Below, one piece after another: positions 1-64,000 of a stretch of DNA of 64,000 nucleotides. Where the stretch lies: contig NC_134839.1 in NCBI RefSeq assembly GCF_965363235.1, forward strand, positions 59,797,560 through 59,861,559, given 5' to 3'. The notes beneath the pieces are model-generated. The model was given only the letters and a program-made list of their open reading frames with translations. It was not told the origin of the DNA and searched no databases. This DNA is from Mytilus galloprovincialis (taxonomy: Eukaryota; Mollusca; Bivalvia; Mytilida; Mytilidae). Position 1 is the stretch's first letter; each line of letters begins with the position of its first letter. Position numbers and translations under genes: made by a program.

Positions 1-244
1 TAGAAAAAGTTGTGTTCCTTAAATTTAAGAAAATTATATATATATAGTTTTGAATGAAAGTTTTAATCTTGTGCAGAAATAAATATATTTTAGCACGAAT
101 TAATTCATACTTGAAATACTCTTAACGCTATCATGTTATAGTAAACTATTTGCAACCGTGTAATGTTTTACTTGAAAAGTTCTAACTCCCTCATGTTAAG
201 TTAATCGTAATATAATGATTTTCTGTTGATTTTCAGTTGATTTT

Positions 245-257
245 TGCAGCTCTTTTT

Positions 258-299
<42 letters not shown>
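245..299. repeat. Poly-T tract
   Basis: Nearly pure run of about 50 T residues. It could be the tail of an old minus-strand retroposon, but no body is recognisable next to it. The flanks (1-244 and 300-640) are AT-rich and show no other feature. Confidence 0.8.
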
Positions 300-305
<6 letters not shown>

Positions 306-652
306 GAGCGTTTTTCATGGAACTATATCCGCGAAAGCGCTTCCGACACACAAAATATATTAAGTGTTAATTTCATCCATGGATATTCAATCGAGTAAAT
401 AAAAAGACAAAGAAGTTCACAAGATTTCACAAGATGCAACAATAAACTAGACTGTTCCGTTTAAAAATTTAATTTGTCTTTTATTCGTTAGGCATAGCTT
501 AAAAACAACTTTATTTTCAAAGCGAGTTGAACTTATATATGTTTTGTCATTATTTTTTAGAAACTGTTCAGCAAAATAAATAAATAAATAAATGCAAGTA
601 TTTTTCGTGCAAACGTTTTTTGCTAATGAAATGCTATTGATTACACCTGTAG

Positions 653-1913
653 ATTGTACTGCACCAAATGGAGCCCATGTAGGAAATGGTAAAAATTATG
701 AATCTTATGACGAGTGCATCAGCTGTGATTGTGACAATGGCTACCTGAATTGTTGTCAGTATGTATATCATATTATCACTGTTTTGTAAAGTTAATACTA
801 ATTCATGTCATAATAAATATCCAACAAAAAGCATAATCCATGTTCAATTTTATTATAGGGCTATGTTTTTCTCGTCTATTTCATGATGGTATGATACTAA
901 ATCCCTAACGAGAGGGATTGTACTTGATTTTAATATGATGAAGACAACATATTTCAATCAGTTTAATTCTGAGCTGGCATGTCAGTATAGAAGTGCTTTA
1001 TTAATTTATGTATCATTGTCATTTTGTTTTTTTTTCTCAGTTACCTATTCTGACATCGGACTCGAACTTCTTTTAAACTGAGTTTTATTGTTCGTATTGT
1101 TATGTGTTTCATTATTCTACATTGACTAGAGGTATAGGACATGAATGGCATGAGATCTAAAAAAACATGTTAAACCCTGCTGCATGTTTACTCCTGTCCA
1201 AAGTCAGGAGGTTTTGACCTTTGTTAGTCTTGTATGTTTTTTTTTAAGTTTAGTTCATTTATATGTTTATTTGAGTTTAGTGTGACGTCCATTTTCACTG
1301 AACTAGTACACAATTTTATTAAGGGGCCAACTGAGGACCACCTATTTGTTGCATTGAAGGCTAATTGGTGGCCTTTGACTGTTATCTGCTCTTTGGTCGG
1401 ATTGTTGTCTCTTTGACATATTCTCCATTTCCATTCTCAGTTTTATTACATAGTGTTCATATATTGTCAACACCATTTTTGTCTACCATTTAGTCATTTT
1501 CTCAATAGTCAATGATAAGGCATAATCTTTGGTGTTTTAGCAATATTTGGACAACTATTTAGCTGAAAGTAGTTTCAAGTCAAAGGTAAACCGAGACGTA
1601 TATATATATGTTGTCTGCTCTTTGGTCGGGTTGTTATCTCTTTGATACATTCCCCATTTCCATTCTCAATTTCAATTACTAATTAGTATGTCTGGAAAAA
1701 TGATTTCGGTGAGGAAAAAGTCTGTTATTGAATATATAGATTGAAAAAAATGCATTGTCCCTGGTTTTTATTCTTTCCAGAATGGGAATGACTTTGTCGG
1801 GTCTCCATCCAGACTGCAAGGCTGTAGCAGATGGACCATGCTTTGAGAAGGCTGTACTGAAGAACAATGAAAACAAACCATGCCCGTATCGATATGGAGG
1901 AACGGGTCGTTAA
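653..1913 (+). CDS. Beta-microseminoprotein-like secreted protein, exons 2-3 (copy A, 5' part outside window)
   Basis: Two exons are readable: 653-758 (after acceptor CTGTAG, before donor GTATGT) and 1781-1913 (after TTCTTTCCAG, ending TAA). They join as CA|A to give Q, and reading continues to a C-terminus GGTGR. Cysteines follow the family frame: DC, then EC-x2-C-x-C-x6-CC in exon 2, and DC, GPC, PC in exon 3, matching the arrangement in vertebrate MSMB/PSP94. All eight cysteines expected of these two exons are present and there are no stops, so the copy looks functional. The signal-peptide exon is not in bases 1-652; introns 1 of its relatives are 1-2.8 kb, so it should lie left of the window. 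Intron 2 has taken a dispersed repeat (971-1430). Function in molluscs is not known to me; the family is secreted and disulfide-rich. Confidence 0.8.
971..1430 (+). repeat. Mussel dispersed repeat, family beta
   Basis: Begins GAGCTGGCATGTCAG and ends near GGGTTGTTGTCTCTTTG. The same sequence recurs at 3172-3665 and 5045-5530, with 3' ends at 1610-1675 and 48440-48590 and minus-strand pieces at 21545-21690 and 31045-31195. It lies in intron 2 of copy A. I recognise it as common in mussel sequence but cannot assign a class. Confidence 0.7.
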
Positions 1914-2310
1914 AGTTGAAAAATGAAATTGATATGAAATGATAATGCTCATAGTTTGTTCTGTTTCCAATCATGAAAGATATTATTACCTGAAATTGTT
2001 TATTAATCATGCCAAAGGAGACATGGATAGAATGAATACAGAAAAAAGTTTGCACAATAAGTATTTATAAAAAAAAATCCTCAAAGATTGTAGGCTTATC
2101 ATTTTGTACGCTAGATGTGCATTTCGTCTTTCCAAGACTCATAAAAAGTAAGATAATCTATGTCTGGAGTAGTAAATCGTTAGTATTTCGAACAATGTCA
2201 AGTATTGTACAAAAGAGTAAATTCCTAACAAAAACCTGATACAATCAGAAATAGAGTATATGGAAATTAGATAAAAATCCAATTACAAATCAAATGAAGT
2301 TCACAAATTA
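1914..2310 (+). repeat. 3' flank of copy A, duplicated at 6266-6640
   Basis: Directly follows the stop codon of copy A. A near-identical block follows the dead third exon at 6138-6265, including the stretch that reads GCCAAAGGAGACATGGATAG. It contains a minus-strand copy of the short mussel core repeat (2105-2145, CGCTAGATGTGCATTTCGTC). The close match points to a recent tandem duplication. Confidence 0.8.
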
Positions 2311-2339
2311 GTACATTCATGATATGAACAAGAATTTTT

Positions 2340-2372
2340 TTTTCTATATAGCATTTTTTTTTTTTTTTTTTT
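2340..2372. repeat. T-rich tract
   Basis: Two T runs separated by a few bases, just before the duplicated promoter block that starts near 2440. Likely a slippage or retroposon tail. Confidence 0.6.
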
Positions 2373-2439
2373 TCAAAGATCAGCTGTTTTGCATTTAAGC
2401 CTATGGAGCAGTCAATTACAAGACTGCAACCTATATACT

Positions 2440-2955
2440 AGAACCAAAAAACGAAAAAGAAATTAGACAGACATCATTATGTTATAAAGTTCGTTTATTG
2501 TCTGGCCGATTTTTAATGCCCTACATACAGGCCGAAACCTATGCTAAAATACAAGTACAGGATGCTCCCCTTTTAAACATTTTTTGGCGTTCAGATAATG
2601 TTTTTTACCAATCTAATATTGATCACAGGGCTAACAACAGCTTTATCGTTTAAAATAATAATATCTTTTTTTACTATTAATTTAACAAAAAGGTTTGTAA
2701 CAATAGAAAAAGACAGCATATGCTATATTACAATGCATAAATTACATTTTATTATACCGCATTAGATACATTATGTAACAACCTTTACAGTATTGATAGC
2801 TATCTATGAACATGTGTTGAGGACTTGTGTACGTTGATTTGACTAAAAACATCAATACAAATACTATTAAATGTGTTTGTGACAAACACGTATTTTGTAA
2901 AAGTAGATTTTAAAAAAAGCAATACGTTTTTCGAATGTATAATACTAAGAACTTG
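2440..2955 (+). promoter_or_regulatory. Gene-less copy of the MSMB-cluster upstream region (1)
   Basis: Matches the 540 bases upstream of the intact gene at 16384 (shared landmarks: GACAGACATCATTATG, CAATATTGAT, TATGTAACAACCTTTACA, GAACATGTGTTGA). Homology runs through the TATA area but stops at about 2955, just short of where an ATG would be; a dispersed repeat (2960-3165) follows instead of exon 1. This is therefore a promoter stranded without its gene, either by deletion or by the repeat insertion. Confidence 0.7.
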
Positions 2956-2959
2956 CATC

Positions 2960-3165
2960 TGGACGAAAGATACCAGAGAGACAGTCAAACTCATATATCG
3001 AAAATAAACTGACAACGCCTGGCTAAAAATGAAAGAAGACAAACAGACAAACAATAGTGCACATGACACAACATAGAAAACTAACGAATAGGCAACGCGA
3101 ACCCCACCAAAAACTAGGGGTGATCTCAGGTGCTCTGGAAGGGTAAGCAGATTCTGTTCCACATT
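2960..3165 (-). repeat. Mussel dispersed repeat, family alpha
   Basis: Block running from GACGAAAGATACCAGAGAGACAG to the CAGATTCTGTTCCACA end. Copies in the same direction lie at 4760-5040, 29750-29945 and 43527-43740, and in the opposite direction at 46345-46500 and 33536-33640. At 33.5 kb it abuts a reverse-transcriptase relic, so it may be the tail of that retroelement family. Confidence 0.75.
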
Positions 3166-3171
3166 AATTAA

Positions 3172-3665
3172 CGTCTGGAGCTGGAATGTCAGTTACTGCT
3201 AGTAGTGCTATGTTAATTTATGTATCATTGTCTGTTTGTTCTGTTTCCTGTTTTACCTATTCTTACATCGAACTCGAACTTTTTTAAACTGAGCTTTACT
3301 GTTCTTATTGCTATGTGTTTCTTCATTCTACATTGGCTAGAAGTTTAGCGCATGTAGGGGAGATTTGAAATCTTACAAAACATGTTAAACCCCGCCGCAG
3401 TTTTGTTCCTGTCCTAAGTCAGAAGTCTATGGCCTTTGTAAGTCTTGTATGTTTTTTTTTTTAATTCTAGTTCATTTATATGTTTATTTGAGTTTTATGT
3501 AACGTCCATTCTAACTGAACTAGTACACAAATTTATTTAGGGGCAAGCTGAGGACCACCTATGGGTTCGTAATTTCTCATTGCGTTGAAGACAGATTGTT
3601 GGCCTTCGTTTTATCTGTTCTGTGGTCGGGTTGTTGTCTCTTATTCCCAAACGCCTTCTTTCTAT
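3172..3665 (+). repeat. Mussel dispersed repeat, family beta (second copy)
   Basis: Matches 971-1430 and, still more closely, 5045-5530. Together with the alpha repeat just before it, it belongs to the tandemly duplicated block 2440-4080 / 4155-6060. The remaining bases to 4150 are shared by both duplicates and hold no coding exon. Confidence 0.7.
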
Positions 3666-4154
3666 TTTTTCTTATCTTGACGCTATGTTTCTATTTATAC
3701 GTATATTGGTAGTCAGTGTGAAAATGTTACTAAATTTAAAGATAAGAATACAAGAATGCTAATGCGACAATCTATGAAGTTGAAATAAAAATGATATTTT
3801 CAATAACATGTTAAAATTCTTGCAAAATACAATTAAAAAAAAGAACATTGAGCGTCATTTTCCTGATACATTATTTACATATGTAATATAGAAATTAGGG
3901 ACTTTCACTCAGTGAATACGTACCTGTTATATTATATTAAACTCGGACTTCGTCCTCGGTCAACAAAATCTGAACAGGTCCATCTATAACGTATTGACTT
4001 CGTTAAAAGTCCATAATTGATAAATATTTTTTTTTACCTTTTAGTCATTTGCTCAATAGTCAATGAAAAAGCATAGTCTTTCATGTATAAAAAATGTTTA
4101 GACAACTTTTCAGCTGATTACTAAACAGAAAGCCAAGACCCATGTATATACTAC

Positions 4155-4690
4155 AACCAAAAAACGAAAAACAAATTAGACAGACGTCATAATGTTATAA
4201 AGTTTGTTTATTGTCGGGCAGATTTTTAATGCGTTACATAAAGGTCGTAACTTATGCAAAAAATACAAGTACAGGAAAACTGGCTTCCCTTTTAAACATT
4301 TTCTGGCGTTCAGATATTTTTTTTCACCAATCCAATATTGATCACATGACTCACAACAGCTATCATCGTTAAAAATAAAAATATCTTTTTTTACAATTAG
4401 TTTAACAAAAAGGTTTGTAACAATAGAAAAAGACAGCATATGCTATATTACAATTCATAACGTATGTTTTATTATACCGCATTATATACATTATGTATCA
4501 ACCTTTACAGCGAATAGTTTTAATATTGATAGCTATCTATGAACATGTGTGGAGGGTGTGTATACGTTGGTTTGTCTAAAAATATCAATAGTAATACTAT
4601 TAAATTTGTTTGTGAAAAACACGTATTTTATAAAAGTAGATTAGTTTTTCGAATGTATTAATACTAAGAACATGCATCTGGAGTATCAGT
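4155..4690 (+). promoter_or_regulatory. Gene-less copy of the MSMB-cluster upstream region (2)
   Basis: Second stranded promoter block, closely matching 2440-2955 and the functional upstream region at 15840-16383. It also ends short of any first exon and is followed, after about 70 bases, by an alpha repeat. Confidence 0.7.
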
Positions 4691-4759
4691 CTAAAACATT
4701 TTTGCAATATTGTACACCTTGATTTCCATATGATGACGACAATATTTTTCAATCAGTTT

Positions 4760-5040
4760 AAAAGAGGGACGAAAGATAATAGAGGGACAGTCAAACTTAT
4801 ATAAGAAAATAAACTGACAACGCCATGGCTAAAAGAGGGGCGAAAGATACCAAAGGGACAGTCAAACTCATAAATCTCAAACAAACTGACAACGCCATGG
4901 CTAAAAATGAAAAAGACAAACAAAAAACAGCACACACGACACAACATAGAAAACTAAAGAATAAACAACACGAACCCCACCAAAAAACTAGGGGTGATCT
5001 CAGGTGCTCCGGAAGGGTAAGCAGATCCTGCTCCACATTA
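4760..5040 (-). repeat. Mussel dispersed repeat, family alpha (with internal duplication)
   Basis: Contains the start motif GACGAAAGATA twice (about 4769 and 4840), then the usual body ending CAGATCCTGCTCCACA. Open frames on both strands here are repeat-derived and not genes. Confidence 0.75.
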
Positions 5041-5044
5041 ATTG

Positions 5045-5530
5045 ACTTCTGAAGCTGGCATGTCAGGAAATGCTAGTAGTGCTTTGTTAATGTATGTATC
5101 ATTGCTATTTTTGTTCTGTTTCCTGTTTTACCTATTCTTACATCGAACTCGAACTTGTTTAAATTGAGTTTCATTGTTCTTATTGCTATGTGTTTCTTCA
5201 TTCTACATTGGCTAGAAGTATAGTGCTTGAAGGGGGAGATTTGAGATCTCACAAAACATGTTAAACCCCGCCGCAGTTTTATTCCTGTCCTAAGTCTTCG
5301 GCCTTTGTTAGACTTGTATGATTTTTTTTTATTCTAGTCAATTTTTATGTTTATTACTGTTTACTGTGACGTCCATTTTAACTGCGCTAGTACACAAATT
5401 TATGTAGGGGCAAGCTGAGTTCGACATTTTTCGCTGCGTTGAAGACAGATTGTTGGCCTTAGGCTTTTCTGTTCTTTGGTCGGGTTGTTGTCTCTTTGAC
5501 ATATTCCCAAACGCCTTTTTTCTATTTTCC
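5045..5530 (+). repeat. Mussel dispersed repeat, family beta (third copy)
   Basis: Near copy of 3172-3665. Downstream, 5600-5720 holds two overlapping TGACGTCA palindromes, absent from the sister block; 5720-6130 is the shared duplicated intron-like sequence leading to the dead exon at 6138. Confidence 0.7.
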
Positions 5531-6137
5531 GTATATTGACCTATGTTTCTATTTATACGTATGTTGTAAGTCAATATGAAAATGTTGCTAAATTTAGATT
5601 TATGACGTCATGACGTCACACATAAAACAACTGAGGAAGAAACCGCAACAGAAAAGCCCACCGTGCAAGGGCTGTATGGCCAGTCAAGGTCATTAAAATC
5701 TTTCATTTGTTTGCATCAGAAAAGAAAATTTTACAAATTCATCAGGAGATATCAAGAATTTTATGTTAAATGCAGAAGATAAGAATACAAGAATACTAAT
5801 GCGAAAAGCTATGAAGTTTTAAAAAATGTTATTTTCAATAAAATGTTAAATATTCTTGCAAAATACAATTTAAAAAAAAGAACATTGAACATCATTTTCC
5901 TGATACACTATTTACATATGTAATATAGAAATTAAGGACTTTCGCTCAGTCAATACGTTATATATGGACCTGATATATTCGTCCTCTGTCAATATAATCT
6001 GAACAGGTCCATATATAACGTATTGACTTCGTCAAACGTCCATAAATATTCTTTTTACCTTTTAGTCATTTGCTCAATAGTCAATGACAAAGCATAAAAA
6101 AATGTTTAGATAACTTTTCAGCTGATAGTAGTTTCAA

Positions 6138-6265
6138 GAATGACTTTGTTGGGTCTCCATCCAGACTGTAAGGCTGTTGAAGATGGACCATGATTTGAGA
6201 AGGGTGTACTAAAGAACAATGAAAACAAACCATGCCCATATCGATATGGAGGAACGGGTCGTTAA
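6138..6265 (+). pseudogene. Dead third exon of a copy-A-like MSMB gene
   Basis: Matches exon 3 of copy A (1781-1913) nearly base for base, ending in the same GGAACGGGTCGTTAA. It is broken: the first bases and the acceptor region are deleted relative to copy A, and the conserved GPC cysteine codon is a stop (TGA at 6191-6193). No exon 1 or 2 lies upstream. It is a remnant of the tandem duplication that also copied the 3' flank. Confidence 0.85.
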
Positions 6266-8560
6266 AGTTGAAACAAAATTGATATGAAATGATAATGCTC
6301 ATAGTTTATTCTGTTTCCAATCATGAAAGGTATTTTCACCTTAAATTATTTATTAATCATGCCAAAGGAGACATGGATAGAATGAATACAGAAAAAAGTT
6401 TGCACAATAAGTATTTATAAAAAAAAATCCTCAAAGATTGTAGGCTTATCATTTTGTACGCTAGATGTGCATTTCGTCTTTCCAAGACTCATAAAAAGTA
6501 AGATAATCTATGTCTGGAGTAGTAAATCGTTAGTATTTCGAACAATGTCAAGTATTGTACAAAAGAGTAAATTCTTAACAAAAACCTGATGCAATGAGAA
6601 ATGGAGTATATGGAAAATAGATAAAAATCCAATTACAAATTAAATGAATTGGACATCAAAAGGTCAACACATGAACGCAAACATCAAATTAGTGTCAATG
6701 TTTTATGTCATCTCTGTTGCCTGTACAAGTTGTTAATGATTTAACAGGTCGAGAACTCTAGATTTACTAACGTCAGAATATATTTGCATATTAATTTCCC
6801 AAACACAAGGCCAATACGGTCTTGAAAAAATTACCAATCGACTCAATGAACTACAATGCATTGTGGGCTACTACAAGTTTACTTTTCTTGAAAACACGTG
6901 GAATTAGTGAGAAAACTGTCAACTAATACAGTGTCTGGGATTCTCAAGATACATGTTTTTGCTCTGCGAATATGTTTATTGTAAAATATATAACATAATC
7001 TTCAATTTGCAAACTCAGATTAAAAAAATGTTGTTTACGGACTTCACGATTCGACTTTCTTTTTCGTCATGTAAAAGTAGTTGAACAGGTTTTTTCCATT
7101 GTTATGCATTGTAGGCGAGTGACATTCAGACCTAAAAAATATTTTTAATGCACCTATCTAACACACAGCTATATTATATATCATTCGAAAGGAAAAAATG
7201 TGAAGAGTCTATTTTTCCCGGTCGTAAAAGTGAAATATGGTGCAATGTTTTTTAAATTGGGGTCAAAGGTCATTCATAAAAAATTGAAAGAATAACACTT
7301 TTGTTGTATTATTGTCTTATTTGAAGCAGCTAGTAATATAGCTAATTCAAATTTAACTTTACACGATACTATGATAACGTCTTGGATGAATAGTTGCCTA
7401 TCGTTCATGGTTTGGCGATAATTGACGTCATTTTGACGTTTTCACTCTGCTATGGGTAAAACGGTACTTCCTACAAAAACGACGTATAATAACAAATATT
7501 TGACCTTAAATGTGTTAATATTTACTATATGTGATGGTGTGCCATGCGAAATTAAAAAAATATGATGAAATATTTGTAAGTTGGACGAGTAAAAGAGAGA
7601 GAAAACAACGCAATAAAGAGAGTAAAAAGTAGACGTCTTTGTCACATCAACAGTGACAATAGTCTCCTGTTTGTTAACAGCCTACAAACCATCATCGAGA
7701 TCGGAAATCACTATCTTGCATGTTTAATACAACCACAAGCAAAGTTAAAGAGGATATATGAACCACATTTTAAGTCTGTCCGTCCGTCAGTACCCACTTG
7801 TTTGCGGCCCGTGTCGAATTAATTCAGGTAACTTATACATGTATACAGTTCATCCAAAAACCAATGATTTTAGATATAAAATACATTGCCTTGTACTATA
7901 GAACTGATGATAAACACATTTAGTTCAGAGATGTATTATGGAATGGCATGTGGTTCTTCATAAATTAAATCAGTTCATTTTGACATTGGCTTTGATATTT
8001 GAGCCGTCAAGTATTCAAACATTGTTTGATTAGTCCTTGTCTGGTTTGTGTCCGGTCCATATCTTTTGAACCGTTGAATATTTCAGTAAATCTTTTTTTT
8101 ATATGGATTCAATCATAATGGAATCCTGTCCGCGACATACATAGCTGCAAAACTAAGGTTTACCAAACTTCAGATACAGAAGTCGGTTTCACAAAAAAAA
8201 GACTTAAAACAAGATTAATCGTAAGTAAACTGAACTATTCATGACTTACGATCAGCTTTAGTCGAAAGATTTGTTGTGAAACTGACCCCAGATGCAAAAT
8301 GAGAATGCGGCGATTTATTAACTAAAGTTAGGTCCCAAGATGACCTTTATTTTGACATTTGGGATTGTATACTTTAATTTTTTAACGTGTTTTTTTATTA
8401 GAACTGCATTTATTTTCACTCACGTTTGTGCAGTCAAAAGGTTTGCAGTTAAAAATGCAAGCATTAATGTCTTACCAGTATTCAAAACTTAGATATATAT
8501 AGATATTTATCAACTAATATGAATTTGCGGGATAAAGTTCGGCTTAACCTATATTAGTTT
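6266..8560. other. Intergenic, duplicated flank then no recognised gene
   Basis: 6266-6640 repeats the 3' flank of copy A. From 6650 to 8560 I see AT-rich sequence with no exon I can support. 7140-7270 resembles 38380-38520 (both carry GGGTCAAAGGTCAT or GGTCAAAGGTCAT), so part of it is repeat. Confidence 0.5.
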
Positions 8561-8561
8561 T

Positions 8562-11500
8562 TTAGCTCACCTGGCCCAAAGGGCCAAGTGAACTTTTCCC
8601 ATCACTTGGCGTCCGGCGTCCGTCGTCGTCCGTCGTCGTCCGTCGTCGTTGTTAACTTTTACAAAAATCTTCTCCTCTGAAACTACTGTACCAAATCAAA
8701 CCAAACTTGGCCACAATCATCATTGGGTTATCTAGTTTCAAACAAGTGTCCGGTGACTCAGTCAACCAACCAAGATGGCCGCCATGGCTAAAAATAGAAC
8801 ATAGGGATAAAATGCAGTTTTTGGCTTATACCTCAAAAGCCAAAGCATTTAGAGCAAATTTAATATGGTTAAAATTGTTCATCAGGTCAAGATCTATCTG
8901 CCCTGAAATTTTCAGATATATCGGACAACCCATTGTTGGGTTGCTGCCCCTGAATTGGTAATTTTAAGGAAATTTTACTGTTTTGGTTTATTATCTTGAA
9001 TATTATTATAGATAGAGATAACCTGTAAACAGCAATAATGTTCAGCCAAGTAAGATTTACAAATAAGTCAACAGGTCCAAAATGGTCTGTTGACCCCTTT
9101 AGGAGTTATTGCCCTTTATAGTCAATTTTTAACCATTTTTCGTAAATCTTAGTAATCTTTTACAAAAATCTTCTCCTCTGAAACTACTGGGCCAAATTAA
9201 TCCAAACTTGGCCACAATCATCATTTGGGTATCTAGTTTAAAAAATGTGTCCGGTGACCCGGTCAACCAACCAAGATGGCCGCCATGGCTAAAAATAGAA
9301 CATAGGGGTAAAATGCATTTTTTGGCTTAAAACTCAAAAACCAAAGCATTTAGAGCAAGTCTAACAGAATAAAATTGTTCATCAGGTCAACATCTATTTG
9401 CCCTTAAATTGTCAGATATATCGGACAACCCGTTGTTGGGTTGCTGCCCCTGAATTGGTAATTTTATGGAAAGTTTACTGTTTTGGGTTATTATCTTGAA
9501 TATTATTATAGATAGAGATAAACTGTAAACAGCAATAATGTTCAGCAAAGTAAGATTTACAAATAAGTCAACATGACAGAAATGGTCAGTTGACCCCTTT
9601 AGGAGTAATTGCCCTTTATAGTCAATTTTTAACCATTTTTCGTAAATCTTAGTAATCTTTTACAAAAAATCTTCTCCTCTGAAACTACTGGCCCTTCCCT
9701 AGATCTTCCATCAATTTCTTCATTTTCCATCAACACTTGATGGACAATTGATGGAAATTTGATGGTGCTGGATGGAATTCCATCCCAAACCAAAAATATC
9801 CATCAAAGGATGATGGAAATTAGAAATATTTTTTCCATCATCATTCTTTTGATGGAAAATTTGATGGAATCTTTAACCCCTGATGAAAAATTGGATGGCA
9901 TTTTTACCCTTTGATGGAAAATTGGATGGAATTTTTACCCCTGATGGAAAATATGATGGCACTTATTCCATCTGATGGTAACTAGGATGAAAATGAAAGA
10001 ATTTTGATGGAAATTGGACTTAAACATTTTCTTTGATGGAAAGAGGGATGGTATTTGGACTCTTTTCTTGATGGAAAAAAACTTAGACATTTTTTCCATC
10101 ACAGGTGTCAGGTGCCAATCTGTTTTCCTTTAACCTTTGTGTACAGGATGTGACATCATAAATGAACACAGATTTTGAGGTCCAATGAGGAGAGCACATG
10201 TTTTAATGCATTCTTCTGCAATATCTCTAACTTATAACATAAAGATAAACTACAAACTATAAATACATATTTTTTATATAATTTATAGCAATTATTCAAG
10301 ATTTAGATAATTAACAGTATTTATTAGGGGCACATTTCAAAGAAATCAAATTGTCACAAGACCCTACACAACCTCAACAAATCAACAAATTCAAATTTGA
10401 ACATTCATGAACATGCAGACAAGAAGCAAAGATGTCTTCTGTAATTAACAAATTATGAATTTTACAATGGATTTAGATCAAAAGGTTCTTATTAATTCTA
10501 TTGATTGGGATTAAATAGTGCAGATGTATTCTTCTGATGACATAATTGTCTCTTGGATTTAGGAAGATAGTGTGTACACATGTTCTGGATTAAATCTTTT
10601 GGTAAGTACAATGTATTAGAATTTCCACCATTTTGAATATATGTGCATGCTCTTTTAGTTCAAAGATAAGTGACATTTAAAATGTTTTATTAGCTTTTCA
10701 GAGTCAAGAGAAAAAAAAACTAGACCATAGATTTATAGAAATTATTAATCAAGAAGATGTGGTATACATGGTATAAATGCCAGTGAGACAACTATCAACA
10801 AAAGACCAAATGACACAAAAAATGTGAATATACATATCATACAATTGTGAACGACAGGAATCATATTTTGTATCATTTTAAAACATTATTTGCTTTATAA
10901 AATTATTTAGTACTTAATTCCAATAAAATCATTTTGCTATAAAATAAGAGATCTGTGGTATGACTGACAATTATACATTTATATATCCACAAATGACAAG
11001 TAACTAATAACCTTACTTTATGTTTTTACAATGTTAACTTATTCTAATTTATCATGTTTATAATATGCTAGATTCTTTTATTTTTATTTTGCAGAATTTG
11101 CCATCAACTAATTCAAATTTAAGGACAGAGATTCCAATGGGACACTGAACTAAAAGATACACACATGTAACTGGACTACTTATAGACGACAGAGAACAAA
11201 TATTGTTTTATGACATCACAGAAAATGCCATATATGGAAAGATTTTCAAATTCCATCTGATGGTCAATTCTCCATCAACTTTCCATCAGATAGCAAAAAT
11301 ACCATCAATTATCCATCAGATTGAAATTATGCCATCAGTTTTCCACCATCATGAACACAAATTCCATCAAAAAATTTCCATCAACCATTTTCCATTATTG
11401 ATGGAAAGTTGATGGAAAGCTGTTCCAATACTCCATCAAGATGATGGCATTTGTTCCATCACAAAATTCCATCATGTTTGATGGAAAATCTAGGAAAGGG

Positions 11501-12177
11501 GGGTTAAATTAATCCAAACTTGGCCACAATCATTTTTGGGGTATTTAGTTTAAAAAATGTGTCCGGTGACCCGGCCATCCAACCAAGATGGCCGCCATGG
11601 CTAAAAATAGAACATAGGGGTAAAATGCAGTTTTTGGCTTATAACTCAAAAACCAAAGCATTTAGAGCAAATCTGATTGGGGTAAAATTGTTTATCAGGT
11701 CAAGATCTATCAGCCCTTAAATTTTCAGATGAATCGGACAACCCGTTGTTGGGTTGCTGCCCCTAAATTGGTAAGTTTAAGGAAATTTTGCTGTTTTTGG
11801 TAATAATCTTGAATAATATTATAGATAGAGAAAACCTGTAAAGAGCAATAATGTTCAGAAAAGTAAGATTTACAAATAAGTCAACATGACTGAAATGGTC
11901 AATTGACCCCCTAAGGAGTTATTGTCCTTTATAGTCAATTTTTAACAATTTTCATAAAATTTGTAAATTTTTACTAACATTTTCCACTGAAACTACTGGG
12001 CCAAGTTCATTATAGATAGAGATAATTGTAAGCAGCAAGAATGTTTAGTAAAGTAAGATGTACAAACACATCACCATCACCAAAACACAATTTTGTCATG
12101 AATCTATCTGCTTCTTTTGTTTAATATTCACATATACCAAGGTGAGCGACACAGGCTCTTTAGAGCCTCTAGTTTTT
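8562..12177 (+). mobile_element. Helitron-like non-autonomous mollusc repeat, interrupted by a foldback element
   Basis: Starts TAGCTCACCTGGCCCAAAGG and ends in a perfect short hairpin, AGGCTCT-TT-AGAGCCT, followed by CTAG and a T run. A hairpin just before CTRR is the usual 3' end of Helitrons, so I infer a Helitron/Helentron relative. The body has three tandem units of about 480 bases (from about 8660, 9155 and 11505), each with CCAAACTTGGCCACAATCAT and AACCAAGATGGCCGCCATGG. No Rep/helicase frame is present. Element 9692-11502 is inserted between the second and third units. The opposite end of another copy is at 63822-64000, and degraded copies lie downstream of the MSMB genes. Confidence 0.7.
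9692..11502. mobile_element. Foldback DNA element with GATGGA-repeat arms
   Basis: Ends are inverted: CCCTTCCCTAGATCTTCCAT on the left and, reading inward from the right, CCCCTTTCCTAGATTTTCCA. Subterminal arms (about 9700-10110 and 11260-11495) consist of degenerate repeats of GATGGAAA or its complement TTTCCATC, many of them spaced 15-30 bases. The 1.1-kb centre (10110-11250) has no transposase frame; 10752-10850 resembles another mussel repeat. It interrupts the third unit of the surrounding repeat, as comparison with the empty site at 9185-9200 shows. I could not define a clean target duplication. Confidence 0.75.
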
Positions 12178-13150
12178 TGTCATTCTGGAGGAATTTCTGT
12201 GAATAATCTATTTCTTTAAAAGAAACGAAATAAATCTAATTTATAACAAATAATGCAATTTTCTGTTTTGTGATTTTTAATAGTATAAGACAGCCGAAAT
12301 TTATATTCTAAAACTGCGCCTGTAAAGCTTTTGCTTAACTGGAACGATTCCTGATACTTCGCTGTTACTGACATTATTCTGTGTAACAGATGCTTGCAAT
12401 GATTTTAGTACATGTACAATTTCCCTATTGCATATATTTTTCCTTCACAAGAACAAATCTATCAAATCCTGAAGAAAGTATGACGTATTAAGACCACCTT
12501 TGTCATCCGTATTCATACTTAGGTAAACCTACTGCCGTATTTGTTTGTTATGACGCCATGTCTTTGTTTGCCAGCTTTCAGAACATGTAGTTTGAATGAT
12601 GATGCACTTGGTGGTAGGCGTGACACGATGACAATCTTTTTGGTTGGAAGTCTGATATTATGTAGCTTGCTCAAATCGTCTTGCTTAAACTTAAACATAC
12701 TTATTTTTGGTTTCGGACACTTTAGAGTTTTCTTGCAGCACCGATCTACGTGTCAATATGAATTTTGTTAAATTTGTGATAAACCCGCCATCTATTGATG
12801 ATTTCGATAGCGTTAAAAGAGAGTTTTCTTAGGAACAAAGATAGATGATGAGCTATAGAACCTGTAAGAGCATAAACTGCTGGTAAAGGTACATATATTT
12901 AATAAAAGAAACTATACATGCACAATAAACATGGTGCATCGCCAACCATGATTCCCACTGATTATAGAACTCGTAAACAGCACACCGTTGTTCCATGTCT
13001 AGAATACAACGAAGTGTCAGGTCATCGTTGATCCTCTGACATTACTCCTCTTTAATTGTTAATCCGTACTTAAGAATAAGAAGCCTGATGATATTATATT
13101 ATAAGCCCGGTACCTTTGATAAGTATGATTAAAAGGACACTATGATCTCT
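12178..13150. other. Intergenic, nothing recognised
   Basis: Unique-looking AT-rich sequence between the Helitron-like repeat and a LINE fragment. A 76-codon open frame at 12541-12771 has no domain, signal or splice context that I can recognise. Confidence 0.4.
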
Positions 13151-13159
13151 GTATACCAG

Positions 13160-14085
13160 AGACTAAATGCTTTGAGGTAAACAACTAAAGCTTGGCCTAA
13201 AACAAGAAGCAATAGCCAACACTGTATAATAAGCTACAAAGGTTCTTAAACAATGCCAGTTTACATGTTTTCTATTTACTTTCAGCAAATATTTTCGCAT
13301 ATTAAGATTTATCTTTTCAATCGGTACAGTATTAAAAATCTGGTCAAATATATTTTCACTGTTATATTCATTACATTTTCTGGTGTCAAATATGCCCAAA
13401 ATTTCAGAAGCATACAGTACAACTGGTTTCACAGTATGATCAAATATAAATGTAAAATTTTGAATGTCACAAGGAGTATTTTTAAATATATTAATCAATT
13501 CCATTTGACCTCCAGAATTTAGGTAATTGAGGGCACATTTGAAACTCCCAGTCAAACTAAATACAACACCCAAATATTTATATTGATAAACAGACTCAAT
13601 ACTCTTGTCGTTTATATAAAATTTTCTCGATATCATTTGTCCACTTTTATTAAATATCATCACTTTAGATTTATCATACTTTATTTCAAGCCACCAATTT
13701 TCACAATAGTTATAAACCTTGTTCATACTATTCTGTAACCCTTCAGCTGATTCTGATACAAGAAGTAAATCATCTGCATACAATAAACTATTAAGGAACT
13801 GTGATCCAAATGATACAGGACAACATGAAGCATCAACTAACTTAGTAATGTCATTAATAAATACATTAAAAAGACTTGGACTAAGATTGTCCCCTTGACA
13901 CACAAACACTAGATGAAAAAAACCTCTGACAGTGAAGAATTATCTAATTTAACTCTAAGCTCTATATTGCTATACATGGATTTCAGTAAGGATAAAAACC
14001 TTCCACCTACCCCTGCTTTTATTAATTTGAATAAGAGTGCAGGGTGCAGAACAATATCAAATGCCTTTCTAAGATATTATATATG
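13160..14085 (-). mobile_element. LINE (non-LTR retrotransposon) reverse-transcriptase fragment
   Basis: On the minus strand 13909-13163 codes about 248 residues with reverse-transcriptase landmarks: QGDNLSPSLFNVFIND, the catalytic box LLYADDLLLVSE, then EIKYDKSKVMIFNKSG and YKYLGVVFS. Upstream at 13910-14085 the same protein continues with AFDIVLHPALLFKLIKAGVG, the first catalytic-aspartate region, after a frame break near 13910. The endonuclease and 5' part are missing, so the copy is 5'-truncated and dead. The order AFD, GDNLSP, YADD is typical of Jockey/CR1-type LINEs, but I cannot fix the clade. Confidence 0.85.
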
Positions 14086-14504
14086 TTAGAAAACTACAAT
14101 GTATTAAAGATAAATACATAACTTTCAGTAATGTACAATTTTACCAAAACCCATTAACTGTTTCTTGACTTTAAATGACACAAAATGTATTTATAATCGT
14201 TTCCAACCACCGTTTATGCTATTTGAAGATATTAAGTCCAAATTATGTTTATTAGACGACCCTTTACAAGCACTTACTACTTTCATTAATATAAAGTATC
14301 TGATGCCATTTCTAAACACCAAAAAAAAGTAATTGATTCTGAACTCGAAACCAAATGAAACACAACTGTAGACGAATAAAGTGAACTTTTATGATAAGAA
14401 AATTTAATAAATTTTATGCTTCTGCCATCTATGCGAGAGTTTAGGACAACCTAATTACCAGGTTTAATCCACCATTTTCACAAATAGGAAATACTTGTAC
14501 CAAA

Positions 14505-14800
14505 TTTAGGCAACAGTAGTATACCAATGTTCAAAAGTCAGAAATCGATAAAAAAAACTAAATCTAGGTTACAAACCAAAACCGAAACACAACAGAGGAT
14601 AGAAGACAACAAAGGAACAACAGGAACTCCGAAGTGCAACAAAAACTCGCGCCAAAACACAAAGAACATAAAGAAACTAACTATTTGATAACAACTGCAT
14701 TTTCCAGACTTGGTACAGAAGACATTTTAAGAAAGAATGCTGGGTTGAACTTGGTTTAATGGCATGCCAAACCTATCGCTTTATGATAATGTAAACAAAT
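14505..14800 (+). repeat. Mussel dispersed repeat (GGCAACAGTAGTATACC type)
   Basis: Begins with GGCAACAGTAGTATACCAAT and runs through CCGAAACACAACAGAGG and CAACTGCATTTTCCAGACTTGG. Its start recurs at 33735 and 50940. Bases 14800-15835 hold no gene I can support. Confidence 0.6.
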
Positions 14801-15839
14801 ATCGCGAAAACACTACGTGACAGAAATACAACACATACACACGCAAGAACATTCATAACAGAGAAACGCGCAATCAAATAAGCTAATAGTCGACACAACA
14901 TGCAAGCCGCAGAACAGCAACAATATTTACCATCAACGACCACAGGATATAATACCCAGTCAGGTGTATGACAGTTTTTTTTTTCCATTGGATCTTTTTT
15001 CTTAAGCTTTTTTTCTGATATATTATCTGATATTATTGAATCGACAAAATCGGCCATTTAAAATACTTTCGTTAGATTTAATCATAAAGATCATGCGACA
15101 AGGTCTAAAAACATTATTCCAAAAAATTCCTAATCAAAATCTGGTATGGATATGAAAATACTGACTGTCATATAAATTCAGCCCATAATACATACATTTC
15201 ACAATATTGATATTCCTACAACCATCACTATGAAGGCAATATTGACCCTCAGCTATCCAAAAATGAATACTAGCTTTGATATTCGAAAAGTCTACAGGGG
15301 CCAAAATCCGAAACTGTACACCTTACTGTGCATTGCAACCGCCGAATATAAACAAGAAAGAATTTGTTTACCATATGAATATATATATAAAAACAGAGAT
15401 GCATGTATAAACAGCATATAGCTTTTTTCATAGAAAAAATATCAAATTAAAAATTTGAGATAAAAAGATTTTCAGAAAAGTTCAAGATTGTTTTTCAACG
15501 ACTAAAGTGCTTTCTATACAAACTTTTCACAGATTTCGAAAGAATTCAATCAGTAATGATTCAGATTATAAAAGAGATGAATGCATTATGTTCGCGATTT
15601 GCAGTTATAGTTCAAAGTTGTATGCAAAATTTTGTCCCATTTACTATTCCTTGACTATAATGTGTCAATAATGTGTTCAAAAGGACGAAACACGCATCTG
15701 CATTCAAAAATATAGGGGACTGTTCGGTTTGAAAAAATGGACAAACCCATTGTGTAAGATGACTATTTATGCTCCGGCTTGAAAAAAATGAGACATTGCA
15801 AAAAAGAAAATCAAGACTTTTGTATAAACTAGAATCAAA

Positions 15840-16383
15840 AAAAGAAAAACAAATTAGACAGACATCATTATGTTATAAAGTTCGTTTATTGTCTGTCAAA
15901 CGTAACTTGTCAGACGTAACTTATGTAAAAATACAAGTATAGGAATACTAGTTTCCCTTTTGAACATTTTCTGTCGTTCAGATAATTTTTTTCACCAATC
16001 CAATATTGATTACATGAGTCACCACAGCTAAATATAATGATATCATTTTTACTATTTATTTAATAAAAAGGTTTGTAACAATTAAAAAAGACAGCATATG
16101 TTATATTACAATTCACAATTTAAAAGTTCATTTTATTATACTGCATTTAGATACATTATGTAACAACCTTTACAATAAACATTTTCAATCTATGAACATG
16201 TGTTGAAGTTTATTGTATGTTTGTTGGTTTGTCCAAAAAAATATCAATACAAATATTACTTAATTTGATTGTGACTAACACGTATTTTATAATATTCGAT
16301 TTCAAAAAAAAGCAATTAGTTTTTTGAATGTATAAATACTTAGCAACATACATCTCACTAATTTATCCAAACGTTTTGTCAAC
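15840..16383 (+). promoter_or_regulatory. Upstream/promoter region of MSMB-like gene B
   Basis: This stretch is homologous to 2440-2955 and 4155-4690 and, more weakly, to the regions upstream of the genes at 25.4-28.9 and 55.0-57.5 kb. It contains CAATATTGAT, TATGTAACAACCTTTACA and a TATA box 46 bases before the ATG. Conservation of about 540 bases upstream, beyond the gene itself, shows that promoters were copied along with genes. Confidence 0.6.
16331..16338 (+). promoter_or_regulatory. TATA box of MSMB-like gene B
   Basis: TATAAATA followed by CTTAGC. The same TATAAATACTTAGC word stands at the same place before gene E (54904), and TATAAATACG before gene D, supporting a real core promoter. 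Confidence 0.7.
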
Positions 16384-18705
16384 ATGGTGCACATTCAACT
16401 CTGTGTGTTTTTCCTGATCGTAGGGCTGTGCTCTACTGTTGATGGGTTCTGTTTTCTGCAGAAAACAACAGGTAAACTTTAATTATTCATTTACCGAGTG
16501 TTCATTTTCCATTTTTCTTTTCCGTTTACCTGTTAAAACTGTTAAAACTTGTAATTGTTGTACAACTCATATGTCACATGAATACTAAGGGCATTAATTT
16601 AATTTAAATTTAATTAATTTCGCCAATTAAATATATACCTCTCTACAAGCACGATTATTCTTTAAAAGAAGCAACGTGTATTTCACCAAACTTTCTTACG
16701 GACGCAGCTAATCTCATTCATCATAACAGTTTCAGTATACCGGATTTAATATGATAACGGTCAATTCATCAATTTTATATAAATATTATAAAAGTGTTCT
16801 TCGTGTAGATAAATAAGAGTCCTGCATTTGTTTTCTTTAATAATTATTTTGAAAATAAGATTCTAACTTAACTTATCACAATCACGATGCCACTTTCTTA
16901 TTGCAGAATAAATGATTCAAATTATTTTTTTTTTAATTGCATTTTTTATTTTCAATGTATCGGTATATGTCGGTTCAGTATACGATTTCAAATGATTCCT
17001 CGAGTATTATTATATGGTTAAAATTCATAACGGGTAGTAGAGTAATTGAGTTGAACGTCACAGCAATTGATCAGAAATGATAGTCACATTACTATATATT
17101 ATGATTTGAACATCAACATATATCCAAGAATTACCTTCCAAGGTTAAAGTGCAGTTGATATTGGAAATTATTGGCAATCGTACGGCCTTCTAAAATGAGA
17201 AAAAAAAACATACAGTATTATCAGCTATAACAGACACCAACAAACTACAATCACTGAACTACAGGCTCCGAATTGGTACGGTAGTTAATTAATTTAAAGA
17301 ATTTTCAGTGCAACGTTTTTTCAATATTTATAGCTATTGCTATAATTTCTATCTTGAAAATAATTTAGGATTATTTGTTAGACGATTTTTCAATTAAACA
17401 TGGGGAATGGTGATATACAGTGTTGAAAAATATTAAGATTTGTTTAAAATGACTTCAGAGAAATATTGAGTTTAAAAAACGAGGCAAAAGATTTGGACCA
17501 ACTTTCTGAAATTTGGGTTTTACATGCATTTCAACTTCGTTATTTGAGTTAGGCTTTAATATTACTTTGAGATGAATACTTTGTTTATAATGATTGTAAC
17601 AGTAATTTGATCAGTCGGGTTTTTTTCTTTTCTTTAGACTGTGTCTACAAAGGAAGAATAATAAAACATAAAACCGATTATGAATCTATCAAAGAATGCA
17701 TCAAATGTAGCTGTTCGAAAGGATCACTACAATGCTGCTCGTAAGTTTTTTTTTTTCTATGTATCATATTGGTTTCATTTTGACTATAATCAATGATACT
17801 TTGTATATGCGCTTTTCTGATGTACTTATTTGATCTAATTTTGTAATGTCGATTGATTTCCGCGTATATGATTTCGGAGTATTTTCAAAAATATCAAACC
17901 TTAAAAATGACTGACTTAAAACATTCATTTTCATTTTCGATTAACATCTTTTTAAGAGCTATATTGTGGGATAAATGAAATGTGGTATTCAATGTAATTC
18001 TTTGGATACCAATTTTTATGGGTTTCATGGGTACAGGTGAACCACGAATTTTAATAATATATTTTCAATATGATATTTTTGTCACACTGGTTTCATTCAT
18101 GCTACTGTATTTTACTACTGTGTAACACTAGAATAGTTTATTTCTCATAAACCATGTGTAACCATATATTACAGAGAAGTTAAACGCATGCATACAAAAT
18201 ATAAATGAATACATAAATAAATATAGTAAAATAAATAAATAAAAAAATACAAGAATACAAAACAAGTAAATATAACTGTTTAAAGAAATAGTTTAAGTGT
18301 TCAAATATGTTGAAATTATGGTATTCTTCTGTTATATATACTTTCTGTTGTACTTGTATTTTTCAACAATTTGTTTTTGAGCATTTAAGATCCCGGTATT
18401 TTTTGAAATATCAAACTTAAGGATTTAATATACATTTGTTTTTTTTTTATTCATTATATATTTCCAGCTCAATTCCACCCATGTATCATTTCATCACTAA
18501 TACAATCACTATATGCACGATATACTTAACCATCAAATTATTTTCACATGTAAAACACTAGACATTCTGTTTCAGGATTGGCGGATACATCACAATTCAT
18601 TCTGATGATTGTAAAATTGTATCTGACGGACCTTGTAAACAAAAGGCTGTCCTTACTGCTGATGAAACAAAGCCTTGTCCACAATTCTCCATGGTTGGAC
18701 GTTAA
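16384..18705 (+). CDS. Beta-microseminoprotein-like secreted protein (copy B, intact)
   Basis: Exons 16384-16471, 17638-17740 and 18576-18705; introns of 1166 and 835 bases with GTAAAC/TTTAG and GTAAGT/TTCAG borders, phases 1 and 2. They code 106 residues. Residues 1-21 form a signal peptide (MVHIQLCVFFLIVGLCSTVD-G), leaving a mature protein starting FCF. It has ten cysteines, C23, 31, 50, 53, 55, 62, 63, 76, 84 and 98, with C-x2-C-x-C-x6-CC at the core. That is the framework of vertebrate MSMB/PSP94 (from memory C-ETC-TC-x6-CC), so family membership rests on cysteine pattern, length and secretion. The protein ends MVGR; the terminal Gly-Arg is conserved in most copies and could be an amidation signal. 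Role in mussels is unknown to me. Its closest partner is gene D, in inverted orientation. Confidence 0.88.
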
Positions 18706-18710
18706 ATTCT

Positions 18711-18716
18711 AATAAA
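18711..18716 (+). terminator. Poly(A) signal of gene B
   Basis: AATAAA begins five bases after the stop codon; a second AATAAA stands near 18765 and is a better-placed alternative. Confidence 0.5.
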
Positions 18717-18834
18717 ACTACATATTTACTGAATGATGTCTGTAAAACTTCTACTATTTTAATCAATAAAGAGCCACACACCTTTAGATGGTTATATATG
18801 TTATTTTTGTAGGCAGTTTGTCCTTTTTGCATAA

Positions 18835-19110
18835 CTTTAATTCCGTCTATTGTCGTCGTTTATCGTTGTTTGTTAATTTGAACAAAAATCTCGACTTGAG
18901 AATCTTCTTAGCTAAACAAAACCAAACCTGCCACAATTATCGTTAAGGTAATCAGTTTTGATAAGTATGACCAATGATTTCACCTACTAACTTGTTGCAA
19001 GATTTATAATAGAACATATGGGTAATAAAATCCAAGTTTTGTCTGCGGTTTTGTAAACCAATATTTCTATCTTGAAAATCATTTGAGATTGAGAAAATCT
19101 GACACGCCAA
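18835..19110 (+). mobile_element. Degraded Helitron-like mollusc repeat downstream of gene B
   Basis: Weak match to 8625-9010: GTCTATTGTCGTCGTT, CAAAACCAAACCTGCCACAA and AGATTTATAATAGAACATATG correspond to the first unit of the mollusc repeat. Ends are lost. The same fossil lies downstream of four other MSMB copies. Confidence 0.6.
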
Positions 19111-19460
19111 AAAAAGTTACACCATACACCATATCGCTATTTGTCGGCCATTATTTGGACATCACAAAGGTTCCCGTAAATCTTTGACGTCATAATACAA
19201 AATATCTGACGCCACAAGGGAAAGTGATTGTTGTATGACGTCAAAAGTTCAAGCAGGGCAGATTTCCAAATAGCGATAATGTGTATTTATTAGACCGAAA
19301 CTCTGAATAGAGGGAAATTGAAAGAAAAAGGATCAGCAGAACATGACCTACATATAAATATATAGCAAATATCATTAGTTTACTCCATAGAGGAATGTTT
19401 GGTCTTAAAGGCTGATACTTCATTTGTTTGCATTTTTCTTGAATGTATTTGAAATATTAT

Positions 19461-20120
19461 CAGTGCGTTGTGTTGCTTTTATGCAGAATTCACAGGTAGA
19501 GCCGCTAGTTTTATATCATTTTCCGATTATGTTGGGTGATAAAGTTTTATTATCCGGTTTCATTCTCTTTACGGATTAAAGGTCTCATTTCAAGAATTCT
19601 GTTTACAATATGTATATAAAGAAGATGAATGAATTCGTAAGCTCAAACCAATCTTAGATTATTGAAATAACTAAAAAATAAAAATAAAAAAAAAAAATTG
19701 GTAAAATGTTTGCCGCAACAAGTTGTTGAACGATCCCAACAAGGTATATTAGTATATGCATTATGTGCATGTTCTATTTGAAACTATTTGGATATATTTT
19801 AGAGGAAAATGGCATATACAACATATTCAGAAAAGGCGTTCAAAAATGAGAAAGCTTCACATTTAGGGAATCATCAATTTCAAACGAGTTATTGCAAAAG
19901 AAAGGGAAATAAAAAGACACAATATACCAAAGGTGAAGTAAAACCCAAAAGACGACAAAAAATAACACCTGAGCTTAAAGAAATTCCAAGTTACATGTCC
20001 AAACATTCTGAAAACAAAACACACGCAACAAAAGACTGAACGATTTAAGGCAACCGTTGGCAGAACTTACACCAATAAAAACCCCTTTCTTATGAGTCAT
20101 GAAAATCAAGATTTTCTCAC
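19461..20120. other. Intergenic, nothing recognised
   Basis: AT-rich sequence with an A-rich tract near 19675. A lysine-rich 76-codon open frame at 19809-20039 has no family resemblance or splice context. Confidence 0.4.
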
Positions 20121-20124
20121 CTTT

Positions 20125-20300
20125 CCCTCAAATCTAAATTGTTTCTTTCTTGTCAAAGTCAATAGCAATAGGATTAAGTAATCCTTCCGTAATTGTCGGA
20201 ATGTTCTGAATAAACAGGATCAATCCGAAAAAAAAATTCCGTAGATAGGTATCGCAACAAACATAACTTTAACGCTTTGTATACAGAGACTGGAAAAACC
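20125..20300 (-). pseudogene. Fragment of a B-box/NHL (TRIM-type) gene
   Basis: Matches the 3' coding part of the intact TRIM-like gene (59100-59290): CTTTCTTGTCAAAG, CAATAGCAATAGGAT, AAGTAATCCTTCC and the GTCGGAATG region. Small indels break the frame. Only about 60 codons remain. Confidence 0.7.
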
Positions 20301-20746
20301 AAGAAATCAGATATTCACGAAAATGCAAGTTTTAAGCAATTCACTAAAATTAATACCCATGAAAATAAATGAATCCACAGCATGAATATTTGGTACAAAT
20401 GTAAAACTGCATCTGTCTTCCGTCACCTATTATTCGTTTAAACATTGTGCATTATATTTCAATACACAATTTTTACCAACCCTATCAAAACCTTTACTTG
20501 AACAACTATTACTAATTTATACTTAACCATCACATTCTGCAATATATAACCTAATTTGTATTTGGCAAAAACTTTCGGAATTTAAGTTCCTCAATGTTCT
20601 TCAACTTCATACTTTATTTGGACTGTTTAACGTTTTGATTTTTCTGTATTCGTTTTGTACGAAATTCACGTCTGACGTTCACAATTGTTATTCTTTTATC
20701 CATGAGGAGTTAATTCACATGTTTCAAACTAAAATGTTTGTTTCAG

Positions 20747-20879
20747 TATCGGTATGCGCATCTCTAGCACACCTGCTGGTTGTAAAGTGGTACCAGATGG
20801 ACATCGTTCTAAAAAGGCTGTCCTTGTTATTGACGAGACACAGCCCTGTCCAGGAGGATTTTTTATGACTGGGCGTTGA
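20747..20879 (+). pseudogene. Orphan MSMB-like third exon (copy C)
   Basis: After a good acceptor (TTTGTTTCAG) the frame reads as exon 3 of the family: IGMRISSTPAGCKVVPDG, then KKAVLVIDETQPCPGG and a C-terminus MTGR with stop at 20877-20879. It is 133 bases, like exon 3 of gene E, its nearest relative. The conserved GPC is GHR here, so a disulfide cysteine is lost. I find no exon 1 or 2 in the 2 kb upstream. It is a decayed copy, or at best a spare 3' exon. Confidence 0.8.
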
Positions 20880-20999
20880 ATGTGAAGAAGTGTCTTTGAT
20901 ATTGTATTTATAAAATTGTTGATGAAATTTGTTTACTAATGTAAACAAGCCTGTATAATTTTTACTATATTCATACTTTTTTCCCCAATGCTATTAATA

Positions 21000-21480
21000 T
21001 ACAATAATAATTGGTTCTTAACGTCCATCGTCCTTTTAAAAACTTTTACATTAATCTTTTTCTCCGAAACTACTTGACCAAATAAAACCAAACCACGCCA
21101 TTACCATCCTGGTTATTTACATTTTAGGATATATCCGATAATCCACCTATCATCAATCATGGCTGCACGACTTAAAATAGAACAATGGTGTTAAATTGTA
21201 ATGATGTCTACAATCTTAAAACATTATAAATAAAGATAATATTGCCAGTCAGAAATGCACAAAAGGTCAAGCAACCATTTATCTAGACTATCAGACGCCA
21301 TCATATGAGGAATTTTTGTTACTTCTTCGATATAAGAAGAAAGGGAAAAAAAATATATAACCATCAGGGGATACAAATTAAACAAATGTCTGAAATTCTC
21401 AGTTGATACCTTAAGGAGTGTTTTGGTTTTATATGCCTTGCCTCATATAGTATTCAGAATGATATATCTTTTTTCTTGTT
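21000..21480 (+). mobile_element. Degraded Helitron-like mollusc repeat downstream of orphan exon C
   Basis: Shares CGTCCATCGTCC, TTCTCCGAAACTACTTGACCA and ATCATGGCTGCACGACTTAA with the units at 8660-9160. Both ends are eroded. Confidence 0.6.
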
Positions 21481-21544
21481 TTTTTCAAGAAAATATTTTT
21501 ATCATTTATTATTTTTTTGTATCAATTTTGTGCCGTTTGAATAA

Positions 21545-21690
21545 AATTACGAATGGAAATCGGGAATGTGTCAAAGAGAAAACAACCCGACCATAGAGCA
21601 GACAACAGCCGAAGGCCATCAATTGGTCTTAAATGCAGCGAGAAACTCCCGCACCCGGAGACATGCTTAAGCTGACCCCTAGACAAATAT
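21545..21690 (-). repeat. Mussel dispersed repeat, family beta, 3' end
   Basis: Minus-strand piece: CAAAGAGAAAACAACCCGAC, then GAGAAACTCCCGCACCCGGA, the complement of the 3' part of the beta repeat. Confidence 0.65.
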
Positions 21691-21964
21691 GTATATGAAT
21701 GTTTTCTCCAAATTGACCTCATGTAAACAATTGTTAAACGCAAATGAAAGTTAAATGTTAAAGTCAGCATTAAAACAATAGTCGTGGTAAAATGCAGCAT
21801 GAATACATATAGGTTTTAAAACACAAAACATTAAAGTTCTGGTCGTATCTTTCTTTACAGACTTTCATTACTTTTTTGTTGAAGTATTTCTTAACTTTTA
21901 ATTTCATTAAATTGTTTTTGTGTCACGTTTCTGGACATTTTCTCACTTTTTCTTTCTATCTAAA

Positions 21965-22700
21965 GTTTGTCTTTCTTATCTAAGGAAATATCAATAAAAT
22001 TAATCCTTCCATATGATTTGGAATGTCCTGAATAAACTGACCCTCACAATCAACAACGTTAATTATATGATTGCAAAACCCGAAACAAAAATTTTTCTAC
22101 TCGAACAACAAATACCTTTATGTCCTGGTGTAATCTTCAGATAGAAACGCAATTAATCTACAAAATTATATGATAGTATCTTACAGACGTTTCTATAGAT
22201 AAATTGACAACTATCATATTTCCATCGCTCTTTTGTTCCACTCGTCTCAGATGGATAAGGGTGTGTTTTTTATTGAATATTTTGGCATTAGATTATATAA
22301 GTTTAATGATACAGTCTTAACCAAGGTATCTTACTTATACAGCTGTGTAACAAGCAAGGTCCCATTCCTACATGCGTGACTAAACCATGGTTGTAATGGT
22401 GTAGTGTTGAGAACTGTCCTCAGTATCCCATACGTAACTTTTTGTCCGTTCCTAATATAACCTTCTATAGGTTTAAATAAAATCAGACACATCAGCTTTT
22501 GTATTTTAAATAATTCACCTGTTTAAAATGTATTGTCGGTGATATTGCCGTCTCAGATCACTAGACAAATTATGTATTTCATTTCATCTTGATCAGGATC
22601 CCTAATTTGAATTCGGGTTTAGACGAGGATTAGTACTTTTGAGATGGTTTTATGGTTTTAGTAGACCTATGTTATACAAGTCTCTTTATATACACATAAT
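21965..22700 (-). pseudogene. Decayed B-box/NHL (TRIM-type) gene
   Basis: Collinear with 59100-60150 of the intact TRIM-like gene: landmarks include GAATGTCCTGAATAAACTG, ATAGATAAATTGACAACTAT, GGTTGTAATGGTGTAGTGTT, TCAGATCACTAGACAAATTA and, near the end, TTATACAAGTCTCT. Several internal deletions remove the frame, and the part coding the B-box is gone. It lies 1.1 kb after orphan MSMB exon C, as the intact gene lies 1.5 kb after gene E. Confidence 0.75.
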
Positions 22701-23865
22701 CCTATAGTATTTTTTGGAACAATAATCTGAGATCTCCCATAACCATATTAAGTGTCATGAGCTTATTTGATCTTTTGAGAATCTTTTTTTTTAACTTTGG
22801 ATACTCAACACAAGAGCTTTATATATATGCAAGTTCCTGTTTGTATTATCTGTCGATACCTGTATTTAGGCATTGCAAAAGTTCATTTTTCTAGACTGTT
22901 ATTGACGTCTTTACACTTGTTCCGTTTGATGTTAAATTGTACTGATTGATAGTCTAAAATACATCATTTCTTTAATTTGTTGTTATTGGCTTTCAACTAG
23001 CTGTCAGTAACTGCAAATGTACTCAGATCTGGTCTAGTTTGTTGTAAGGGATGTAAAAATGAACATTCAAGGGGCAATTACTCCAAAAATGGCTGTCAAA
23101 CATATCAGAATAAACTGATTGTATGATCATTTTTGCATTTTTCATTTTTAATCTAGCTTCTACAGCTTCAAAATAATAGCCAATAACTACTATAACTAAA
23201 CATCTCATGCATAACAACTCCAAATTAGTAGTTACATTTTACGCTTAGCCGTCTAGTTTTATTGAAAAAGTTTAATCAAAGATTTAGACTGCGATGATGG
23301 ACGCAATGTGATATATACCAGCTATCAAAACCTTATGGGTCAATTGAATTCAAAATATACCTAATTTGTTTTAAAATATTAAAGTGTATGCAGCAGGACA
23401 TCAAACATGTTTGAATATATTTGCGACTTCCCATTTACCATCAAACATTTGTATCTGATCCAAACTGTAGCAAGCTTGAATGCTGCGTCCATACTTGCCT
23501 ATTCTGCTCAGGGTTTAACTTCTGCAGACGTACCAAGCTGCGAATTGATGGGCATTTACTTATTGATGGGGGAAGCCAGAAAATATTAACGACTTTTGAC
23601 AGAGAAATTTGATGATCAAATTTAAGTTTCTTTGCTAAAACAGTAACTTTGGATTTAAAGATTAAATTTCATATGCAGCTTACTGTAAGGTGTTCATATT
23701 CATATAATAGGATTTATCTAACGATGACCTCACTTACATGTATGATCTATGGTTTAGACTTTTTTGTTAAATACCGGAAATTTATATAATATTTTTATAT
23801 ATAAGTACGTCCATAGAAGTGACAACTCTACGACATATTCATTAATAGATACGCTACTAAAAACA
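22701..23865. other. Intergenic, nothing recognised
   Basis: No exon or repeat that I can support. Overlapping 60-codon open frames near 23407-23612 contain some cysteines but do not match the MSMB exon 2 spacing and lack splice sites. Confidence 0.4.
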
Positions 23866-23930
23866 CATATTATATTCATAATAACTCTAAATATCAGCAC
23901 AACAATGTTTAATCTGATCCTTTTTTGTTC

Positions 23931-24060
23931 TTCCCTCGCTTGGATTCTAACTCATGAAATTGGTATTTCGAGTAGCACGATCTGCAATGTGTCTGTCGCT
24001 GTAGACTACTCGACCATCTAGACTTAACTAGAAAATCAGCTTTCGGTGGCCTAGTGTTAC
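23931..24060 (-). repeat. tRNA-derived SINE-like unit (1)
   Basis: Contains GGATTCTAACTCATGAAATT and ACTACTCGACCATCTAGAC, resembling the complements of a tRNA B box (GGTTCGAATCC) and A box at roughly the right distance. A sister unit lies at 24505-24640. Strand is taken from the promoter-like boxes. Confidence 0.45.
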
Positions 24061-24235
24061 CTTTCCTCGTTAGTAGAATCTAGAATTGTAACACAGTACA
24101 TGACATATAAGGCACGGGGATGGAATTGGTCGGAGCTAATTATCTATCATAAAAGAAAGAAAGATAGTCACAGAGATGTTAAGACGTGTAAACAATTAAC
24201 AACATTACGACAGATCCATCCATAGGATTACCAGT

Positions 24236-24490
24236 AAAGGTGATTGACGGCTGAAAACATATTATATTCATATTTAATCTAAATATCAGCACAGTGAAGG
24301 TGATACTTGGCTGAAAACATATATTATATTCATAATTCCTCTAAGTATCAGCACAGTGAAGGTGATACTGGGCTGAAAACATATATTATATTCATAATTC
24401 CCCTAAGTATCAGCACAGTGAAGGTGATACTCGGCTGAAAACATATATTATATTCATAATTCCTCTTAGTATCAGCACAATACAGTTGAA
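24236..24490. repeat. Four tandem copies of a ~60-base unit
   Basis: Unit GTGAAGGTGATACTNGGCTGAAAACATATATTATATTCATAATTCCTCTAAGTATCAGCACA is represented here by its landmarks GGCTGAAAACATAT and AGTATCAGCACAGTGAAGG, repeated about four times with few changes. The right-hand half of the unit also occurs once at 23870-23905, before the first SINE-like unit, so the array arose between two copies of one duplicated segment. Confidence 0.85.
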
Positions 24491-24504
24491 TCTACAAATG
24501 TTTG

Positions 24505-24640
24505 TCTTCCCTCGCCATGATTCGAACTTATGCTATTGGATCGAATATCTAGAAAACACCGCCTGTACTGTGTAAATTGCTCTAGACCATTCGACCACCT
24601 AGACTGAATTCGTTATTCAGCTTTCGTTGGCTTGCAAGAC
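24505..24640 (-). repeat. tRNA-derived SINE-like unit (2)
   Basis: Contains CATGATTCGAACTTATG and GACCATTCGACCACCTAGAC, better preserved box-like words than the sister unit at 23931-24060, and the same following sequence ATTCAGCTTTCG. Confidence 0.5.
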
Positions 24641-25399
24641 CAAACACTCCTCTGCGGAGTAAATTGACGATATTTACTATATGTTTATCTGTAGATCATG
24701 TTCTGATGATCTTTTTTGACATTTAAAATTTTCCTCCATTCAATCAGAGTTTCGGTCTAATAGATACACCTTATCGCTACTTGGAAATTTATTCCGTTTG
24801 ACCCGAGAATCTGTCCCGCTTGAATTTTTGACGTCATACAACAATAACTTTCTATTTTGGCGTCAGATATTTTGTAGTATGAAGTAAAAATTCTACGGGA
24901 ACCTTTGTGAAGTCCAGTAATGGCCGACAAATAGCGAGAAGGTGTAGGTTAGGTAGAGTGTGACATTCTTAACTTTTTTGTCTTATCAGATTTTTTCAAC
25001 CTAAAACGATTTTCAAGATGGAAATATTGGTTTACAAGAACGCAAACAAAAGTTTATTACCCATATGTTCTATTTTCAACCTGGCAACAATGATGTTTAG
25101 TAGGTGGAATCATTGGACCTTGGACTAATTACCCTAATGATGATTGTGGCAGGTTTGGTTTTAATTGGCTAAGGAGATTCTTCAACGAGATGTTTGTTCA
25201 AATTAACAAACAACGATAGACGACAACAGACGAACTTAAAGTTATGCAAAAAGGACTAATTGGTCCCCCTGTGTCATTTAAGCTAGAACAAAAACACACA
25301 TATAATTATCAAGAAATGTATGGCTTTTAATTGATTAAAATAGTAGAAGATTTACAGACTTCATTATTTCGTTCAGTGAATACGTAGTTTTCTTTAAAT
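24640..25399 (-). repeat. Right arm of the inverted duplication downstream of gene D
   Basis: Reverse complement of the region after gene B (18706-19460). With genes D and B included, this forms a large imperfect palindrome whose spacer (about 19460-24640) holds orphan exon C and the TRIM pseudogenes. Confidence 0.75.
24970..25265 (-). mobile_element. Degraded Helitron-like mollusc repeat downstream of gene D
   Basis: Complement of the 18835-19110 fossil: GGCAGGTTTGGTTTTAATTG and AACAAACAACGATAGACGAC. It sits at the same distance and orientation relative to gene D as the other copy does to gene B. Confidence 0.6.
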
Positions 25400-28300
25400 T
25401 TAACGTCCAACACCGGAGACTTGTGGACAAGGCTGTGATTCATCACTAATAAGGACAGCCTTTTGCGAACAAGGTCCATCAGCTACCACTTTACAATCAT
25501 CAGAATGACTACTGATGTATCCACCAATGCTGAAACAGAAAGTCAAGTTATATACATGTGAATGGAATTTGGTGGTTGAGGATGAAAAAGGAAGATAGAT
25601 GGAGAAAACAGAGGTATTTGTTTATCTTTATTTAATGTGAATACTACACTTATCTTGACATATGACTGTAAAAAAAACATTATTTAATTTTATCCCAAAT
25701 TGAACACATATATATTAAATCCGTTAAGTTTGATATTTCCAAAAATATCTTGAATTTGAATACTCGCGAACAAATTGTCAAAAAAACAAGTACACCAGAA
25801 AAAGAACAGATAATTCTAGTTTAGTGAAATAGAGTAGCATAAATGAAACCAGTGTGACGAAAATAAAAACGACTTACAAGCAGCAACTCAAGGATCCTTT
25901 CCTACAATCACAGTTGACACACTCTTCAAAAGATTTATACCGTGTTCCGTCTTTTATTATTTGTTCTTTGTAAACACAATCTAACGAAAACAAATGATTG
26001 GATGGTTAAATGACAGACAAAGTATTTATGTGATCTTAACTGACAATGTATTATTTATTTCTTTAAATGGATTCACTACAGATTTATTGAAATACATAAA
26101 AACTCCCCTATGACTCTATGATTTTAACTGTATACGCTAGACTCGCGTTTCGTCTACATGAGACTCGACCTTTTAGCTCAAATTTTAACGGTTGGAAGGC
26201 AATAACAAAGTAAAGTTCATCGAAAAACAAAAAAATCACAAAAGTGTGCCAAATCTTTGCCTCGATGTGAAAATCTTTAAGTTTTTAAAATTTTACATGT
26301 TATCAATAAAATGTACAGAAAATTACATATCAATGTTTCAGCCATAAACAACAGCAGTTTTGCTAAAGTTAATGCATGTGGTTCGACCAAACAATTTATA
26401 AATTATGTTTGTTCAATGATTTAGAAAACCTAATATTGTGAAAATGATCATTATTTCGATAATCTTTTTTTCTGATTAAATTTACTACTTTCACTTTTTA
26501 AAAACAGACAAAACTATCAATCGTTTAATTAATCAGAATAATAAATGTAATTCATCGAATGTTTCAGTAATAGAGGTACTTGAAAACGAAGAAATTAGTA
26601 TGTTTAGTAGAAATGAAAGATGCTTAGATTACCATTGAAAAAAGATAAACAAAAATTGAGATCATCTGTGTAGCCGACATTTATCCATAGATATACAACA
26701 GATATAATATGAAAAAAACAATGGCATAATAAGGATTTTTAGAAATACTTTGATCTAAGATCTAAAGGAGTTACTCAAGGTCCTCCTTGCTTTTTTTATA
26801 GCTTTAAATCGCGTGTCACTATTGAGTTTTTGTGAAGACGTCAGACGTACAAAATGATATTCAATTATTTTTGTATACGCATATGTCAAACAAAGCATTC
26901 AGAAACGTATGACATTGACACTTTTTTCTATAAATGTTATGAAATGGTTGATAATAATCAAACGATAACAAATGATAATGGTTATTTATTGCTAAATTAT
27001 CAAAGACCTAGCAAATGTCTACAAGTATGACACTTAACGATAACTCTCCACCTCATCCTACCTTTGCAGTTACCAAATAATAAATATATTGAGGGACAAG
27101 CCCTATTATATAGTGTTTCGTATCACATTAATATTTGTTAAATCAACTTTTGAATATCATCTGATTGGACGCCGAGAGGTATAGTGAATGTGTTTATGGA
27201 CAGGAACTAATTATGTAACTCAGGGTGGTTGTTCGAACTCCGGTCGCGACAAATAAAAGTTTACAAAAGTTTAAAGTAACTTTTTAAACTAATTCCGAAA
27301 TCGGTAAACGTGCCTATTCAAATTTAATATAAATTATTCATATAAAAGTGCTCCATTGAATATATTCGAGATCATGCCATTTTAATATTTGACCGTACGT
27401 GTTACTATATCAAATAATCAGAGGATGACCGTTTTGACATCGGAAAATGTCGATTTTTAAAAGTTTTAATTCTGATTACAAAGTGTAATTTAAAGAACAA
27501 ATATGCAACTTATAGTTTTCACAATCTCTTAAACTAATTTCAATGCTCTTCACTGTCGTTCTTCTTTTGGCCTTTTTAACATTTTCTGATTCGAGCATTT
27601 CTGATGAGTCTGTTGAAGACGAAACGCGCGTCTGGCGCAAAAATAAAATTTCAATTCTGGTATCTATGATGAGTTTATTTTCGTGATCTTAATACTTATT
27701 GTTTCTGCATCATTAAGAAAAAGTTTTAAAATGTAGATACGAATTTAATTGCAATTTTTGACAGGGAAGATCGTTACTCGTCGATCGTTAATTTTATGTA
27801 GTTGATTAATATAATTATGTTAGATATCACAGTAAAAATACGTTGTTAAATTGATAATTTTTAAGAATAAGTTTTCTCAAAGAATAAATGAGATTAGATG
27901 CGTCCTATTCAAATAAACAACAACAACACCATAAACATTAGTGATATTTCTTTTTTAATAAGAATTCTACAGCTAAAGCTATAAACTTCCTATTCACATA
28001 TTTGCATCTATGAAAGCATTAAGTAAAACTTAACATCTATTTGTGTTTGTAAAACACCTGCCTCAAGGTAGTTCAGGGGTATAGAAAAAAAAATTACACG
28101 CCAAAATATTGATTTTATAAACTTTTTTGAATAAAATAATAAAAAGTATGGGTCACCACGCTATTTTCCAAGGTACGAGTTGTTCAAAATTTACAAAGTT
28201 CGCTTAGATTGCTCATGAAAAAACACATTTTGTGCATAAAAAGAAATCTATCAGACAGAATTTGAAATAAAATTTGAGAAGATAGGTTTTATAAAACATT

Positions 28301-28907
28301 TTAAGAAAATAAAAATAAAAATGATGTCACCGATTGTGTTTTCTTGCTATAAGTAAAACATGAAAATTCCCTGCAAGTCCAGTATTAATTTTCTACTTAA
28401 ATAGTTATCTCCCCTTGGACTGCTTCTTTGAAAAAAAAAATTCTAAAAGCACAAATATTTGGTATTTGTGAAACCTTTTCGATAAAGAAATGGATAACTA
28501 AGTTTTCTTAAATAAACAGTGTAACCAATAAATTGCATATCTGTCTCCAAATTTGCAGATTTTTAGTTGCAGCGTTGCAATAAAAGTGTGGCAAACGATT
28601 AATTCTTATAAAAGGTCTAAATTCATTGATGAAAATGATTTTTAACTGGTAAAAATTCATGCCCCAATTATTCATACAGCACCGCATTCAGTTGAAACTG
28701 TTTTTAAAGGTAAGACGGAGTTGGAAAGTACAAGATAAATTTTCGGTAAGCGTTGTTATCATGATGACTATCATCATTTACATTTAAAATTTATATATAA
28801 AAAAAAAGATTAAATTTACCTGTAGGTGGCTGCGCAAAACAGTACCCATCAACAGTTGAAGACAGTCCTACGATCAGAAAAAACACACAGAGTTGAATGT
28901 GTACCAT
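25400..28907 (-). CDS. Beta-microseminoprotein-like secreted protein (copy D, intact)
   Basis: Minus-strand exons 28907-28820, 25980-25878 and 25529-25400; introns of 2839 and 348 bases with GT..AG ends and the same phases (1, 2) as gene B. They code 106 residues: signal peptide MVHIQLCVFFLIVGLSSTVD-G, mature start YCF, then DCVYKEQIIKDG, the ECVNCDCRKGSLSCC core, and SHSDDCKVVADGPC leading to QPCPQVSGVGR. All ten family cysteines are kept. Exon 2 joins exon 3 as TT|C, giving Phe after CC where others have Ser. Intron 1 has grown by repeat insertion, with a short core repeat at 27590-27670. The gene is the inverted partner of B and, with its upstream flank, a tandem relative of F and G. Confidence 0.88.
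27590..27680 (+). repeat. Short mussel core repeat (GACGAAACGCGCGTCTGGCG)
   Basis: Contains the palindromic core ACGCGCGT within GACGAAACGCGCGTCTGGCG, followed by a TCTGGTATCTATGATGAGTT tail. Other copies: 41425-41510 (+), 46110-46185 (-), and diverged ones near 2105, 26130, 49280, 52665, 56060, 56655 and 57310. Probably a SINE or other small element; class not assignable from here. Confidence 0.65.
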
Positions 28908-28946
28908 GTTGATAAAACGTAGATAAGCCAGATGTATGCTGCTACG

Positions 28947-28954
28947 TATTTATA
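28947..28954 (-). promoter_or_regulatory. TATA box of MSMB-like gene D
   Basis: TATAAATA on the minus strand, 40 bases upstream of the ATG, in the same context as genes B and E. Confidence 0.65.
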
Positions 28955-29749
28955 TCCAAAAAAAATAATTGCTTTAACAAAACACTTGCTTGGCAATTAT
29001 AGAATTGAGTGTTGTTAATCATCAAACTGGTATTTGAATGGATGTTTTTTTTAACAAATCCACGTACTAACATCCTGGACACATGTTCATAGATTGCTTC
29101 CGATCATTAGCTATTTATCGTAAAGGTTATATGTTGTAACATAATTCATAACAATTTGCATGACAAAATATACTTTAATAATTCTGAATTGTAACATGAA
29201 ATACTTGTATTCTGTACTTTAAGTCGTTATAAATCTTTGTGTTGTTTAAACAGAAAAGAAGGTATCAAATGGTACAATCAAATACCATAAATGGAAGAAA
29301 AAAAAACAACACTTATACCAAAACTCAAAAACCATCAGTGAAATACAATAAAACCCTATGAGCAAAAACGGTTAGTCCCTAATCCTGACTTGGTGCATGA
29401 ATTCATTTAAAGATAACCAAATACATTGTAATGAACGTTGGGATCTTCTTATGATCTATCCATCTTCTGCTTTAAACGGATGGCGTACCTCTATCCAATC
29501 AACTTGTCTTATGTTCATGTTTAACCTATCGCTTTCGTTATGTGGTTTATAAAAAAAATCTTCCTCCTGATTACGGAGAAGATTTTAAACTTCGTATTTT
29601 CCCAAGGTGAACTTTTAGGTTTTCGATATAATCTACCTCAGTGTTCTCATTTACGTTCGGGATTTGTTGCAAAAGATTAATGATCTTCATGAACAATCAA
29701 AAAAAAAGCATGAAGCACGTAAACATAAGTAAAATGGTTTTTATTATAA

Positions 29750-29945
29750 AAGAGGGACGAAAGTTACCAGAGAGACAGTAAAATTCATAGATCGATAATA
29801 AACTGACAACGCCATGGCTAAAAATGACAAAGACAAACAGACAAATAACAGTACAAAAGACACAACATAGAAAACTAAGGACTAAGCAACACGAACCCCT
29901 CCGAAACTGGGGGTGATATCAGGTTCTCCGGAATAGTAAGCAGAT
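29750..29945 (-). repeat. Mussel dispersed repeat, family alpha
   Basis: AGAGGGACGAAAGTTACCAG through GGGGGTGATATCAGG. It lies 0.8 kb upstream of gene D. The bases between (28955-29750) are the gene's diverged upstream region and AT-rich DNA. Confidence 0.7.
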
Positions 29946-30251
29946 AAAACGATGCTTATCCTTTTGGACTAGTTTTAATTTAGTTCGCTGTCATTTGCTA
30001 AATAAATTTTCTCACAGCAATTGCTAAATGATTTGGCGTATGAATTCTATGTCAGAATCAATTAGCACTATTTACCTTTCAGTGTACGTTTGTGTACTTT
30101 TTCTTTTATTACGGCTTTTCCCTTGCCAATGCGTGATACAATTGGGGAAGTTATATCGAGAGTTAAGGTTACTGCATATCAAAAAGCTATCGGCTTAAGA
30201 TGAGAGTCCGCGGGATGATAATAGAATAATTCTGAAGATTTTTAACACTAT

Positions 30252-30640
30252 AAAAAAGAAGATGTGGTATGATTGCCAATGAGACAACTATCCACATAAG
30301 ACCAAAATGACACAGACATTAACAAATATAGGTCACCGTACGGCCTTCAACAATGAGCAAAGCCCATACCGCATAGTCAGCTATAACAGGCCCGATAAGA
30401 CAATGTAAAACAATTCAAACGAGAAAACTAACGGCCTTATTTATGTAAAAAAAATGAACGAAAAACAAATATCTAACACATAAACAAACGACAACCACTG
30501 AATTACAGGCTCCTGACTTGGGACAGGCACATACATAAATAATGTGGCGGGGTTAAAAATGTTAGCGGGATCCCAACCCTCCCCCTAACCTGGGACAGTG
30601 GTATAACAGTACAACATAAGAACGAACTATAAAAATCAAC
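30252..30640 (+). repeat. Mussel dispersed repeat, family gamma
   Basis: GAAGATGTGGTATGATTGCC through CGTACGGCCTTCAACAATGA to GGGACAGTGGTATAACAG. Partial copies lie at 17165-17280, 10752-10850, 48703-48750 and 54150-54300. No coding capacity. Confidence 0.65.
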
Positions 30641-31044
30641 TAGTGCTTTTACAACTTACAGTCTGCTTTCTTTACAGCAGAGATAGTATTAATTATCCTA
30701 ATCCAAACTACTGAAGAAAGAGACCGATTCTGTTGAGCCGCAACTCCTCTGAAAACATACAAAGTCGGAAACATTTGTGTCGTATAAATGTAGTGTTTTT
30801 ACTTACTACATTAGCTTTTGAAACAATCTTTTTTCCACAAAAAACTACATTCTTTGAGAAAATATTCCAACTCGGAGACTGTTATCGATCAGTGTCTTAT
30901 ACGCTTTCGCACATGCTCATTCGACGTACTGCATGCGAATTTTAAGAACTCTTAGTTTCACATGTTTCAACTCTTCTCTAATTGTAACGCAATTTTGCGG
31001 GCATCTTCTAGTATCTTTGTAAAAAACTGATTGATAAAATTGTG

Positions 31045-31195
31045 ATCGGAAATGGGGAATTTGTAAGATACAACACTGACCTAAGAGCAGAAAACAGCCG
31101 AAAACCACCAATGGGTTTGCAGTACAGTGAAAAAATCCCGCACTCGGAGACGTGCTTCAGCTAGTCCTTAAACAAAAATGTGTAACACAGGAATG
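31045..31195 (-). repeat. Mussel dispersed repeat, family beta, 3' end
   Basis: Same complementary words as at 21545-21690 (AGCAGAAAACAGCCGAA, AATCCCGCACTCGGAGAC). Confidence 0.6.
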
Positions 31196-31269
31196 GCACC
31201 AAATGCTCGAAATTTTCATATATTGTCTATGTTTTTTTTTTAAATTTGATTAGAATCATGATTATAGCT

Positions 31270-32720
31270 GATGTAAAGATTCTACAAAAGTAATGTGTAA
31301 CAAAAACTTCTTTGCACATGATGATAACACTAGTTATCTAGTAGTTGATACATGCAAACATTTAACAATTAACAGACAGATGTTTAAAAGGGTTGTTCCT
31401 AGTCTTTTGTGTTGATCAATGGTAAACAAAAAGTGTTGCTACTACAGTTTAACAAGCATATTTATTCGATATTGTTTCACGACATATCAACTTGTTTGTT
31501 TTGTGTAGGGGATTTAATTTGAAATCTTTCCCTCTAACATTATAAACTTGGCCTGTTAATTATACCTTTGTTTATTTTTAATACTTATCCCGTTATAGAA
31601 CAGTACAATAACATTTATTAACAAAATACTGGTCCATCTCATATAACTAGAGATGTTTTTAAAATCAAAGTTTACCAAAGTATATTATAAAATATCATAC
31701 TAGAATAAAGATGTTTTTCATTTTATAGATTTTAAAATCATTGGTCCATATCATGGTATACCTTTAGTGTTCCAGCTTTAGTTTGTTTAGGCTGATTTAT
31801 GTACTTGATCTTCACATTGGTCCATATCATGGTATATATTTAGTGTTCCAGCTTTAGTTTATTTAGGCTGATTAATGTAATTGATCTTTATCTCTAATAA
31901 TAAAATGTTACAAAAAAAGACAATAATGTAAGACGATGATATATGTATGTATAAAATTTTAGTAAACATTTAGCTTGTATAAGGTTATTTGATACCTATG
32001 ATACTATAATAGACTTACATTTAAAAGTACAAAAACGACTAATGGAACAACATTGACTCCAATTGTATCCATATCATCGTATCAAGCAAGCAATTATTCT
32101 GTAAAAATATTTGTCATAACAAAAGTACTGGTATTTAAGACACATCATATGACATAATATTATGTTTATTTGTACTCCATAGAGTAATTAAGAGACGATT
32201 ATATACATTGTACTGTGAATTTGTGGTAATTATTTATTATTTTGAGTGGATAATAAATAATAAATAGCTTTGCTCGATTTTTTTTTTATATTCACGTTAC
32301 TAGTATCATATCGTGATGACACTCCGTAGTCTGACATTTGCTTTATAATACATAATTAAAAAAAAAGTACATTGATATAGCAACAAACGACACAGAAAAC
32401 AACTTCACATGTAAAGGTCGAAAAAAAAGTCTTGAAACCACATAAGGTGCCAGCACAATATGCTTTTCTTATAGTCGTAACGAGTCTACAAAACATAGGG
32501 TGTGAATGCAACGAAAAGTATTCAAGACCAGCAAAAACAATTTCATTTTTGAATTTTCCTCTGAGTTCAGTATTTTTATGATTTTATTTTATAAATGACA
32601 TGAGACAACCACCGACGCGATATATGTGATAGAAATATGAATGTCTGTGGATAAACACGTTTATTATGTCAATATTAAGTCGTGGCTCTGGCGTACAGCA
32701 CCGTCATCTTTGTATCTTTG
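31270..32720 (-). repeat. Segmental duplication shared with 51380-52460
   Basis: Shared landmarks in the same order: ACTTATCCCG..TATAGAACAGT, ATCATGGTAT..AGCTTTAGTTTGTTTAGGCTG, GTAATTAAGAGA, TATTTTGAGTGGATAAT and GACACAGAAAACAAC. The partner lies upstream of gene G, and this block lies upstream of gene D, so both are flanks of the duplicated minus-strand unit. No gene is seen inside. Confidence 0.7.
31741..31885. repeat. Two tandem copies of a ~73-base unit
   Basis: TTGGTCCATATCATGGTATA...TAGTGTTCCAGCTTTAGTTT appears twice in a row (from about 31741 and 31817). The related block at 51540 has one copy, so the doubling happened after the segmental duplication. Confidence 0.75.
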
Positions 32721-33039
32721 GGGAGTCATGTGTTAAAATCAAATATCATTGATCCGACAATTGTCTAAATTTATTGTTTTCCATTCTAGGCATGAATTTT
32801 GGCGTGATTAGGTGTGGATACTTACCAAAGATATTTTTTAGTAAATACAACCTATGACTCTTTCATTTTGCAATAGCATTAAACATTTTACTTTTCTACA
32901 CTTTACACAACTATTTCCCATTCTAAACTTAAAGACACATTGTTAGTTTTTGCCTGTTGTGTTTAATACAACGGAATAGCCAACGCAGAAGCAAGTATCT
33001 TTTTTTAGGCAACCAAACATTCTTGATTTTTTACTGACA

Positions 33040-33535
33040 ACATTTGTGTTATGTATAGAGAACATGTTGTTTTACGAACAATCGAAATTCTCATGGAAAC
33101 CAGCTGTGCTCCTCTTCTTGCTGACTTTTTGCAGTTGAACATCATACATGAACTTCTTAAAAAGAAAGAAACGATATATAGGTGATGATATTTCACTAAA
33201 TAATTCAAAGAATACAACAGATTTAGTTTAGTCTGTCTCATATCTTATATTACATCTGAAACTAGCAATGAGATTCGGTTACAAAAAACAACTTTATGAC
33301 AAAAGAGATGATCCCAGCTTCCAAATTATGGAATTTTCACTTCACTTCTATGTAGATTATTCAAGCAGCGCTTGCACACATTGTATATATCTCCCAGTTA
33401 AAACGATAATCCAGGGCTTTCATTTCCTTTCATGATTTCCTTGATAAAAGATTGCTGTTCACGATGAATCTATTGAACCAATAGGTTCAAAATGTAACCT
33501 ATTGGAATGGACTTATTACCCTAGTTTTTTCTAAC
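33040..33535 (+). mobile_element. Reverse-transcriptase retroelement relic (1)
   Basis: Broken remnant, closely matching 46740-47130. Recognisable pieces include a leucine-rich GTNCAPLLADLF-like stretch and, at the 3' end, a FLDKRLLFTMNLLN-like stretch known from a widespread invertebrate reverse-transcriptase family (possibly Penelope-like). It carries several breaks and is old. An alpha repeat follows directly, perhaps its 3' tail. Confidence 0.6.
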
Positions 33536-33640
33536 ATGAGCAACACGACGGGTGAGTCATATGAAGCAGAATCTGGTAACCCTTCCGGAGCACTTGAGAT
33601 CACTTCTTGTGTCTTATTTCTTATTTTGCAGTTTTATTCT
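33536..33640 (+). repeat. Mussel dispersed repeat, family alpha (5' part, opposite direction)
   Basis: GAGCAACACGACGGGTGAGT through CCCTTCCGGAGCACTTGAGA; the complement of the end of the alpha blocks elsewhere. From 33730 the GGCAACAGTAGTATACCG repeat start follows. 33800-34370 holds nothing I recognise. Confidence 0.6.
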
Positions 33641-34372
33641 TTATGCACCTGTTCAAAGGCAGCAGTATGTTCAGTGGTTTCCGTTGTTACAGTATATTAT
33701 GTTAGTTTTTCGTTTATTATTTTGTATATAAATAAAGGCAACAGTAGTATACCGCTGTTCGAACTTTCGTTTTCTCATTTGAATAGTTTTACATTTGTCA
33801 TTTCGGGTCCTTGAATAAAGCTGGATTTGTTGTATGGGTTTTGTTTGTTGTTGAAGGCCTTACAATGACCTAAAGTTGTTAATTTCATCAATTGCTAAAA
33901 GACTTCTTGTCGTCTATGTTAACAAAGGGCCGAAAGTGCCAGTATAATATTCAAAACATATTGTGAAAACCGATGAGCCCCCTTGGTCTTTTAATGTCCA
34001 TTGAAATCGATGAACTTTTAGACAATGTGCATATACAGATGGTGTCAAGAAAATTTCCTAGAATAATGCGATCTTCAATATCAACGAAGGACTTAAATTA
34101 TCACTTTTCAGCAAACAATCGTCAAAATTCAGGTCAAAGGGCACAGGGAAATCTCTTCACCTCCCTAATCACTCAATCTTCCTAATATTATGTAAAAAGT
34201 TATTTAATGTAAGATGCAAACGAGACCAAAAGGAATTTAGGTTGACATCTTGTCTTCTATCCATCTACAAGTGTATGACATTCTATTTAATTATAAGAAA
34301 ACTGTAGGAATTATACAGGATTATTCGTATCATTTAACACAGTGATATAAAAACACATCATGTTATTAAACT

Positions 34373-36020
34373 TTAACGTAGAACCCCGGCGGATCCTGGA
34401 CAAGGCTGTGTTTCATCAGCAATAAGGACAGCCTTTTCCGAACAAGGTCCATCAGGTACCACTTTACAATTAGCATCATGTTTAACGATGTATCCGCGAT
34501 TACTGAAAAAGAAATTTAAGTTTTATACATATAAATGGAATTTTATGCTTAAGTATGTATACGTAGTTAATTAGATAGTTAAGGTATTAGACAGGGAGGG
34601 AATTGAGATTGTATTTTTTTTTTTTAATGTCTCAAGCCTTGGTCACACCTTACCGGATAGCGCGAACGGACGCCTAACGGATAACTTTTTTTTCAATCCG
34701 TTCATGTCCGTTAGACGTCCGTTCTTATCCGTTAGGCGTCCGTCCATATCCGTTGCATGTCCGTTAAGCGTACGTCTTATCGTCGACGTCCGTTCTGTCC
34801 GGTGGAAAATGTTGAGCATGTTCAAAACTTTGAACGGACGTTCAACGGATAAAATGTCCGTTGAACGTCCGTCACGCGCCGTTTTGTACGGTACCCGTCC
34901 GTTTCGTTTCCGTTTTGTATACGTTACGTGTCCGTTATACATCCGTTGGAGGTCTGGAAGATAAATTCACCAACGAACTTCTACCGGACGTTTAACGGAT
35001 AAAACGGATGTTGAACGGATGAGAAACGGACTTCTACCGGACGTATAACTGATAAAACGGATGATGAACGGATCTAAAACGGATAAATGCCAATTGAAAA
35101 TTTTGCGTCAGAAATGCCAATTATTGGTATGTCAGATTTCTTAAGGTTCATGAATTCTTATTATTCAAAATCGATCTTAGAGTATAGGCACGTCTTAACA
35201 ATCAAGCATTTCATATTCAGGGCAGACACTGTCCTTTGGCGGAATTTTGAAGAACAAACCAAAACCAGAACCACAGAAACATTTTGAATATTTATGCGAT
35301 TTACATGTTTTATTATTGTCGTCTTTGATTTTTCCGTATATCTTGTTCATCCGTTTTATCCGGTACGCTTCCGTTAGGTGTCCGTTTTATGCGGTACTCG
35401 TCCGTTGGATGTACGTTCGACATCCGTTCTGTCTGGTACGTGTCCGTTTCTCGTACGTTGCATATCCGGTGTGTGTCAGTTATGCATCCGTTACACGTCC
35501 GTTTTATTCGGTCAGTACATCAACGGACTCCCAACGGATAACAGTTTTGTCAACGGACAACTTTTATTTTCATCCGTTAGGCGTCTGTTCGTGCTATCCG
35601 GTAAGGTGTGAGCGAGGCTTAACGGATAAAAACTGACGATCAATGGTAGTTGTTTATATTAACTAAATGTGAATACTACAATTATCTTCACATAGTACTG
35701 TAAAAAGGTATCACTCAATTGTATCCGAAATTTAGCACATAAATATTTAAATCTGTTAAGTTTTGATATTTTTTAAATACCGCGAAATCAAATACTCGTG
35801 AAACAATAAGCAAAACCAATTTCCAAATAACAAAATACACCAAAAAAAGTAAATTATAGAATAGTGTATATAATAGTCGAAATGAAACCAGTATGAAATA
35901 AAGAAAAAACGACTTACGAGCAGCAACTTATTAATCCATCCCTACACTCACAGTAGGTACACTCTTCGGAGGATTTATACGTGTTTCCATTTTTTATTAT
36001 TTGTCCTCTGTGAACACAAT
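34373..36020 (-). CDS. Beta-microseminoprotein-like gene, exons 2-3 only (copy F)
   Basis: Minus-strand exons 36020-35918 (DCVHRGQIIKNG, EECTYCECRDGLISCC) and 34502-34373 (NRGYIVKHDANCKVVPDGPC to QPCPGSAGVLR, stop at 34375-34373). Acceptors and the internal donor GTAAGTC are intact, phase 2 is kept, and all eight cysteines of these exons are present. I could not find a signal-peptide exon in the 7 kb upstream, where a 3.3-kb mobile element and other repeats have inserted. Without it the copy is probably not secreted, so it is a likely recent pseudogene. The C-terminus reads LR where others read GR. Intron 2 carries a foldback element (34634-35620). Confidence 0.75.
34634..35620. mobile_element. 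Foldback DNA element with AACGGA/TCCGTT-repeat arms
   Basis: Terminal inverted repeats of about 45 bases: left AAGCCTTGGTCACACCTTAC, right end read inward AAGCCTCGCTCACACCTTAC, both followed by CGGATAGC. The arms (to about 35085 and from about 35340) hold some 25-30 degenerate copies of TCCGTT or its complement in the left arm alone. The centre (35090-35330) has no transposase. Open frames across the arms are by-products of the repeats. It sits in intron 2 of MSMB copy F. I see no clear target duplication. Confidence 0.8.
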
Positions 36021-36119
36021 CTAAAGAAAAAAATGAATGATCAAAATACAGCCAAATATTCATCTAATGTAATCAATGATATATAATTTCTTTCATATTA
36101 TAATGAAGCCACTAAAAAG

Positions 36120-36655
36120 TAAAATCACAAAAACTCCGAGGAAAATTATAATCGTAAAATCAAATGGCAAAATCAAATGACAACACACATCAAACGAATG
36201 AACAACAACTGTCATATTCCTGACTTGATACAGGCATTTTTAAATTCCCGCTTAGAAGTTGTGGGAATACATAACAACTCACTAATGAAGTAAGGGTCAT
36301 ACATGTGTGAGCAAGACTCGCGTTTCATCATTACAAGAAAAAAGTAAAATCACGAAAGTACTGAAAATTTAAAACTGAAAGTCCCTAATCAAATGGCAAA
36401 ATCAAATGATAAAAAACATTAAACGAATGGACAACAACTGTCATATTCCTGACTTGGTACAGGCATTTTCAGATGTAGAAAATGGTGGATTGAACCTGGT
36501 TTTATAGCGCTAAACCTCTTACTTGTATGGCAGTCGCATCAAATTCCGTTAAAATTACAACGATGCGTAAACAAAACAGACATATTAGGTAAAACAGTCA
36601 AAATATGGGAACAGTAGTCACCACTGTGTTACAATCTCAAAACACAAAAGAATCG
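36120..36655 (+). repeat. Mussel dispersed repeat, family delta (two overlapping copies)
   Basis: CAACAACTGTCATATTCCTG occurs twice (about 36205 and 36427), with AGTCCCTAATCAAATGGCAAAATCAAA and ACAACGATGCGTAAACAAAACAGACAT further on. Shorter pieces lie at 37225-37325 and 38180-38285; a minus-strand copy lies at 49735-50110. Confidence 0.65.
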
Positions 36656-38350
36656 TTCATTGTTCTTAAATTAAACTAGTGAGAAGATCCAACTCAATGG
36701 TAAAGTTGAAGTGAATTTGAAACCAAATATTCCAGAAAAGTGTGCCAAATATTTGAATGTGTGGACAAATCTTTAAGGATCGAAAACTTTAACATTTTTG
36801 AAATCATAAATGGTTATAAAATAACATATCAATACCTCAAGCCATAACCATAGTGGTTTTTTTATAGTGAACGCACAGGAATGGAATCGACATGTTAAAA
36901 TTATGCTTTATCAATAGTTTAGGCAACCTTATATTGTGAGGAAAACATTAATAAATAGATCGTTAATCTTTTTTTGATTAAATTAATTATTATCCCTTTA
37001 AAAACAGACAAAATTAATTTCATGTGATTACAAAGAAGTAATATATTTACTTCAATGCAAACTTCAGTGCTTGGGAAACTCGAAAAGCTAAAACTCCACC
37101 AAACACTCTGAAAACTCTTTTTAGAAACAACTTGATATTCTCTGTTTATTTCTATTTCACATTTAATCATAAAAACTAGTATGCAGCAATTATAAATATG
37201 AAAAATTACCGTGTTATAAAAAAAGTAGAATCACAAATATACTGAACTCCGAAGAAAATTCAAAAAGAAAAGTTGCTAATCGAATGGCAAAATCAAAAGC
37301 CCAAACGCATCAGAATCTTTCGTACACGAACATCACAAATGGCATATTAAATTATTCCAAGCCCTGTATTATTATGAGTTTATTTACTCTATTAACAATA
37401 TTGCATTTGTCAATAAATTTTCACCGTCTTATTATTACTTTAAGAAATATTTGAAATATAACAGTAAACAGAAATAGATAGTATGAAATTGTCCAAATGA
37501 AATTTACATTTTTTTAACCAATTTAACTTAAATTCAAATACAATATTATTATTTCATAGGTTTGTAAAGTTTGAGTTTTTTTAATAACTATTCAAAAGTT
37601 AAACTACCCAGACAGAATTTCACTGCAAAGGAAAAAAATATCATAGGAAAATATTATCCTCCGGATAAAAAAATAACAACAACTACTGTGACATTTTTTC
37701 CACCGGATCAAATTTCACCCGGATATAATTTTGCTTTACAAATGAACATGAAAAACAAAAACCTTTCAGACCTTGTTTATACATATGTTCAAAACCTCTA
37801 AATAAAATTAACAGTATTATGTATTCAGTAACGTCACCCTTTTTCAGTCGAGTTCTTTTGAAGCGTATCGACTTTGAAGCAATGTATCTATAAAACAAGG
37901 ATGGCGACATATATGTGTTTCTATACATGAATGGATTCAGTATACAATCCTGAATTACATATCAGTTTTTAGTCTTCTCCTTTCTGATAACATAGCCATC
38001 AATAGAAAAAGGCATATTCCATGTACATCTATGTGAATAAGTTTAAAAGAAAGCATTTTCCCTATATATCTTTGTTATTTTGTCGCCAAAATTTACTTTC
38101 CTTAAAAAAGTTACCAACAAAAAAATGGCGACCTTTATTTTCTTAAAATAATCGAATATAATTATAGAAAAAGAAAAACTACAAAAATACTGAACTTCGA
38201 AGAAAATTCAAAACAGACAGTCCCTAATCAAATGGCAAAATCAACAGATAATACACATCAAACGAATGGACAACAATGAAAGAAGCACAATTGTGCCAAA
38301 AGTTGTAGAAATTAGGAGATATGCCATTTAACGGTATCATGTTACCTTAA
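36656..38350. other. Intergenic, nothing recognised beyond short repeats
   Basis: AT-rich DNA between MSMB copy F and the 38.35-kb element. I searched it for the missing first exon of copy F (signal peptide MVxIQLCVFF, donor ACAG-GTAA) without success. Only delta repeat pieces are seen. Confidence 0.45.
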
Positions 38351-39159
38351 TAGTGGAGCGGCGGAGAGGACAATTTTAGAAATTTAAATTACCTAAATAC
38401 CTCATGGGATTTAAATAGCTCATTGGAAAGCTGAAATCGTGTAGTTTTTGAAAATATGTGTCGTAAATATAAAATCTGGTACAATTATACCGAACATCAA
38501 GGTCAAAGGTCATCACTTAAAAGAATCATATTTTCATCTCGAGAAACAATACCATTGATATTTTTCAAAATTAATAATCTATTCAATAAATTATATGAGT
38601 AGTTTTATGCAGAAATGCGTTAGTTCATATATAATCTTTTTCATATTTGCACATGACGTCAAAACAACGTTTTATTTAACTATTTTGAAGGTATTCCGTG
38701 GTATACAAATTATAAAGCCTAATAAAAAAAAAACAGTAACAGAATAACCTTGATATTTGACCTCGACAAATAGCATTTCTCAAATACTTTATGATAAAAG
38801 TTTTCCAAAAGGTATCCGAAATGCATAGTTGATGAATCAAACAAAATGCGCAGCCATGTTAAATTTACTTTCAGTTTTCAAGCATTCGACATGTCACTGA
38901 GTTTTCTTAAAATGAATTCCAACTATCTCAATACAAGATACCTTTTCATATAATATAGTTATTGGAGTGATATATTACTCAAATTATGTGCAAGCGTGTT
39001 GTAGAACAAATTCAAAAATTGCGACATGACCTTTCGGTATCTATGATGAGTTTATTTTCATACCAAATGAAACATCGAAAAAAATATAGCAAATCAAAAT
39101 AAAGTTACCAAATATTACAACAAGAACTATTTTCATGTTATTTTATCTGTGTCATCAGC

Positions 39160-40640
39160 GATGTCGGCTTATTCTGCCTGGTCATTGTTACAATTACCTA
39201 AATTTTGACAAAAACATAAATCAGTGCAAGGACGACACTGGTCCTTACAGACACATGCTGCCCCTGCTGCCTGGCACGCTTGTTTCCCATTACACGAACA
39301 AATTAGATCTTGTAGAACGTCTGATGCCATTTGTCCCTCAAAGAAAACTGACTATAACTTGCGCAGTTTTTCAACCAAAAGCACATGGGGAGCCATTATT
39401 ATTTTGGGTTGGCAAAATTTGTCAAAATGGAACAAGTTGTACGGTACAATTACTAGACAATTCAAGTGGAAAGACATATCCCTCTCTGTATATCATTCTA
39501 CGAATTACCAACAACATATCTGGAGTCTGGCCGATTGGATCTTCTGCAAGTGTTTAAAAGTTCAAGTGCAATTTGACAACACGACGGTTCGCCTCTTATT
39601 TTTAGTTTTGTAATGGGTAAGCACTGCATCAGCGCGGATACTTTTTCGTCATAGAGTAATGATTTGTCCGGTTTCCGTTGAAACCGTTGTCTGATACTAA
39701 ATCCGAGTGTTCCATGTAAAACTGAATTTTGGAATATTGCACGCGCCATCGAGTGAAATGTGTTTTTACCGTCAATCGTTTCGGTATTAATGTTAATATT
39801 GTCCACACCTTCTTGGAATAAGGAACCACAATTAGCTATACCGAATGGGACATAGCAACCACCTTGTATTTTTGTTATTTCAGCAATTGCTACACTAGTC
39901 AAAAACCTCCGAACCTCGTCATACTTGACATAGACACCATGTGCATTAAAATATTCAATCACAGACTTCGATCCGAGCTCATGCAGGAGCGGATCCAGCT
40001 ATTTGAAAAGGTGGATCCTTTACTTATATAAACATTTTCCATTTTTTGTCTTAATATTGAGGCTGCTTCATAAAGTACATGCATATTGGTTTGTTCATTG
40101 GTTTTGATGGAGCTACATGTACTTAAGTAGGCTTTTATCTCAAGCATTTCTAACTCTGCTTACATGTTATTTGCTGCATTAACAGCGACTTCAATGGAAG
40201 TATCGCTAGCAAATACAATGTTAGATTTACCTTGTCCTTGTTGAGCAAAAAATACAATGTCATCCCCGTAGGGCTTCTCAAGTTGAGCCTAAAGTTTAAA
40301 GGAATTACAGTATGTCTTACTTACTTTATCAGGTAAAAAAAACTGGTACATTGTCAAAAGTAATGAGAATACCAGAGAGTTTTTGTCACAAATAAGGTCT
40401 CTGTCTATAATTTCAACTACTCTTTCAAATGCCAAATTATACGCAGATTTATCAGTGGAGTTTGGTCTATATGCCAAGTATGTGGTCAGACATGTTGCGT
40501 AATATACTGCATTATTGAGCAAATTATCTTGCTCTATTCGATGAATCATTTCAGCGTCGCATGCTGTAACAGCAGAATCTTTAAGATTGACTAACCTTTC
40601 AGAGGATGAAATTGTATGCAAAATTGCATAATTCATTTAA
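39160..40640 (-). pseudogene. Broken gene of an unnamed invertebrate mobile-element-like family
   Basis: Minus-strand protein pieces in order: an N-side region with KPYGDDIVFFAQQGQGKSNI, then LYEAASILRQKMENVYISKG, a central block containing EGVDNININTETIDGKNTFH, and a cysteine-rich tail with CSCNGKQACQ, CVCKDQCRPC and CFCQN. I recall the D-N-[IV]-D-x-N-x-x-T-x-D-G-x-x-T-F-H motif and the C-x-C tail from uncharacterised multi-copy proteins of cnidarians and molluscs; no function is known to me. It is broken in several places. Location between inverted repeats suggests it encoded the element's own protein. Confidence 0.6.
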
Positions 40641-41424
40641 ATAACTGGACAAATGTTCACGTCTCTTTTCTGCAGCATTTATCACACTTTTTCAACACCC
40701 ACAACCACTCTTCTTTTTTTTGGCATCTGGCAGGACCATTTTTAACGAACTGTTAAATTGTCCATTTGATTGAATAAAAAACAAATCAGACACACCTGAA
40801 AACCAATCAAACCCTACAGTGATATTCACTTTCCCAGTTAAATTCAACAAAAACGAATAAACAACAACACAAAACAACATAAATTAATCTCAAGGCTTCG
40901 GAAATTATAAAATGAACAAGAAATATGCTTGAAAATGACTACGAATGACCTTCGTTAAATCGCTGAATGTGGGACTATAACTAGAAACCACAACAATTTC
41001 GGTAAATCTGTGACAAATATTCGGACTTGAAATCTGGATAAAAAGCAGATATTTAGCCAAATATCTATCTTATTAGGATTTAATTTCAAAAAGTAAATCG
41101 GGTCGATTGAAGTATTATAAGGCGGCTTTACTGTTGTTCCTTTAAAATACATATACACTGCACGTGCAAATAATGATAGGTGAAAAACGATGATTTTTCA
41201 GTGTTATTTTCAACTGTTTTCAGATGCAGTGTGCTTTAAATGTAGAACTATTTGGAAATGCCGTTATATTGTATGAAGTTCAAGAATAACTGTATTTACC
41301 AATTTCGTTCACAAATTATTTTTTAAACGGGTTTGTTATGAAATTTGTCTACCGAATCAGTAGTGGGATATTCGATGCAAATAGGGTAACGTCAGTTAAG
41401 GCTATTTTTAACATTTTGATATGA

Positions 41425-41510
41425 GCGTCACTGATGAGTCTTATGTAGACGAAACGCGCGTCTGGCGTACTAAATTATAATCCTGGTACCTTTGATAACT
41501 ATTAACGTCA
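41425..41510 (+). repeat. Short mussel core repeat
   Basis: GAGCGTCACTGATGAGTCTT, GACGAAACGCGCGTCTGGCG and CCTGGTACCTTTGATAACTA. This is the best-preserved copy of the family and is nested in the 38.35-41.65 kb element. Confidence 0.7.
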
Positions 41511-41651
41511 TTTGTACCACATTTGATATTTACGACAAACATTTTTTTAAAGCTGAATGATAGACAATTTAAGACCTTAAAATTCCATGAGGTATTTAGG
41601 TAATTTAAAATCGTTAACTAAGCGACTTTTTCAACTTTCACCGCTCCACTA

Positions 41652-43300
41652 TAAATGAAGAAGGGAGAACTAATTTTTAAACTCAAATGATTTTTCTAAT
41701 ATTAACAATTTTACCTATTACGTCTATTTGTTTTGCTCACATATTATTGTCAATATAATTGTGCGAATGTCATTTTATATCTATGCGTTTGGCTGTCCCT
41801 CTTGTATCTTTCGCCTCTCTTTCATACAAGTGAATGCAGTGCGACTAGCATTCAAGTGATTTATGAAAGTTGTTTAAGAATTCAAATGTGCTAATCTTAT
41901 TCAAAGATCTAAAACAGTTACTGAAGGTGCTCGGTATTTTGTTGGCTTTTCTTTAAATGTTATTCGAGCGTTACTTTTAACGCCTGCCGAGCAAAATTTC
42001 ACGCCTAGTATCTATGATCAGTGTATTTACTTTTTTCATTAGTGACGTCTAGTTATTCGTTAATACGACACGTCTGCAATTGATGTTCAAGTGTATCTCT
42101 TAGTTTATTTATCAGAAGAGCAACAACATTTATTCATCTTTTTGAAATTTTCGCAAAAATTAGTTATCTAAAATATTTCACTTATATGCTTGGTATCTTT
42201 GATGAGTTATGATGTATTCTACGAATATGTCAAAATATACAGTAAGGTTAAGAAAAGATGGCTTCTTGAACACACCGACTTGAATCTAGATTTAAGGAAA
42301 ATGTGTCTACTGCTTATCAAATTGCATAGTAAAATTTAAAAAAAAATGTTCAGAATAAGATTAGAATATGTTATAATAAAGATGATTGGAACTGAGCCTG
42401 TAGATAAGTGCTTGTTTATTTAACCGTCCCTGGACATCCTTTACATATTACATACTGTGGTTCTAATACAAAAAAGAGTAAAACCAATGATTTGAATCAT
42501 ATTGTTAAAACTACAGGTCGATGAAATTTTTTTATTATATACATTATATGTAAAGCCATATTTTAAACGTACTTATGAAGTTCAGAGCAAATCAGTTGAC
42601 ACTTGAGTTATGGTGAAATATGTGAACGACCATCACAAATCAGATATATTTTCACCACGTTTGATTCTTAGATTATGGAACAAACAGTTCGAGTGAAAAA
42701 GTTAGTAGTTTCGTCATATTAAAAAGCAAAACTTGCACTCCTGATTTTTTTCTGATTGTACACAAAAATTGAAAATTTCGGTATTTTCTTTACAAAATAT
42801 GCTATTTTGATTTCGATGTAAAGAATGTTTCTCCGATTAGACAATGTTAATTAGTTTAAAACTAAACTAGATAAAACCTTTCGTTTCGTGACTGATTGCA
42901 GAAATGTTACGTCTGATTTCATCCGATTCCAAGGATAGACGACTGCATTGATAATTTAGATCTAAAAAACATTGTGCCCGGAGAGAACGACAAACCTTTA
43001 ATAGGAAACCGACCATTCTCATTTGTTCATTTGTATTAACTTTCTGAATAACTTTAAAAAGCTATTTTCAATTTCCTCGAGAGAAACAAAAATGAAAAAA
43101 ACATGTCATACAGGTTCATATTTTTATATTCATAATAATATAACTGATTAAGATTTACATGGTTATAGGCTGAATCTGTTCGAGTTTAAAACTGAGGCCA
43201 TTTTGTAATAAGTCGATCATTTTTATAGTAATATACTTTAAAGCTCAATTACATTCTACTAAATCTTAATGCATGCAACTTGCAATGCTTGTGTTGATTG
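41652..43300. other. Intergenic, nothing recognised
   Basis: A fragment of the alpha repeat end (GGCTGTCCCTCTTGTATCTT near 41790) and otherwise AT-rich DNA before the 3' end of the claudin-like gene. Confidence 0.4.
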
Positions 43301-43309
43301 TACTACTGT

Positions 43310-45596
43310 TTATACAGATAAAGAAGCGCCTCTCCAATCCAAGAAACTGAAGACTCCAGCGACAAGAATAATAATCGAAGCTATAATCACAAAAACAAAT
43401 GCGTATCCAAAGCAAGTTGTTGGACTTTCGGTAGCATATATGACTACACCTAGAAGGATAAGACTAACTGAAATAGAGATTAGAAAAATTATTTGTATAT
43501 AAAGCTTTGCATCATATTATTAAAGAAGAGGGACGAAAGATACCAAAGGGACAGTCAAACTCATAAATCTAAAACAAACTGACAACACCATGGCTAAAAA
43601 TGAAAAAGACAAACAAACAACAGTACACACGACACAACATAGAAAACTAAAGAATAAAAAGCACGAACCCCACCAAAAAACTAGGGGTGATCTAAGGTGC
43701 TCCGGAAGGGTAAGCAGATCCTGCTCCACATGCGGCACCCGTCGTGTTGCTTATGTGATAACAAATCCGGTAAATAGTCTAATTCGGTAGGTCACATTCA
43801 TGAAAGGGAAGGAGATTGTAGTTACGACGTAAGGAACATATCCGATATCATTTGTGAAACAGTTATTCCATAACGGTCAACCAACTCGTGATGGCGTCCG
43901 TAAAATTTACGAAGGGATGATTTTTTGAGAAAAAATAATCTATGGAGAAAAAGAATACAGAAGATTGTTTCGTCTATGGTGAATCAAAAGGACTATTGAT
44001 ATTATCATTGTTCGTAAACCGAAATAATTATGCTACATCACTGGTTGAATTTCCATTCCAGGCCGCTTTACAGGATAGGTATGGACATAGCAAAATTAAA
44101 ACAGAAATTACTTTTGTCTGTTTTTAGTGTTTGACAATTCATGGTTATGATTAGATTTTGTTCAGTATGACTTCTATTCTAAATGCACAAGTCAAACAAA
44201 TTCTCATCAAATATTATATGAATGTAATTATTAAAAAAGAAGATCTTATATATCTAGTATTTTGTAATCGTTGAAAGTTCCTTCGAACACTGGACAAGAT
44301 TATGTTATTTATATCATTGAAGCAAAAGGTGTGAAAGGTCTGATTTGCCAGTTCTTACTTTTCAAATACATGTATTTATAATTTTAAAATAGCGTGTTCC
44401 TCATACATTTGAGATTTTTTTCAGCCTATGTTTATTCATCTTCTTGAATAGAATACTTTTGACATGCCTACGAAAGGTAAACATATAGTTTTCCAATCTT
44501 ATTTTACTATAATTTCTGAGCTGGAACCTTAACTTGTTATGTGGTGTATATGGTTTTTATATTCATTTTATAATAAAGGTTCCGACTGAAGAGCCTCCTC
44601 AGATGTAATTACACGATGATTGAATCACAATGATCGTTTAAAACTAAAGCAAAGACTTAGTAGATGCTAGTGTTATATCAACTGCGTCGTCGTAATCGTG
44701 AATTCTTTTTTTAAAATATTACATATACAACCTGAAGTAAATTGTAGTATAAAGATGACAATTGACAATATCTTCTGCTCTTGCATGACTGTAAATTTTA
44801 GTCCCATAAAGATGAGCGTAGCAAGTATGGCTAAAAAGGCCAGTGTCTCAAGGACTTGGGTTGCCTCTAACATTGCTATAAGAAAGAAATATGCGTGTAG
44901 ATGTTTCGCTTTAAATAAAGACTTGTACACAACTTATTATAAACGTTTCTAATTTTGCAATTTAAAGCTTTACGGACCCATTATAAGTTTTTATCAACGT
45001 GTGGTTGACGATGATCTCAGAAGATGATTGGACGAGTTACAGGTTCATAACTTTTATCAGCCAACTGAATGAACCTCGCCAAGGCTTAGATTTTAGAATT
45101 GACAATTTATCCATCTCGATTGGATAAATCAGATAATCCACTTGTACCAATGTATGAATCTTTATTCATCACTTTTACAAAATAAAACAAAATGTATTTA
45201 CTTCCATTGGTATTACAAACCCGAAGCAATGTTGTTCTTCAACATGGGCAGTAAAAAGTTGGCTGTATTATATGATACTTGTAAAATGAGGCTACCAACA
45301 AGAGAATCGATGACATTAAGAAAAAGACATTAATGTACTATTTCTTTTAGAGATACAGTTGTTGGCAACTTTTGGTTTTAACAAACATGAATAAAACAAG
45401 AATACAAACCTGGTTTATATACATGTATACTGCCTACACATAACCCGCCAGCATAAGTTTTCCAAAGTCCAGCATTTTCATTTCCCATCTTTCTCCAGTA
45501 CTGTGCACTATAACCTATTAATTGTACAATAAATCCAACGGTAGTTAAGATTAATGACACAAGAGAAAATATTGAAAATCTTTCAAATAAACCCAT
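43310..45596 (-). CDS. Claudin/PMP22-like four-transmembrane protein
   Basis: Three minus-strand exons: 45596-45410, 44875-44732 and 43467-43310, both introns phase 1 (534 and 1264 bases; donors GTTTGT and GTTGTA, acceptors TTATAG and TTTCAG). They join without stops into 162 residues. Four hydrophobic segments are visible at about 9-29, 73-90, 98-121 and 132-153. The first extracellular loop has W34, the G43-L44-W45 triplet typical of the claudin/PMP22 superfamily, and a single C53 where claudins have two; a second cysteine (C129) lies between helices 3 and 4. The C-terminus is short (WRGASLSV) and lacks a claudin-type PDZ ligand. It is a plasma-membrane protein, perhaps in septate-junction or PMP22-like roles. 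Intron 2 has an alpha repeat (43527-43740). The second donor is weak, so expression evidence would be welcome. Confidence 0.78.
43527..43740 (-). repeat. Mussel dispersed repeat, family alpha (in claudin-like intron 2)
   Basis: AGAGGGACGAAAGATACCAA through CAGATCCTGCTCCACATGCG, then GGCACCCGTCGTGTTGC. This is the fullest alpha copy in the window, apparently with little decay. Confidence 0.75.
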
Positions 45597-45639
45597 TGTA
45601 AGATGTTGATGGCGTCCTCACAACACTATTTAAATAAAC

Positions 45640-46340
45640 GACCTTGTTAAGTATGTAGTAATATTATCCTAGCTTATATCGATAAAGAAGAGCCAATAAT
45701 ACATCCTTATAAACATTTCACGACCGAGTTTTCCCAAACGTGATAATGATAATCGAAGTGTTGTCTTAAGTTTAGAAAAACATTGGTTTCGATCAAGCAG
45801 ATTGCACAGACTATCGGACTGTTTTGTCTTAAAAAAAGTGGTTTGATATTCCAACTTAAAACCAACTTTGCATGAGCAGAGTTCCCAAAATATAAGATTT
45901 AAGCGTTATATAAAATTTCATCCATTTGTATGTGTAAATGAAGTCCCCAATATATAAACAAAAACCAACACAATTTAAATATCATTTGTTAAAAGCGACC
46001 ACGTAGAGACCGTAAATATTTCCTATTGTGTTATATTTAGTAGGTATGGTTACTTTTTGTACACGGTTAGTCACATCCCCTTGTATAATAGTTATCAAGT
46101 TAGGTACAAGGATTATAATTTAGTACACCAGACGCGCGTTTCGTCTACATAAGACTCATCAGTGACGCTCATATCAAAATACTTATAAAGTCAAACAAGC
46201 ACAAAATTGAAGAGCATTGATGATCCAAACAATATTAAAATTTGTTCTTATTTGTATTTCGTTTGCTGGTTATTGCAGTTATGAAACGGTATGTAACTGT
46301 AACTGTAAATGTGTCTTGTCATACCGGGAATTTGTAGCTA
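45640..46340. other. Upstream of the claudin-like gene; contains one short core repeat
   Basis: 46110-46185 is a minus-strand copy of the core repeat (CACCAGACGCGCGTTTCGTC). No TATA box or other motif could be assigned to the claudin-like gene with confidence. Confidence 0.45.
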
Positions 46341-46344
46341 ACTT

Positions 46345-46500
46345 ACGTGGGGTTCGTGTTGCTTAGTCTTTAGTTTTCTCTGTTGTGTCTTGTGTACTAT
46401 TATTTTTCTGTTTGTCTTTTTCTTTATTAGCCATGGCGTTATCAGTTTATTTTCTATCTATGAGTTTGACTCTCCCTCTGGTATCTTTCGTCCCTCTTAT
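46345..46500 (+). repeat. Mussel dispersed repeat, family alpha (opposite direction)
   Basis: GTGGGGTTCGTGTTGCTTAG through AGCCATGGCGTTATCAG to GGTATCTTTCGTCCCTCTTA; complement of the block at 43527-43740. Confidence 0.7.
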
Positions 46501-46739
46501 ATGACTCTTTTATTTTGCGATAGCGTTAAACGTTTTACTTTTCTACACTTCACACAAGTATTCCTTATTCCAAACTTAAAGGCAAAATTCAAGAGTTTGT
46601 CCTGCTTTGTTAAATAAAAAGAATACCCAATGAAGAAGCAAGAATTCTTTAGTGAGGGATTAATCAAACCTGTGTAGTAAAAAAAAGTCAAAATGAGATA
46701 AACAAAATTTCTTGATTTTTTTATTGACTAAATATCAGT

Positions 46740-47130
46740 TATATTTTGAGAACGAGTATTTCATTTTTACAAACAATCGGAATTCTCGTGGGAACCACCT
46801 GTTCTGTTCTTCTTGCCTATGTATACCTTTATGCAGTCGAACATCATAGAATAGCATCTTTAAAAGAAAGAAGAGAAGCTATCATCCCCTCTAAGATTTC
46901 TTTTCGCTATGAAGATGACGATCTCTCACTAAATAATTCAAAACATACAACAGATGCAGTTAGGATGCCTCATATCTTGACTTACATCTTGAAATTGAAA
47001 ATGAGAGTCCGTTGGAAAACAAACTTTACGACATAAGAGATGATTTCAGCTTTCAATTGTGAACTTTCTTTTCCATGTAGCAACAATCCAGCAGCACCTG
47101 CATACGGGGTACATATCTCCCAGTTGAAAC
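46740..47130 (+). mobile_element. Reverse-transcriptase retroelement relic (2)
   Basis: Broken remnant matching 33040-33400, with a FRYEDDDLSLNNSK stretch corresponding to the catalytic FRYIDDVLSLNN of a widespread invertebrate reverse transcriptase, and a following NNPAAPAYGVHISQL stretch. Possibly Penelope-like. It carries several breaks. Both relics lie downstream of MSMB copies (F and G), so they were duplicated with them. Confidence 0.65.
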
Positions 47131-47865
47131 GGTAAAACAATAATTAAGTAATATGGAAAATCGCAGCTGTCATTTGTGGTATTCTGATATTACGTTATGT
47201 TGCTTTATTATTACTCGATGATATTTTGTTGTTATATAATATCGTTTTCACATGTTTGATATAACTCAATAATGACTAGTCATGACTTAATGATATTTCG
47301 ATATTACATAATATGGTTTCGTATTGACTTAATGTTGTGTTGTTATAACGTTATATGGTTTTATCATTACACGATGTGGTTTCTTCTTTTTTTAATGTTA
47401 TTGTATACATTGGTTTAATAAAATGGAATTGAAATTAGCTTGCTTTGAGTCCATTGGCTAGTATGTAGCATTTTTGGACAAGAACAAATTAACAACTCAA
47501 ATACATATATACGTCTTCTAAACATCAAGGCAATACTAATTTCTTTCTGTGCAAAAAACGCAAAAATAAAAATGAAATATCAGTTTGCAATGACAATAAC
47601 TTTTTAAAGAATAAACTGACATTTTTTTTTCTATAATATGTTTTATAGATCACGTCCTAATGATAATTTTATACCTTTCTCTCTATCTATTATGGTGTTA
47701 GTGATAAAATTCAAATTTAAAAAAAATGAAAAACGTCATTTGAGGAACAACTCTGAGTTTTTGGTCTAATAGTTGGTATTTAGATCTCGACATTCTTCAC
47801 TTATGTGTATTGTCAGATTTTCTCTATTTATAATATTTTTGAAGATAATGAAATAATAAAAAAAC
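47131..47865. other. Intergenic, AT-rich low-complexity
   Basis: 47200-47400 contains irregular repeats of GATATTACGTTAT/ATGGTTTC type words. Nothing else is recognised. Confidence 0.45.
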
Positions 47866-47869
47866 AGTT

Positions 47870-48110
47870 TACAAAATAACAAGCCGTTCCTGAATTTTAT
47901 TACCGCTATGTTCTATTTTTTTTTCATGGCAGCACGTATGTTTGTTATTCTGAATAATTGGGCATTCTTGTTTTAAAACTAGAGATTCTCAGGGTGATTG
48001 GGGCAGGTTTGGTTTCATTTAGTGAAGAATATTCCTTAGACAATATGTTTGTTAAAGTTAACAACGACATAAGACGGGCACTAAATGATAGGAAAATCAA
48101 AGAACATAGA
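47870..48110 (-). mobile_element. Degraded Helitron-like mollusc repeat downstream of copy G
   Basis: GGTGATTGGGGCAGGTTTGG and ATATGTTTGTTAAAGTTAAC match the fossil after gene D (25130-25210) and, complemented, the one after gene B. It has the same position relative to the MSMB gene. Confidence 0.55.
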
Positions 48111-48439
48111 ACCAATAGAAGTAAATGGCTTTTTATTCAAGAAACTAAACGTAGGAGTAATACAGGCCTTGATAATATTTCAATATTTTGTTCAATACAT
48201 ATGTGATTTCATCAAAGTCTTTTTAAGTAGAACCCCGGAGGATTCTGGACAAAGCTGTGTTTCATCAGCAATAAGGACAGTCTTTAGCGAACACGGTCCA
48301 TCGGGCACCACTTTACAATCTTTGGAATGGTTAGTGATGTATCCGCTAATACTGAAACAGAAAGTAAAATTATATATATGCGAAAGCAATTAGAGGGTTA
48401 ACTATATAAAAGTCACTATTGTATAACTAGTGTATATTT

Positions 48440-48590
48440 GTTTAGGGGCCATCTGAAAGACGCCTCCGGGTGCGGGAATTTCTCGCTACATTGAAGACCT
48501 GTTGGTGACCTTCTGCTGTTGTTTTTTCTATGGTCGGGTTGTTGTCTCTTTGACACATTCCCCATTTCCATTCTAAATTTTATAAGGAAT
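48440..48590 (+). repeat. Mussel dispersed repeat, family beta, 3' end (in copy G intron 2)
   Basis: GGGGCCATCTGAAAGACGCC, GGTGCGGGAATTTCTCGC and GGGTTGTTGTCTCTTTGACA. Confidence 0.7.
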
Positions 48591-49734
48591 GGTTGTGATA
48601 TTGAATGTATTTGACGGGGCTAAAATTGAGATGGTAAAACTGGTTAAGAAATATCTAACGGATAAATACGGACGATAGACGGAGGGAAACAGAGGTATAT
48701 ATAGCTGTGGTATGACTGTTAGTGAGACAATTCTTCACAAGAGACCAATTTATTTACATGGATAATTTGTGTATCTGTTTTAAATATCAATACTTCAGTT
48801 ATATTGCAAATCAATGTTATTTCAATTTGAACATTTATATATTTTTAAGACTGTTAAGTTTTGAATCTCTTTCGAAAATACTGCAAAATTATATACTGAC
48901 GAATTAATAGGCAATATCAAATTCCAGAAAAAAAAAAAGGGCACCAGAAAACGTCCACGTCTAGTAAATCATAATATATTATGTATGGTAGTCGAAGTAA
49001 AAATAGTATGATGTTAATGAAGACGACTTACCAGCAGCAACTCAGGTATCCATTTGTACACTAACATTCAGTACTTTCTTTGGGAGATATAGATCTTTTT
49101 TCATGTTTTATTATTCGTCCATTGTAAATACAATCTGGGGGAAAAACAAACGATGGGATGATCAAATTACAGACGCAGTTTATATCTAATCTGATAACTA
49201 ACAATGTATCAAATCTTTTATAAATGAAGTCAATGAGACGTTATTAGAATGTATAAAAATTCACCAAAGACATCGGGATTATTACATAGTACGCTAAACG
49301 CACGTTTCATCTCCATAAGATAACCATTTGGAAGGCGTCGTTAAATAACGCAAGTACCCATCATTTAATGTGATACAGTAGTTTTAGCTCTGTTAAAAAA
49401 TGCGGTAGAGGATATATGATATATTTCTTTTTTAAAAGGCTCCCTCATAAAGGTATCAATTCATTCATTGAAACTAGTTTTAACTGGTGAAATTCATATC
49501 CCAGTCATTCAAATAATATGAGTTATAATGCAAATACAAGTTTGAATTGTTTAACAGTTTTAAATCTCGGTCTATTTCAGAAATTAATTCTAACAAACTT
49601 TAGATTTTGTAACCCTGTATGCCAATATTCCCCATGTTAAATTATAAAATTGTTTTGTGTAAACATTGCGTGAACGACAGAATTGCTTCCTATGTGACGT
49701 ATACATTTTCTGACGTCAGACACGCGAAGCAATA

Positions 49735-50110
49735 AATGTGTTTGTAATATGATAAATGCTTTTGTGTCTTTTTGTAAAAAATATTTGTATTAAGATTGTA
49801 ACACAATGATGACTGCTGTACCCATATTTTGACTATTTTATTATTTGTTATGTCTGTTTTGTTCACGCATCGTTGTAAACATAATGGAATTTTATAAGAC
49901 TGTCGTAAAAGTGAGCGGTTTAGCGTTATAAAACCAGGGTCAATCCACAATTTTCTACATCTAAAAATGCCTTTACCAATATTACTGTCAGGAATATGAC
50001 AGTTGTTGTCCATTCGTTTGATGTGTTTTGTCATTTGATTTTGCCATGTGATTAGGGACTTTCCGATTGAATTTTCCTCAGAGTTCAGTATTTTTGTCAT
50101 TTTACTTTTT
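49735..50110 (-). repeat. Mussel dispersed repeat, family delta (in copy G intron 1)
   Basis: Complement of the 36.1-36.6 kb repeat: GTAACACAATGATGACTGCT, ATGACAGTTGTTGTCCATTC, GATTAGGGACTTTCC and CAGAGTTCAGTATTTTTGTC. It ends in a T tract abutting the exon 1 donor of copy G. Confidence 0.7.
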
Positions 50111-50254
50111 TTTAACATTACCTGTTGGTTGCTGAAGAAAACAGTACCCATCAACAGTAGAACACATCTTTACGATCAGGAAAAACACACAGAGTTGGAT
50201 GTTCACCATGTTGACAAATTTTTGAATGGGTAAGCCAGATGTATGTAAGTTTTT

Positions 50255-50262
50255 TTTATATA
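50255..50262 (-). promoter_or_regulatory. Degenerate TATA box of copy G
   Basis: TATATAAA on the minus strand at the place where genes B, D and E have TATAAATA; the altered word fits a decaying promoter. Confidence 0.45.
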
Positions 50263-50639
50263 ATCAGGAAACCAATTGCTTTAACAAAAATATTAATACG
50301 ACGTTTTTCATACTAAGGGTTAGTCATCATCAAATGTAATTTAGATATGTGTCCTTACTGATGCTGCTGTATGTTTTCGTAAAGAATGTTCACGCAATGT
50401 ATTCATGAAAGTCTCTGATATTGCTGTCGTTTTAAAAGTGCATTTATTTGAAATTGTTTGTAGCGAAAGGAGGTTCACGAAGGGTTAATATTGGCCCTAC
50501 ATTTTTTATGTTTTTTAAATCAGGTCAAAAAATTACAAGTTTCACATAGAAATACATCTGATAATACTATAAAGACAAAATAAATTTTTTGGCATCTTTC
50601 TTAAAAATAAATGAAGGTATGACCCATTAAATAAACATT

Positions 50640-50932
50640 ATTTGTATTGTAGGTCAATTAAGGGTAACTATTTCCCATACTTTTAATTGCTTTTGACATA
50701 ATTAACCTTGGCCGCCATCTACGATCCAAAATGTTATCCAAAAAATTGATGAATTCTATATCAGAAATGGAATCTTTTGGTCACAAAACATTTTGGATCG
50801 TAGGTGGCGGCCAAAGTTTTCCTAAAGCTTTAAGGTCTGAAAATTTCATTGGTAATTATCATATTTTGACAAAACATCCAAAATTGACCTACTTTGGAGA
50901 ATATTATGCACTTTTATGAAAAGAACTGGTTA
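50640..50932. mobile_element. Hairpin (MITE-like) element
   Basis: Near-perfect inverted arms TTGGCCGCCATCTACGATCC (from 50708) and GGATCGTAGGTGGCGGCCAA (to 50814), about 27 bases each with a 52-base loop. The outer words GTAGGTCAATT (50650) and AATTGACCTAC (50881) are also inverted, giving a nested palindrome of about 240 bases. Confidence 0.7.
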
Positions 50933-51085
50933 AATAAAGGCAACAGTAGTATACCGCTGTTCGAAATTCATAAATCGTTTGAGGGTAAAAAATCCGGGGT
51001 TACAAACTAAAACTGAGGGAAACACATCAAATAAAAGAGAAAAACCACGACACAACATAAACACACCACTAAAATGTAACACACA

Positions 51086-51370
51086 CAGAAAGGTTCCTGG
51101 TTCGATTCTCGTTTGGGATGAAAATTTCAGGAACTCAATTTTCGGCTCTCCCTTGACACCATCTGCGAGTATGGTCTTGAGGAAACGATGATAGTCCGTC
51201 GGAAGGGGACGATAAATGACTGACCCGTGTTAAGAGAGAGCCATATCTCTTGCACGTTAAAGACATCCTTGTAGATTTCGAAAAAGAGTAGGCGAATGCC
51301 GCTACAAGGTAGCACTCGCACCTGCAAAGTGGAAAGGGATTAATATAAGTTGCAAAACTTGTTTCCCAAT
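51086..51370 (+). repeat. tRNA-derived SINE
   Basis: Starts with a good pol III B box (GGTTCGATTCT), then GGGATGAAAATTTCAG, CACCATCTGCGAGTATGG, GACTGACCCGTGTTAAGAG and CTTGCACGTTAAAGACAT. The tRNA-like 5' part before the B box is replaced by another mussel repeat (50935-51070). The body is a common mollusc SINE as I recall it; I cannot confirm the family name. Confidence 0.6.
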
Positions 51371-51379
51371 CCACTATAA

Positions 51380-52460
51380 ATAAATATGTTTAAACTAACG
51401 TGCCATAAGTAAATCTTGTCCATTGAACATGTGTGGTTTAAAAGTGTGTTTTTGTACCTTTGTTTACCTGCATTACTTATCCCGTCCCGTATAGAACAGT
51501 GAAATACAGATGTGTTTTAACTCAAAGTTAACTAAATATTGATCAATATCATATTGTACCATTTGTTTCCCAGCTATGTTTTGTTTAGGCTGGTGTCGTG
51601 TACTCGACATCATCTCTAATTATAGAATGTTACAAAAAAGAAAAGAATGTAAGAAGTTGATATATATTTACGTGTGTTAGTAAGCAGCTATCATTTTCAA
51701 ATGATATTTGATGCTTGCAATACTATGATAGACCCATCTCCTAAAATATTGAGAGCATTACAAATTCACTCCACATCATTATATCAAGGGAGCAATTAAT
51801 CTGTCAAAAATACCTATCATAACTGAACTACTAGTATTATGAATACATAATATGACATATTAGTAGGTTTTATTGTACTTTACATAGTAATTAAGAGATG
51901 CTTATTTACATTGTACTGTAAATTGCAGTAATCATTTTATTATTTTGAGTGGATAATTGATAATAATTATCTGAGTTCATTTTTTTTGTCGAATTCACGT
52001 TACTAGCATCAAATCGTGATGAAATGCAGTAGTCTGACATTTGCTTTATAACACATGATTAAAAGTAAATTCGGGAAAAAATGATAAAGCAATTAACGAG
52101 ACAGAAAACAACATAACATATATAGGTCGAAATGCAGTCTCGAACAACAGAAGGATTCACTACAATATGGCTTTTCAATAGTCCCGAGTCTAAAATAGCT
52201 GAGCATGAATGAAACAAACAGTATTCAAGACAAAAAAAAAAAACAACAGTAAATGTGTTATATGACATGAGACTACCACTGACGAGATATATGTGATAGG
52301 AACATGAATGTGTGTGGATAACTTAGTTGATTGTGTTCTTAATGAAACGTGTGTCTGACCAAGAGAATCGTAAGCAACGCTTGGTATTTTTGAAGAGTCT
52401 TCACAACCATTGTGTATTGACACTTATGGTGGACGTTCCATACTGAGGGTATAGACAGCC
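51380..52460 (-). repeat. Segmental duplication shared with 31270-32720
   Basis: See the partner block upstream of gene D. Here it is upstream of copy G, slightly shorter, with no gene inside. 52460-52950 is unannotated apart from a diverged core repeat at about 52665. Confidence 0.65.
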
Positions 52461-52957
52461 CAGTAGTCAGTACTTTACTTCTGAATTGACATTAGATATT
52501 ATCGATCGGTCAATTGTATATATTTTTTGTTAACAAAATCATGAATTACTAATGATTTTCTATCCTTTGTCTGTATTTGGCAAAACAATTAATGTTTTGG
52601 TTTGTCAATGCTCTAAAACTTTGAAGTTGATTTGACCTTTACACTTTTCTGATTCGAGTGTCAATGACGAGTCCTGTTAAAATGTGACGTGCGTCTGGTA
52701 CAAAATTGTAAGCTTGGTTTCTGTGAAGTGTTCTGTTATTCGATTTTGATTCTCCCAATTATAATCCTTATCGATGAACTAATAAGGGTTACATTAAAAC
52801 ATTTAATAATCTTTTCAGGAAATAACAAGCCTCTTGCATAATGGTATGATTATCAAACGCAAACAAATTTACACTATTTTTCAATATCAACACATTCATC
52901 ACAGTGTATGAATAAGCGCAGATACAAAACTTTATTTTGAACATGATCAGCCTGTTA

Positions 52958-53255
52958 GGCCAAGTTTGGATGGAACTCGAGTACTGTCTCTAGTTCCATA
53001 TAAACGGTAAATAATTTTGAAGAGTAAGGACTCTAGATTACCGGAAATACAAGGCCCCTACTCTGAATATGTTTACATTCAAATTTGATTGGATCGACGT
53101 CATAACATCCGGGATATCGAGTCGATCTCTAGTAACCCTGCTACATCCCAGGGCTCATTGAGTTCTAATGGTGGGAAAGCTATATCCAATCATAACAGGT
53201 GTTATATATGACCATGTCAATCCTATCTACTCTAGATATCCATCCGAACTTGGCC
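52958..53255. mobile_element. PIF/Harbinger-like MITE
   Basis: 298 bases with inverted ends GGCCAAGTTTGGATGGA and (read inward from the right) GGCCAAGTTCGGATGGA, flanked by the 3-base direct repeat TTA on both sides (52955-52957, 53256-53258). A 3-base TWA duplication with GG-starting ends is the habit of PIF/Harbinger. No coding capacity. Confidence 0.75.
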
Positions 53256-53417
53256 TTATATACTCTAATAATTTAATTTTGGATGTAACGCGTCTTCTGA
53301 TTGGATGACATTATTTTGTTATGAGCCCATAGACATAATTTAGTCATGTGACCGTGACGTCATCAACATTTTTTCATGGTTTTCTACGGTTTAAAATGAA
53401 ATTTAGAATTAAATTAT

Positions 53418-53507
53418 AAGAAATGACATAAAAAATGTGGTGCACACTGCTAAATAACCCGCTACGCGCGTTATTCAGTATGCACCAAATTTTTTATGTT
53501 ATTTCTT
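53418..53507. mobile_element. Palindromic hairpin element
   Basis: Arms AAGAAATGACATAAAAAATG and, complementing, CATTTTTTATGTTATTTCTT-type sequence enclose TGGTGCA words and a central GCTACGCGCG. About 40-base arms pair with few mismatches. Confidence 0.65.
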
Positions 53508-54527
53508 CATAGAGAAAAAATATTACAGTCATTCCTTAAATATCGATTACTGTACTATACGGGAGATTTTTCAACAACTGAATATAAAGTATGGCTTGAT
53601 TTCTATGCAATGCTGCGAACAACCTATACGGAACTCTAATCCCGAAACAATTATACGTTGTTAGACAGATTGCTGATTTTATATTTTATTCAATAATTTA
53701 GTAAGAGGAACCAAACTTCGTAAGAATTCCATCCGTGTCAACGGTAAAGTCTGTATAGATTGCCTATTATAGGTAAATTGAATGTCCCACTGGTATCGTT
53801 TGTCCCTCTTTCACTACATATTAGGAAAAATGCATATTACAAATGATTGATCAAAAGATCTGGAAAACAACATAAGAGATAAACACCTTTATTTTCAGTT
53901 TTAGTTAACCATTTACCATATCTCTTACTTATATTTAAAAAATAAAAATTGTATTTAAATGCAATATCTTAAAAAAAAAAAAAGTTTTCATAGAAGTTGG
54001 CCTTTCTCATCGCTTGTGCAAAAACAAACAAATGCATGTAAAAAATTTAACCAGGTGTATCAGTGTAAAAATGGACAAGTTTCATATTTATTGTACATTT
54101 AAGAATTTAATATTATTTGTCGCGTTAACTTTAGTAGATATAGTTTGATAAGGAGATGATATATGTCTGTCAATTAGACAACCATCTACAAGACGTAAAC
54201 AATTATGGAGGACTTTTCGGGTTTTAAATATGAGCAAACCCCGTAACTTAGTAAACTACACCAATGTCTCGCAATGTTGTCTCATTTGCAATCATACCAA
54301 ATCTTCTTATTTTATATATACATAAAGGCCCCGGTTTGACAAAATGTGAATCATTTCAAAAAGAAAAACCAATAGCCTCATGTATACTGTAACCAATAGT
54401 TGGCATTATATAATGCACAATGCAAATGAAAACAGAAAAAAAACCAGAAAAACTAACAACACAGTTTATTAAACAAATAATATACTGAATATGTTTTTCT
54501 GACTCGAAGATTATCAATTACATAGTG

Positions 54528-54640
54528 TGCTAGTAACCTAATACGGTATATATGGGGTCAATAAATTCCATATGGGGTGAGAGCGAAGCTGGAATCCCCA
54601 TATGGTATTTACTGACCCCATATATACCGCATTATGTCAC
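54528..54640. mobile_element. Palindromic hairpin element
   Basis: Arms TAATACGGTATATATGGGGT and ACCCCATATATACCGCATTA-type sequence, then CCATATGGGG/CCCCATATGG, around a short loop GAGAGCGAAGC. About 45-base arms. 53510-54528 holds no gene; a gamma repeat piece is at 54150-54300. Confidence 0.7.
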
Positions 54641-54903
54641 TAACATGTGAAAGCATGTTTCACAGTTCAATTCAGAATTACAAAACTACATTTCAGTAAG
54701 CTAAATAAGATATAAATTATGTAACAACTTTTGCTATAAACAGCTTATTTAATAATCAAAAAACGATCTACGAACATAATTCCAGGAAGTATGCACATGG
54801 ATTTCTTTACAAACATTAATACAAATACTGCTCAATTTGATGCTGACTATTTTATAATTGTCGACTAAGGACTTCTTAAGCCATTGCTTTTCCGGTTTAT
54901 AAA

Positions 54904-54911
54904 TATAAATA
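54904..54911 (+). promoter_or_regulatory. TATA box of MSMB-like gene E
   Basis: TATAAATA followed by CTTAGC, 46 bases before the ATG exactly as in gene B; an overlapping second TATAAATA starts at 54898. Confidence 0.7.
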
Positions 54912-54956
54912 CTTAGCTGCATATAAATAGTTAGGTTATTCAAATTTTTCAGCAGC

Positions 54957-57539
54957 ATGATGCACAGTTTGCTATTAGTGTTTTGTCTTATCGTAGGGCT
55001 GTCATCAACTGTAGATGGATTCTGTTTTCAGCAGGGACCAACAGGTAAATTTGGATAATTTATATATGAAGTCGTAATGATAGTGACCATCACGATCATA
55101 ACACAATCTGTTTATTTATATTTTAGTATCCATTTTTCGTTTTACTTTTAAAATAGTTTAAACTAGTAGTTGTAATATTACTCACTATCAAATCAATACT
55201 TGACATGCATTTAACCAGTTAACAATTTTTTCTTTCAATAAATTACGACCTCTCTATGCGAGCGCATCGTCCTTTTTAAAAAAGAAACATATCAAATGTC
55301 ACACTTTTATTGGAATTTTGCATTTAATGTCTTACATCACACTATGGAGCAACTAGTGGATCTGCTTACCATTCCAGAACAGCTGATACTAGGACCAGAT
55401 TTTTCGTGGTGTTAGTGTTATTCAGTGTTTTGTTTCGACGATCTGTTTTAATGCATAATTTGTGTATAACTGGTATATTATTATTTCTGGGATTTCGTTA
55501 TCACAAATCGAATAAGACGTTTCTAAATTCTTCAATAGATACAAATATTTGGTTAGGATGTTCGGCTTCAGCTGATGAATTCAAATTAAAAACATGACTT
55601 TTATGGTAATGTTATTAATTTGAATAGTATGAATTTGAAGTCCTTTATTCTTTGAACTAATTTATTCTTAAAAGTTATCAATTAAACACCTAGTTTTCCT
55701 TTAAATATTGTTTTTATTGGTATAAACATTGACTATAACTAAATATATATTGTTATTCATTTACAGTATGAATGCATATGATCTTACCTACTGCCGATAT
55801 GTTTATTTATATATTTGCATTAAATACAATCATGCGTTTCTCAGAGTGTTTTTGTTTTGTGTCAGATGGATGATCATTGGTTGTTACTTTAGTCCGAGCT
55901 ATCAAGAATTATCTGATAGTAGTAATAAACATGATCTTTCTTTCAGTAACTGCAAATATTCTTAAATCTAAAATTCAACAATTCATAGTTTGGATGTTGA
56001 GATTGAAAACAGTGAAAGGTATTGATTAAATGAGACAAATGAATTACAAAATATTTAATATTCTTATCACTGAAGAGACATGTATTGTCGAAATGCGTAT
56101 CTGGTGCAAGAAAATTGGTACCGTTAATTTTATTTTTCATAATACAAAATTGAGGAATATGGTTTATACATGGTCAATTGGTCGATTTCTTTGCACTAGC
56201 TTTATGATAGCGCTATTTAATTGTGATGACATGCATTGTAAACATGTGGTTTATATATAGAATAACCTTACATTGTCTCGAAATAATCATTTAATCAGTA
56301 CAAGGCTCCGAGCATGTAGTAATCGAGGATTTGCCGAGCATTTCTACCCAATTTTGAGCTGAGAACAAATAAATTTTATATTTTTGTTTTATTGACGTCA
56401 TAAATAAAAGTCTACGGAAAAGCATTTTTCAACGTCATAAACAAGGCGATATACGGTCACAAATGAATATATACAGTCAATGCGATTTGCCTGCATATCA
56501 CAAATGAATATACGGTCAATGCGATTTTTGAACACAAAACACCATTGCGGTATATAAAATGTTAAAAATATCGAATACGTTTTTACATCGAAGGATAAGA
56601 TTTAGCACAACTTTCTGGACTTTTGTTTTTTGTTTTCGAGGAACTTCAACAAGTTAATTGTTATGAAAACGAAACACGAGTCTGACGTATAATGTTATAA
56701 ATCTGGTATCTTAGGTGAGTGTTTATATATCCCAATTAAGTCTTAGCAAATACTAAAAAACAGAACTGAGATCTTATCAATTGTCAGATAGATAAATAAT
56801 TAACTTAAAATGATTGCTACAGTTATTTTACCACTTAATCCTCCGTTGTCTTTAGATTGTGTCTACAAAGGGAGAGTAATAACAAATGGAACAGATTACG
56901 TATCTACCGACGACTGTATTAAATGCAGATGTTCGAAAGGAGTCATGAATTGCTGCTCGTAAGTAGTTTTTCTATTGGTCATATTGGTGTCATTGCAGCT
57001 ACCATATATCATAATTTACTAGTACTAAATATTCACTTTTTCTGTTGTACTTATTTTCTCTAATTCGGTTCTATTAATTGGTTCTCGAGTTTTCAATTGT
57101 GCGGTATTTTTCAACAAAATCAAAACTTAAATAAAATATTTATGATAAACATAAGAATATGTGGTATGATTGACAATGTCTACCAGAGTTCAAATGAAGT
57201 GGCAGTAAGCAATTATAGGCAACAATATTCATTTACGAATGAAATCAAATCATTATCCTTTTACTTTGTCCACAATGGTCTTAAACTTCGTACTTTATTT
57301 GTCTCTTTTACTCGAGTGTCGCTAATGAATCTTTTGTAAACAAAACGAGTGTCTGGTATTTATAATACGCTTATTCATGTGCATAAAAAATTCATTTCTG
57401 TTTCAGTATCGGCATACGTATCACTAGCAAACCGGATGATTGTAAAGTGGTACCTGATGGACCTTGTTCTCAAAAGGCTGTCCTTATTGCTGATGAAACA
57501 AAACCTTGTCCAGGAGGAATAGGTGCGGTTGGGCGTTAA
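54957..57539 (+). CDS. Beta-microseminoprotein-like secreted protein (copy E, intact)
   Basis: Exons 54957-55044, 56856-56958 and 57407-57539; introns of 1811 and 448 bases, GTAAAT/TTTAG and GTAAGT/TTCAG, phases 1 and 2. They code 107 residues: signal peptide MMHSLLLVFCLIVGLSSTVD-G, mature start FCF, then DCVYKGRVITNGTDY, DDCIKCRCSKGVMNCC, PDDCKVVPDGPC and the end KPCPGGIGAVGR. All ten family cysteines are present. N40-G-T is a possible N-glycosylation site not seen in B or D. The start could be either of two adjacent ATGs; the first gives the same exon length as B and D. It is followed after 1.5 kb by a convergent TRIM-like gene. Orphan exon C is its closest relative. Confidence 0.88.
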
Positions 57540-57722
57540 GTTCTAATTGACGGCATTAAATTCTTAACATCATTAAAGTGAACTAAATAATGTACTTAAA
57601 TAATTGTTTATGACAATATGATAAATGGTACACACTAGCCTGTAACAATCCTTATACATGTTATACATCCACACTGTTGTTCTCCTTACAATATTGAATG
57701 CATATGGTTCTCTTTTTTAAGT

Positions 57723-58090
57723 TTTAGCTCACATAGCCAGTACGAGCTTTTCCTGTCACTTGGGGTCCGTCGTCAGTCGTCGTCCTTTAACTTTTAGGAA
57801 ATAATTCTCTCCTGAATTTACTGGGCGAAATAGAACCAGACTTTGCAACAATCTTCCTTAAAGTATCTAGTTTACGAAATTAGTCCATACGAAATTAGTC
57901 CAACTATCCCGCTTACCAACAATAATGGTTGCCAAGGCTGTAAAAAGAACATTTGGGTAAAGTTCAAGCATTTTAAAATATCTTGTAACCCGTTATAAAT
58001 ATAGAAAATCTGGTAGGGCAAATGTGTTCCGAATAACAAGATCTGTAACTGGCATACTACCAAAGAGTTGTTGCCCTTGAATTACTTTTT
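57723..58090 (+). mobile_element. Degraded Helitron-like mollusc repeat downstream of gene E
   Basis: TTTTAGCTCACATAGCCAGT, CACTTGGGGTCCGTCGTC and GTTGCCAAGGCTGTAAAAAG correspond to the 5' end and first unit of the element at 8562. The left terminus is well kept; the right end is lost. Confidence 0.65.
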
Positions 58091-59056
58091 TGTCACATAT
58101 TTTATTTCGATTTATGCTAGTATCTTTAAAATTTAATGCATAGAACGATTCCGAACCGAAATGATCATCAAAATATAATCTCTAAATAAATTAAATAGCT
58201 GAAATCTCCCGTTGACTAATAAAAGGATGCCTCCTGATGGATGACATAAAAATTTTTGGCAGTTTTATTTTAGGAATTTTTTGAAATATTCTCATTTTTT
58301 TTGTATATTTTTTTTTTAAATTATAGTTGAGTGATACAGTCTCCTACTTTTTTTCGTGTGGTTTCATATCATTTTTTCAATTTTTTTTTGAGTGCCTAGT
58401 CTCATATTTATTCTTATTTCAATAGTTTCCATATTGACAACGGACGGATGTAGGTATGAATTCTAATCCAAATCTATTATAAGTCCATATCAAATGAGGT
58501 TCTAGTTTCATTCCTTTTAATTTTGTTGAATAGTTGTGCTTCATTTTACTCCCATCTTCTTTCATTTAAACAATGAGGAGCAGTAAGAGGTTGAGAATGT
58601 TTAGATATACAAAATCAGCTAATAGCTCTGAAAAAGGTCATTCGCGCTAAATTAAATATGACTTGATATGTTTTTTCAAAATACGACGAAAAGGGCATCA
58701 ATGATGTTACTTGAAGTGCACAGGATTCCAACATTTAGAAAATTAATACGAAGAGAGAAAAATGTTTAGACAGTGTCACGCATGGGTAGATTAAAAAGTT
58801 GAGGAACAACTCACGTGTTATTCAAGTTGTTGCTCCAAATTGGCTTTAAATAAACATTTGGTAAACACAAATAAAAGGTTAAATGATCAAACCAGCTAAA
58901 TGCATCATAAGTCGTTCTGAAACGCGACTTGGAAAAATAAAATTAAAACACAAAACATAAGTACTGGTTGTCATTTTATAATATAATTGCATGTCAATAC
59001 AAATTTGACTAAGCTATCAAATGTCATCTTCAAATTTTGGAATCTGGCTATTCGAT
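58091..59056. other. Intergenic, 3' side of the TRIM-like gene
   Basis: T-rich stretches at 58290-58400, no exon or repeat that I can name. It probably includes the 3' untranslated region of the TRIM-like gene. Confidence 0.4.
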
Positions 59057-60655
59057 TTAAATTGTCTTATGGGTTATGTATATCAAGATTTTTCCACCTT
59101 TTCCTCCGATCCAAAGTTTTCCTTTCTTGTCAAAGGCAATAGCAATAGGATAAAGTAATCCTTCCATATTTGTTGGAATTTCCTGAATAAATTGGCCGTC
59201 ACAACCTAAAACGTTTATTTCATGATTGAAAAAATCCGAAACAAAAACTCGTAAATCGGAATCGCAACAAACATCAAACGGCAAAAACTTTGATCTCTTT
59301 GGATTACCTTCATATGTAAAACGCAATTTTCCTACAAAATCAAATGCGAGTACCCTTCCCGATGTTTCTGTAGATAAATCGACAACTATTATATCTCCAT
59401 TACTATTCTCTGTCACTCGTCTTGGATGATTTAGGATGTGTTTCTTATTGAAAAATGAGGCCGTAAATTGAATTGTAAGTTTAACTGTATAATCTTTACC
59501 TAGACGATGAACCAGACGCTTACTATCAACAGATTTAGGATCGGCCCTATACATCTGTGAAACCAGTAGGTCCCCATTACTACAAGCGTGAATGCCATGT
59601 GGTTGTAATGGTGAAGTGTTGAGAACTTCTTTAAGTATCCCATTATTTGCAACTCTTACTATACGCTTATTTTTTGTGTCTGTTCCTAATATAACATTTT
59701 TATCGGTAATAGTTAAATCGGACAACTCTGCTCCGAAATCAAATCTTTTGTGTTCCGTTCCTTTGCTATCTATCACTCCACCAATCGTTGACTCTGCTGG
59801 ATTGATCCATGCCAGTTCATTGTCTTGCAAACAAAACGAAGCAACATTCAAACAACTGTACCTTACTGAGGATACCAGCTTAACTTGTATACCGACTAGT
59901 TCACCAGCTAAGGATGTCATGTCGGCAAAATTGCCATCACAGGTCACTAGACCAATCATATTTTTTATTACTTCTCTATCGGATCTCCCCGATTTAAATT
60001 TAGGTGTAGATGAAGGTCGTATAGCTCTTGGTTTAAAATCTCTTATCTGACTTTTCAGTTTACTCTCGAAAAGAACAAGTTCGATATTATTAGTACTTTT
60101 GACGACATCGGAGGCTTCATGTAGACTTAAGCTGTACAAGTCTATAAATCTACGAACAACACTGTCTTCAATCTGGTAGTATTTTTCTTGAGAAATAGAG
60201 GACTGCTTACACTGATCAATAAGCGAATCGCGCTCTTCCATGATAATCGCCATCAGCTCGTTCGCTCTTTTATGTATCTTTTCTATTACTTCGTCTGTTT
60301 TTGATACTTGCGATTTGCAATGATTAATCTTATCCAATGTTGTCACTAAAGTTGGCAACTTTTTATTTTCAATTTGAGCGCATAATTTAGGAATATTTTG
60401 TCTCGCCTCGACGGCTTTATTTTCTATTTTGAAACATTTGTGGTCTCTGTGTGATTCTCTAGAACAATCAAAACAAACTGCCTTCTGACAGGTATCACAA
60501 AATGCTATCACTATTTCTCTTGGATGCTCACTGCAGTTTAACTCAATTTCCTCCTTATTTAAAATATGTTTTTCTTCTATTTTCTCAAAAATATTTTCCA
60601 TTTTAAAATTCACGGTAAATAGAAAACCTTTAACACGTTCAGAGATTAATGACAA
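59057..60655 (-). CDS. B-box / NHL-like TRIM-family protein, single exon, no RING
   Basis: 532 codons without an intron. A B-box type 2 zinc finger spans about 41-72 with all ligands in order: C41-x2-H44-x8-C53-x2-C56-x4-C61-x2-C64-x4-H69-x2-H72. A helical coiled-coil-like region follows (about 80-200, including HKRANELMAIIMEERDSLID), then a C-terminal half with repeated beta-propeller-like strands (for example NGDLLVSQMY, NGDIIVVDLS, DLRVFVSDFFNHEINVL, KGKLWIGGKGGKIL), the TRIM2/3/45-like NHL arrangement abundant in bivalves. There is no N-terminal RING, so ubiquitin-ligase activity is not expected from the protein alone. The second methionine (residue 19, ATG at 60601) gives MENIFEKIEEKH and is a good alternative start. 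Related pseudogenes lie at 20.1 and 22 kb. Confidence 0.88.
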   Translation of the reverse strand: MSLISERVKGFLFTVNFKMENIFEKIEEKHILNKEEIELNCSEHPREIVIAFCDTCQKAVCFDCSRESHRDHKCFKIENKAVEARQNIPKLCAQIENKKLPTLVTTLDKINHCKSQVSKTDEVIEKIHKRANELMAIIMEERDSLIDQCKQSSISQEKYYQIEDSVVRRFIDLYSLSLHEASDVVKSTNNIELVLFESKLKSQIRDFKPRAIRPSSTPKFKSGRSDREVIKNMIGLVTCDGNFADMTSLAGELVGIQVKLVSSVRYSCLNVASFCLQDNELAWINPAESTIGGVIDSKGTEHKRFDFGAELSDLTITDKNVILGTDTKNKRIVRVANNGILKEVLNTSPLQPHGIHACSNGDLLVSQMYRADPKSVDSKRLVHRLGKDYTVKLTIQFTASFFNKKHILNHPRRVTENSNGDIIVVDLSTETSGRVLAFDFVGKLRFTYEGNPKRSKFLPFDVCCDSDLRVFVSDFFNHEINVLGCDGQFIQEIPTNMEGLLYPIAIAFDKKGKLWIGGKGGKILIYITHKTI

Positions 60656-61243
60656 GTAAACCGTAGTTTTTTGTAAATATCAAAGCATTCATTCGAGTGA
60701 TTTTCTTGAATAGGGTTAAAGTGTGGAAATCATTTATCCTAACCCTTTAATTACTTTGTAACGTTAAAACCATATGTAATATTAATTACTCTTGCTGTCA
60801 CATTATTCCTTTTTGATTTACTAAGCAGGAGTTCGTTAATCTGTGTTTGTCTGTTGCTAAATGAGAAATTGGTCAGTTGGACCGTGTGAAAGTATTTTTG
60901 TAGAGAAATTAATATCGAAGACAAACTTCGACGTTTATTCTTATTTTGTCAATAGACGATCTACCAAAATCTGTTTTTGTATTTGTTTATTCAATAGCTC
61001 TTTTTTTATCGATAAAAAAATTACATGTACGTTAGAGAACTATATTGTCATTGTCATTTTGTTTCAATTCAATGCGACAGTCATAACACGAGCAAATATA
61101 TATATATAGGTTCTACCTCTTTATCGAATGTAATACGATATTTTTTCACCCGAGAAATTTCAAATTTCAAATTCAAAACGCGAGGCTTGCCGATCGTTTA
61201 AAAAGTTAGAATTAAACTGTCGAGAGGGAAGAAATATTGTATT
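60656..61243. other. Upstream of the TRIM-like gene
   Basis: AT-rich, with a short TA run near 61097. No promoter motif that I can assign. An open frame at 60861-61109 has no recognisable features. Confidence 0.4.
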
Positions 61244-61620
61244 CACTGGGGTAAAGCTGATGACCGTAACTGCATTCACGGTCATCCCAAGATGTCGGAC
61301 GAAAAATTAGGTCAGTATTTGTATTGTCTGTTAAGGTGTTTCTACATCATTTTCTTTACAAAACATACATTGGTACGATGTAAATATATAAAAGATTCAC
61401 ACGGAAGTCACAAATCTCTACCGAGGAACTTGTATAGAACGGGAAATTTTATTTGAAAAATTCGCTAAGATGACCGTAAATCATCTTTAAAATATTTTCA
61501 AGATGACCGTAACATATAATAAGGATGACCGTGATTGGTAAAATGATGACCGTAATTTCGAAAGGATGACCGTAACTTATAAAGGATAACCGTAACTTTC
61601 ATAGTATAACCGTCATTTAT
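61244..61620 (+). repeat. Left terminal inverted repeat of the 61.2-63.3 kb element
   Basis: Includes CATCCCAAGATGTCGGACGA, TGTTTCTACATCATTTTCTT and GGATGACCGTAACTTATAAAGGA. GATGACCGTAA-like words stand at about 61258, 61471, 61502, 61523, 61544 and 61564. Confidence 0.8.
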
Positions 61621-62979
61621 TGTCTCTGTTGATTGGTCTTCCATTTTATCTTGTAAGTGAAATAACAGAAAATGTTTTTAAAATACTCCGACCAAACTAG
61701 TGAAGGTGAGCTCCAGCAAAATAGATCCTAAAATAGTCTTGTATAAATAGCAAATTTCAAAGGGGAGCCTTGTAAATTGTATAAACAGAAAACAGAATTG
61801 TTTTTTTTTATATATCAAGACAAATCAAGATTTTATTCTGCTCCTCTGGAACCATACACATGGGCTCAATTACCGGATATTCATAATGTTTAAGGTTCAT
61901 ATGAATGAATTGAAAAATATGGCCGTTTTTACACACACATATCTATTAAGAGAACAGACAAACTGGTGCATCTAGAAAAGTATTAAGGATTATGTATCCT
62001 TGTGTTGCTTCAATGCTAAACATATGGAAATTTTATAGAAAATCCACAGCCTTAATCCTTGTTCTATCATATTTGGCAATTTGATGACCGATAGATATAG
62101 GATTATTGCATGCAGTGCTAGCATTGATTTTCTTAAAACAAGTTTATTAATTAATGTAGTTATTGGTTAGAACAAATAAAAATATGGACCAAATCAAGTA
62201 CATCTTTTAGGGTGCGCTCGACTTTAGTTACTCTGCACGAGGTATTTTGAAATTTACAGGTTGGTTAGAACTTTTGTAAAAAATAAACACTAGCACATCA
62301 TAGAAAAGCAAGTGAGTAATCTATGTTTCAAATTTTATAACAAAAATCTCTTTATTAAAGGCTGTGGATTTTCTATAAAAATCTTGGTTTATTTGCCACA
62401 AAGTGCTCTTTTCTATTAAATGCAATGCAACAGTAAATAATAATGCTTTGCATCAAGTTTCCCCCTAGTATATGTTTAAAATGGACTGTATCTATTATTC
62501 ATTATATCTGTAGTTTTGATACAATTGATGTTTAAAAAATTCGTACAAAAATGGCTACAGAAGGGTACATAAACCTTAAAGCATGGCAGGACCTTTAGAT
62601 ATGTAAAAGTTATATAAAGTCTATGTTTGAGAAAAAAAAAACTAACTTACCTGGTTTTGGAGTTGCATTTTTTTTTAAATATGCAGAAGATAGCAAAATA
62701 AACAGACATACGAGTTTCATTTGATACGGTCCACTCAGTTACACAGTTAAAATCACCTATTGTTTGCAGGTGTCTATTGTCTATTTAATTCAAAACTACT
62801 CACAACATCGATTATACTTTTTACTATCATTTTCATATAAACTCAAAATACGCCAAATAGTTAAAAAAAAAAAACTAACCGAGCCCCTATTGAGACAAAC
62901 TCAACAAAAAACAATGCATACAAATATGGATATTTCTTTCAATTGACGAAAATCCTTTTAAATTTATTCATTCTTTATA

Positions 62980-63302
62980 AATTACGGTCATCCTTAACAA
63001 TTAACGGTCATCTTTTAACCAATTACGGTCAGCCTTGTTATGAATCGCTAATCCTGTTACGGTCATCTCGATTACGATTTACGGTCATCCTATCGAATTT
63101 TTCAAATCCAAATTCCCATTTTATACACGTTCCTTGGTAGAGATTTGTGACTTCGTATAAATTTACATCGTATCAAAGTATGCTTTGTAAAGAAAATGAT
63201 GTAGAAACACCTTAATAGACAATAAAAATACTGACCTAATCTTTCGTCCGACATCTTGGGATGACCGTGAATGCAGTTACGGTCATCAGCTTTACCCCAG
63301 TG
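62980..63302 (-). repeat. Right terminal inverted repeat of the 61.2-63.3 kb element
   Basis: Complement of the left arm, with TTACGGTCATC-like words at about 62984, 63003, 63024, 63058, 63080 and 63278. Divergence between arms is mild, so the element is fairly young. Confidence 0.8.
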
Positions 63303-63821
63303 GTATTGCACGAGTTTGATGGTCGAGTATGTTTCTTTATTGATTTTTAGTAGACGATATTATGTATACAAAATTATTACTTCTTTTTTCATGAACTTCA
63401 AAACGATGTGTCCTTTCTATGCGACGTCATCAAGCATGGTCGCATAAATCTAAGAAAGTCACATTAACAAATTCAGAGCAAATGAAGACCGTTTGACGGC
63501 AGAATTAAATTCTTACCTATGAAATCTGAGATGAAACACACCACACGTTGATTAAAAATAAAGGTAAGAAAAGGGATAAATCGACTTCGATTTAATGTAC
63601 CTTACAATTTATCAATATGCGTACTTATACGGTATTTTTTAGTTTTACTGTGCAGTGTTTACATACATTTTGATGAACTGAAACGTACAACTGTCAACAA
63701 AATACGTATGATTTGATAACCGTGCACACAAAAACCTAAAATAAACTTGATTATAACCTTCATCAGGTAATCTCTAAAACAGGAATTAAGAAAAAAATAT
63801 CGTTGAGAGAATTAAACTAGA
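63303..63821. other. Intergenic, nothing recognised
   Basis: AT-rich sequence after the target duplication; continues the gene-less stretch into which the 61.2-kb element was inserted. Confidence 0.4.
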
Positions 63822-64000
63822 GGCTCTACTGAGCCTGTGTTGCTCACATTGGTCTATGTGCTGTAGTGCATATTAAACAAAGGACACTCTACCACATTAA
63901 AGATAAAAATAGAATTTATGACAAAATTCTGTTTTGGTGATGGTGACTTGTTTGTAGATCTTACTTTACTGAACTTTCTTGCTGTTTACAGTTATCATTA
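63822..64000 (-). mobile_element. Helitron-like mollusc repeat, 3' end (runs off the window)
   Basis: Complement of 12000-12177: begins CTAGAGGCTCTACTGAGCCT (hairpin next to CTAG), then GACAAAATTCTGTTTTGGTGATGGTGA. The hairpin loop differs from the copy at 12.15 kb while the stem is kept. Confidence 0.75.

Follow-up and report, generated by a model that had tools for sequence, protein, structure and literature searches.

Genes of the beta-microseminoprotein type with C-terminal glycine signals in the mussel Mytilus galloprovincialis

MSMB (beta-microseminoprotein, PSP94) is a protein abundant in human semen. The question here is whether a set of repeated cysteine-rich exons in mussel DNA encodes proteins of this type, and what such proteins might do. 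The window (the whole 64 kb stretch analysed) had been described, in a sequence-only reading, as an expanded MSMB/PSP94-type gene cluster in a bivalve. It appears, on balance, to be one tandem cluster within a larger mussel family of MSMB/PSP94-type secreted proteins. Papers identified by PMC number are represented by extracts.

Gene copies in the window and in the genome

Eight gene or exon copies are present in the window: three are intact (A, B and C), one is possibly intact (F) and four are decayed or partial. This agrees with the earlier description of at least eight copies in 57 kb with a shared exon plan, three intact and others decayed. Genes A, B and C have three exons each, with GT-AG introns in phases 1 and 2. 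Exon lengths are 88, 103 and 130 bases in A and B and 88, 103 and 133 bases in C, and each gene is an open reading frame of 106–107 aa. Gene A (positions 16384–18705, forward strand) has exon 1 at 16384–16471, encoding the signal peptide and first cysteine and ending in phase 1, exon 2 at 17638–17740 (N-domain, cysteines 2–7) and exon 3 at 18576–18705 (C-domain, cysteines 8–10, with an MVGR-stop end). Gene B (25400–28907, reverse strand) has exons 1 to 3 at 28820–28907, 25878–25980 and 25400–25529, and ends GVGR-stop. Gene C (54957–57539, forward strand) has its exons at 54957–55044, 56856–56958 and 57407–57539, and ends AVGR-stop.

The layout, as read from the sequence, is a signal peptide in exon 1, an N-domain with the MSMB cysteine order in exons 1 and 2, and a C-domain holding the last three cysteines in exon 3. 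Intron 2 of the intact genes falls directly after the CC doublet plus part of one residue. Genes A, B and C follow exactly the ten-cysteine order first proposed, C-x7-C-x18-C-x2-C-x-C-x6-CC-x12-C-x7-C-x13-C, and TVDG is indeed the signal-peptide end in all four copies with an exon 1 (A–D).

Copy D (reverse strand) has exon 1 at 50122–50209, an exon 2 at 49034–49135 that contains a TAG and has lost cysteines, and an exon 3 at 48231–48350 that reads past the usual stop and has lost the Gly-Arg end. Partial copy E (reverse strand) has exon 2 at 35917–36021 and exon 3 at 34376–34495, with a VLR-stop end in which the Gly is lost; a search for its exon 1 found none. Copy F, of a second subfamily (forward strand), has an intact exon 2 at 652–759 and an intact exon 3 at 1782–1913, stop included, with a GTGR-stop end. 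Its exon 1 is expected beyond the edge of the window; a search of 834 bases upstream did not reveal it. Two further forward-strand copies are exon 3 only: F' at 6164–6262, with an internal TGA, and G at 20748–20876, with one cysteine replaced and an MTGR-stop end. Borders given for exons 2 and 3 of D and E, exon 2 of F and exon 3 of F' are match borders. A tblastn search with the three intact genes gave E values for exon 3 of 1.9e-16 (D), 2.2e-15 (E), 1.2e-9 (F), 3.7e-8 (F') and 2.9e-15 (G); exon 2 of D gave 6.5e-8. The resemblance of these copies to A, B and C is therefore not due to chance.

The family is larger than had been claimed. The genome holds 32 exon-3 copies, 24 of them beyond the window, in eight neighbourhoods on five chromosomes; a weak match at C2:57.91 Mb (E 5.16) is left out of this count. 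Eleven of 25 exon-2 matches (C10, C2:100.9 and C1:122.3) were also left out, taken as VWC-type or unrelated; of the C10 matches, one stretch was examined in full. The copy at C4:96.55 Mb, which lacks a splice acceptor where one is expected, was excluded from the gene models. For the gene at C2:58.11 Mb three exon-1 ends are possible, and the model uses the third. For L011, a C11 gene, a search of about 2.6 kb ahead of exon 2 yielded no exon 1, and nothing convincing was found for exon 1 of L062. The genome also has a repeat that we take to be the Mytilus foot-protein repeat, which bears out the proposed bivalve origin and points to a genome of the blue-mussel kind. A KLHL neighbour is reported for Aplysia and vertebrates, and this synteny is not a defining feature of MSMB; among the matches listed (at least 111 with a BACK domain) none is within 5 Mb of any family locus.

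Relationship to MSMB and to VWC domains

A profile of seven paralogues was compared with PDB. Among the seven entries listed, the top six are MSMB chains: two from human (E values 1.5e-4 and 1.8e-4), two presumably from pig (0.0055 and 0.0063), snake SSP-2 (0.0079) and chicken (0.010). The next entry is the VWC domain of NOV, at 0.23. The whole-profile ranking thus upholds the MSMB/PSP94 assignment and places MSMB ahead of VWC, the family that had been named as its possible refutation. A three-sequence profile gave MSMB E values from 0.16 to 9.6, with two potassium channels interleaved. We consider it very probable that the mussel proteins belong to the MSMB/PSP94 family.

The alternative is that they are not MSMB but join a VWC half-domain to a cysteine-rich tail of unrelated origin, the MSMB-like spacing being a product of convergence. 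Single-sequence Pfam scans lean this way, with VWC matched in five of seven members and PSP94 in two; wherever bits are shown, the scores fall short of the curated cut-offs. No single protein passes the PSP94 (PF05825) cut-off; the best E value is 0.052, and A reaches 12.1 of the 22 bits required. A mis-spliced variant of A with two extra residues scores 17.8 bits. Matches to VWC (PF00093) cover its first part only; the rows shown score 13–18 bits, short of the 27.6 cut-off, and the best member has an E value of 6.5e-4. Exon 2 alone is about as close to VWC-type domains as to MSMB, and a mucin match (1.8e-4) ranks over human MSMB (3.7e-3). Exon 3 alone retrieved no MSMB, nor anything else related. 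The hhalign probability is 94.9 for a mussel VWC half-domain, aligned over exon 2 only, versus 34.2 for chicken MSMB3, and exon 2 is nearer to VWC repeats of the same genome (E 4.5e-8) than the whole protein is to chicken MSMB3 (4.2e-4). However, the six MSMB chains outrank any VWC chain when the whole profile is used, and the CCxxC second half of VWC is absent from A, B and C, unlike the C10 repeats. Moreover, the CC doublet followed by x12-C-x7-C-x13-C matches x13-C-x8-C-x13-C of MSMB, and a paired cysteine loss, described below, fits an MSMB disulfide. A fusion of this kind is very unlikely.

Vertebrate MSMBs scored lower once their C-domains were shuffled: the shuffled versions reached the real score 5 (human), 12 (pig), 29 (chicken) and 48 (snake) times per 1000, and 14, 63, 98 and 132 times, in the same order, with the cysteines fixed in place. 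The MSMB fold has a Greek-key N-domain and a C-domain with two-stranded sheets; an AlphaFold2 model from a two-row alignment was too poor for a comparison with it (pLDDT 38.1, pTM 0.20).

The paired loss is found in the C6 lineage. Cys7 is missing in both C6 copies, and Cys1 is missing in the single copy for which an exon 1 could be identified. The equivalent cysteines in chicken MSMB3, C2 and C43, form a disulfide pair (PMC8167871), and the joint loss of Cys1 and Cys7 fits this MSMB partnership; it is one event and touches one of the five MSMB disulfides. Another cysteine remains nearby, where the predicted signal peptide ends.

C-terminal tails and amidation

A C-terminal Gly followed by basic residues is an alpha-amidation signal, the usual finishing tag of peptide hormones in animals. 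Such an end, Gly-[Arg/Lys]1-2-stop, is present in 22 of the 32 exon-3 copies, and one further copy ends in a bare Gly; the background for the C-terminal Gly signal is 21 of 2947 frames. The Gly-basic form occurs in seven of the eight neighbourhoods and the bare Gly in the eighth. The 22 copies comprise 17 of 30 rows matched by a scripted motif and five identified by eye (L001, L006, L009, L017 and L072); L025, unmatched by the script, is counted as being without the motif. All four Gly codons (GGA, GGC, GGG and GGT) are present among the 17 of 22 copies tabulated. The Gly is not universal, since three related C11 copies end VER-stop; the signal is also missing from L074, E and L076.

The tail forms are VGR, TGR, IGR, VGK, MGRK, NGRK and bare G. 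They differ in length and sequence, and only the Gly with 0–2 basic residues at the very end is constant, which points to a processing pattern rather than an interface. This argues against a second alternative, in which the proteins bind and inhibit secreted proteins, of the CAP/CRISP type or others, and the Gly-basic end is kept for binding, not amidation. PSP94 inhibits sterol binding by CRISP2 (PMC8857485). Snake SSP-2, one of the six MSMB chains in the PDB list, binds proteins of this kind. We regard a binding role for the tails as improbable. Judged from the tail signal, the mussel proteins are probably C-terminally alpha-amidated. At C2:2.49 Mb lie exons for a copper type II monooxygenase, which fit a gene for PAM (peptidylglycine alpha-amidating monooxygenase).

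Chicken MSMB3 has a bare C-terminal Gly, which its major form has lost, and the high-resolution masses of its two published forms differ by 58.01 (PMC8167871). The difference expected for Gly removal is 58.005 for an amide and 57.021 for an acid. The dimer mass is 0.20–0.43 Da off the amide and 1.54–1.77 Da off the acid. The printed monoisotopic mass of the -G form, 9852.70, fits the acid; a fit to the amide requires that this value, like the printed intact mass, is one isotope too high. In the MALDI data the peak assigned to the intact form (9913.26) falls more than 3 Da under theory, so the MALDI values cannot bear a 1-Da argument. The extract includes amidation (-1) among the variable modifications of the peptide search, does not call MSMB3 amidated and offers lysine oxidation for the dimer mass shift. 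The chicken masses are mixed; their partial fit to amidation is suggestive. Taken with the mussel Gly-basic ends and the chicken bare Gly, they raise the idea, tentative and a little short of an even chance, that alpha-amidation is old and recurrent in the family and that the published chicken masses contain an unrecognised amide. If so, the family would consist of hormone-like, PAM-finished disulfide ligands, and the chicken glycine loss, unexplained by its authors, would be PAM activity.

MSMB-like genes are already in print for bivalves including Mytilus, gastropods and cephalopods (PMC3268785); what is new is the C-terminal tail signal. Among the MSMB/PSP94 literature matches listed, the extracts contain no description of an amidated MSMB product or of a mussel MSMB expansion. 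Figure 5 of a Reishia snail paper (PMC10036341) marks predicted amide-donor glycines, which may include those of its MSP.

Proposed function and known systems

The presence of amidation-like tails on most family members suggests signalling molecules. The protein would enter the secretory pathway and fold around five disulfides as vertebrate MSMB does, a carboxypeptidase would take off the C-terminal Arg or Lys, and PAM would convert the exposed Gly to an amide, leaving A, B and C products that end in Val-NH2. The result would be a ligand of about 9 kDa that is stable outside the cell and has received the finish of a peptide hormone. Its most likely role would be communication between animals or tissues, as a gamete- or egg-associated cue or a neuroendocrine or paracrine ligand, and gene duplication would supply a set of diversified ligands. 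As a whole, this proposal of MSMB-type, amidated, disulfide-locked ligands, most likely for communication, is rather more plausible than otherwise. Its preference for communication over defence, by analogy with squid, where beta-MSP of the egg capsule is a contact pheromone (PMC4500399, PMC10036341), stands at even chances.

In host defence the products would be secreted antimicrobial or antifungal proteins or immune modulators, merely stabilised by amidation. Tandem arrays with decayed members, as found here, are common in defence families. A beta-microseminoprotein transcript changes in clam haemocytes in a Vibrio experiment, but it is listed at -3.03 (PMC4234419). Net charge varies in sign, at +4 for A, -2 for B and +2 for C. 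Rapid evolution had also been proposed, which holds only in part: the mature regions of A–C have dN/dS values of 0.50–0.56, which indicates constraint with no sign of positive selection in these genes. In some C4 and C11 pairs, where changes are few, dN roughly equals dS or slightly exceeds it. A defence role is unlikely on this evidence.

For the amidated-ligand proposal, the conserved signal and the partly matching chicken masses would shift the MSMB family towards secreted peptide ligands and tie it to a defined enzyme, PAM, with a simple mass test. Recombinant MSMBs produced without amidation could miss activity, and the mussel family would offer many natural variants for finding a receptor or partner.

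Compared with vertebrate MSMB, the mussel proteins have ten cysteines in the same order, a signal peptide and a similarity that is weak but top-ranked, whereas their C-domain loops are one residue shorter (x12 and x7 versus x13 and x8). Human MSMB differs in ending W-I-I, without an amidation signal (PMC8167871). Lizard and zebrafish family members encode the C-domain in exon 4, as mussel exon 3 does, and the vertebrate members described have four coding exons versus three in mussel (PMC3268785). The VWC domain resembles mussel exon 2 in its first half (C-x2-C-x-C motif), but its second half, with CCxxC, is absent from these proteins. Relative to the published mollusc MSMB-like genes, compared by description, the expansion, decay and C-terminal signal are not described in the extracts. 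The PSP94-like genes of the sea cucumber Apostichopus japonicus, named by cysteine topology and linked to gut regeneration, also form a tandem MSMB-type array, with 11 on one scaffold (PMC5638244), whereas the mussel family is spread over eight neighbourhoods on five chromosomes. Chicken MSMB3, as in the extract of PMC8167871, shares with the mussel proteins a terminal Gly, removed in its major form with some masses that fit an amide, but this Gly is bare, in contrast to the Gly-basic tails of the mussel.

Gene copies in the window and in the genome

In the window the coding sequence of each of the genes A, B and C is split into three exons by introns of the GT-AG type in phases 1 and 2. In copy F exons 2 and 3 are intact, and its exon 1 would be expected before the start of the window. 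The remaining copies, D, E, F' and G, are decayed or partial. This agrees with the sequence-only reading, which had described three intact copies and others that are decayed. Identity to A is 72% for B and 68% for C. Comparison of A with B gives 83 and 87% identity for their 300-base flanks, across 257 and 269 bases, and the best local alignments of the remaining introns and flanks are at 73–79% (raw identities, with no shuffled baseline). That flanks and introns align points to a probable origin of the copies by DNA-level duplication.

The dN/dS values between A, B and C (Nei-Gojobori) are 0.05–0.16 in the signal peptide, based on just 15–16 synonymous sites, and 0.50–0.56 in the mature part. 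These are values of sequence under constraint, and the mature part is held less tightly than the signal peptide. The family had been called fast-evolving; the looser mature part is in keeping with this, but its dN/dS is that of a constrained sequence.

Ahead of all three genes, and about equally far from the start codon, a TATA-like stretch, TATAAATAC, precedes a short block that is likewise similar between them; the stretches lie just upstream of positions 16384 (A), 28907 (B, on the (-) strand) and 54957 (C). Between gene copies there is a retroelement remnant, a reverse transcriptase fragment (RVT_1, E 8.9e-16, positions 13163–13939, (-) strand). Gene C is adjoined by an intact reading frame of 532 aa that encodes a B-box zinc finger and an NHL repeat (59057–60655, (-) strand).

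The genome searched comprises 1.385 Gb in 331 contigs. Chromosome C4 carries a decapeptide repeat like that of Mytilus foot-protein-1, with up to 100% identity in the matches. We take this repeat to be a mark of Mytilus, and the source accordingly to be a bivalve of blue-mussel type. Exon 3 was found at no fewer than 26 places with a first query and at least six additional ones with a second. These copies, at least 32 (counts are lower bounds), lie in eight neighbourhoods, three on C4, two on C2 and one each on C1, C6 and C11. Full-length models number seven: A, B, C and one each from C1, C6, C4 and C2:58.1 Mb (chromosome:position). Exon lengths in the models from outside the window vary (79–103, 103–115 and 127–139 bases).

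A tree of 17 copies, built on 78 columns and carrying a long-branch warning, has single groups for C11 (100/99), C6 (98/93) and C4 (89/90). Copy F groups with the C2:58.1 Mb copies (support 100/99), and by this placement the window contains two subfamilies. Exon 2 could not be located within the 1.5 kb upstream of five C11 exon-3 copies (L013, L018, L021, L023 and L025), and that of L013 was not found in locus L062 either; the C11 array therefore seems to include partial copies too.

MSMB or VWC identity

No single protein reaches the Pfam PSP94 cut-off, and VWC, a rival cysteine-rich domain family, matches more members than PSP94 does. A profile of three sequences gives no significant match in PDB (best E 0.16). 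With the seven-sequence profile the top six matches are MSMB chains (E 1.5e-4 to 0.010), and the first non-MSMB match is a VWC-containing NOV chain (E 0.23). The proposed MSMB assignment is thus sustained by the profile ranking but not by the single-sequence scans.

In profile searches exon 2 alone fits MSMB and mucin/VWC-type domains alike, and exon 3 alone matches no MSMB chain. The hhalign probability is 34.2 against chicken MSMB3 and 94.9 against a mussel VWC half-domain, the latter covering exon 2 only. In a shuffle test, only the C-domain of vertebrate proteins was permuted and the score compared with that of the real sequence. The real score was reached, per 1000 shuffles, by 5 (human), 12 (pig), 29 (chicken) and 48 (snake), and with cysteines fixed by 14, 63, 98 and 132, respectively. 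Since shuffling lowers the score, but less so with cysteines fixed, C-domain support for MSMB membership is real but modest, and comes mostly via cysteine spacing.

In the C6 lineage Cys1 is replaced in the sole copy with an exon 1 found, and Cys7 in both of two copies. In chicken MSMB3 a C2-C43 disulfide pairs the equivalents of Cys1 and Cys7 (PMC8167871). The joint loss is an independent hint of the MSMB disulfide; it represents one evolutionary event, and a nearby cysteine persists at the predicted signal peptide end. Structure prediction gave a pLDDT of 38.1 from an alignment of two rows, too poor to judge the fold.

A VWC-type domain array is located on C10 (79.62–79.66 Mb; L053 and L054, with domains recognised in L053). 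Its first halves resemble exon 2 of the family, and it is a possible source of the family N-domain.

A probable C-terminal amidation signal

The region after the last cysteine varies among copies, yet 22 of the 32 exon-3 copies end in Gly, one or two Arg/Lys residues and a stop, and one ends in Gly-stop. Some of these copies carry other damage, such as the internal stops of L017 and L072. Gly-basic ends are present in seven of eight neighbourhoods; the eighth, C4:90.8 Mb, has the bare Gly. As background, 21 of 2947 open frames of at least 15 codons in the window have such an end, the family's own exons included. The nine copies without a Gly-type end are L003, L014 and L025 (decayed), copy E (L004, ending VLR), L019, L021 and L023 (VER), L074 (LLF) and L076 (VGM). 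The three VER copies are related C11 loci in which Glu replaces the terminal Gly; L019, with exons 2 and 3 intact, is a natural variant lacking the amidation signal.

The 17 copies tabulated use all four codons for Gly and several for Arg and Lys. This diversity points to selection on the tail amino acids rather than to recent duplication by itself. A protein that ends in Gly and then basic residues is the classical substrate of a carboxypeptidase and then of peptidylglycine alpha-amidating monooxygenase (PAM). For the amidated products, with five disulfides and the signal peptide taken to be cut off behind TVDG, the computed monoisotopic masses are 9188.34 (A), 9022.01 (B) and 8862.12 (C); a free acid would be heavier by 0.98 and a product that keeps its Gly-Arg by 214.11. 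At C2:2.49 Mb there are three successive exons of the copper type II monooxygenase domain, which are compatible with a PAM gene, although this domain also occurs in other enzymes.

Chicken MSMB3 ends in NGVG, and its Gly is missing from the major form by a mechanism not known to the authors (PMC8167871). Masses were recomputed from the published sequence; our averages are 0.07–0.14 Da under the printed theoretical values. The high-resolution difference between the two forms is 58.01 (58.005 for an amide, 57.021 for an acid). The dimer mass is 0.20–0.43 Da above the amide and 1.54–1.77 Da below the acid, and the main MALDI peak is 0.32 above the amide and 0.67 below the acid. MALDI is unable to decide between them, however, because the peak labelled intact is more than 3 Da below theory. 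For the -G form, the monoisotopic mass in print agrees with the acid, and the mass printed for the intact form exceeds theory by 0.99; if both were off by one isotope, they would be consistent with the amide. The authors themselves report a shift of -1 Da at two lysines, for which they propose lysine oxidation (PMC8167871). The amide case is a suggestive reinterpretation of published numbers that partly fits amidation, and not proof. That amidation may be an old, recurrent microseminoprotein feature, with an unrecognised amide already in the chicken masses, is put forward tentatively, at just short of an even chance.

Function and comparison with known systems

A beta-MSP of the squid egg capsule is described as provoking male aggression (PMC4500399, PMC10036341), low-level expression of MSP is reported from the nervous system of a snail (PMC10036341), and in starfish testes beta-microseminoprotein is one of the secreted factors that are elevated (PMC9759900). 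For bivalves, a figure legend on gill transcripts of metal-exposed mussels names MSMB (PMC3552849), and a Vibrio experiment lists a beta-microseminoprotein transcript of clam haemocytes at -3.03 (PMC4234419). The mature mussel proteins are not all cationic by computed charge. We therefore prefer a role in communication, which we would hold at about an even chance, to one in host defence, which we regard as less likely.

The extent and arrangement of the family in the mussel, as well as its amidation signal, are apparently new, as no description of them was found in those parts of the MSMB-like/PSP94 literature that were available. Bivalve MSMB-like genes, Mytilus included, are already in print (PMC3268785). 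The sea cucumber (PMC5638244) has PSP94-like genes in a tandem array, as does the mussel.
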